The position numbers were made by a program, and so were the translations under genes. From NCBI GenBank assembly GCA_947474995.1, contig CANJNJ010000042.1, positions 1 through 37,433 on the forward strand: DNA of 37,433 nucleotides, written 5' to 3'. The DNA comes from Opitutaceae bacterium (lineage in GTDB: Bacteria > Verrucomicrobiota > Verrucomicrobiia > Opitutales > Opitutaceae). Under the pieces are notes generated by a model that was not told where the DNA came from, ran no database searches, and worked only from the letters and a program-made list of their open reading frames with translations. This document shows, one piece after another, positions 1 to 37,433 of this stretch (position 1 is the stretch's first letter; each line of letters opens with the position of its first letter).

Positions 1-2213
1 GAGAGCCAATCGGAGTTGGGTCCCTCAAAAAACGGATTATGGGCCGCGGACCACTTGGTCAGCGCATCATCGAACCGATCGAGCACGCCGGCCAGAAATG
101 CGATGATGATGCCCGCGATGGCCCCGCCCGCGATATAGCCGGACGCGAGCAAGACGCCCGGGCTCTTGTCGCTCTCCCGCGCAAACTCGTCCGCGCTCAT
201 CGTCGCGTGGGTCGCCTGTCGCCGGGTGCGTCGATCCACCAGCCAGCGAATCAACCCTCCGATGAAGATTGGCGAGGACGACGAAAGCGGGAGGTACACG
301 CCCACCGCGAAGGCCAGCGCCGGCACGAACGACATTTCGAGCGTCACCGCAATCGCTACGCCCAGGAGCACCAGCGCCCAAGGCAATTTGCGATCGAGGA
401 TGCCCTTGATGATGTACGACATCAGCGTCGCCTTCGGCGCGTCGAACTTGCGCACCGTCGAGCCGTCGGGCCTCGTGTTGTGCGTGCCGTTGATCCCGGG
501 ATCCACGAGCCACACGGCGCGTCCCTCCTGATCGACGAGATATTTGCCCGCCGGCCCGCCGACTTGGTCGAGCTTTTGCCAGACGAGATAACTCTTCGCA
601 TCATCCCGCGCCTGCGGGCCCACCAATGATTCATGCTTCGTCAGCAAGCCCGCTTCCGCCCGCAACCCCGCCGGGGCTACCTGTGCCACCGGCACGTAGA
701 CCGTCGCGGCATCATTCAATTTCAGCAGGATCGGACCGAGGCACAGGGCCGACAGCGCCGCGCCGGCGAGAATGGCCCATTGCTGCAACTTCGGCGTCGC
801 CCCGAGGAGAAACCCCGTCTTCAGGTCCTGCGAGGTCGTCCCACCGTTCGAGGCCGCGATGCACACGATGGCACCCACCGAGAGCGCCGTCACGTAGTGG
901 CGCCCGCCCGTCCAGCCCACCAGCAGGAAAATCAAGCACGTAAACAGGAGCGTCGCCACCGTCATGCCCGAAATCGGATTGGACGAAGAACCGATTTCCC
1001 CGGTCAGCCGCGACGACACGGTGACAAACAGAAAGCCAAACACGATGATGAGAATCGCGCCGAGGGCGTTCATTTCGAGCGTCGGCGCAAACGTGATCGC
1101 CGCGACCAGGACGATCACCCCGATCGCCACGAACTTCATCGGCAGGTCGCGCTCCGTGCGTGGCACCTCGCGGCCACCGGCCTCGCGCCGGGCCAGCCCG
1201 AGGTCCCGCAAGCCGGCCCGCAAGCCATGCCAGATGGTGGGCGCCGATTGGATGAGGCTGAAAATTCCTCCCGCCGCCACCGCGCCGGCGCCGATGTAAA
1301 GGATGTACGCACCGCGGATCTGATTCGGCCCCATGGCGCGAATCAGCATCGTGCCCGGCGCCAGCGGCGAGGTCAGGGACTCGCCGAAAAATTTGATCAG
1401 CGGAATGAGCAGCAGATAGCTCAACACGCCGCCCGCGCACATGATCGACGCGATGCGCGGCCCGATGATGTAGCCGACGCCCAGCAACTCCGGCGAAATT
1501 TCCGCGCTGATCGAGCCGGCCTTCAACGGCGCGCCAAATATTTTTTCCGGCACGTCCTTCCAGCCCTTGAACGCGACATTGAGCGTCTTGTAAATCAGCC
1601 CCAGTCCGAAACCGGTGAAGATGACCTTCGCGCCCGGTGCGGCGCCCAACCCCGCGGCGGCGGCCGCCCGCATTTCCGCCTGGGCTGACGGCGAGGCCGC
1701 CGCCCGATCCGCGGCGTTGGCGCCCGCCTTCAGCACCGCCGCACAGGCCGTGCCCTCGGGATATTTGAGCACATGGTGCGCCTCGACGATCAGCGACCGG
1801 CGCAACGGAATCATCATCAGGATGCCGAGCAACCCGCCCAGCAGCGCCACCAGCATCACGCGCGTCAGCTCAAGATCGAACCCAAGGATGAGAATCGCCG
1901 GCATGGTGACACCGACGCCAAAAGCGATCGATTCACCCGCCGAGCCTGCGGTCTGCGTGATGTTGTTTTCGAGGATGGTGGAGTCCCGCAGTCCCGTCTT
2001 CGACAACCCGCGAAACATCGCCAGGGAAATGACCGCCACGGGAATCGACGCGCTGACGGTTAGGCCCACCTTCAAGACGAGGTAGAGCGACGACGCCCCG
2101 AAAATCATCCCGAGAATCATGCCAATAATCACCGCCCGCGCCGTGAATTCGAGCATGTTCGTTTCCGCCGCGATGAAGGGCTCAACTTTGGAATGAACGG
2201 AAGGGGCGGCCAT
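1..2213 (-). CDS. OPT family oligopeptide transporter (3' end outside window)
   Basis: Inner-membrane transporter of the OPT superfamily, which imports oligopeptides or metal chelates with protons. The frame is open from an ATG at 2213 down to the window edge, giving at least 737 residues without a stop. The N-terminus carries the family's conserved opening helix, with GLTVSASIPVAVISMA around residues 43-58, followed by a 'KYPEGTACAAVL' motif near residue 150 that is typical of this family. Many hydrophobic segments follow, as does a long soluble loop containing 'YLVWQKLDQVGGPAGKYLVDQ'-like sequence. The start is preferred because OPT proteins begin about 20-30 residues before that first helix. 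No Shine-Dalgarno is visible upstream. The family call is secure; the substrate is unknown. The C-terminus lies beyond the left edge, so completeness cannot be judged. Confidence 0.9.
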   Translation of the reverse strand, partial: MAAPSVHSKVEPFIAAETNMLEFTARAVIIGMILGMIFGASSLYLVLKVGLTVSASIPVAVISLAMFRGLSKTGLRDSTILENNITQTAGSAGESIAFGVGVTMPAILILGFDLELTRVMLVALLGGLLGILMMIPLRRSLIVEAHHVLKYPEGTACAAVLKAGANAADRAAASPSAQAEMRAAAAAGLGAAPGAKVIFTGFGLGLIYKTLNVAFKGWKDVPEKIFGAPLKAGSISAEISPELLGVGYIIGPRIASIMCAGGVLSYLLLIPLIKFFGESLTSPLAPGTMLIRAMGPNQIRGAYILYIGAGAVAAGGIFSLIQSAPTIWHGLRAGLRDLGLARREAGGREVPRTERDLPMKFVAIGVIVLVAAITFAPTLEMNALGAILIIVFGFLFVTVSSRLTGEIGSSSNPISGMTVATLLFTCLIFLLVGWTGGRHYVTALSVGAIVCIAASNGGTTSQDLKTGFLLGATPKLQQWAILAGAALSALCLGPILLKLNDAATVYVPVAQVAPAGLRAEAGLLTKHESLVGPQARDDAKSYLVWQKLDQVGGPAGKYLVDQEGRAVWLVDPGINGTHNTRPDGSTVRKFDAPKATLMSYIIKGILDRKLPWALVLLGVAIAVTLEMSFVPALAFAVGVYLPLSSSSPIFIGGLIRWLVDRRTRRQATHATMSADEFARESDKSPGVLLASGYIAGGAIAGIIIAFLAGVLDRFDDALTKWSAAHNPFFEGPNSDWL

Positions 2214-2338
2214 GAATCGTCGGTAACTGGTCTGACGCTGCCGCGCTACCCGCGGGTGACAACACAGGATTCGGCGGGGATTGGAGAACGGCTCTTTTCG
2301 AGACTGCTATCGAAAAAGGGGCTGCGCAGCCGTTGCGA

Positions 2339-2397
2339 GTAGTTCCGCCTTCAGGCGGTGCTTGGTGCGCGTTTGTTTCGCCTAAAGGCGGGACTAC
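2339..2397. repeat. REP-like palindrome, family A copy 1
   Basis: Two inverted arms, GTAGTTCCGCCTTCAGGCGG and its near-complement ending in CTAC, flank a short variable centre. Each arm is itself a hairpin (CCGCCTTCAGGCGG). The same about 60-base unit recurs at 3553, 20642 and 26521. It lies in the 323-base gap between the divergent OPT transporter and PEP-CTERM genes; I see nothing else recognisable in that gap. Confidence 0.85.
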
Positions 2398-2536
2398 GAA
2401 CAAAACCCGCATTTCCTGAGAGCAACCATGCGGCCTCGCACTCGAGTACTCGGGATTTTTCTTTTCGGCGCACCGCAGGCGACTTCCGGCTTGTAGCCGC
2501 AACGGGCATTGGTTCGTCTCCGGTCCGCCCCGCCCG

Positions 2537-3601
2537 ATGAAATCACTGGCCTTCCCCGCCTTACCAGTGGCCCTCGCCCTGCTCTGCTTCGGAACGGTGA
2601 TGCGCGCCGACTGGCTGGTGGGAAGCTACGCGACGAATTCCGTCCTCCGCTACAGCGAGACCGACGGCTCGTTTCTCGGCCCGCTCGTCGCCAGCTCCAG
2701 CGGCGGGCTCACCGGCCCCACGGCCGGCATTTTCGGACCCGACGGCCTGCTCTACGTCAGCAGCGCCGCCACGCACGAAGTGCTCCGCTATCGGGTAACC
2801 GATGGCGCGTTCCAGGGCACCTTTGTCACCGCAGGCAGCGGGGGCCTGAACGGACCCCAGGGCCTGACGTTCGGCGCGGATGGAAATCTTTACGTCAGCA
2901 GCTCCTACACGAATCAAATTCTCCGCTACAACGGCGCCACCGGTGCTTTGCTCGGAACGTTTGTTTCCGCCGGCAGCGGCGGACTGGATTATCCGGATGG
3001 CCTGGCTTTCGGCTCGGACGGCCAACTTTACGTCGGAGGCTTCAACACCAACTCCGTGCTGCGTTACAACGGAACGAACGGAGCCTTTGTCGACACCTTC
3101 GTCGCGGCGAACAGCGGCGGACTTTCGACTCCGGAGTATCTGCGCTTCGGCCCGGACGGCCATTTGTACGTTCCCAGTTGGAGCGGCGACAACGTCATGA
3201 AATTTGACCGCACCACCGGTGCTTCGCTCGGGGCCATTGTCACCGCGGGCAGCGGTGGTCTCGACACGGCCCGGGAAATTGCGTGGGGCGCCGACGGGAA
3301 ACTCTACGTCACTTCATTTGGTGCCGACAACGGGAGTGCCCGGGATGCTGTGCTGCGCTTCGACGCCACGACCGGCGCGTTCATCGATCCGTTCATTACG
3401 GTCGGGAGTGGTGGCTTGGACGGCCCGACCTTTCTGATTCGAACCTCGGCGATTCCGGAGCCAGGGGCCTATGCGGTCCTGGCGGGCGCGGTGGTTCTCG
3501 GCGTGGCCACCTGGCGCCGGAGATTTTTGAGCAGTCAGAGGGGTTCGCGTTCGTCGTCCCGCCTTCAGGCGGAATCTGAATGGTTCAATCCTTCCGCCTA
3601 A
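2537..3601 (+). CDS. PEP-CTERM protein with NHL/beta-propeller-like repeats
   Basis: Predicted exported surface protein of 354 residues. Residues 1-24 form a signal peptide. The body is built of about six repeats of roughly 45 residues, each with an 'AGSGGL..P.GL.FG.DG.LYV' core and an 'N.(V/I)LRY...TGAF...F' strand, a pattern seen in NHL or SMP-30-like beta-propellers. Residues 306-329 are a textbook PEP-CTERM sorting signal: IPEPG, a hydrophobic helix, then WRRR. Such proteins are normally processed by an exosortase, and none is present here. After WRRR there are 25 extra residues; the last about 16 and the TAA stop are encoded by REP family A copy 2. A run of five T at 3524-3528 sits just after the arginines, and one T fewer would give an immediate stop. 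The function of the propeller is unknown. No clear ribosome binding site precedes the ATG. Confidence 0.85.
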   Translation: MKSLAFPALPVALALLCFGTVMRADWLVGSYATNSVLRYSETDGSFLGPLVASSSGGLTGPTAGIFGPDGLLYVSSAATHEVLRYRVTDGAFQGTFVTAGSGGLNGPQGLTFGADGNLYVSSSYTNQILRYNGATGALLGTFVSAGSGGLDYPDGLAFGSDGQLYVGGFNTNSVLRYNGTNGAFVDTFVAANSGGLSTPEYLRFGPDGHLYVPSWSGDNVMKFDRTTGASLGAIVTAGSGGLDTAREIAWGADGKLYVTSFGADNGSARDAVLRFDATTGAFIDPFITVGSGGLDGPTFLIRTSAIPEPGAYAVLAGAVVLGVATWRRRFLSSQRGSRSSSRLQAESEWFNPSA

Positions 3602-3613
3602 AGGCGGAACTAC
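3553..3613. repeat. REP-like palindrome, family A copy 2, overlapping a CDS end
   Basis: Same inverted-arm unit as at 2339, with left foot GTCG and right foot CTAC. It overlaps the 3' end of the PEP-CTERM gene, and the TAA at 3599-3601 lies within CCGCCTAAAGGCGG, so the repeat terminates translation. It sits in the convergent gap between that gene and lutB. Confidence 0.85.
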
Positions 3614-3633
3614 AAACCGGGCAATTCTGCCTC

Positions 3634-3657
3634 GGCCAAACCAGAAGCGTTTTGGCC
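3634..3657 (-). terminator. Hairpin just downstream of lutB
   Basis: Perfect seven-base inverted repeat GGCCAAA/TTTGGCC with a ten-base loop, beginning six bases past the lutB stop codon on the minus strand. There is no T-run of the classical kind. It may be a transcription terminator or a decayed REP, since lutB ends in GTAG directly before it. Confidence 0.4.
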
Positions 3658-3662
3658 CAAGA

Positions 3663-5060
3663 CTACCTGGGCTTAACGCCTGGTCGCTTCTTCAGCCACT
3701 TCCGAAACTCCCCGCCCCGCCAGGCCGGGAGCGTGCGCTTTTCCTCCCATGCGTGCAGCGCCGGGATCGGCAGCAAACTCCGCGGCAGATAATCCATCGC
3801 CTTACCGCCAAACAACGCCGCGCGCCACGCCATCGGTTGCGACGCCAGCAACGCCCAGGCGCCCATCGGCGGCGTGCCGGGCGCCGCGACACCTTCCTCC
3901 TTGGCGCGATGGCGCAGCCGCAGGAGCAAGTCGGGAATGGGAATATTGACCGGGCACACCTCGTGGCACGCCCCGCACAGGCTCGACGCCTTGGGCAGGT
4001 CCGCTTTTTCCGCAAATCGGCTTCCCATCAGGATCGGCGAAAGCACCGCGCCCACCGGCCCCGGATAGACACTGCGATACGCGTGACCGCTCGCCTGGCG
4101 GTAAACCGGACACACGTTCAAGCACGCGCCGCAACGAATGCAGCGCAGGATTTCACGGCAATCGCTCGCGAGCACCTCCGTCCGGCCATTATCGACAAAG
4201 ATCACGTGCATCTCTTCCGGGCCGTCCGGTTGCTCGGAAGATTTCGGACCACTGATGAACTCGGTGTAGACGGTAAGATCCTGCGCCGTCCCGGAACGGC
4301 CGAGGAGATTGATGAGCAGCGCGAGGTCGGAATCGCGGGGCACGATTTTTTCGATGCCGATCAGGGCGATGTGGCATTTCGTCGCCGCCAGGCAGAAGCG
4401 CGAGTTGCCCTCGTTGGTCACGAGCACCATCCGGCCGCTCTCGGCGGAAATGAAATTGGCGCCCGTCAGCCCGACGTCGGCCTGCAGATATTTCTGCCGG
4501 AGAAAATGGCGGGCCCGCGTCGTGATGACCTGGGGATCGTCGTCGTAAGCCCCGAGACCCTCGCGTTCGAAACTTTGCGCGATTTCCCGGCGGTTCTTGT
4601 GGATGATCGGCCGGACGATGTGACTCGGATGGTCATGATCGATTTGGACGATGAATTCGCCGAGATCGGTCTCGAGCGCCTCGATGCCGTGCCGCCCAAG
4701 AAAATCCGCGAGCTCGATCTCCTCGCTCACCATCGTCTTGGCCTTGACCATCTTCGTGGCCTTTCGCGCCCGCATGATGCCCAGCACGGTTTCGCACGCC
4801 ACTTCCGCCGTCGAAGCCCAGTGCACCTGCACGCCATTCGCCTGCAGCTTTTTCTCCACCGCCGGCAGGTAGGCGTCGAGATTCTCGATCGCATGCTGCT
4901 TGATCTCACCCGCCCGCTGACGCAGTCGGTTCGGATCGGCGAACTGCTCGAACAAAAGCTTGGTCCGCTTTTCGTGCGTGGCCTTCGTGCTTTGGTAAAC
5001 CGACGCGCGCTTGTCCGCCGGCAGCGCCGTCGCAAACAGGTCGAGGGGTTGAAAACGCAT
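3663..5060 (-). CDS. lutB: Lactate utilization iron-sulfur protein LutB
   Basis: Cytoplasmic iron-sulfur subunit of the LutABC complex, which oxidises L-lactate to pyruvate. The 465-residue protein aligns from memory with Bacillus LutB over its whole length: the 'K.MV.EEI' and 'E.DLGE.I.QI' region, 'LTGANF..AESG...LVTNEGN', and the 'DGPEEMHV.FVDNGR' stretch. Two cluster-binding groups are visible: Cys307, 310, 313 and 317 (CIRCGACLNVCPVY) and Cys362, 365 and 369 (CGACHEVCP). The ATG at 5060 (MRFQPLDLF) is chosen over an upstream GTG at 5114, which would overlap the lutA stop. It is the second gene of a lutA-lutB unit with a 53-base gap. No lutC follows; the next gene is convergent. The function is well supported; whether the complex works without a local lutC is open. 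Confidence 0.93.
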   Translation of the reverse strand: MRFQPLDLFATALPADKRASVYQSTKATHEKRTKLLFEQFADPNRLRQRAGEIKQHAIENLDAYLPAVEKKLQANGVQVHWASTAEVACETVLGIMRARKATKMVKAKTMVSEEIELADFLGRHGIEALETDLGEFIVQIDHDHPSHIVRPIIHKNRREIAQSFEREGLGAYDDDPQVITTRARHFLRQKYLQADVGLTGANFISAESGRMVLVTNEGNSRFCLAATKCHIALIGIEKIVPRDSDLALLINLLGRSGTAQDLTVYTEFISGPKSSEQPDGPEEMHVIFVDNGRTEVLASDCREILRCIRCGACLNVCPVYRQASGHAYRSVYPGPVGAVLSPILMGSRFAEKADLPKASSLCGACHEVCPVNIPIPDLLLRLRHRAKEEGVAAPGTPPMGAWALLASQPMAWRAALFGGKAMDYLPRSLLPIPALHAWEEKRTLPAWRGGEFRKWLKKRPGVKPR

Positions 5061-5113
5061 GGGGGAGAGGCTTAGCGAATAGGAAAGGTCGAAGGTTCGG
5101 CTTGGTCTACTCA

Positions 5114-5887
5114 CTACCCGCTACTCGCTCCTTTGTAGTTCAACGCGTCCCGCAACACCTGGGCCACGTGCAGCGTGCGGACCGGCTTGCCCTCCTTGGC
5201 CGCCAACCCGCCCAGGTGCATCAGGCAGCTCATGTCCGCGGAAACCAGCACGTCCGGCGAAACCGCACGGATGTGTTCGAGTTTCAGTTCACCCATCGCC
5301 GCCGAGACGTGGGGAAACGCGACCGAAAACGTGCCGCCAAAACCGCAGCACTGCTCGCCCTCGCCGAAAGGCAGAATCCGCGTGCCGGCAATCGACGTGA
5401 GCAGCGCAAGCGCCGCCTCGCCGCTCATCGTGCCCCGCGAGTGACACGAGCAGTGAAACGCCACCGTCGCCTCATAGCGGCCCGGCCAGGTCTTCACCCC
5501 GAGCCCATTGACGATGAAATCCGCGAGCTCCCACGTGCGCCGACCCAGTTGCCCGACTTCGTCGCGGTCCCTTTCCTTTTCGAACTCCAGCGGCGCCCCG
5601 TGGAACAGCATCGCGGCGCACGAACCGCTGGGCACGATCACCGGATCCTCACCCGCAAACGTGCGCACGGTGTGTCGAACGACCTTGCGCGACGCGTCCC
5701 AGTCCCCGCCATTGAAGGCCGGTTGACCACAGCAGGTTTGGGCCTCGGAAAAACCGACCTCGAGCCCGAGGTGCTCCAGCACCTCGACGGTCGCCACTGC
5801 CACGTCGTCGTAGAAAGCATCGCACAGACAGGTCGCCATGAGCTGTACGCGTTTGCCAGTAATGGGGTTTCGCTCGGGTTTTGTCAT
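5114..5887 (-). CDS. lutA: Lactate utilization protein LutA (CCG-domain)
   Basis: Subunit of the L-lactate oxidation complex, built of two cysteine-rich CCG domains like those in heterodisulfide reductase and glycolate oxidase GlcF. In this 257-residue protein the two CCG motifs are at residues 52-54 (CCGQPAFN) and 180-182 (CCGFGGTFS), with 'PSGSCAAM' near 86 and 'HCSCH' near 145, as in Bacillus LutA. The C-terminus 'TLHVAQVL' also matches. Start ATG at 5887 is preferred; a second ATG 16 codons in (MATCLCDAF) is possible because LutA families begin close to the TCL motif. It is transcribed away from rhaB across 66 bases and followed by lutB, which suggests joint expression with rhamnose genes, since rhamnose breakdown yields lactate. 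Confidence 0.93.
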   Translation of the reverse strand: MTKPERNPITGKRVQLMATCLCDAFYDDVAVATVEVLEHLGLEVGFSEAQTCCGQPAFNGGDWDASRKVVRHTVRTFAGEDPVIVPSGSCAAMLFHGAPLEFEKERDRDEVGQLGRRTWELADFIVNGLGVKTWPGRYEATVAFHCSCHSRGTMSGEAALALLTSIAGTRILPFGEGEQCCGFGGTFSVAFPHVSAAMGELKLEHIRAVSPDVLVSADMSCLMHLGGLAAKEGKPVRTLHVAQVLRDALNYKGASSG

Positions 5888-5953
5888 GCGCCGTGAGAAA
5901 AAACGGTGCGGCGCTCGGCGGGGCTTGCAATCGCAAATCCGGCGTCGCGGACT
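5888..5953. promoter_or_regulatory. Divergent lutA / rhaB control region with candidate operator
   Basis: Only 66 bases separate the two divergent start codons, so promoters and any operator for both must lie here or inside the genes. At 5925-5936 there is a near-palindrome, TTGCAATCGCAA (TTGC...GCAA), of the size bound by LacI-type repressors. No strong -35/-10 pair is evident. No regulator gene lies nearby, so this is a weak inference. Confidence 0.3.
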
Positions 5954-7417
5954 ATGCCTTTCGCCATGCCTGTCCCTGTTCACACTGCTGCGGTCGATCT
6001 CGGAGCCACCAGTGGCCGCGTCATTCTCGGCACGTGGGCCAAAAACAAGCTGAACCTCCGCGAGGTCCACCGCTTCCCCAACTCTTTCCATACTTTGGGC
6101 GGGCACGACTACTGGGACCTCGGCACGCTCTGGCATGAGGTGCAAACCGGCCTGCGGCACGCCGCGGCCGCCCTGCCCCGCGGCGCCAAGCTCGCGTCCG
6201 TCGGCGTCGATACCTGGGGCGTCGACTACGCGCTGGTCAACGATGCCGGCCGCCTGGTTTTTCCCGTCCACGCCTACCGCGATGCCCGCACGCAACCCGG
6301 CCTCACGCGGCTGGGCAACACGCGCGCGGCACTCGACCGCATTTACGCGGCCACAGGGATCCCCAATGTTTTCTACAACTCGTCGCTCCAGCTCGCCGAG
6401 GTGGTCGCCACCGCTCCCGCCATCGGGGATCTGGCGACGCGCTGCCTGTTTTTGCCGGACTATTTCAATTTCCTGCTCTCGGGCCGGATGGCCAACGAGC
6501 TGACCATCGCGAGCACAACGCAACTGCTCGACGTGCACTCGACCCAGTGGTCGCGCGCCGCGCTCGCTTACTTCCGGATTCCGGCCCAATGGCTGACCCC
6601 GCCCGTGCTCTCCGGCACGCGGCTGGGCCGCCTCAGCCCCGCCACGCGCACGAGCCTGGCCGCCCCGGCCTTCGCCGAGACCCAGGTCATTGCCGTGCCG
6701 GGCCACGACACCGCCTGTGCCTACGATGCCATGCCCGCCTCACCCGACGGGGGAGATCTCTATATTTCCTCGGGGACCTGGTCGCTCGTGGGATTCGAGA
6801 GTGACACGCCCGTGCTCGGAGCCGACGCGCTGGCCGCCCGGATTTCCAATGAACGCATCGGCGATGGCCGCTATCGTCCGCTGACCAACGTCATCGGCCT
6901 GTGGATGCTCGAAGGCACGCTGAAGGACTTCGCCTCGCGCCCCGCCCACGATCGCGAGTGGGCGGCATTGATCACGGCGGCGGAAAAATTGCCGCCACCG
7001 CCGGCCCGGATCGACCTGACCTTTGCGGCGTTTGCCAATCCGCCCTCGATGCGCGGGGCCATCGACGCCCAGCTGAAACGGCGAAAACTCCCCTTGCCCA
7101 AGAATCTCGCCGGCTACGTTCGCCTGATTTGTGATTCGCTCGGCGAAGGCCATGCCCTCGCGATGCGGAATTTCGAGCGGATGGCGGGCAAAAAATTTCA
7201 CCGGGTCCTGATCGTGGGTGGCGGTTCGAAAAACCGTTTGCTCTGCCAGGCCACGGCCAATGCCACCGGATTGCCCGTGGTGTCGTTTGCGCTCGAAGGC
7301 ACGGCGGTCGGCAACCTGGCCAGCCAGCTCATCGCCCTCCGCGCAGTAAAGGATCTCGCCACCTTCCGCCGGTATCTCGGCGCGGGATTGCAGCAAACGG
7401 TGTATTCTCCAAAGTAG
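5954..7417 (+). CDS. rhaB: L-rhamnulokinase
   Basis: FGGY-family sugar kinase that phosphorylates L-rhamnulose to L-rhamnulose-1-phosphate. The product is 487 residues, matching the usual length of about 490. Visible motifs are the N-terminal phosphate-binding loop 'AVDLGATSGRV' (residues 13-23), the substrate segment 'GVDTWGVDYAL' near residue 90, 'GHDTA' around the catalytic Asp near residue 250, 'SSGTWSL' and the C-terminal 'VGGGSKN' adenosine motif. ATG 5954 is chosen because it leaves about ten residues before the first strand; ATG 5966 is equally possible. The product feeds RhaEW, encoded at 10256-12448. The stop codon sits in AAGTAGCGC, a nine-mer repeated at two other stops in the window. 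Confidence 0.93.
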   Translation: MPFAMPVPVHTAAVDLGATSGRVILGTWAKNKLNLREVHRFPNSFHTLGGHDYWDLGTLWHEVQTGLRHAAAALPRGAKLASVGVDTWGVDYALVNDAGRLVFPVHAYRDARTQPGLTRLGNTRAALDRIYAATGIPNVFYNSSLQLAEVVATAPAIGDLATRCLFLPDYFNFLLSGRMANELTIASTTQLLDVHSTQWSRAALAYFRIPAQWLTPPVLSGTRLGRLSPATRTSLAAPAFAETQVIAVPGHDTACAYDAMPASPDGGDLYISSGTWSLVGFESDTPVLGADALAARISNERIGDGRYRPLTNVIGLWMLEGTLKDFASRPAHDREWAALITAAEKLPPPPARIDLTFAAFANPPSMRGAIDAQLKRRKLPLPKNLAGYVRLICDSLGEGHALAMRNFERMAGKKFHRVLIVGGGSKNRLLCQATANATGLPVVSFALEGTAVGNLASQLIALRAVKDLATFRRYLGAGLQQTVYSPK

Positions 7418-7431
7418 CGCGTTTGCTTCAG

Positions 7432-7457
7432 GTAGCGCGGGTCTCTGACCCGCGTCC
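7432..7457 (+). repeat. REP element, family B copy 1
   Basis: GTAG foot followed by a GC-rich hairpin, GCGGGTCTCTGACCCGC. The same element lies in opposite orientation at 8144-8167 with one mismatch, bracketing the transposase gene. It starts 15 bases after the rhaB stop. Confidence 0.85.
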
Positions 7458-7498
7458 GGGGGGATGGCAGACCCGAGAATTGGGGTAAATAGACAGAT

Positions 7499-7523
7499 GA
7501 CGCCGGTCGGAGACCGTCGCTAC
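7499..7523 (-). repeat. REP element, family B copy 2 (degenerate)
   Basis: Inverted relative to copy 1: GCCGGTCGGAGACCGTCGC then CTAC. The stem is weaker than in the other two copies. With copy 1 it forms a head-to-head pair just before the transposase start. Confidence 0.75.
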
Positions 7524-7532
7524 CTCAATCGC

Positions 7533-8129
7533 ATGCGCCTCGTAGCGACCGTCAGTTTCTCCCGCCGAAATCTGCCACATTGGGAAGTGGCAAACGGACG
7601 CTACTTCGTAACGGTACGTTGCGCGGGAAGTCTGCCGCGCGCAGTTTTCAAGCAACTCACAGAAATACAAAGCGCGCTTCGAAGCGCAGACGCACGCTCG
7701 GTGCAATATGCGAGGTGGCAACGGCGCCACTTCATGACCCTCGAAAAATATCTCGATGCTCATCACGGCAACTGCACTTTGCTCCAGGTGCCGGCCGCTC
7801 GAATCTTGGTGGACGAACTCGGGGCCTTGTCAGAGTGGAATGTCGCGGTGCCACACTACACCGTGCTCCCAAACCATTGGCACGCCATGATTGTCCCGGG
7901 AGCAGGGTGCAAATACTCGCTCGCCACGATCATGAAGCGGATTAAAGGCCGCAGCGCCCACACCATCCGCAATGAACTGGGTGGACGTGGGGCGGTTTGG
8001 CAGAGCGAATGGTTCGACCGATGGATGCGCAACGACACGGAGTGGGAAAAATGTGTAGACTATATTCGCAACAATCCCGTCAAATCCGGTTTGGTGCGCA
8101 CTTGGGCCGAGCACCCCTGGACACGGTAA
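7533..8129 (+). CDS. REP-associated tyrosine transposase (RAYT)
   Basis: Y1-type HUH nuclease of about 198 residues, thought to nick at REP hairpins. The N-terminal 'RRNLPHWEVANGRYFVTVR' segment is typical of the family. The metal-binding HUH motif is H115-W116-H117 in 'LPNHWHAMIV', and the likely nucleophilic tyrosine is in 'YIRNNPVKSGL' near the C-terminus. 'MKRIKGRSAHTIRNE' and 'VWQSEWFDRWMRN' also fit RAYTs. The ATG at 7533 lies ten bases after REP copy 2. The frame opens upstream to 7464, but those extra residues would be encoded by the REP and are probably not translated. The gene seems intact, so it could act in trans on the other GTAG-footed repeats here. Confidence 0.88.
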   Translation: MRLVATVSFSRRNLPHWEVANGRYFVTVRCAGSLPRAVFKQLTEIQSALRSADARSVQYARWQRRHFMTLEKYLDAHHGNCTLLQVPAARILVDELGALSEWNVAVPHYTVLPNHWHAMIVPGAGCKYSLATIMKRIKGRSAHTIRNELGGRGAVWQSEWFDRWMRNDTEWEKCVDYIRNNPVKSGLVRTWAEHPWTR

Positions 8130-8143
8130 TCGCACCAATCCAA

Positions 8144-8167
8144 ACGCGGGTCGGAGACCCGCGCTAC
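8144..8167 (-). repeat. REP element, family B copy 3
   Basis: ACGCGGGTCGGAGACCCGCG followed by CTAC, the inverted counterpart of the copy at 7432 with one mismatch. It lies in the 59-base convergent gap between the transposase and the M13 peptidase gene. Confidence 0.85.
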
Positions 8168-8188
8168 CTGCGACCCGCCGCACTCTGC

Positions 8189-10198
8189 CTACCAAATCTC
8201 GACGCGCTCAGCAGCCGCCCGGCGCATCGGCGCGCCCTCCGGCACGTCGAAGGCGTGCGCAAACTCCTCCAGGTTCGAAAGCGGACCGTTCACCCGCCAC
8301 TCCGTCGGCGCATGCGGATCCGTCTGCACCAGCATCCGCTGTGTCTCCGGCCGGAACACCGTCCGCCAGGCCGTAGCGTAGCTGAGAAAAAAGCGCTGGG
8401 CCACGGTAAAGCCGTCAACTTTTTCCGGCACCGGTTTTTCCCGCAGAACCCGCTGCAACGCCGCAAAGGCAATCTTCAATCCCCCCAGGTCGGCGAGGTT
8501 CTCGCCCTGCGTGAGTTCGCCGTTCACGTGTAAATCGTCGAGCACCGGGTACCCATTGAACTGCGTCACGATCCCGGCGGCGCGCTCCTTGAACCGGGCC
8601 GCGCTCGCCGGCGACCACCAGTCGACCAGGTTGCCCACCGCGTCGAACTGTCGGCCCGAATCATCGAAGCCATGCGTGATTTCGTGGCCGATGATGCTCC
8701 CGATGCTGCCGTAATTGGCCGCATCGCCCGCGGTCGGGCTGAAGAAGGGCGACTGCAGGATGCCCGCCGGAAAAACGATCTCGTTGAGCGGCGGGTTGTA
8801 GTAGGCATTGACGGTCGGTGGGCTGAAGCCCCACTCGCTCTTGTCCACCGGGTGACCGACCTTCGCCAGATCGCGCCGGACTTCGAACTCTTCCGCGCGC
8901 TGCACATTGAGCACGTAGGCGCCGCGGTCGATGACCAGCGGAGAGTAATCCCGCCACGTGTCGGGATACCCGATCTTCACCGTCAACGCGTTGAGTTTCT
9001 CCAGCGCCTTGGCCCGGGTCGGTTCATCCATCCACTCGAGTTTTTGCAGGCGCTCCCGCAACGCGCCCTGCAGATGGCCCACCAGTTCCAGCATCCGGGC
9101 CTTGGCCTCGGGCGGAAAATGCGCGGCCACGTAGAGTTGGCCGAGCGCTTCGCCCACGGAGCCGTCCACCCGTTGCAGCACGCGCTTCCAGCGGTCGCGC
9201 ATCTTTTCCTGGCCGGTCAGGGTCCGGCCATAGAAGGCGAAATTTTCTTCGACAAAAGCACGGCTCAGATAGGGCGCCGAGCCATGGAGGAGATTCCACC
9301 GCAGGTAGTCCCGCCACGCCGTTACCGGAGTCGCCTCCAGCTGCCGATCAAAGGCCGCGAAAAATTCCGGCTGGCCGACGTCAAGATCCCCAGGCTGGCT
9401 GAGATCGAGAGCGGTAAAATAGGCACGCCAGTCGAAATGCGGCGTCAGCTTCTGCAGTTCCGCCTCCGCCATTCGGTGGTAATTCGCCACGGGATCACGA
9501 AGGTCGACGTTCGTCTTCGAACCTTGGGCGAGCGCGGTCTCGAGTTGCATCACGGCCGTGGCCGCGGCGCGGGCCGCATCCGCCGCGTCACCGGCCAGGA
9601 CGAAGAGGCGGGCGATATGCGCGACGTAGTGTTCGCGGAGTTGCTGGGATTTGTCGTCGTCGCGGAAATAGTAATCGCGATCCGGCAGACCCAGCCCGCC
9701 CTGCCCTAATCCGGCAATCACCATCGCACTGTTCTTCGGATCGGGCTCCGAAGAAAAAAAGAATCCGGGCCGAATGCCGCGCCGGTGCAGCCGGACCAGC
9801 TCGGCCTGCACGTCGGCCGGCGACTTGAGCGCCGCCATCCGCTCAAGCGCGGCCCGCACAGGCGTAATCCCCGCGGCCTCAATGGCCGCCTCGTCCATGC
9901 CGCTCGCATAGAAATCGCCCACGAGCTTTTCGGCGGAGCCAGGGTTCCGGGCCGCCGCGGCGCGTTCGAGAATCGCGTGCAAGTTGGCGCGATTGCGTTC
10001 CTCGAGTTCGTCAAAGGGGCCCCACGAGGTCTTGTCCGCCGGGACGGTGTTGGTCTTGAACCAACCACCATTGGCAAAGCGATAGAAGTCCGTCTGCGGC
10101 TTGACGGCAGAATCGAAATTTTTCGGGTCAATCTGCCCACGAACCGCCCCGGCGCACAGCAACGCGGATGAAACCGCGGTCAAAATTGACAGACGCAT
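8189..10198 (-). CDS. M13 family zinc metallopeptidase (neprilysin/PepO-like), secreted
   Basis: Exported zinc endopeptidase of 669 residues, the usual length for bacterial M13 enzymes. Residues 1-21 are a signal peptide ending near VRG, and the mature protein begins 'QIDPKNFDSAVKP'. The long N-terminal lobe carries 'DFYRFANGGW'. The catalytic lobe has the substrate motif 'NAYYNPPLNEIVFPAG', the zinc site HEITH near residue 500 within 'IIGHEITHGFDDSGRQFD', the third ligand in 'GENLADLGGL', and 'WRVNGPLSN' near the end. All catalytic elements are present, so it should be active. It is probably periplasmic or outer-membrane associated and degrades peptides up to about 40 residues. It sits between rhaEW and the transposase on the same strand as rhaEW, with 57 bases and a hairpin between them, so it is probably a separate unit. 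Confidence 0.93.
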   Translation of the reverse strand: MRLSILTAVSSALLCAGAVRGQIDPKNFDSAVKPQTDFYRFANGGWFKTNTVPADKTSWGPFDELEERNRANLHAILERAAAARNPGSAEKLVGDFYASGMDEAAIEAAGITPVRAALERMAALKSPADVQAELVRLHRRGIRPGFFFSSEPDPKNSAMVIAGLGQGGLGLPDRDYYFRDDDKSQQLREHYVAHIARLFVLAGDAADAARAAATAVMQLETALAQGSKTNVDLRDPVANYHRMAEAELQKLTPHFDWRAYFTALDLSQPGDLDVGQPEFFAAFDRQLEATPVTAWRDYLRWNLLHGSAPYLSRAFVEENFAFYGRTLTGQEKMRDRWKRVLQRVDGSVGEALGQLYVAAHFPPEAKARMLELVGHLQGALRERLQKLEWMDEPTRAKALEKLNALTVKIGYPDTWRDYSPLVIDRGAYVLNVQRAEEFEVRRDLAKVGHPVDKSEWGFSPPTVNAYYNPPLNEIVFPAGILQSPFFSPTAGDAANYGSIGSIIGHEITHGFDDSGRQFDAVGNLVDWWSPASAARFKERAAGIVTQFNGYPVLDDLHVNGELTQGENLADLGGLKIAFAALQRVLREKPVPEKVDGFTVAQRFFLSYATAWRTVFRPETQRMLVQTDPHAPTEWRVNGPLSNLEEFAHAFDVPEGAPMRRAAAERVEIW

Positions 10199-10205
10199 GA
10201 CGCCA

Positions 10206-10236
10206 CGCTTCGCGGGGATTTCCCCCCGCGCAAGCG
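10206..10236 (-). terminator. Hairpin downstream of rhaEW
   Basis: Stem CGCTTCGCGGGG pairing with CCCCGCGCAAGCG, twelve pairs with one bulged base and a short loop, about 20 bases after the rhaEW stop on the minus strand. There is no U-tract, so it may be a REP-type hairpin that attenuates or protects the transcript. Confidence 0.4.
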
Positions 10237-10255
10237 CGAAGGGGCCATTGCCTCA

Positions 10256-12448
10256 CTACCGCAGAAACGCCTCGTGCAGGCCGCCGTCGACGGTGATGAC
10301 CTGCCCGGTCGTCTTGCTCAGACGCTGGCTCACGAGGAGGAAATACGCCTCGGCCTGGTCGGCGGGCGTGATCGGCGCCTTCGTCAGCGTCCGATCCGCA
10401 TAGAACTGAGCCAGCTTCTTGACCAGCGACTCGGTCGCCTCGTCCTCGGTGTAGGGAATGGTGTACTTCGCCAGCGAACCGATGACGCGGTCGCGGGGAA
10501 ACATCGCCGAACCCTGGACGACCGTCGCGGGCGCGACGCCGTTTACCCGCACCAGCGGCGCCAGCTCGATCGCGAGCTCGCGCACCAGATGATTGGCGGC
10601 GGCCTTCGACGTGTCGTAGGCGATCGAACCTTTCTTCGGCACCACGGCGTTGGCCGAGGTGGTGAGAACGAGTTGACCCTTGAGTCCCTGCTCCCGCCAT
10701 GTCGATGCGGCCTCGTCGCCGACGATGTAGCTCCCGGTCACGTTGACGCCAAAGGTGAACGCCCACTTGTCGTCGGGAATGTGCCCGGTCGTGTCGCTCG
10801 GCCAGAAGACGCCCGCCGTCACGCAAATGGAGTCGAAGCCACCGTAGGCCAGCGCGACCTGATTGAGCATCGCCCGCACGCTGGCCCGGTCCGTGATGTT
10901 GCAGGCCAGGCCGAGGGCCGGACCGCAGTTGGAAATTCCCGTGCCCGCCACCCCGATGCCGAGACCATGCTTATCCGTGATCTCTTTCGCCGTGGCCGCG
11001 GCCGTTTCGACCTTCATGTCGACGCACACGAGGTGCGCGCCTTCCTTCACCAGCCGATGCGCCGTTTCCTTGCCGATGCCGGAACCGGCGCCAATGACCA
11101 CGATGATCTGCCGCGCGAGTTCCTTCTCCGCCGGCATCCGCTTGAGCTTCGCTTCCTCGAGCAGCCAGTACTCGATGTCGAAGGCCTCCTGCTGCGGCAG
11201 GGCGATATATTTGTCGATCGCCTCGGCGCCGCGCATGACCTCGACCGCGCAGTTGTAGAACTCAGCCGTGACGCGCGACTCGGACTTGTCCTTGCCCCAC
11301 GCAATCATGCCCAAGCCCGGAATGAGGACGACCGTGGGATTCGGATCGCGCATCGCCGGCGAATTGGCGTGTTTGCACTTCGCGTAATACGCCGCGTAGT
11401 CCTGACGATAGGCGTCGAGCCCGGCCGTGAGTTTCTTTTTCAGCGTCGCGGCATCCTCGGCCTGCGGATTCCAGTCGACGTAGAGCGGCTTGATCTTGGT
11501 GCGCAGAAAATGATCCGGGCACGAGGTGCCGATCTCCGCCAGACGGGCGGCATCCTTCGAATTCACGAAGCGCAGGATTTTCGCGTCGTCCTGCACCGTG
11601 CCGATGAAGCGCTTTTCCTTCGACACCTGTCCGCGGAGCCAGGGCAGAATCCCCGCCAGCGTCGCGTGGCGCTTCGGCTCCTCGAGGGTCTGATATTTCT
11701 GGCCGCCAAAGGCCGTGGCATCGCCCCCCTTCGCGGCGTATTTCGACTCGATGTAGGCGGCCGCCTTTTCAATGCAGTCGAGCGTGTAGGTGTAGCACGC
11801 CTTGTCGTCGTCGGCCCACGAGATGAATCCGTGCTGGCCCATCATGATCGCGCGATTCTTCGGATTCTTCCGCTCGATGGCCTGCATCGCCAGTCCGAGC
11901 TCAAACCCGGGCCGCATCCAGGGCACATAGGCCATCGTGCCGCCAAAAATTTCCTGGGTGAGCTTCTCGCACTGCGCCGAGGCCGCGATCGCGATGATCG
12001 CGTTCGGATGCATGTGATCGACGTGCTTCCCGGTCAGAAACGAGTGGAGCGGCGTGTCGATCGAGGACGCGCGGGGATTCAGGTTGAAGGTCGCGTGCGC
12101 CTGCATGCCGACCATGTCGTCTTCGGCCTGCGACTTCAGGCCCTTGTCCGCGCGGCTCCCGTAAAGCTGCTGCATCTCGAGCAGCTTCTGCTGGTACAAG
12201 GACGAAAAATTTTCGCGGTTGCTCGTGCGCAGATCGCCGCCCGAGCCCTTGACCCACAGCACCTCGACCGGTTGGCCGGTGAGCGGATCCTGGGCTGGGA
12301 TTTTCGACGACGTGTTGCCTCCGCCGGTATTGGTCACGCGCTGGTCGCAGCCGAGCAGATTGGACCGGTACACGAGGCGGCCCACGGGATCCAAGGCCGC
12401 GGCCTTGGCGTCGTCCCAGAGATGATTCACGAATTTATAGGAAGGCAT
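10256..12448 (-). CDS. rhaEW: Bifunctional rhamnulose-1-phosphate aldolase / lactaldehyde dehydrogenase
   Basis: Fused enzyme of 730 residues. The N-terminal class II aldolase (about 1-440) splits L-rhamnulose-1-phosphate into DHAP and L-lactaldehyde. The C-terminal short-chain dehydrogenase (about 450-730) is expected to oxidise lactaldehyde to L-lactate with NAD. Aldolase motifs are 'NTGGGNTSSK' near 40, 'WVKGSGGD' near 65, the zinc ligands in 'DHMHPNAI' near 143, and 'GQHGF'. Dehydrogenase motifs are the nucleotide loop 'GAGSGIGKE' near 454 and the active-site 'YDTSKAAANH' (YxxxK) near 625. This architecture is known from Bacillus YuxG and from Bacteroidota and Verrucomicrobiota. Start ATG at 12448 matches the family N-terminus. 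The lactate it makes is the substrate of LutAB nearby. Confidence 0.93.
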   Translation of the reverse strand: MPSYKFVNHLWDDAKAAALDPVGRLVYRSNLLGCDQRVTNTGGGNTSSKIPAQDPLTGQPVEVLWVKGSGGDLRTSNRENFSSLYQQKLLEMQQLYGSRADKGLKSQAEDDMVGMQAHATFNLNPRASSIDTPLHSFLTGKHVDHMHPNAIIAIAASAQCEKLTQEIFGGTMAYVPWMRPGFELGLAMQAIERKNPKNRAIMMGQHGFISWADDDKACYTYTLDCIEKAAAYIESKYAAKGGDATAFGGQKYQTLEEPKRHATLAGILPWLRGQVSKEKRFIGTVQDDAKILRFVNSKDAARLAEIGTSCPDHFLRTKIKPLYVDWNPQAEDAATLKKKLTAGLDAYRQDYAAYYAKCKHANSPAMRDPNPTVVLIPGLGMIAWGKDKSESRVTAEFYNCAVEVMRGAEAIDKYIALPQQEAFDIEYWLLEEAKLKRMPAEKELARQIIVVIGAGSGIGKETAHRLVKEGAHLVCVDMKVETAAATAKEITDKHGLGIGVAGTGISNCGPALGLACNITDRASVRAMLNQVALAYGGFDSICVTAGVFWPSDTTGHIPDDKWAFTFGVNVTGSYIVGDEAASTWREQGLKGQLVLTTSANAVVPKKGSIAYDTSKAAANHLVRELAIELAPLVRVNGVAPATVVQGSAMFPRDRVIGSLAKYTIPYTEDEATESLVKKLAQFYADRTLTKAPITPADQAEAYFLLVSQRLSKTTGQVITVDGGLHEAFLR

Positions 12449-12498
12449 GGAAAGAGATGAAGAAAGCAGCTAGGCGGAGCGGCCGGACCGGGTCAAAG

Positions 12499-12528
12499 AC
12501 CGTCGCGGATTTTTATGCCGGACGGTCA
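12499..12528 (-). promoter_or_regulatory. Hairpin between class II aldolase and rhaEW
   Basis: Perfect seven-base arms GACCGTC/GACGGTC that extend to about ten pairs with one bulge; the loop is A/T rich. It begins at the aldolase stop codon and is followed by a degenerate family B REP (GGTCAAAGACCGTCGC). It could attenuate read-through into rhaEW, or simply be repeat debris. Confidence 0.35.
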
Positions 12529-13299
12529 GAGCCCAAGGACCTTCTGGCGATAATGTTCGTCCGGCCGGCCGGCAATCCGCGCGACCTGGGCGGCCGTCAT
12601 CAAGCGCGGCGGACCGCCGAAGCCGGCGGCACCGGAAAAGATTTCGGCCGCCTTCACCGCCATCGTCGTGGCGGCGAACACGGACTCGGGCGACGCCCCC
12701 AGGGCAATCAACCCGTGGCTTTCCAGCAGGATGACGCGCGGCGGCCGGGCGAGGCGCTTGATATAAGCGACCACCGCCGTGCGGATCGACCGGGCCAGCT
12801 GCAGGCCCGGGTCGGCGTAGGGCACAAACACGCTCTCGACCCCGCAGCAAACGACCTCGTCAGGAAATGTCCGGCGACGCGCAAAGGTTCGCGCATACCT
12901 GGAACAGAGCAGCTGGTTGACCGCGACCGGATGCGTGTGGCCCACAAAGTTCACCCCGGGCAGGGTCAGCAGGTAGGCGTGAAAAATCGCCTCGACCGAC
13001 GGCTTCCGCGCGGCCGGGTCGATCCGCGAGGCCAACAACGCCTCGTCAACCGCGGCGTCAGGGATCCGCGATCGCTCCAGCAGCGCGACCAAATCGGCCC
13101 GCCGGCACTCCGTCAGGCCCAGAGGCGAAAGGGTCCCGAGGTTGGAACCGCTGGCCTTGACCAGCAGGGTGGCGGCCGTCAGCCGCGCCGAGGTGTTGCC
13201 TTCGCCCAGAATCGCCAGCCGGCGGTCTTCGCGGCCGAGCTCATGCGAGAGCGTGAGCAGTTGGGTACGAATGTCGGGAGCAGTGGAAACCGCGGGCAT
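12526..13299 (-). CDS. Class II aldolase/adducin family protein
   Basis: Soluble protein of 257 residues with the class II aldolase fold. Zinc-ligand histidines are H121 and H123 in 'GHTHPVAVN' and H195 in 'ESHGLIALG'; the phosphate-binding 'GEGNTSAR' is at 32-39 and 'VKASGSNLG' at 47-55. Glu103 is a candidate catalytic acid. These residues suggest an active sugar-phosphate aldolase or epimerase-type enzyme, but the sequence does not tell the substrate. Its place directly upstream of rhaEW on the same strand (77-base gap) suggests a link to deoxysugar use. ATG 13299 is chosen; the frame continues upstream to 13368 with a sequence unlike the family. Confidence 0.87.
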   Translation of the reverse strand: MPAVSTAPDIRTQLLTLSHELGREDRRLAILGEGNTSARLTAATLLVKASGSNLGTLSPLGLTECRRADLVALLERSRIPDAAVDEALLASRIDPAARKPSVEAIFHAYLLTLPGVNFVGHTHPVAVNQLLCSRYARTFARRRTFPDEVVCCGVESVFVPYADPGLQLARSIRTAVVAYIKRLARPPRVILLESHGLIALGASPESVFAATTMAVKAAEIFSGAAGFGGPPRLMTAAQVARIAGRPDEHYRQKVLGL

Positions 13300-13404
13300 G
13301 GCGCGACGATTGACGCGAGCCCCGCAGATTTCCATCGGATTCTCACGCCGGAGGGCAAGGGGACGCATCTCATTTTATTGCCTGCGCCGCGGCGGCGCGG
13401 GCTT

Positions 13405-13432
13405 GGTGGAGCGGGCAGCGCTCCGCCTCTAC
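13405..13432 (-). repeat. REP-like hairpin with GTAG foot at the panC stop
   Basis: On the minus strand it reads GTAG followed by AGGCGGAGCGCTGCCCGCTCC, a hairpin with GCGGAGCG / CGCTCC arms. The TAG of the GTAG foot is the panC stop codon (13429-13431). Confidence 0.65.
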
Positions 13433-14271
13433 ACGATCGCGCTGTCGATTAACCGGATCTCATCCACCCACACGGCGATGGCGAGCAGCGTGCGCCCCGG
13501 AATCACTTCGCGCATCGGCTCCATCGTGTTCGGATCAACCATCGAGACGTAAATGACCCGCACCCGGCGGCGCTCCCCGAGCAGGTGCGTCGCCTCCGCC
13601 ACGATGCGGTCGGGACTGCGGACTCCCTGCGCCACCATTTCCGCGGCGCGTTCCAGCGCGGCGTGGAGCGACCGGGCTTCCTGGCGCTGCGTGGCCGTAA
13701 ACTCGCGGCTGCGCACCCCGAGCGCGATGCCGTCCCCATCGCGGATCGTCGGGGCAATCACCACTTCCGTCTCGTACCCGAGATCCCCGATCATTTTTCT
13801 CACGACGGCCGCCTGCTGCGCGTCGCGCTGGCCCATCACGAGCACCGTCGGCCGCACAATATTCAGCAGTTTCGCCACGGCGGTCGTCACGCCCCGAAAG
13901 TGCGTCGGGCGCGATACTCCGCACAGGGGCTTGCTGACCGTGTCCTCGGTCACGTAGGTGGAGAAACCACGCGGATAGAATTCCTCGGCCTTGGGCATGA
14001 ACACGGCGACGACGCCCAGGTCGGCGCACAAGCGGCAATCGGCGTCCGGACTGCGTGGGTAGCCGGCAAAGTTATCGCTCGGACCGAACGCCAGCGGATT
14101 GGGAAACACGCTGACCACCACGACATTGGCCCGCCCTTTGGCCAGCGCGATGAGGGCCGCATGGCCCGCGTGCAGCGCGCCGTTGGTCGCCACGAGCGCC
14201 ACCGTCTTACCTTCTTTCCCGAGGGCGGCCGCCAGGGACCGCATCTCGGACACAGATTCGATTTTATACAT
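13429..14271 (-). CDS. panC: Divergent pantoate--beta-alanine ligase-like protein
   Basis: Member of the PanC family (nucleotidyltransferase fold), which forms pantothenate from pantoate, beta-alanine and ATP. At 280 residues the length is normal, and the alignment with E. coli PanC runs without gaps through the first 62 residues. The ATP-binding H34-x-x-H37 (LHAGH), 'RPTHFRGVTTAVAKLLNI' and 'DAQQ' are kept. Several substrate residues are not: Met30 of TMG is Asn, Gln61 of NPxQF is Ala, the Lys of GxKD is Arg149, and SSRN is replaced by GVRS (185-188). It may be a true but diverged PanC or a ligase with another substrate. The ATG at 14271 matches the family start. It is divergent from dapL; no panB or panD lies nearby. 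Confidence 0.8.
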   Translation of the reverse strand: MYKIESVSEMRSLAAALGKEGKTVALVATNGALHAGHAALIALAKGRANVVVVSVFPNPLAFGPSDNFAGYPRSPDADCRLCADLGVVAVFMPKAEEFYPRGFSTYVTEDTVSKPLCGVSRPTHFRGVTTAVAKLLNIVRPTVLVMGQRDAQQAAVVRKMIGDLGYETEVVIAPTIRDGDGIALGVRSREFTATQRQEARSLHAALERAAEMVAQGVRSPDRIVAEATHLLGERRRVRVIYVSMVDPNTMEPMREVIPGRTLLAIAVWVDEIRLIDSAIV

Positions 14272-14384
14272 GGAGCGCAGCGACGATGGGTTAACGTCTG
14301 GCTTGAACTTATTCGCCAGCATCCGTTTGTTCAAGTTTTTCGCCTGCCCTGCGGCGTAAATTTCCCACCTTATCTCCACCTGCC
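14272..14384. promoter_or_regulatory. Divergent panC / dapL promoter region
   Basis: 113 bases between divergent starts. A seven-base inverted repeat CTTGAAC/GTTCAAG is spaced at 14302-14308 and 14329-14335. For panC, a weak sigma-70-like pair can be read on the minus strand: TTGAAC (14334-14329), 17 bases, TAAGTT (14311-14306). No operator of a known regulator is recognised. Confidence 0.35.
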
Positions 14385-15608
14385 ATGATCCGCATCAACG
14401 AAAACTACACCAAGCTCAAGGCGTCCTACCTTTTCAGCGACATCGCCAAGCGCGTCAGCGCCTATGTCGCGGCGAATCCCTCCAAGCCGGTCATCCGCCT
14501 CGGCATTGGTGACGTCACCGAGCCGCTCCCGCCGGTGTGCATCGAGGCCCTCCATGCCGCGACCGACGAGATGGCGAAGCGGGCCACATTCAAGGGCTAC
14601 GGCCCGGAACAGGGCTATGCGTTCCTCCGCGAGGCCATTGCCCAGCATGACTACACCGCCCGCGGCTGCCAGATCGACGCGGACGAAATCTTCGTCTCCG
14701 ACGGCGCGAAGTGCGACTGCGGCAACATCCAGGAAATCTTCGCCCCCGACACCCGGCTCGCGATTCCCGATCCGGTCTACCCGGTCTACATCGACACCAA
14801 CGTCATGGCCGGCCGCACCGGTCCCAACGTCGACGGCCGCTACCAGGGCGTCACCTACCTCGATAGCACGCCGGCCAACGGCTACGTGCCGGCGATCCCC
14901 AGCGTCGCGACCGACCTGATCTATCTCTGCTTCCCCAACAACCCGACCGGCGCCGTCGCCACCAAGGCCCAACTCGCCGCCTGGATCGCCTACGCCAAGA
15001 AGCACAAGGCCGTCATCCTCTTCGACTCCGCCTACGAGTCCTACATCCGCGATCCGCAGATCCCCCACTCCATCTACGAAATCGAAGGCGCGCGCGACGT
15101 GGCGCTCGAGTTCCGCAGCTTCTCGAAGACCGCCGGCTTCACCGGGACGCGCTGCGCCTACCTGGTCGTGCCGAAGACGGTCGTCGCCTACGATGCCGCC
15201 GGCAACGCGCATCCCCTGCACGCGCTCTGGAATCGCCGCCACAGCACGAAGTTCAACGGCGTGGCGTACCCGATCCAAAAGGCCGCCGCCGCGATCTTCA
15301 CGCCCGAAGGCCAAAAGCAGACCCGCGCCCTCACCGATTTCTATCTCGGCAACGCCAAGCTCATCCGCGACGCGGTGGCGAAGTGGGGTTTCACGTGCAT
15401 CGGGGGCGACAACGCGCCCTACATCTGGGTCAACACCGGTCGCGACTCCTGGGAATTTTTTGATCTGCTCCTGAACAAGGCCCAGGTGGTCTGCACGCCC
15501 GGCGCCGGTTTCGGCAAGTGCGGCGAAGGCCACGTGCGGATCAGTGCGTTCAACTCGCGCGAAAACGTCGAGACCGCCCTGGCGCGCATCGGCGCGGCGC
15601 TGAAGTAG
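14385..15608 (+). CDS. dapL: LL-diaminopimelate aminotransferase
   Basis: PLP enzyme that converts tetrahydrodipicolinate directly to LL-diaminopimelate using glutamate, the short route to lysine and peptidoglycan found in Chlamydiae, Verrucomicrobia, plants and others. The 407-residue length is standard. The N-terminal 'INENY.KLK.SYLF' and '[13 protein letters not shown]' are diagnostic. '[15 protein letters not shown]', 'FPNNPTGA' and 'FDSAYESYI' follow, and the PLP lysine is K248 in '[12 protein letters not shown]'. '[18 protein letters not shown]' closes the active site. The start matches the family exactly. The stop lies in AAGTAGCGC, as in rhaB and the M16 gene. Transcription is divergent from the panC-like gene, with no other lysine genes in view. 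Confidence 0.96.
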
Positions 15609-15683
15609 CGCAGGGCGCGGCCCAAAAACTGGGAGGCCGAGCTCTGACGACGCCTACTCCAGATCCAAACCATCAATCCCTTG

Positions 15684-15752
15684 GCCACAAATTGCACCCA
15701 TGGGCACAAATTCGATTCACTGGCATTTGTGCCCATCCGTGAAATCTGTGGC
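15684..15752. repeat. Long imperfect hairpin of A/T-richer repeat (downstream of dapL)
   Basis: Two 28-base arms (15684-15711 and 15725-15752) are inverted copies with four mismatches. Both contain GCCACA.ATT.CAC and ATGGGCACAAAT. The composition is lower in GC than the surroundings. A related hairpin of different sequence lies at 33141-33228. It may act as a bidirectional terminator or be a mobile repeat. Confidence 0.65.
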
Positions 15753-15854
15753 AAAAACACCGGGCCTGGTTGGACGATAAGCGGCCGAAACAAGAGTCCA
15801 AATCCTTAGCCCGCCTCCGGCCCTCTGAAATTCTGAAATTTCCATCCTCCGCGG

Positions 15855-15997
15855 CTCTGCGCCTCCGCGCGAGTTAAACGGCCTTGAACAAACTTTTTTC
15901 CCGTCCGCTTCGCTCGCGGCGCGGAGACGCAGAGTTCGGAACTGGCCGGACGACAAGCCATCAAGGCCGTTGGCCGCACGCGGAGCGCCCGGTCCAT
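15855..15997. repeat. Degenerate palindromic repeats between dapL and lipoprotein gene
   Basis: CTCTGCGCCTCCGCG (15855-15869) is answered by its near-complement at 15913-15934. AACGGCCTTGA (15877) is answered by TCAAGGCCGTT at 15961-15971, so the two stems interleave. From 15971 a half-copy of the family C repeat follows (GCGGAGCGCCCGGTCCA, also at 25915). The 420-base gap holds no convincing gene. Confidence 0.5.
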
Positions 15998-16019
15998 CTC
16001 GAAAGGCCGCTTTCGAGAT
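15996..16019 (-). terminator. Hairpin after the lipid-transport operon
   Basis: Perfect ten-base stem ATCTCGAAAG/CTTTCGAGAT with a GCCG loop, starting about nine bases past the stop of the last gene of the minus-strand operon. No U-run follows, so this is a possible but unproven terminator. Confidence 0.45.
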
Positions 16020-16028
16020 TACGCGATC

Positions 16029-16643
16029 CTACTTCTTCGCCACGCCGCCGGCGATGTCGCCCGCGAGTCCCGTCACCGCCCGACTGAGCTCCGCGGCGAG
16101 GGAGCCTTCGCTCTTGCCGTCCCAGTGCAGGCCAGCCGCCACGTAGTCGCCATGGGCCGCGATCGCCGGCTTCGCACCGGTCGTCGCCAACTCCCAGGCA
16201 GCATGAAAAAGCACCGACTGGTTCGCGCCGCCCTCGCACGCCAGTACGCGCACCGTCAGTTCGTAGTCAAAGGGCACCGTCGCCGAGCGCAGGCCGGGCG
16301 CGAGCACCGCGCTGGCCACGCCCCGGGCCAGCAGTTCTTCGCGCAGGACCCGGGCCACGCCGAGTTCCAGCGCCTCGCCCCAGCGGGCATATTCGCGGAA
16401 TTCGATTTCGTTGTCCCCCCGGCGCACAATCAGGGGCCGGGCCTTCAGGTAACTCGCCACCTCGATTTGGTTGAGATGAATCGCGACTCCGCCGGCGACG
16501 GGTTGGGTCGCCGCGGTCGCGGCCGAGAGCAGGTAAAACCGGGTCGGATCCGGCTGGGCGGACGGCAGCGAACAACCGGCCACCGCCAAAAAACTGGCGA
16601 CACCTGTCAGGAACAGAACCAGGGATTTCACGCGCGGCTTCAT
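16029..16643 (-). CDS. ABC-type transport auxiliary lipoprotein (PqiC-like)
   Basis: Outer-membrane lipoprotein of 204 residues that probably partners the MCE protein encoded upstream. The signal peptide (1-23) ends in a lipobox with Cys24 (LAVAGC). The next segment 'PDPTRFYLL' and the later 'QIEVASYLKARPLIVRRG.NEIEF.EYARWGE' are hallmarks of the ABC_trans_aux (DUF330/PqiC/YmbA) family. The C-terminal part ends 'ELSRAVTGLAGDIAGGV', as in relatives that alternate strands and a terminal helix. It is the last gene of the mlaE-mlaF-mlaD unit, after a 184-base gap that holds a REP pair. It ends with GTAG. Confidence 0.85.
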   Translation of the reverse strand: MKPRVKSLVLFLTGVASFLAVAGCSLPSAQPDPTRFYLLSAATAATQPVAGGVAIHLNQIEVASYLKARPLIVRRGDNEIEFREYARWGEALELGVARVLREELLARGVASAVLAPGLRSATVPFDYELTVRVLACEGGANQSVLFHAAWELATTGAKPAIAAHGDYVAAGLHWDGKSEGSLAAELSRAVTGLAGDIAGGVAKK

Positions 16644-16693
16644 CGGGTGCTTTCGTTCAAGAGGGTTTCTGGCCCTTTCGGCCAGCCGGCACT

Positions 16694-16756
16694 GGAGCCG
16701 CGACGCCCTCGTCGCGCTATTACCGCCTGGCCACGCGGCGAGGGCGCCGCGTCCCC
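16694..16756. repeat. REP-like pair, family E
   Basis: GGAGCCGCGACGCCCTCGTC (16694 on) and its inverted counterpart around 16733-16756 (GCGGCGAGGGCGCCGCGTCC) form two GC-rich hairpins facing each other. They interrupt the operon between the MCE gene and the lipoprotein gene. Confidence 0.7.
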
Positions 16757-16827
16757 ATCGGGACGACCGTTTCGGGCTTGGTTAAGTTTCATGACAGGCT
16801 CCAGGGGAGAAGGGAATGGCTGCCGCG

Positions 16828-17826
16828 TCATGGGCGTTTCTTGCCCGTGAGCAGGGCATTCGGGTTGCGCTCGAGAAAGTCCGCCAGCCGTTTGATGGCA
16901 TCCGCCGCCTCATTCAGGTGTTCGAGCGTTTCCACCATCTCGCCGCCCAAGCCCGCGTGCGTGTTGATGAAATTGCGGGCCACCGTGGCCGTGTCGTTGA
17001 AGGATTCGATGGTCTTCCGCGCATCGGAAAGCGTCGCCGTGAGCTCCTTGCCCGCGGGATCAATCTGCGCATCCAGTTTCGCGATCGTCTTCCGGAGATC
17101 GTCCGCCGCCGCGTTGAGATTGTCGAACGTGCGCTTGAAGTCCGGGCTCGCCACCAGTTCCTCGACGCGCGCACCGGTTCTTCGCCACTGGTCCGTCATG
17201 CCCTTCAGATCCACGCCCTCGAGCTGCTTCCGGGCATCAGCCATCAACCCGGTCAGGCCCTTCGAGACGCCGGCAAAGTCGATCTTGCGGAGGCTGCCCA
17301 GAATCTCGATCGCACTCGTCTGGAATTCCAGGATCGTCGACTGGACGGCGGGGATCACGGCATATTTTGGATCCGCCAGATTCGAGCTGGGGTATTCCTT
17401 CGGATCGAGGAAATCGAGTTCGACGAACAGCAGTCCCGTCGCCAGGCCCTGCGGCACGAGTTGCGCCCGCAAGCCGCGGCTCACCATTTTCTCCAACTCG
17501 GCGCGGTCCGACACGTTGACGAGCGCCCCGCGATTGTCGGTCATCACGTCCTTGCTGAATTCACAGACGACCACGACCATCGACTTCTTGTCGCGTTGCT
17601 CATCGTAGTGGATGTTCAACGCCGCGACCCGGCCCACCGGAACGCCGCGCAGCTTCACCGGCGAGCCGAGGCCCAGGCCGTTGACCGATTCATCGAAGAA
17701 CACGACGAAGCGCTGCGGTTTGGAAAAGAAATTGATCCCCCCAAAGGACAGCAGCGCCACAATCAAGAGCGCAAACGAGCCGATGACAAAGGCTCCGACG
17801 ATGGCTGGGCTGATCTTGGTTTTCAC
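16828..17826 (-). CDS. mlaD: MCE-domain lipid-transport protein (MlaD/PqiB family)
   Basis: Inner-membrane anchored, periplasmic protein of 332 residues that binds and passes lipids between membranes. It begins 'KTKISPAIVGAFVIG', leading into one membrane helix (residues 8-28). The MCE domain (about 38-120) carries the conserved 'VNGLGLGSPVKLRGVPVGRV'. A helical C-terminal region (about 190-310) rich in heptad-like 'NLNAAADDLRKTIAKLD' and 'IESFNDTATVARNFI' follows, probably forming the tube seen in longer MCE proteins. The GTG at 17826 is chosen because the family normally starts 'MKTK(I/V)SPA'; the frame extends upstream with unrelated sequence. It is the third gene of the operon. The symbol mlaD is by family, not proven orthology. 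Confidence 0.87.
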   Translation of the reverse strand: MKTKISPAIVGAFVIGSFALLIVALLSFGGINFFSKPQRFVVFFDESVNGLGLGSPVKLRGVPVGRVAALNIHYDEQRDKKSMVVVVCEFSKDVMTDNRGALVNVSDRAELEKMVSRGLRAQLVPQGLATGLLFVELDFLDPKEYPSSNLADPKYAVIPAVQSTILEFQTSAIEILGSLRKIDFAGVSKGLTGLMADARKQLEGVDLKGMTDQWRRTGARVEELVASPDFKRTFDNLNAAADDLRKTIAKLDAQIDPAGKELTATLSDARKTIESFNDTATVARNFINTHAGLGGEMVETLEHLNEAADAIKRLADFLERNPNALLTGKKRP

Positions 17827-17926
17827 AGGGTAACGTGGCTGGGCGCCGCCAGACTCGCGCAAGCGGGCCCGACTATCCAACTGAAATCTGTTCGACCCGC
17901 AAACGGAACCGGCGTTGCGCTCGCCT

Positions 17927-18715
17927 TCATGGCGTGGTGAGGAGGTCACCGCGGCGGAGAAATTCCGTCACCCGCGAATCCCGACTCTGCAGGGCCAGTT
18001 CGCGCGGCCGGCCCTCGGCGATGATGCCCTTGTGGACGCGGTCCAGCATGATCACACGGTCCGCAATGCTGAAAATCGACGCCAGTTCGTGCGAAACGAC
18101 GACGATGGTGGTGCCAAAGGTGTCGCGCACCTGCATGATGAGTTCGTCGAGCTTGCGCGACGTCACCGGGTCCAGCCCGGCGGAGGGTTCGTCAAAAAAC
18201 ACCACCGCGGGATCCAATGCGAGGGCGCGCGCCAAGCCGGCCCGCTTCCGCATGCCGCCGCTGATTTCCGACGGAAAATAATCTTCAAACCCGCCGAGCC
18301 CGACCTGCGCGAGCTTGAGCCCGGCGATCTCGTTGATCTCCCGCCGCGACAGCGCCGTGAACTCCTCCAACGGCAGCGCAATATTTTGCCGCAGGGTCAG
18401 CGAGGTCCACAGCGCCCCGCCCTGAAAGAGCACGCCGAAAGTCTGGAGCAGCGCCCGGCGCGCGGCCGAATCGGGGGCCCCAAAGGGCACGCCGAAAAAC
18501 TTGACCGAGCCGCCCACCGGATGGTGCAGGCCCACGAGATTGCGCAGCAGCGTGCTCTTGCCGCAGCCGGAACCGCCGATGACGAAAAATATCTCCCCCC
18601 GGCTCACCTGGAACGTCACGTCCTTCAAAACGACGGAACTCTCGTAGGCGCAGGAAAGGTTTTCCACCTCGATGACGGGTGCGTCTGGCGCGGCGGCGGA
18701 TGGGAGCGGGGCCAT
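17927..18715 (-). CDS. mlaF: Lipid-transport ABC ATPase (MlaF-like)
   Basis: Cytoplasmic ATPase of 262 residues that powers the MCE lipid transporter. Walker A is GGSGCGKST (47-55), the Q-loop 'VLFQGGALWTSLT' is near 95-107 (the 'ALW(T/D)SLT' form is typical of MlaF), the signature is ISGGM (151-155), Walker B is VVFFDEP (171-177) with 'SAGLDPVTS' after it, and the switch His is in 'VVVSHE'. All are intact. The ATG at 18715 starts five bases after the mlaE stop, so the two genes are surely co-transcribed. Confidence 0.93.
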   Translation of the reverse strand: MAPLPSAAAPDAPVIEVENLSCAYESSVVLKDVTFQVSRGEIFFVIGGSGCGKSTLLRNLVGLHHPVGGSVKFFGVPFGAPDSAARRALLQTFGVLFQGGALWTSLTLRQNIALPLEEFTALSRREINEIAGLKLAQVGLGGFEDYFPSEISGGMRKRAGLARALALDPAVVFFDEPSAGLDPVTSRKLDELIMQVRDTFGTTIVVVSHELASIFSIADRVIMLDRVHKGIIAEGRPRELALQSRDSRVTEFLRRGDLLTTP

Positions 18716-18720
18716 GGCGT

Positions 18721-19848
18721 TTACCAACCGAGAATGTTGAAAAGCACCGCGTAGATCGCGTCGGCGATGACCAGCAGGAGCAGCGCCGTCACGACCGCCG
18801 AGGTCGCCGCGCGCCCCACCCCGGCGGCGCTGCGTTCCGCCTGCAGGCCGCGGAGACAGCCGGAGAGCCCGATAATCAGTCCGAACGTGGTCGCCTTGAT
18901 CACCCCCACCCAGAGGTCCGACAAATCCACGATGGTCAGCATCTCCGTCCAATAGGCGGCCGGTGGGATTCTCAGCAGACCCAGCGCCACGGCCATGCCG
19001 CCCAGGATGCCGAGCGCGTCGGCATAGAGGGTCAGCAACGGCATCATGATCCCGAGGGCGACAATCCGGGGAAAAACCAGGAACTGCACCGTGGGAATAC
19101 CGAGGGACTCGAGCGCATCGATTTCCTCGTTCGCCTTCATGTTGCCGATCGTGGCCGCAAAGGCCGCGCCCGTGCGCCCGGCGATCACGACCGCCGTCAT
19201 GACCGCGCCCATTTCGCGCACCATCGAGAGTCCGATGAGATCGGCGATGTAGATGTCGCCGCCGTATTGGCGGAGGACAATCGCGCCGGTGTACGCGAGC
19301 GTCACCCCCACGAGAAAACTGATCAGGCTGACGATCGGCAACGCCATCGCGCCGCACTGCTGCATCTCGTGCACGCAATCCCGCCAGCGAAACTTTTGCG
19401 GCCGCCGGATCAGCCGCACCGCGCCCAGCACACATTCGCCGACAAACCGCGAATACGCCCGCGCCTTGACGACCGTGTCGAGCGACGCGTTGCCGACCGC
19501 GGTCAAAAAACTTTCCGAACGGTCGAAGGGCACGCTCGTCTCGTGTGCCACCGCGAGCTGCGACAGCAGCGTGCGGATCTTTTCCGGCAGCGCATCGACA
19601 TCGCAATACGCGCCCGTCACGCGGCACCATTCCTGCACCTCGAAAAGAAACAGGAGCAGCGACGTATCCCATCGCTCGACGCGCTCCGCCTTCAACCTGA
19701 CCCGGCCCGGTTGGGCGGCCCCGAGCACCTGTCGCCACGCCGGTCGCTCCGCCGTGATTTGCCACGCTCCGGTCAGGGTCACCTCCAGCGCATCGCCCGC
19801 CATTTGGGCGATCGCCTGGGCGCTGGCAGTTTCCGACGTGGCGGGCAT
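18721..19848 (-). CDS. mlaE: Lipid-transport ABC permease with N-terminal STAS-like domain (MlaE)
   Basis: Inner-membrane permease of 375 residues. The first about 110 residues form a STAS-like domain ('LEVTLTGAWQITAERP', 'RVERWDTSLLLFLFEVQ'), which in Proteobacteria is a separate protein, MlaB. The rest is MlaE with several membrane helices and the conserved 'REMGAVMTAVVIAGRTGAAFAA' and 'EEIDALESLGIPTVQFLVFPRI' motifs. The fused form explains the lack of a separate mlaB in this operon. The start ATG at 19848 fits the domain; longer open sequence upstream overlaps the neighbouring gene and is not family-like. First gene of mlaE-mlaF-mlaD-lipoprotein, divergent from the HAD gene. Confidence 0.92.
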   Translation of the reverse strand: MPATSETASAQAIAQMAGDALEVTLTGAWQITAERPAWRQVLGAAQPGRVRLKAERVERWDTSLLLFLFEVQEWCRVTGAYCDVDALPEKIRTLLSQLAVAHETSVPFDRSESFLTAVGNASLDTVVKARAYSRFVGECVLGAVRLIRRPQKFRWRDCVHEMQQCGAMALPIVSLISFLVGVTLAYTGAIVLRQYGGDIYIADLIGLSMVREMGAVMTAVVIAGRTGAAFAATIGNMKANEEIDALESLGIPTVQFLVFPRIVALGIMMPLLTLYADALGILGGMAVALGLLRIPPAAYWTEMLTIVDLSDLWVGVIKATTFGLIIGLSGCLRGLQAERSAAGVGRAATSAVVTALLLLVIADAIYAVLFNILGW

Positions 19849-19971
19849 CGCCTTATCTTCATCCGCCGGGCCGTAAGTCGCCAAATCAATTCTCAGGGAA
19901 ACGCGGGACGTGTTTCCGTCGCGCTCCGCGCTTGCGCCCGGCCGTCCCGCCCCGCGGAATGGGCCTTCCGC

Positions 19972-20610
19972 ATGGCCCGGTTCCAAACCATCCTCATCGA
20001 CCTCGACGGCACGCTCGTCGACGCCTTCACCACGATTCACCGCAGCTATTGCCACGTGTTGCCGCAACTGGGCCGGCCGGCCCCCACCGCGGCCGCGGTC
20101 CGGCGAGCGGTCGGCGGCGGACTCGAAAACGCCATGGGGCATTTTCTACCCCAACCGCTCATCGCCGAGGCCGTGAAGCTGCATCTCGGGTACTCCGATA
20201 CCATCCTGCTCGAGGACGTGACGCTGATGCCCGGCGGCATGGAGCTGCTGCGGGCCCAACACACCGCCGGGGTCGCCCTCGCCGTCTTCACCAACAAGCG
20301 CGGCGAGCACGCGCGCCGGGTCTGTGCGCACCTCGGGGTGACGCCCTTCCTGCGTGGCATTTACGGAGCCAAGGACACCCCGTGGCTGAAACCGGAGCCT
20401 GAATTCGCCGCCCACGTGCTGCTCCAGGTCGGCGCGACGGCGGCCACGACCATGCTGATCGGAGACTCGCCGTTCGACGTGCAGGCGGCGCACAACGGCG
20501 GCTTCGTCTGCTGGGCCGTGACCACCGGCACGCACCGCGAGGAGGAACTGCACGCGGCGAAGGCCGAGGCCGTTTTCCCCAACTTGTTCGCGTTGCAGGC
20601 GGCGCTGTAA
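19972..20610 (+). CDS. HAD family hydrolase (phosphoglycolate phosphatase-like)
   Basis: Soluble phosphatase of 212 residues with all HAD motifs. Motif I is D10-x-D12 in 'LIDLDGTLVD', motif II the Thr of 'VFTNKRGEHAR', motif III the Lys of 'KDTPWLKPEPEF', and motif IV 'GDSPFDVQAA'. The helical cap between residues 20 and 85 puts it in the Gph/PGP-like subgroup, where phosphoglycolate, sugar phosphates or nucleotides may be the substrate. The ATG at 19972 starts three codons before the first strand. It is divergent from mlaE with 123 bases between, and followed by a REP. The substrate cannot be read from the sequence. Confidence 0.9.
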   Translation: MARFQTILIDLDGTLVDAFTTIHRSYCHVLPQLGRPAPTAAAVRRAVGGGLENAMGHFLPQPLIAEAVKLHLGYSDTILLEDVTLMPGGMELLRAQHTAGVALAVFTNKRGEHARRVCAHLGVTPFLRGIYGAKDTPWLKPEPEFAAHVLLQVGATAATTMLIGDSPFDVQAAHNGGFVCWAVTTGTHREEELHAAKAEAVFPNLFALQAAL

Positions 20611-20641
20611 GCCTCGCCGCCTCGGGCGAAGCGTCGTGTTT

Positions 20642-20702
20642 GTAGTCCCGCCTTTAGGCGGAGGGATTGGCTGACTCGGATTCCGCCTTAAGGCGGAACG
20701 AC
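20642..20702. repeat. REP-like palindrome, family A copy 3
   Basis: GTAGTCCCGCCTTTAGGCGG and its inverted partner ending in CGAC, the same 61-base architecture as at 2339, 3553 and 26521. It lies between the HAD and symporter genes, the remainder of this 197-base gap being featureless. Confidence 0.87.
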
Positions 20703-20807
20703 AAACACGCGAGTTCCTCTTCGAACCACAAAAAACCTTCCCCTCCCCCAGCGAGCGCGCCACGTTCGCCCCACCCTGATCTCGCGCCTGCGTGCCGGAA
20801 CCCCGCC

Positions 20808-22697
20808 ATGACCCTCCAACCCCTCGACTGGGCCATCGTTCTCTTCACGCTATTGATCTGCTTTGTACCGGCCCTGTTCTTCGGGCGGCGCGCCGGCCAG
20901 AACACCTCGGAATTTTTCGCCTCCGGCCGCGCGGTACCGTGGTGGCTTGCGGGGCTCTCGATGGTGGCCACGACGTTCAGTAGCGACACGCCAAACTGGG
21001 TGACCCAGCAGGTCCGCCAATACGGCGTCGCCGGCAACTGGCAGTGGTGGGCCTTCGTGCTCACCGGCGTGTCCACGGTGTTTTTCTTCGCCCGGCTCTG
21101 GCGCCGCTCCGGGGTCATGACCGACCTCGAATTCTACGAGCTGCGTTATTCGGGCCGGGCCGCCTCGGTGGTACGCGGTTTTCGTGCCGTCTACCTTGGC
21201 CTGTTTTTCAACTGCTTCATCATGGCGATGGTCACGCTCGCCGCCTGCAAGATCGCCAACATCCTCTTTGGCCTGCCGCCGTGGCAGACGATTCTGATTT
21301 GCGGCGTACTCAACGTGGTCTTCGCCGCGCACGCGGGTCTCTGGGGCGTGCTCGTGATCGATATGGTGCAGTTCTTCATCAAAATGACGGCCGTCATCGC
21401 CGCCGCCTATTTTTCGCTGAAGGAAGTCGCGCGCCACACCGGGGTCGGTGAGTCCGCCTTCGCCGGCCTGCAGCAATTGGTCAACGTGCTCGGCGTCCAG
21501 CAGGTGAACTATCAGCCCGGTGCGCAGCCCGTGCTTTCACCGATCGACGGCCACGGCCAGCCGCTGCTCGATCTCCTGCCGAATTTCTCGATGGGCGAAC
21601 TCGCCCTGATGATCTTCATCATGCCGCTCGCCGTCGGCTGGTGGGCGAACTGGTATCCCGGCTCCGAGCCCGGTGGCGGCAGCTACATCGCGCAACGCAT
21701 GCTCGCTTCGAAATCCGAGAAGGACTCCCTCGGCGGCACGCTCTTCTTCAATCTCGCCCATTACGTCCTCCGCCCCTGGCCGTGGATCCTCACCGCCCTC
21801 TGCTCGATCATCATTTTTCCTGAGTTGAAGGACATCCAGGCCGCGTTTCCGGCCGCCGATCCGACGTTGATCGGTCACGACAGCGCCTTCCCCGCGATGC
21901 TAAAATTCCTCCCCGTGGGTTTCGTCGGCCTGATGGTCGGCGGGCTCATCGCCGCCAACTCGTCGACGATCCTGACCCACCTCAACTGGGGCTCCTCTTA
22001 CTTGGTCCACGATTTTTATCGCCGCTTCTTCGCGCCGGACGCGGACGAAAAGCACTACGTCCAAGTCGGCCGTGTCTGCACCGTGGGCCTCTACCTCGGG
22101 GCCGCCCTGCTCAGCCGGACGTTGGATTCAGCGCAGGACGCGTTCGAAATTCTCATCTCGATCGGTGCGGGCACAGGGTTGCTCTACCTCCTGCGCTGGT
22201 TCTGGTGGCGCATCAGCGCGTGGTGCGAAGTCGTCGCGATGGTGAGTTCGTTCGCCGTGACGGTGGTCTTCTTCGTGCTGAAAAAGACCGGGCATCCGCA
22301 GCCGTTCGCCCATACGGTGCTCTATTCCGTCGCCTTCACCACGATCAGCTGGCTCATCACGGCCTTCGTGGGCTCGCCGACGAGCCGCGATCGCCTGATC
22401 GCGTTCTACCGCCAAGTCCATCCGACCGGACCCGGCTGGACGGCGATTCGCACCGCGGCCGGCGTGACCAAAGCCGAAGCGGCCCGGCACGGTGATCATA
22501 TGGGCAAGGCAACGGTGGGCTGGATCTCCGGCTGCCTCACGATCTGGTCCTCGCTCTTTGCCATCGGCAATTTTCTCTACGGCCGCACGACGACCGCGCT
22601 GCTGCTCGTCGCCGTCTTCGTCGGCAGCGGCGCGGTCCTCCTCCGCGTCATCAACACGCTCTGGGCCGTCCCGCGCCCCCAGCCGGAGCCATCCTGA
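20808..22697 (+). CDS. Sodium:solute symporter (SSS family)
   Basis: Integral membrane transporter of 629 residues with about 13-15 hydrophobic segments, probably driven by sodium. The start 'LDWAIVLFTLLICFVPALFFGRRA' is the usual first helix; 'SEFFASGRAVPWWLAGLSMVATTFSSDTP' (about 25-53) is the SSS signature region. Later 'GGLIAANSSTILTHLNWGSSYLVHDFYRRF' resembles the sodium-site helix. ATG 20808 is chosen; open sequence upstream is encoded by the REP. The substrate could be a sugar, an acid or an amino acid; there is no partner gene to decide. It is slightly longer than usual because of extra C-terminal helices. Confidence 0.9.
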   Translation: MTLQPLDWAIVLFTLLICFVPALFFGRRAGQNTSEFFASGRAVPWWLAGLSMVATTFSSDTPNWVTQQVRQYGVAGNWQWWAFVLTGVSTVFFFARLWRRSGVMTDLEFYELRYSGRAASVVRGFRAVYLGLFFNCFIMAMVTLAACKIANILFGLPPWQTILICGVLNVVFAAHAGLWGVLVIDMVQFFIKMTAVIAAAYFSLKEVARHTGVGESAFAGLQQLVNVLGVQQVNYQPGAQPVLSPIDGHGQPLLDLLPNFSMGELALMIFIMPLAVGWWANWYPGSEPGGGSYIAQRMLASKSEKDSLGGTLFFNLAHYVLRPWPWILTALCSIIIFPELKDIQAAFPAADPTLIGHDSAFPAMLKFLPVGFVGLMVGGLIAANSSTILTHLNWGSSYLVHDFYRRFFAPDADEKHYVQVGRVCTVGLYLGAALLSRTLDSAQDAFEILISIGAGTGLLYLLRWFWWRISAWCEVVAMVSSFAVTVVFFVLKKTGHPQPFAHTVLYSVAFTTISWLITAFVGSPTSRDRLIAFYRQVHPTGPGWTAIRTAAGVTKAEAARHGDHMGKATVGWISGCLTIWSSLFAIGNFLYGRTTTALLLVAVFVGSGAVLLRVINTLWAVPRPQPEPS

Positions 22698-22890
22698 TGG
22701 TTACAAAGAGGCATCGCGCAGCGGAGCCGCAACCAAGCGCAAGTCGCCAGATTTCATTCACCGGAGGCCAACCCAAGATCGATCCGCGATCAATCCCTCC
22801 GCCTGGCCGCGGCTGCACTCCTGTGTAAATGGATTGGGGGTTGGTGGCGGCTCGGCCGCGTTGTGGCTTTTTGTCGCTACTCTCCGAGCC

Positions 22891-23388
22891 TTACGGCGCG
22901 TCGTCCGGCCGCTGCTGCGCCTTGTTCACTTCCATGTGCAGCGCACGCAGCGAAACCCAAATATCCCGCAAAAAAGCCAGCAGCGCCGAGATCAGCGCCA
23001 GGATGCCGGCGACGAAGATCACGACCAGCTCCAGCCCAAATTCGCGTTGCAGTACCGCCTGAACGAAGATCGCCAGTACCAGGAGACACGCGAGCAGCAT
23101 GCTGAGCCCGGCAAACGTCACCGACAGCCGCAGGAGCCGGGCACGATACCAAAGGATTTCCAGCTGACCTTCCAAGTGCGCCCGATCTCCCGTCACGTCC
23201 GTGGCCGGCCCTCCCGCCTGTCCCAGCAGCTGGCGCACCTGCCCGGCAAGACCGCGCGTCCGGTCCACCACGCGACCCAGCCGGTTGGTCAGCGTCAGCA
23301 TCAGCGCCCCCACCCCCGACAACAGGATCACCGGCGTAATCGCGAGTTGGATGAGCGGAAGAAACTGGCCGGATGGTTCGGACGCCAC
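22891..23388 (-). CDS. DUF2721 family membrane protein
   Basis: Small inner-membrane protein of about 165 residues. The N-terminus 'IQLAITPVILLSGVGALMLTLTNRLGRVVDRTR' is the DUF2721 signature. Two more hydrophobic segments lie near residues 90-115 and 120-145, with a charged loop between ('HLEGQLEILWYRARLLRLS'). Function unknown in the family. GTG at 23388 is preferred, since the first helix usually begins within about ten residues; a GTG at 23427 is an alternative. It is divergent from recD2, the two starts about 80 bases apart. The 193-base gap on its 3' side (22698-22890) holds nothing recognisable. Confidence 0.82.
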   Translation of the reverse strand: MASEPSGQFLPLIQLAITPVILLSGVGALMLTLTNRLGRVVDRTRGLAGQVRQLLGQAGGPATDVTGDRAHLEGQLEILWYRARLLRLSVTFAGLSMLLACLLVLAIFVQAVLQREFGLELVVIFVAGILALISALLAFLRDIWVSLRALHMEVNKAQQRPDDAP

Positions 23389-23471
23389 GGCGGGAGAGTG
23401 GCGGCGAACGGTCCCGGGGTGCAACACCGGTTTGCATCGGCTACAAAACGTGTCTCACCTCGGCGACACTC

Positions 23472-25850
23472 GTGCGTCCTCCTGCTGCCAGTTCCGCTCC
23501 CGCCACGCTCACCGGCGTCGTCGAGCGCATCATTTTTCTCAACGAGGAGAACCACTACACGATCGCCGAGTTTCGGCCGGACGCCGCCGCGGCCAAGTCC
23601 GAGGCCAAGACTCGCCCCGAACCGGTCACCATCGTCGGCCCGCTGCCCGGCGTCGAATGCGGCGAGACCCTCCACCTCACCGGCGAATGGACCCAGCACT
23701 CGCAGCACGGCGCGCAGTTCAAGATTGCCGCCTTCAAGAGCGAGCTCCCGTCGAGCGTCTACGGCATCCGCAAATACCTCGGCAGCGGCCTCGTGCCCGG
23801 CATCGGCAAGGTTTATGCGAACAAGATTGTCAACGCCTTCGGCACCGAGACGTTTCGGATCCTGAGCGAGGAGTCGGCCCGGCTGCGCGATGTCGACGGC
23901 ATCGGCAAGAAACGCGCGACCGCGATCAAGCAGGCATGGGACGAAAAGCGCACGGAGCGCGAGCTCTACATTTTTCTCCAGACTTACGGCGTTACCCCCG
24001 GCCAGTGCGTCAAGCTCGTCCAGCATTTCGGCCCCGAGGCCAAGCACATCCTCATCACCCAGCCCTACAAGGCCGCGCGCGAAATCGACGGCATCGGCTT
24101 CAAGACCGCCGATCGCATCGCCATCAATCTCGGCTTCGCCAACGACGCCGCGCCGCGGCTCGACGCCGGGCTCATCTACGCGCTCGAGACGCTGCAGGAG
24201 GACGGCCACACCGCGTTTCCGCACGAGGATTTGGTCGCGCACACCGCGAACCTCCTTGAGACCGACTCGAAGCTCGTCGAAGCCCGCATCGCGGCGCTGA
24301 TCGAGTCGAAGACCATCGTAACGCATCCGGCGGGAGCGCGCCCACCCCCGGTCGCAGCGACCACGGCGACCGGGGGCGACCGCGCGGCCAAGAACGACCT
24401 CATTCAGCTCCCCCACAACGATCGCTTCGAACAGAAGATCGCCGCCGCCGTCACTCGGCTCGCCCGCGTGGCCAGCGCGCTGCCGCCCATCAAGGTCGAC
24501 GCCGCGGTGAAATGGGCCGAGGACAAGGCCGGTTTCGAGTTTCATGAGCTGCAACGCACCGCCGTCCGGAACGCACTCTCCCACAAGTTCACCATTCTTA
24601 CGGGCGGCCCCGGCACCGGAAAAACAACGATTCTCCGTGCGCTGGTCGAAATTCTGAAGGCCAAGAAAGTTCGCGTGCATCTCGCCGCGCCGACGGGCCG
24701 CGCCGCCCAGCGGCTCGCCGAGACCACCGGCGGCTTCGCCTCGACGATTCACCGGCTGCTCAAATACGACGCAGCCAAGGGCGGCTTCACCGCCAACGAA
24801 AATTCTCCGCTCGCGACCGATTTCCTGATCGTTGACGAGGCCTCGATGCTCGACACCCGGCTCGCCTCCGCACTTTTCCAAGCGGTTCCTTCCCGGGCCC
24901 ACCTGCTGCTCGTCGGCGACACCGACCAACTCCCCAGCGTCGGCGCCGGCAACGTCCTCAAAGACCTCATCGCCGCCAGCACCCTTACCCTTTCTCCCTT
25001 ACCCCTTAAACCCGCGCCGCACGGCGTGGCCGTCCCCGTGACACGCCTGAGCGTCATCTATCGCCAGAAGGATCAGAGCGGCATTGTCACGACGGCCCAC
25101 GCGATCAACTCCGGCGATGCCTCGCTGCCGCCCGCCGTCCCCGAGGTCGCCAACGCGCAGCCGTGGAATGATCTCACCTTCGTCATCGCGACGGACGCCG
25201 ACGACTGCCAGCGCAAGATCATCCAGCTCTGCACGGAATTTATTCCGCAGCATTGGAAGTGGTTTCATCCCGTCGACGACGTGCAGGTGCTCGCGCCGAT
25301 GCACAAAGGCATCGCGGGCGTGGGCAATCTCAACGTGCAACTCCAAGGCGCATTGAACTCCGTGCCCGAAGGCGGCCGGCCTGCCCACCGCCGGCCCGGC
25401 GAAGACGGGTCCACCATCCGGACCATCGCCGGGGAATTCCGACCGGGCGACAAAATCATCCAGCTCCGGAACAACTACGACAAGAACCTCTTCAACGGCG
25501 ACATCGGCACCATCGTCTCCGTCGACCCTTCGGCCGGCACGCTCGACGCCGAGTTCGACGGCGATCGGCACGCGTTCACTCGCGGTGAATTCGGCGACCT
25601 CGCGCTCGCCTACGCCATCAGCATCCACAAGTCGCAGGGGAGCGAATATCCCGTGGTAATCGTGCCGCTGCTCAAGGCGCATTTCATGATGCTGCAGCGC
25701 AACCTGCTCTACACCGCGATCACCCGCGGAAAGAAGAAAGTCTTTCTCGTCGGCGAACCGGCCGCGTATGCGATGGCGGTGCGCAACAGCGAGTCGAAGC
25801 TGCGCTGCACGCACCTGCGGGAGAAGATCGGCGGAACGGCCACCCGTTGA
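23472..25850 (+). CDS. recD2: RecD-like ATP-dependent DNA helicase RecD2
   Basis: SF1 5'-3' DNA helicase of about 792 residues, used in DNA repair outside RecBCD. The N-terminal OB-like part 'LTGVVERIIFLNEENHYTIAEF' is followed by helix-hairpin-helix segments ('LVPGIGKVYANKIV', 'VDGIGKKRATAIKQAW', 'IDGIGFKTADRIA'), which are typical of RecD2. The motor has Walker A GGPGTGKTT near 378, 'DFLIVDEASMLD' near 450, 'GDTDQLPSVGAG', and the C-terminal 'HKSQGSEYPVV' near 718 and 'LLYTAITRGKK'. An unusual insertion of about 17 residues (503-519) between 'LKDLIAAS' and 'VPVTRLS' comes from a seven-base tandem repeat. No ATG fits, so a GTG at 23472 is proposed; an ATG at 23373 would overlap the divergent gene. 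Confidence 0.9.
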   Translation: MRPPAASSAPATLTGVVERIIFLNEENHYTIAEFRPDAAAAKSEAKTRPEPVTIVGPLPGVECGETLHLTGEWTQHSQHGAQFKIAAFKSELPSSVYGIRKYLGSGLVPGIGKVYANKIVNAFGTETFRILSEESARLRDVDGIGKKRATAIKQAWDEKRTERELYIFLQTYGVTPGQCVKLVQHFGPEAKHILITQPYKAAREIDGIGFKTADRIAINLGFANDAAPRLDAGLIYALETLQEDGHTAFPHEDLVAHTANLLETDSKLVEARIAALIESKTIVTHPAGARPPPVAATTATGGDRAAKNDLIQLPHNDRFEQKIAAAVTRLARVASALPPIKVDAAVKWAEDKAGFEFHELQRTAVRNALSHKFTILTGGPGTGKTTILRALVEILKAKKVRVHLAAPTGRAAQRLAETTGGFASTIHRLLKYDAAKGGFTANENSPLATDFLIVDEASMLDTRLASALFQAVPSRAHLLLVGDTDQLPSVGAGNVLKDLIAASTLTLSPLPLKPAPHGVAVPVTRLSVIYRQKDQSGIVTTAHAINSGDASLPPAVPEVANAQPWNDLTFVIATDADDCQRKIIQLCTEFIPQHWKWFHPVDDVQVLAPMHKGIAGVGNLNVQLQGALNSVPEGGRPAHRRPGEDGSTIRTIAGEFRPGDKIIQLRNNYDKNLFNGDIGTIVSVDPSAGTLDAEFDGDRHAFTRGEFGDLALAYAISIHKSQGSEYPVVIVPLLKAHFMMLQRNLLYTAITRGKKKVFLVGEPAAYAMAVRNSESKLRCTHLREKIGGTATR
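24982..25009. repeat. Seven-base tandem repeat inside recD2 (4 units)
   Basis: CCCTTAC, CCTTTCT, CCCTTAC, CCCTTAA: four consecutive seven-base units. They are in frame and encode a Leu/Pro-rich extra loop that most RecD2 proteins lack. The composition differs from the surrounding coding DNA. Confidence 0.75.
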
Positions 25851-25876
25851 GAAAAAATTGTCGCGGCACCGTCCCG

Positions 25877-25931
25877 GGTGGGCCGTGCACTCCGTGCGCG
25901 GCCTGACCGTGCGCGGAGCGCCCGGTCCACC
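25877..25931. repeat. REP-like palindrome, family C
   Basis: GGTGGGCCGTGCACTCCGTG and, after a short spacer, its inverted relative GCGGAGCGCCCGGTCCACC. The same stems recur in the tandem block at 27488-27676 and as a half-copy at 15971. It lies in the 231-base gap between recD2 and the cupin gene, otherwise empty. Confidence 0.75.
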
Positions 25932-26081
25932 TTTCACCTCCCTCCCGTTACTGCCGGATCCCGCCCGGCGATCTTGGATCGACATGAATTCACTCCCCTG
26001 TTCGCTTACCGCCCACGCCCGTGCCGGCGACCCAAGTGGATCGAGGCGCGCGTGTTCCTCCTTCAACCCCCTGATCCGAAA

Positions 26082-26498
26082 ATGAAAAACCTGCCCTTCA
26101 CTCTCTCCCCCATTGCCTGCGCCGCGGTCGCCGCGGGACTTTTTATTTCGCGGGCGTTCGCCGCCGACGCGCCCCCGGGCTTCACCCGCAAGGTGCTGCA
26201 AGACCAGGACCTGACCGTGGCGGGCCACCACGCCGTCGTCGCGCAAGTCGACTTCGCCGCCGCTGGTGGCGTGGGACGGCACACCCATCCCGGCGAGGAA
26301 TTCGGCTATGTGGTCGAAGGCACTGTCGTGGTCGAGATTGACGGCAAGCCCGCGCAAACGCTGAAGGCGGGCGACTCGTTTTTCATCCCCGCCGGGGCCA
26401 TCCACGCCGCAAAAAATGCCGGCGGCGCTCCCGCCAAAGTGGTCTCGTCCTACGTCCTCGAAAAGGGCAAGCCGCTCGCGACCCCGGTGGCGAAGTAA
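26082..26498 (+). CDS. Secreted cupin-domain protein
   Basis: Small protein of 138 residues with a signal peptide (1-27, cleavage near AFA/AD) and one cupin domain. Both cupin motifs are complete: motif 1 with H67, H69, E73 in 'GRHTHPGEEFGYVVEG' and motif 2 with H108 in 'GDSFFIPAGAIHAAKN'. So it should bind a metal. It is probably periplasmic. Members with this layout are often annotated as cupins of unknown function; the reaction, if any, cannot be inferred. The start is an ATG with no visible Shine-Dalgarno. It is flanked by REP elements on both sides and seems to be a single-gene unit. Confidence 0.88.
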   Translation: MKNLPFTLSPIACAAVAAGLFISRAFAADAPPGFTRKVLQDQDLTVAGHHAVVAQVDFAAAGGVGRHTHPGEEFGYVVEGTVVVEIDGKPAQTLKAGDSFFIPAGAIHAAKNAGGAPAKVVSSYVLEKGKPLATPVAK

Positions 26499-26520
26499 GC
26501 GGGCTTGGAATCCGGCGCTC

Positions 26521-26581
26521 GTCGTTCCGCCTTCAGGCGGAATCCGGGCGCTTCAAGCCTCCCGCCTAAAGGCGGAACTAC
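26521..26581. repeat. REP-like palindrome, family A copy 4
   Basis: Left arm GTCGTTCCGCCTTCAGGCGG and right arm ending CTAC, the same 61-base architecture as the other family A copies. It lies 22 bases past the cupin stop and just upstream of the broken HtrA gene. Confidence 0.87.
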
Positions 26582-26691
26582 GATCCGTCCACTCCGGTCG
26601 TTTGCGAAATCTCAGGTCTGCGCCTACGTGCGGACCATGCTCGCAAACGTCCTTTCTGCGTCCGGCACTGTTGGCATCACCGGTATCTCAG

Positions 26692-27426
26692 TCACTGACC
26701 GGCCGACGGATTCCCGCCGTCCTTATCGGCGACGATCCTGACACCGACCTGGCGGTTGTGCGCGTCGGCGCGACCGATGTCGCCCATCTTCCCCTCGCCG
26801 ATTCAGATCGTGTCCGGCCCGGCCAAATCGCCATCGCTATCGGCAGCCCCATGGGTTTCCAGCAGACGGTCACGGCCGGCATCGTAAGCGGACTCGGTCG
26901 CTCGCTCCGCGCGCGGTCCGGCCGGTCTATCGAGCACATCATTCAAACCGACGCCGCGCTCAATCCGGGCAATTCCGGCGGACCGTTGCTCGACACGCGC
27001 GGCGCAGTCATCGGCGTGAACACCGCCATCATCCGCCCGGCGCAGGGCATCTGTTTCGCCATCGCCAGCAACATCGTCCAGTGGGTCGCCGGCTGGTTGA
27101 TCAAGGAGGGACGCGTCCGGCGCAGCTTCATCGGCGTCGCCGGACAGAACGTCCCGCTGCTCCGGAAGCTTGTACTCGCCTACCGGTTGGCAGCGGACAG
27201 CGGTGTGCTCGTCTCCCGCGTCGAGCCCGGCAGCCCGGCGGCGAACGCCGGGCTGCGCGAGGACGACATCATCGTTTCGCTCGACGGCGACGCCACCGCG
27301 CGCGTCGAAACGCTGCATCGCCTGCTCACCGCCGACCGGATCGGCCGCGCCGCCGAATTGGGCGTCTTGCGCGGCGTGGAATTCTTCCCGCTCACCGTCA
27401 CGCCCCGCGAAATGCCCGCGCGGTGA
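26692..27426 (+). pseudogene. 5'-truncated HtrA/DegQ-like serine protease with PDZ domain
   Basis: Sequence homologous to S1C serine proteases begins abruptly at 'LTGRRIPAVLIGDDPDTDLAVVRV'. The catalytic Asp (in DPDTDLAVV) and the catalytic Ser (in 'NPGNSGGPLL') are present, as is a C-terminal PDZ domain ('GVLVSRVEPGSPAANAGLREDDIIVSLDG'). The first about 100 residues, including the signal peptide and the catalytic His of the 'TNxHV' motif, are missing in all three plus frames upstream, where there is a REP (26521-26581) and unrelated DNA. No good start codon precedes the homology; a TTG at 26670 is the nearest. It is most likely a relic, though a protein with PDZ function might still be made. 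Confidence 0.7.
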
Positions 27427-27487
27427 ATCACCACCTCATGCTGAGGGTAACCACCAATCGCCGCCACTGGAATGCCGCCTTGGTGGG

Positions 27488-27676
27488 CGCGCGGCCCTGG
27501 AACGTAAGATCAAGCCCAACGATCGGCCGCGCACGGAGTGCACGGCCCACCTTTCACGATCTTCGTACCGGGTGGGCCGGGCGCTCCGCCGCGCGGCCTT
27601 GGAACGTAAGTTCAAGCCCAACGATCGGCCGCGCACGGAGCGCACGGCCCACCTTTGACGATCTTCGTATCAGGTG
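27488..27676. repeat. 102-base tandem duplication of family C repeat
   Basis: A unit starting CGCGCGGCC.TGGAACGTAAG repeats at an offset of exactly 102 bases (27488 and 27590), with few mismatches; the second copy is cut short near 27676. Each unit contains GGCCGCGCACGGAG and CCCACCTTT.ACGATCTTCG, related to the family C palindrome at 25877. The rest of the 376-base gap (27427-27802) holds nothing else I recognise. Confidence 0.8.
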
Positions 27677-27802
27677 GCCGGCGGCCACCATCAGCGAAGT
27701 CGGTGATTAAAACCTGCCTTGATTCACCGCAAACGGCTTGGCGCGCTCGCGACTTCTCGCATGCTGCGGCCCAGTCAAGTGTCCCTAACCTTGTTGACCG
27801 CC

Positions 27803-30640
27803 ATGAAGAATCTGCTCCCGCGTATTTCTCCCCTGCTCCTCGCCGCCGCGCTGTCCCTGCTCGCCCCTTTGCGCGCCCTCCGCGCCGCCGACGCCCCCGA
27901 CGGTTTCACCTTCATCCGCACCGCTGGCGGCATCGCTGAATACACCCTTCGCGCCAACGACCTGAACGTCCTGCTCCTCGAGGATCACTCGGCTCCGGTC
28001 CTCACGCTGATGGTGACCTACCGCGTCGGCTCGCGCAACGAGGTCACCGGCACCACCGGGGCCACGCACCTGCTCGAGCACCTGATGTTCAAAGGCAGCA
28101 AAAATTTCCATCCCGGCATCGGCAAGGGCTTCGACACCATGCTGGACCGGGTCGGCGGCATCAACAACGCCACGACCTGGCTCGATCGTACCAATTACTT
28201 CGAGAATTTCCCCAGCGATCACCTCGAACTGGCCGTCCAACTCGAAGCCGATCGGATGCGCGGACTGTTGCTCCTCGAGTCGGACCGCCAGCCCGAAATG
28301 ACCGTCGTGCGCAACGAATTCGAGCGGAACGAAAACGATCCCGGCTCCGCGCTCGAAAAGGAGATGAACGCCGCGGCGTTCATGGCCCATCCCTATCACC
28401 ACCCGACGATCGGCTGGCGCTCCGACATCGAGAAGGTCTCGATCGAAAAACTCCGCGAGTTCTACGACACGTTCTACTGGCCGAACAACGCGACGATCAC
28501 GGTCATCGGCGATTTCAAGCCGGCGACCGCCCTCCAGCTGATTCGCCAGAATTTCGGCGCCATCACCCGCTCGCCAAAACCCATTCCGCAGCTCTACACC
28601 GAGGAGCCCGCGCAGACGGGCCCGCGCCGCGTCACGGTCAAGCGCCCCGGGGAGGTCGGCGTGGTCCAAATCGCCTACAAGGTGCCGCCCGCCCTTCACC
28701 CCGACCACGCACCGCTCGAAGTACTCGCCGCCATTTTCAGCGAAGGCAAAACGAGCCGACTCTATCGCGCACTCATCAATACCAATCTCGCGATCGGCGC
28801 CGACGCCTCCAAGGGCTTCTTTCACGACCACACGCTTTTCACCTTCACCGCCGAACTCGCCCCCACCATCACCCACGATCAGGTGGAGAAGACCCTGCTG
28901 GCGGAAATTGCGAAAGTGACGAAGGACGGCGTCGAGCCGGCCGAGGTCACCCGCGCCATCAACAAGATGCTGGCCGCACTCGCCTTCGGGCGCGACGGCT
29001 CGTTCGCCATCGCCGGCCAAATCAACGAATCCATCGCCGTCGGTGACTGGACGAATTACCTGACGATGCTGGATCAAATCAAGAAGGTCACTGTCGCCGA
29101 CGTGCAGCGCGTCGCCCGCGCTTATTTCCTGGAGGACCAAAGCACCGCCGGCTGGTTCATTCCCCAGACCGAGGGTCCGGCGGGCGCGACGCCCGCGGCG
29201 CCCAACGCGCGGAGCGAAGCGCCGCGCCGCTCTCCCGTGGTCGCTAGTGGGCCCCACTACTACCGCGACCCCGAGGCCGAAACCCGCCTTACACCTTACA
29301 CCTCCAACCTTACCCGCGCCGCTGCGCTCCCCGCCGCCGCCTCGCCGACGTCCGCCGCAGGCGCCGCGGGCCCGGCGCTCATTGCCCCGAACATCCACCG
29401 GCGCCAGCTCGCCGGTCTCGATGTCCTCACGTTGCACACGTCGATGAAAGACGTCGTCACGCTCCGCGGCGTGCTGGGCGCGGGGGATGCCTACAACTCG
29501 TCCGCAAACTCCGCCATCGCCGACCTGGTGGCCGGCATGCTCGACAAGGGAACGGTGAAGCACGAAAAGTTCGCGCTCGCCGAACTGCTCGAGGCCGCCG
29601 GCGCGACGCTCAACTTCAGCTCGGGTTCGCACACGTTGAACTTCAGCGGGAAGTGCCTGCGCAAGGACGTGTCTCTCGTGCTCGGCCTGCTCGGCGAACA
29701 GCTCCGGACGCCGCGCTTCGACGCCGAGGAATTTGCGAAGCTTAAGAAACAGCTCGTCGGCCGTCACAAGCGCCAGATGGAGGAGACGGACTTCCGCGCC
29801 GAGGGCGCCTTTGCCCGGGCAATTTACCCAGCGGGGCATCCGAATCGTTCGCCCGCCGACGAAAAATATCTCGCCGACATCGAGGCCGCGACGCTCGACC
29901 AACTGAAGGCGTTTCACGCGGCGAACTACGGCCCGGCCGCCTTCCGCCTCGTGGCCGTCGGGGACGTCGATGACACCGCGATTGACGCCGCGTTGGTCGA
30001 CACCTTTACCGGCTGGCAGGGCGGCCGCGCGATCCCCGCCGCCGCCAAGGCTCCCGCCCTCGCGGCCGCGCAAACGGAAAAAGTGGCGATGCCCGGCAAG
30101 ACCAGCGTTTCGTTCGTCATCGGCCAGCCCTCGGGCCTGCGCTATAACGATCCCGACTACCAGGCGTTCCACCTGGCGACGGCGGTCCTGGGCAGTGGTT
30201 TCTTCTCCGCGCGACTGCTCGACATCATCCGCAACCACGAAGGACTCACCTATGGCATCGGGGCGTCGCTGCATTCCGACACCTATGCGGATGGCGCCTG
30301 GTCCATCAGCGCCACGTTCGCCCCCGAGCTGCTCGAAAAGGGGACGGCCTCGACGGTGCGCGAACTGCGCCGGTTCTATAACGAGGGTCTGACCGCGGAC
30401 GAACTGGCCAACTTCAAGGTCACACTCGCCGGCACTTACAAGGTGGCGCTCGCCACGACCGGCGGGCTCGCCGGCACGATCCTCAACGCCGTCCAGCGCG
30501 GCTACGGCCCCGAGTGGGTCGACGAATATCCCCGGCGCCTGCAAGCCCTCACCCTCGCCGAGGTCAACGGGACGATCAAAAAATATCTCCACCCCGACAA
30601 TATGGTCACCGTCCTGGCTGGCACGCTGCCGGCAAAGTAG
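27803..30640 (+). CDS. Two-domain M16 family zinc peptidase, secreted
   Basis: Periplasmic insulinase/pitrilysin-type peptidase of 945 residues. Residues 1-29 are a signal peptide (LRALRAAD). The N-terminal M16 domain carries the inverted zinc motif H89-x-x-E92-H93 (HLLEHLMFKG) with the distal glutamate near E172 in 'VVRNEFERNENDP', and 'RTNYFENFPSDHLE' nearby. The C-terminal M16 domain (about 540-945) lacks the zinc motif, as is normal for the non-catalytic half, and shows 'GLTYGIGASLHSD'. The linker (about 471-535) is Ala/Pro-rich and contains a seven-base tandem repeat. ATG 27803 is chosen for the signal peptide. The stop codon is the TAG of a REP-like GTAG foot. Confidence 0.92.
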   Translation: MKNLLPRISPLLLAAALSLLAPLRALRAADAPDGFTFIRTAGGIAEYTLRANDLNVLLLEDHSAPVLTLMVTYRVGSRNEVTGTTGATHLLEHLMFKGSKNFHPGIGKGFDTMLDRVGGINNATTWLDRTNYFENFPSDHLELAVQLEADRMRGLLLLESDRQPEMTVVRNEFERNENDPGSALEKEMNAAAFMAHPYHHPTIGWRSDIEKVSIEKLREFYDTFYWPNNATITVIGDFKPATALQLIRQNFGAITRSPKPIPQLYTEEPAQTGPRRVTVKRPGEVGVVQIAYKVPPALHPDHAPLEVLAAIFSEGKTSRLYRALINTNLAIGADASKGFFHDHTLFTFTAELAPTITHDQVEKTLLAEIAKVTKDGVEPAEVTRAINKMLAALAFGRDGSFAIAGQINESIAVGDWTNYLTMLDQIKKVTVADVQRVARAYFLEDQSTAGWFIPQTEGPAGATPAAPNARSEAPRRSPVVASGPHYYRDPEAETRLTPYTSNLTRAAALPAAASPTSAAGAAGPALIAPNIHRRQLAGLDVLTLHTSMKDVVTLRGVLGAGDAYNSSANSAIADLVAGMLDKGTVKHEKFALAELLEAAGATLNFSSGSHTLNFSGKCLRKDVSLVLGLLGEQLRTPRFDAEEFAKLKKQLVGRHKRQMEETDFRAEGAFARAIYPAGHPNRSPADEKYLADIEAATLDQLKAFHAANYGPAAFRLVAVGDVDDTAIDAALVDTFTGWQGGRAIPAAAKAPALAAAQTEKVAMPGKTSVSFVIGQPSGLRYNDPDYQAFHLATAVLGSGFFSARLLDIIRNHEGLTYGIGASLHSDTYADGAWSISATFAPELLEKGTASTVRELRRFYNEGLTADELANFKVTLAGTYKVALATTGGLAGTILNAVQRGYGPEWVDEYPRRLQALTLAEVNGTIKKYLHPDNMVTVLAGTLPAK
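29287..29314. repeat. Seven-base tandem repeat inside the M16 peptidase gene (4 units)
   Basis: CCTTACA, CCTTACA, CCTCCAA, CCTTACC: four units of seven bases, encoding part of the linker between the two peptidase domains. It is closely related to the repeat inside recD2. Confidence 0.8.
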
Positions 30641-30662
30641 CGCCGCTCTCTGACCGGCGTCC
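30637..30662 (+). repeat. REP element related to family B, at the M16 stop codon
   Basis: GTAGCGCCGCTCTCTGACCG, very like the family B copy at 7432 (GTAGCGCGGGTCTCTGACC). The TAG stop of the peptidase is part of its GTAG foot. Confidence 0.65.
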
Positions 30663-30699
30663 GGCGGACGCACCCGCGCTTAACCGTAACGATGCCATG

Positions 30700-31010
30700 G
30701 AAAGTGGAGGCCGTTGTCCCCAACGGGCTGACTTGCGAGTGCCCAGTTCGAAAGCCCGATGAGGACATCGGGTGCCACCTTTCAGTGGATTCGTTCCCGG
30801 AGAGGGGATCCTCTCCGACTCCGAGGAAACAGCCCTGTTGTAGCCCGCTTCGAAAGCCCCTCGACAGGCTCGGGGCCCTGAGCCTGCCGAATGGGAGGCG
30901 GGACTCAGTGGTAGACCGAAGGACGTCCCTGCTCTCTCGAGCAGGGCTACGAGAACCCTCTTTTTCTTCCGGTCACGGGCAAAAGTCGCTTTGCGGCCTG
31001 GGCTGCATGG
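30700..31010. repeat. Mosaic of palindromic repeats
   Basis: A dense run of unlike hairpins: CCGTTG/CAACGG near 30710-30729, GCCCGATG/CATCGGGT near 30754-30774, GGAGAGG/CCTCTCC near 30799-30816, CCTCGACAGGCTCGGGG then CCCTGAGCCTGCCGA near 30858-30890, and a minus-strand GTAGCCCTGCTCGAGAGAGC at 30950-30926. Most of the 660-base gap between the M16 gene and the small membrane protein is made of this debris; no gene is credible in it. Confidence 0.6.
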
Positions 31011-31040
31011 ACACGGCTTAGACCAAGGCAGGTCGCGAAT

Positions 31041-31087
31041 GCAGAAGCCAGGAAGCCAAGAACCTCCTCCTGGTTTCCTGGCTTCTG
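31041..31087. repeat. Inverted repeat of AAGCCAGGAAGCC type
   Basis: GCAGAAGCCAGGAAGCC is answered by GGTTTCCTGGCTTCTGA about ten bases later. AAGCCAGGAAACCAAG occurs again near 36206, and TCCTGGC units occur in the heptamer block at 33249. Confidence 0.65.
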
Positions 31088-31300
31088 AATATTATCCTCC
31101 GGCTTCCTGAACCGCGGAGTTTCGCTGGAGGCAACGGCAAGAACAAAGGTCCGGGTCGTTGCACGCTCTGCGTTTCTTCCCTTTTCTCCGCTAAATTGAA
31201 GGGTGGATCAAGTCGTGCTGGGCGGCGTGTAAATCCCCCGTGATCTGCGTAGCGCTACCCTTTGACGCGTTCCACCTCCGTTCCACGCTGGCTAAGTATT

Positions 31301-31639
31301 GTGAATCTCCCGCTGCAACTTGCCGACGTCGATCTCGCCCCGCTCTGGAAGGCGCTCGCCCCGTGGTGGAAGCAGTTCCAAGTGCTCTTCCGCGAGCATC
31401 TCTTTCTGACGCCTTTGTGCGGGATGCTGATCGTGATGATGACGCTCAGCTTCTATCGGTTTCTCCGGAGCATCAACCCGGCCCTCGTCGGTTTCGTGAT
31501 GCTCCTGATACTCGGAATTCTGCTTCTCCACTGGACGGTGACACGCACTGAGCCGGCGTTCCTGAAACCTTGCATCGATTGGCTCGCGCCCTTCTTCCCG
31601 ACCGGAGATTTCGCCCCGCTGCCCAAGCCCAAGCGTTAG
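31301..31639 (+). CDS. Small two-helix membrane protein of unknown function
   Basis: Product of about 112 residues, not recognised as any family. An amphipathic start ('LPLQLADVDLAPLWKALAPWW') leads to two hydrophobic segments, about residues 38-55 ('PLCGMLIVMMTLSFYRFL') and 62-82 ('ALVGFVMLLILGILLLHWTV'), followed by a soluble tail ending 'PLPKPKR'. This looks like a real inner-membrane protein rather than a chance frame, because helix composition and codon use are coherent. The GTG at 31301 is the proposed start; a TTG at 31262 is possible. It stands alone between a repeat mosaic and the convergent M20 gene. Confidence 0.6.
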   Translation: MNLPLQLADVDLAPLWKALAPWWKQFQVLFREHLFLTPLCGMLIVMMTLSFYRFLRSINPALVGFVMLLILGILLLHWTVTRTEPAFLKPCIDWLAPFFPTGDFAPLPKPKR

Positions 31640-31773
31640 TCGAACCGACACCTTGGGTGGATGGTGTAAGCTGTGGCCCAACGGATTGAATGTTTGCTCA
31701 TGCTGGATTGAGCACGGTTTTCGCGACCTGCCCATCAGCGCCGATTCGCGCGATCCGCGGGAAAGTCCGCCAC

Positions 31774-33075
31774 TTAACGCGTTAACCGATAAATTAGCAC
31801 CGCCGCCCGGGCCACCTGGGTGGGCAGCGTCTTGAGCTCCACGGTTTCATTGGCGGCGTGCGAGCCCTTGCCCACCGGACCTAGGCCATCGAGCACTGCC
31901 GCATAGGGCGAGGCAAAGGCACTGTCACCGGCTCCGCGCATCAGTGCATCCGTGGCTACGATCGGCCCCTGCCCCAGATCCCGGCTCACGGCATCGAAAA
32001 CCCGGAGCACTTCCTCATTCTTCGGCAATGGTGGCATTGGCGGATAGCGGTGCACAAAATCAATCTTCGCCTGCGTGCGCGGTCCGTTTTTCGCCACGAT
32101 GTCGCGCATCACCTTCTCGGCCCGATCCAGCGATTCGGGCGAGGCCGCCCGCATATCGCCGCGCACCAGGACCCGCGGCGGGATGATGTTGGTCCTGCCG
32201 TCCACCGTCACACTCAGCGGATCTGAATTCAGGATCTTCAGGTCTGAGCCACCCGCAATGGCGGCGGCATTGACCGTCAGGTTTGGCTCCTTGCGCAACT
32301 CCGCCTGAAACAAATCGAGAATGCGCGCCGCCTCATAAATCGCCCCATTTCCCATGGCCGCGGAAAATACCATCGAGGAATGCCCGGTCGGGCCGGTCAC
32401 CTCGAGATTCCAGGTGCCGTTGCCGCGTCGGGCGATGGTCCCCTGCCCGGGAATGCCGCCTTCGAACGCGAGTGCGATGTCGCTGCGTTTCGCCGCCGCG
32501 ACAAAATCCTTCCGCGAAACCTCGACCGGAATCCCCGGCATCTCTTCGTCGCCCGTCATCACGACGATGATCTGCGTGTCGTCGAGCGCATGCACGGCGT
32601 GAAGCGCCTTCAAGGCGTACACGATGACCACGTCGCCGCCCTTGATGTCCTCGACGCCCGAGCCGCGGCCGATGTCGCCGTTGCGGGTGAATTCCCCACC
32701 GGGCAGCACCGTGTCGAGATGACCGATGAGCAGGAGGCGCTTGCCCTTCTTGCCTGTGCGCTCGGAGAAAAGATGGTCCCCGCGATTCAGTTCGGCCGGC
32801 TGCGCGATCATCCGCGACGTGAACCCAAGTGCTGCCAGCTCAGCGCCAAAGAGTTCTCCGACTTGCTTCACGCCCGCATGATCCTCGGTTGGGCTGCTGA
32901 TCTTCACGCTCCGCTCGAGCATCGCCGTCATTTCCTCCTGGCGCGCGTTGCACCAGTCGGCGATCGCCTTCTCCTCCGGCGAGAGCACGGCGAAGGCGCA
33001 CGGCGCGATTCCCACCAATAACCCGACGCCAAGAAGGCGACCCAGGGACGAAAACGACGGAAAGGACGTGAACAT
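31774..33075 (-). CDS. M20 family metallopeptidase (glutamate carboxypeptidase-like), exported
   Basis: Zinc exopeptidase of 433 residues with an N-terminal signal peptide or anchor (1-29). Active-site residues of the M20 family are all visible: H119 and D121 in 'IGHLDTVLP', the bridging Asp143 in 'GVEDIKGGD', the general base/ligand pair E177-E178 in 'MTGDEEMPG', and the C-terminal His in 'GKGSHAANE'. The dimerisation insert is in the middle ('GPTGHSSMV'). The closest group is carboxypeptidase G2-like, which releases C-terminal glutamate from peptides or folates; the exact substrate is uncertain. The ATG at 33075 is chosen for the signal sequence. No partner genes; it is convergent with the small membrane protein. 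Confidence 0.92.
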   Translation of the reverse strand: MFTSFPSFSSLGRLLGVGLLVGIAPCAFAVLSPEEKAIADWCNARQEEMTAMLERSVKISSPTEDHAGVKQVGELFGAELAALGFTSRMIAQPAELNRGDHLFSERTGKKGKRLLLIGHLDTVLPGGEFTRNGDIGRGSGVEDIKGGDVVIVYALKALHAVHALDDTQIIVVMTGDEEMPGIPVEVSRKDFVAAAKRSDIALAFEGGIPGQGTIARRGNGTWNLEVTGPTGHSSMVFSAAMGNGAIYEAARILDLFQAELRKEPNLTVNAAAIAGGSDLKILNSDPLSVTVDGRTNIIPPRVLVRGDMRAASPESLDRAEKVMRDIVAKNGPRTQAKIDFVHRYPPMPPLPKNEEVLRVFDAVSRDLGQGPIVATDALMRGAGDSAFASPYAAVLDGLGPVGKGSHAANETVELKTLPTQVARAAVLIYRLTR

Positions 33076-33140
33076 GGGCGGCAGCAAATCCCACCGACCC
33101 GGCGGCGTCACGGCAGAAACGGCTCCGGCCAAAGCCGCTT

Positions 33141-33228
33141 GAACCACTCATTCACCCCAATGAGACACTAATGGCGACTGCTTCGCCTTATCCGGATCAG
33201 TGAGAAATTAGTGTGAATCAGTGGTTCA
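33141..33228. repeat. Long imperfect hairpin built from ATTCAC/CACTGAT repeats
   Basis: Two arms beginning GAACCACT.ATTCAC face each other (33141 inward and 33228 inward), about 32 bases with eight mismatches. Within the right arm an about 10-11-base motif, CACTGATT / ACTAATTT / ACTGATCC, repeats. It lies between the M20 gene start and the iorB end. Confidence 0.65.
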
Positions 33229-33248
33229 ACCGGCTCGGGCTCCTCCCC

Positions 33249-33276
33249 TCCTGAATCCTGACTCCTGGCTCCTCGA
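33249..33276. repeat. Seven-base tandem repeat (4 units), intergenic
   Basis: TCCTGAA, TCCTGAC, TCCTGGC, TCCTCGA: four seven-base units directly downstream of the iorB stop. They have the same unit length and unit number as the repeats inside recD2 and the M16 gene, but a different sequence. Confidence 0.75.
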
Positions 33277-33282
33277 TTGTTC

Positions 33283-35418
33283 CTACGCCCGCGCGATGTT
33301 CTCCGGCGTCAGCGGCAGCTTCCGCACACGCTTGCCCGTCGCCGCAAACACCGCGTTCGCCACCGCCGGACCGACCAGCGCCGTCGCCGGCTCGCCGATG
33401 CCACCCGGCTTCTCCGTGCTGGCCACCAGCACGACGTCGATCGGCGGCGTCTCGTGCAGTCGCAGCACCGGATAATCGTGGAAGTTCGTCTGCTCCACCC
33501 GGCCGTTCTTCAGCGTGATTTGATCGTGCAGTGTCGCCGACAGCCCGAAGACCACGCTCGAGTGAATCTGCGCCTCGACCGTATCGGGGTTCACCATCCG
33601 GCCCAGGTCCGCCACCACCACAATCCGGTGGACCTTGATCAGGTTTTTCTCGACCGAGATTTCCGCGACCTGCGCCATGTAGGTGTCGTAGCCTTCCATC
33701 AGCGCGATGCCGCGGGACCGGCCTGCCGGCGGCGCGCTGCCCCAGCCCGCTTTCTCCGCGGCCAGCTTCAGCACGTTCGCAAACCGCGGCTGCGACCCGA
33801 GCAGCGACAGCCGATACGCATACGGATCCTGTTTCGCCACCGCCGCCAGTTCGTCGATGAAGCTCTCGTTCGCGAACGCGTTCAGCGCGTGGCTCACCGA
33901 GCGCCAGTAGCCGACGCGCAAACCGGTGTCGTGAATCACGAGATCGTGGGTCGCGTTTGGAATCGCGTACGGCGCGACCGCCGCCTCCGCCATAAAGGGA
34001 TCGAGCGTGTCCTTCGCCAGCCCGAACGCGCGCTGCGTCACCGACTGCGACGTCAACTGGAACGTCAGCGCCGTCGGCTTGTTGTCCGCGCCGAGCGCCG
34101 CCGCCATCCGGTGCAACGCCATCGGCCGATAGTAGTCGTGCCCCATGTCGTCCTCGCGCGTCCACAGCAGCTTCACCGGCTTGCCCACGGCGCGGGAAAT
34201 CTGCGCCGCCTGTACGATGAAATCCAACTCGAGCCGGCGGCCGAACCCGCCACCGAGAAACGTCGTCTTGAGCGTGATGTCCTCGGGCTTGATCCCGAGC
34301 GCCGCAGCGACCGCGCCTTGCGCGCCCTGCTGGAATTGCGTGGGCCCGATCAACAGGCACTTCCCGCCGCGGAAATCGGCCGTGAAATTCATCGGCTCCA
34401 TCGTCGCGTGCGCCAGGTAGGGCAACTCGTACTCCGCCTTCACGGTTTTCGTCGCGCCCGCCAGCACGGCGGCGGCATCGCCGGTTTTCTTGATGCTGAT
34501 GACCTTCGCCGTCGCGGCGGCCGCGTGGATGCCCGCCATCATTGACGCGGTGTCGAGTTTCGCCCCGGGACCTTCGTCCCATTGGATGGACAAAACTTCC
34601 CGCGCCTTCCGCGCCTGCCAGTAACTCGATGCCACGACGGCCACGCCGTCGCTGATCTCCACGACGTCGATCACACCCGGCATCGCCTGGGCCTTCGCCG
34701 CGTTGAAACTCTTCACCTTGCCGCCGATCACCGGGCACTGCTCGAGCGAGGCGAAGACCATGCCCGGCAATTTCACATCGATGCCGTACTCCGCGGTGCC
34801 GTTGACCTTCGACGGCGTGTCCAGGCGATGAACGGGCTTCCCGACGATCCGAAAATCCTTCGGGTCCTTCAGCACGACGTCCTTCGGCACCGGCAGCTTG
34901 GCCGCGGCCTCCGCGAGGTGGCCGTAGGTCGCCTTCCGCCCACCGGGGCCGAAGACCTCGCCGTTTTCCGCGCGGCATTGCGAGGCGTCGACCTTCCATT
35001 CGTTCGCCGCCGCCGTCACCAGCATCGTCCGGACCTGCGCGCCGCCGATTCGCAGCTTTTCCCAGCCGTCGCGCACGGAGGTCGAGCCGCCGGTGATCTG
35101 CGCCCCGAGGAGCGCATTGGTGTACACGGGATCGGGTGGAGCGATGACGACTTTGATTTTCGCCAGATCGATATTCAGTTCCTCGGCGATCAGCATCGGC
35201 ATCGAGGTGTACACGCCCTGGCCCATCTCGGAGCGGGCGGAGATGAGCGTGACCGTATTGTCATCGGCAATGTGCACCCAGGCATTCGGCGTGTGCACGG
35301 TGCCCGCGACCAGCGTCTTTTCGACGGCCTTGATTAGCTCGGGCACATGGAAGCCGAGGACGAGGCCGCCGCCGGCGACGGTGGTGTTGATGAGAAATTC
35401 GCGACGGGAAAGTTTCAT
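33283..35418 (-). CDS. iorB: Molybdopterin-binding hydroxylase large subunit (IorB/isoquinoline 1-oxidoreductase beta-like)
   Basis: Large subunit of a xanthine-oxidase family molybdenum hydroxylase, 711 residues. A twin-arginine export signal is at residues 4-9 (SRREFL) with a hydrophobic stretch behind it, so the folded cofactor-loaded complex is probably sent to the periplasm. 'SEMGQGVYTSMPMLIAEEL' (about 62-80), 'FLGGGFGRRLELD' near 400 and the C-terminal 'GGIGEPATALVGPAVANA', with the catalytic Glu676, match the IorB group that fuses both molybdopterin domains in one chain. The true substrate is unknown; the group oxidises N-heterocycles and aldehydes. It follows iorA by ten bases and has a GAGGA ribosome binding site. 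There is no FAD subunit nearby, as expected for this group. Confidence 0.9.
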   Translation of the reverse strand: MKLSRREFLINTTVAGGGLVLGFHVPELIKAVEKTLVAGTVHTPNAWVHIADDNTVTLISARSEMGQGVYTSMPMLIAEELNIDLAKIKVVIAPPDPVYTNALLGAQITGGSTSVRDGWEKLRIGGAQVRTMLVTAAANEWKVDASQCRAENGEVFGPGGRKATYGHLAEAAAKLPVPKDVVLKDPKDFRIVGKPVHRLDTPSKVNGTAEYGIDVKLPGMVFASLEQCPVIGGKVKSFNAAKAQAMPGVIDVVEISDGVAVVASSYWQARKAREVLSIQWDEGPGAKLDTASMMAGIHAAAATAKVISIKKTGDAAAVLAGATKTVKAEYELPYLAHATMEPMNFTADFRGGKCLLIGPTQFQQGAQGAVAAALGIKPEDITLKTTFLGGGFGRRLELDFIVQAAQISRAVGKPVKLLWTREDDMGHDYYRPMALHRMAAALGADNKPTALTFQLTSQSVTQRAFGLAKDTLDPFMAEAAVAPYAIPNATHDLVIHDTGLRVGYWRSVSHALNAFANESFIDELAAVAKQDPYAYRLSLLGSQPRFANVLKLAAEKAGWGSAPPAGRSRGIALMEGYDTYMAQVAEISVEKNLIKVHRIVVVADLGRMVNPDTVEAQIHSSVVFGLSATLHDQITLKNGRVEQTNFHDYPVLRLHETPPIDVVLVASTEKPGGIGEPATALVGPAVANAVFAATGKRVRKLPLTPENIARA

Positions 35419-35428
35419 GGCGTGGTCC

Positions 35429-35896
35429 TCAGGCTTGGTTGCGCATTTCGGTGGCCGCGGTCTTGATCGCGGCGCGGATGCGATTGTAGGTCCCGCAACG
35501 GCACAGGTTGCCGTCCATGGCCTCTTGGATTTCGGCGTCGGTGGGATTCTGTTTACTGGTCAGCAGGGCCGCCGCGCTCATCAGCTGGCCCGACTGGCAG
35601 TAACCGCACTGCGGCACCTCGTGGGCGATCCACGCCTTCTGCAGCGGGTGCGAGTTGTTAGTCGAAAGCGACTCGACCGTCGCGACCTTCTTGCCCTCGA
35701 CGGTGGAGAGCGGTGTCTGGCACGAGCGCACGGGAGCCCCGTTCACGTGCACCGTGCAGGCGCCGCACTGGCCGATGCCGCAGCCGAACTTGGTGCCGTT
35801 GAGCCCGAGCTCATCGCGGATGACCCAGAGCAAGGGCGTGTCCCCCGCGGATTTCGCGGAGACGATTTTACCGTTTAGCGAGAAGTTAGTAGGCAT
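35429..35896 (-). CDS. iorA: (2Fe-2S)-binding small subunit of molybdenum hydroxylase (IorA-like)
   Basis: Electron-transfer subunit of 155 residues with two [2Fe-2S] clusters. The plant-ferredoxin-type cluster uses C39, C44, C47 and C59 ('[17 protein letters not shown]'); the second, helical cluster uses C97, C100, C132 and C134 ('CGYCQSGQ' and 'LCRCGTY'). Length and order are standard. It has no signal peptide, so it presumably travels to the periplasm with the Tat-signal-bearing large subunit. First gene of the iorA-iorB pair, preceded by a perfect Shine-Dalgarno, unlike nearly every other gene here. Electrons would pass to a cytochrome acceptor, not seen in the window. Confidence 0.93.
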
Positions 35897-36384
35897 GATT
35901 TCCTCCTGGAGTTTTCAATGCGCCGGACTGCGGCGGCGCGTCTGTGACGACGGATGAGTGCGTTAGGCCGTCCTGGGCGATCCTCGAAAGTCGATCCACC
36001 GTATTTCGAGCCTGGGGTTGGGGTAACGGCCATTGGTTTATTCAGCGTGGTGTGCCTCGCAAGCCATAACGGAAGGGCGACAGTCGGCGCCGCGACGCGG
36101 CGAACGCTTAACGCTTAAGTCCAGACGACAATCCCTCCCACCCGAAACCACGATCGAAGAGTTCTCTTTCCCTGCGTTTATTCAAACAAACCCGGGTTAA
36201 TTCATAAGCCAGGAAACCAAGCGCCCGGCCGAGGCAGTTTTAACCGCGAATCCACACGAATCCGAGAAATGGTGCGTTAGAGTTAAAAACTGAGCGCTGA
36301 GCGTTCGCGGCGCCGCGCGCCGCGCCGGCCTGACCCCGCATCCCGGGTTGACACCGGCCCGCGCGGCGCGGACACCCTTTGCGC
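35897..36384. other. 488-base intergenic region, no gene seen
   Basis: It should hold the divergent promoters of iorA and the SLOG-type gene. A TTGACA hexamer occurs at 36348 but no matching -10 box follows at the usual distance. AAGCCAGGAAACCAAG near 36206 echoes the repeat at 31041, and 'AACCGCGAATCCACACGAATC' near 36242 is another short-period repeat of the ATTCAC type. A GC-rich palindromic patch lies at 36305-36330. Long frames on the minus strand here are unconvincing. Confidence 0.6.
35902..35907 (-). promoter_or_regulatory. Strong Shine-Dalgarno AGGAGG of iorA
   Basis: AGGAGG lies five bases before the iorA ATG. It is the only full consensus ribosome binding site I found before any start in the window and supports the chosen start at 35896. 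Confidence 0.85.
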
Positions 36385-37433
36385 ATGGCAGCCGAGGACC
36401 AGCTCCCAATTTTCCACGTGGTGGGTTTCACCGGCCACCGGCAGCTGGAGAACCGGGCGCGCGTGGAACAGGCCCTCCTCGAGGTATTGACCGGGCTCCG
36501 AGCCGAGCAAGGCGTGGAATGGCTGGCGTTATCCTCCGTCGCGGCCGGCAGCGACATGGTCTTCGCCCGCACCGCGCTCCGGCTCGGCCTCGGGTGGGAA
36601 GCGATCCTGCCCATGCCGCCCGTGGAATTCCGGCACGATTTCGCCGACGAGGAATGGCGGACCGTCGAGACGCTCCTCGCGGAGGCCGAGCAGGTGCGCG
36701 TCATTGGCGAGCGTTCGCAGCGCGACGACGCCTACCTCGATTGCGGCATGGATACGGTCAACCACTGCGACCTTTTGCTGGCGGTCTGGGACGGCGAACC
36801 CGCCCGGGGCCGCGGGGGTACCGCGGAAATCGTGGCCTATGCCCGGGAGATGGACCTACCGATCATCATCATCGATTCGGAAACGCTCAGGGTGCGCCGG
36901 GAGAATTTCGAGCGGCTGAAAACCGGTGACCGCCACCTCGAATTTTTCAACCAGCTGGCCCCCGCGCCGGCCGGGGCGCCCGACACCATGCCCGGCCGCA
37001 CGCGCGTGTATGAATTCCAGCGCAAGCTCGATTACATTGCCACGCACCACGGGCCCAATTTCCGGCGGCTGACCGCGATTACGGTCTGGCTGCATGTGCT
37101 CGCGACGACGCTCGCCGCCGCCACCATCGCCTTCGGCCTGCACCTCGCCATCCTGCCTTGGGCCAAGTTCCTGTGCCTCATCGCTGCGCTCGGCGTCGCG
37201 ATGGTCCTGAAGAACCACCGCGACCAAACCGACTGGGTGCGCTGTCGACTCGGGGCGGAAATCGCGCGCAGCGCCCTCGCCACCTGGGGCCTGCCGCGGG
37301 CGCTGCGGCTGTTCGACGATTTCGACTGGGCCGGACTCGAGCCGCTGCGGCGCTCGCTCGACGTCCTGCAGCGGCGCGCGACCCGGATGAGTCCTGCGAG
37401 CTTTGATCTGTTCAAGCAGCGCTATGTGGCCGA
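36385..37433 (+). CDS. SLOG-like nucleotide-sensor domain fused to two-helix membrane effector (3' end outside window)
   Basis: Open frame of at least 349 residues running off the right edge. Residues 1-165 look like a SLOG (Rossmann-type) domain: 'VVGFTGHRQL' (12-21), 'SSVAAGSDMVFA' (50-61), 'CDLLLAVWDGEPARGRGGTAEIVAYARE' around 128-155, the last with the GxGGT loop expected to hold a nucleotide. After a Pro/Ala linker, residues 205-350 carry 'YEFQRKLDYIA', two hydrophobic helices (about 230-252 and 260-275) and a helical tail ('NHRDQTDWVRCRLGAEIARSAL'), resembling SLATT/DUF4231-type two-transmembrane effectors. In known systems such pairs sense a nucleotide signal and disrupt the membrane. 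The exact family is inferred from motif memory; the gene start at the ATG fits but has no Shine-Dalgarno. Confidence 0.75.
   Translation, partial: MAAEDQLPIFHVVGFTGHRQLENRARVEQALLEVLTGLRAEQGVEWLALSSVAAGSDMVFARTALRLGLGWEAILPMPPVEFRHDFADEEWRTVETLLAEAEQVRVIGERSQRDDAYLDCGMDTVNHCDLLLAVWDGEPARGRGGTAEIVAYAREMDLPIIIIDSETLRVRRENFERLKTGDRHLEFFNQLAPAPAGAPDTMPGRTRVYEFQRKLDYIATHHGPNFRRLTAITVWLHVLATTLAAATIAFGLHLAILPWAKFLCLIAALGVAMVLKNHRDQTDWVRCRLGAEIARSALATWGLPRALRLFDDFDWAGLEPLRRSLDVLQRRATRMSPASFDLFKQRYVA

Follow-up and report, generated by a model that had tools for sequence, protein, structure and literature searches.

The DNA analysed here, a whole contig of 37,433 nucleotides (the window) from a 5.24-Mb Opitutaceae genome in 261 contigs, raises the question why nearly all of its TAG stop codons are preceded by G and form GTAG, the tetranucleotide at the foot of REP hairpins. 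A preliminary description of the window had proposed that REPs insert or are selected at stop codons, or that old REPs leave GTAG behind as the stop. We set the window beside 60 further 20-kb stretches, giving a sample of 1.24 Mb with 860 genes with stops, the 61 stretches (window included) being picked regardless of REPs. Genes are our own calls by an iterated codon model covering the window and the 60 stretches, not annotation; ORFs below 80 aa and genes with their stop outside the stretch were excluded from the genome sample. The names dapL, rhaEW and iorB are those of the preliminary description, the domains are from Pfam.

Within the window, the described count holds. Among the 25 window genes with a readable stop, ten of the eleven TAG stops carry a preceding G as described, the sole exception being a 112-aa ORF ending in CGT TAG (TTAG at 31636..31639, plus strand), and for the TGA and TAA stops, where about five of fourteen with preceding G had been reported, we counted six (TAA 5/7, TGA 1/7). 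By gene calls, the GTAG stops belong to lutB (3663..3666, minus strand), where an unrepeated hairpin follows according to repeat and fold checks, to a lutA-like gene with CCG domain (5114..5117, minus; Pfam), to a rhaB-like FGGY kinase gene (7414..7417, plus), to an M13 peptidase gene (8189..8192, minus; Pfam), to an aldolase II/short-chain dehydrogenase gene (rhaEW; 10256..10259, minus), to panC (13429..13432, minus), to an aminotransferase gene (dapL; 15605..15608, plus), its G being part of the Lys codon AAG, to a PqiC-like lipoprotein gene (ABC_trans_aux; 16029..16032, minus), to an M16 peptidase gene (27791-30640) and to an iorB-like molybdopterin-binding gene (33283..33286, minus). A recognisable repeated REP foot is present at one of these ten stops. 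REP feet had been claimed for panC and M16, and the claim stands for M16, the TAG of which lies within a family-B REP (30637..30659, plus; one mismatch to GTAGCGCSGGTCTNNGACCSGCG) that is similar to 18 places of the 1.24-Mb sample. The hairpin adjoining the panC stop folds well (z = -2.3), yet within six mismatches the sample contains no second copy of it, which makes it at most a putative REP. The remaining eight GTAG stops yield a single repeat match, a weak one at the M13 gene.

The window's GTAG run is not a genome rule. In the 60 stretches without the window, G precedes TAG in 113 of 241 cases (47%), TAA in 75 of 186 (40%) and TGA in 96 of 408 (24%), and 46% of all 860 genes have G as third base of the penultimate codon. 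TGA is low in preceding G and TAG is not clearly high, neither against TAA nor against G in the penultimate codon, so that the G before TAG, proposed as a general pattern, fails by the very comparison suggested for refuting it. Including the window, the raw counts are 123/252 for TAG and 80/193 for TAA (p = 0.13); with the stops on called family-B feet removed they are 112/241 and 80/193 (p = 0.33), and dropping stops of the form GTAGCGC as well leaves G before TAG at 97/226 (43%). The observed-to-expected ratio is 0.36 for CTAG and 1.58 for GTAG, and C precedes only 49 of the 252 TAG stops. The window is nevertheless a local outlier for GTAG stops, not fully explained: the binomial probability of at least 10/11 with p = 113/241 is 0.003, and shuffling stop labels among stretches produces any stretch as extreme in 0.4% of 5000 shuffles, both values ignoring that the pattern had been picked in the preliminary description. 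A rule, genome-wide or regional, according to which TAG stops need a preceding G could draw on the ten of eleven stops, on these shuffles and on the raw excess of TAG over TAA, but given the two p values for TAG versus TAA and an overall heterogeneity between stretches that is not significant (p = 0.29), we judge such a rule to be very improbable indeed.

The expectation that GTAG stops are enriched for nearby hairpins is correct for hairpins abutting the stop. A hairpin arm starts 0-3 nt past the stop for 22 of 123 GTAG stops, compared with 8 of 128 other TAG stops (p = 0.006) and 39 of 605 TAA/TGA stops (p = 0.0001). For starts up to 30 nt past the stop, GTAG stops (52/123) exceed TAA/TGA stops (156/605, p = 0.0004) but do not separate from other TAG stops (43/128, p = 0.19). 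By eye, the 22 abutting hairpins comprise six family-B REPs, two of family A and four of a GTTT...AAAC type unrelated to A and B.

These two families emerge from repeated 12-mers, family A being characterised by GTAGTTCCGCCTTCAGGCGGAA and family B by GTAGCGCCGGTC... The consensus of family B over 92 copies is GTAGCGCCGGTCTCCGACCGGCG, a short palindrome whose 5' foot is GTAG. The consensus pattern with up to three mismatches gave 185 matches on both strands, compared with six for a reversed-pattern control; from these, 92 unique copies were analysed, covering all 48 exact copies, while matches without GTAG foot or near a stretch end were left out. Copies are mostly extragenic and near gene 3' ends, four of the 92 lying wholly within called genes. 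With GTAG at the palindrome's 5' foot, many dispersed copies and extragenic positions near 3' ends, family B has the features of the GTAG REP superfamily. It also has that of a RAYT-mobilised REP, a transposase gene between inverted copies of the same REP: the window contains a RAYT gene (7488..8126, plus) encoding an IS200-like Y1 transposase of 213 aa as read (Pfam PF01797, E = 4e-7) with H-W-H at residues 130-132 as read from the DNA, flanked upstream by an exact B copy (7432..7454, plus), the foot of which lies 18 nt past the rhaB stop, and downstream by another exact copy in inverted orientation (8145..8167, minus). A third copy with one mismatch is located at the 5' end of the RAYT gene (7501..7523, minus).

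Family-B feet coincide with stop codons. Positioning the feet relative to same-strand stops, with the sequence context of the listed copies included, places 36 of the 92 unique copies, and 16 of the 48 exact ones, precisely at the stop of a gene. Of the 27 B feet within the 61 stretches, 11 are stops, compared with 112 of 848 other non-coding GTAGs (p = 0.0005). Past the stop, the offsets are 36 copies at 0, three at 4, two at 5, two at 6 and nine at 10-18 nt, and in a single one of the 92 (offset -13), close to a gene end, reading continues into the hairpin out of frame. The coincidence depends on orientation: among 30 B copies with a convergent gene and no nearby same-strand stop, only one (at 13 nt) is found in the first 34 nt past the end of that gene, all further distances being at least 35 nt with no pile-up, where overlaps above 10 nt, e.g. 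one of 13 nt, are not among the distances listed. The foot is preceded by AA, giving Lys AAG TAG, in 25 of the 36 stop feet and in 23 of the 56 others (p = 0.01); non-stop copies have A at -2 in 68% and at -1 in 57%, and the A-rich bases before the foot may be part of either the element or its target.

The other main REP families of this genome behave differently. Family A, exemplified in the window by a copy (GTAGTCCCGCCTTTAGGCGG; 20642..20661, plus) whose GTAG foot comes 35 nt after a TAA stop, is mostly farther from the stop and has 2 of 75 feet exactly on stops in the 61 stretches (p = 4e-9 versus B), so that the proposal of REPs at stops holds for family B and not for family A. Families of perfect hairpins are at stops in 0/14 (GTAGCCCGC), 0/9 (GTAGCCCTG) and 1/10 (GTAGGGACG) cases. 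Another GTAG hairpin, GTAGGTTTT, coincides with a stop in all three perfect cases, and B is therefore not unique.

Decayed B feet may account for some further GTAG stops, as judged from the bases that follow them. CGC comes next at 15 of the 112 GTAG stops where no B copy was called, compared with 4 of 129 other TAG stops (p = 0.004) and 21 of 608 TAA/TGA stops (p = 0.0001). Some of the 15 lack a proper hairpin and read on as CGCCGGTC or CGCGGGTC, and several resemble broken B copies. Two of them are in the window, rhaB, the stop of which is followed by CGCG as in the B foot without a repeat match, and dapL; both are possible decayed feet. This excess supports, for a minority of GTAG stops, the proposal of old REPs leaving GTAG behind.

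How the foot came to be the stop was approached through orthologue ends. For 29 of the 36 genes with B stops, one joined query of C-terminal segments was run against the relatives G004 and G005; once ends with less than 58% identity or short of the C-terminus had been dropped, 24 genes with 46 usable ends remained. These orthologues mostly end otherwise, with TGA in 25, TAG in 18 and TAA in three cases, and with GTAG in five; for six genes across the genus, GTAG is found at 15 of 118 ends, a set overlapping the 46 ends, and the background is 123 GTAG stops in 860 genes. In 22 of the 46 cases the orthologue stop is no more than one codon away from ours, and in 37 no more than five. As the orthologue ends are not enriched in GTAG and the end position is nearly kept, we read the REP as landing at the gene end and supplying the stop, which, judged from sequences that share 63-91% protein identity and do not show the locus as it was immediately before insertion, seems to describe the data better than a REP targeting an existing GTAG.

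The opposite order of events, in which RAYT insertion targets GTAG, with stops as tolerated sites, and the hairpin is added 3' of a stop that was GTAG already, corresponds to the proposed insertion at existing GTAG stops, for which the orthologue ends give no support, their power being limited by distant relatives among which stops turn over fast. Stops make up 123 of the 875 non-coding GTAGs. Insertion wherever a GTAG is tolerated would thus bring some copies to stops, but the share it predicts is 14% of feet whereas 39% were found. Quentin et al. 2018 (PMC6006769), in the available text, moreover treat the four bases on the 5' side of the hairpin as a guide inside the element and not as target. 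A relative without intact REP does have a GTAG stop at M16 (both relatives) and at the L048 gene (G004). For M16, G004 and G005 also end in AAG TAG, as do four same-genus relatives; in G005, CGCCGGG comes next, which may be a decayed foot in its own right. Individual cases like M16 could be older. As a general explanation we regard this order as decidedly improbable.

Selection might instead retain REP hairpins at the stop, within about 15 nt, by ribosome stalling or mRNA protection, with GTAG being incidental. Such selection would be in line with E. coli REPs less than 16 nt from the stop lowering translation, as given with citation of earlier work in the available part of PMC12306157, and with the 16 B copies that lie 4-18 nt past the stop besides the 36 at offset 0. 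The hairpin, however, is near-identical in both orientations, yet opposite-facing copies do not accumulate at gene ends, and family A in the same genome is mostly farther from the stop, making this explanation doubtful in our view.

We favour, with a probability of roughly 0.7, a two-part account in which the GTAG run of the window is mostly ordinary and, separately, family-B REPs land at gene ends where the TAG of their foot replaces the old stop. The run would follow from a GC-rich genome in which many last codons end in G, CTAG is scarce and Lys AAG is a common last codon, from the small number of eleven TAG genes in the window, and from a minority of GTAG stops that are intact or possibly decayed REP feet. 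Family-B REPs, for their part, are probably moved by the RAYT gene they flank; a copy would settle at or beside a gene end with its GTAG foot facing the gene, the TAG of the foot would then act as stop instead of the old one, and copies landing in other reading frames would be lost since the protein would be extended. What the data show is that foot and stop coincide, in contrast to the other main REP families and depending on orientation, and that most orthologues have a different end; insertion as the cause, RAYT as the mover and the loss of out-of-frame copies are what we infer. A further-reaching model, according to which the RAYT-REP subfamily of this genome (and more weakly that of G017) inserts preferentially at stops in one orientation, donating an in-frame stop, often AAG TAG, with a mobile repeat thus resetting gene ends genome-wide, we consider unlikely.

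The stop-supplying habit varies from species to species, and the core sequence does not explain it. G005 has the same B core and 0 of 37 feet at stops (30 of 90 matched loci; p = 5e-7 versus this genome). B-related families have 0/27 feet at stops in G002, 0/10 in G016 and 5/31 in G017, all relatives being scored with a codon model trained on this genome, which in G002 called a same-strand stop (-60 to 200 nt) for 9 of the 27; 26 loci pooled from relatives, a set that overlaps those of G002, G016 and G017, gave 2 of 37 feet at stops. The RAYT gene is present here in one strong copy. Relatives of 51-57% occur in G016, G017, G039 and G001; the match in G005 is weak, and G002 has none. REP and RAYT occur together in G017, G016 and G001, B-type copies are found in G005 and G002 with the weak and the missing RAYT match, respectively, and G039 combines a RAYT relative (56%) with few B-type copies (7 matches). 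With G005 showing no stop habit at the same core and a weak RAYT match, neither the core nor this RAYT alone predicts the habit.

TAG stops provided by REP ends are already published. The available text of Di Nocera et al. 2013 (PMC3733652) says that neighbouring ORFs often obtain their TAG stop from the end of a GTAG REP, and it calls O. terrae, a member of the Verrucomicrobia, highly enriched in GTAG repeats. The GTAG-tagged superfamily described in that text shares with our elements the GTAG foot, the short palindrome, the many copies and the location mainly downstream of genes, whereas here the effect is strong for a single family in a single genome and varies among the species of the genus; per-family counts, offset histograms or orthologue tests of such stops were not found in the available text of that paper or in the literature searched. 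The RAYT/TnpA-REP system, as far as the available text of PMC6006769 describes it, likewise has a Y1-type transposase gene between inverted GTAG REPs, GTAG being the guide tetranucleotide 5' of the hairpin, while our RAYT is a putative mover and G005 has many B copies with a weak RAYT match. The E. coli REPs up to 15 nt from a stop, in the available part of PMC12306157, equally present a hairpin at or just past the stop; here the REP itself contains the stop codon. The analysis distinguishes what is a pattern of a single window from what is real. Should the preference for gene ends be confirmed, family B would offer a natural system for studying RAYT site choice and how often a mobile repeat defines a protein end, and the question is testable through the contrasts among REP families of the same genome and among species with one core.

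Two minor observations concern the bases around TAG stops. C directly after TAG (position +4), considered as a REP trace, is also found at 52 of 129 non-GTAG TAG stops, so that C alone is not due to REPs. In dapL, which serves as an example of where such a G comes from, the last codon is usually Lys, the 79 orthologue ends including AAG TAA in 21, AAG TAG in 11 and AAG TGA in eight cases; the nearest named relatives of its protein are Opitutaceae or Opitutae MAGs with an identity of up to 92%.

In the genome sample, comprising the window and 60 further 20-kb stretches of the same genome (L003-L062) with gene calls from our own codon model, we found C directly 3' of the TAG stop in about 42% of genes compared to 21-23% for TGA and TAA, and C also follows TAG stops lacking a preceding G (52/129).

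A hairpin of the AGGTTT...GC-GC...AAACCT type starts inside the TAG stop itself at five genes of the sample, i.e. L046:18650-19999 (-), L056:1632-2756 (+), L056:2873-4381 (-), L062:14505-15452 (-) and L055:14057-14890 (+), four of the stops being GTAG and one CTAG, with an imperfect stem in the CTAG case. These hairpins are perhaps terminators or a further repeat family overlapping stops.

For the family-B REPs, in which the GTAG foot lies 5' of a short palindrome, the relative genome G005 has GTGG replacing this foot in many copies among the matches listed; among the one-mismatch matches listed for this genome, the foot variant seen more often is GTCG. The REP loop, read in another frame, can yield a TGA stop within the hairpin (offset of foot to stop -13), as observed in several relatives (e.g. 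loci L329, L337, L362 and L363) and once in this genome.

Other repeats are present in the window. A direct repeat at 27488-27677, with two 88-nt copies, 93% alike, at a spacing of 102 nt, lies in the gap 5' of the M16 gene (27791-30640, +). Within 15600-16000, parts of the gap 3' of the aminotransferase gene dapL match numerous sites across the genome, with 56 matches when the query itself is counted, and this gap also harbours an inverted repeat around ATTTGTGCCCAT.
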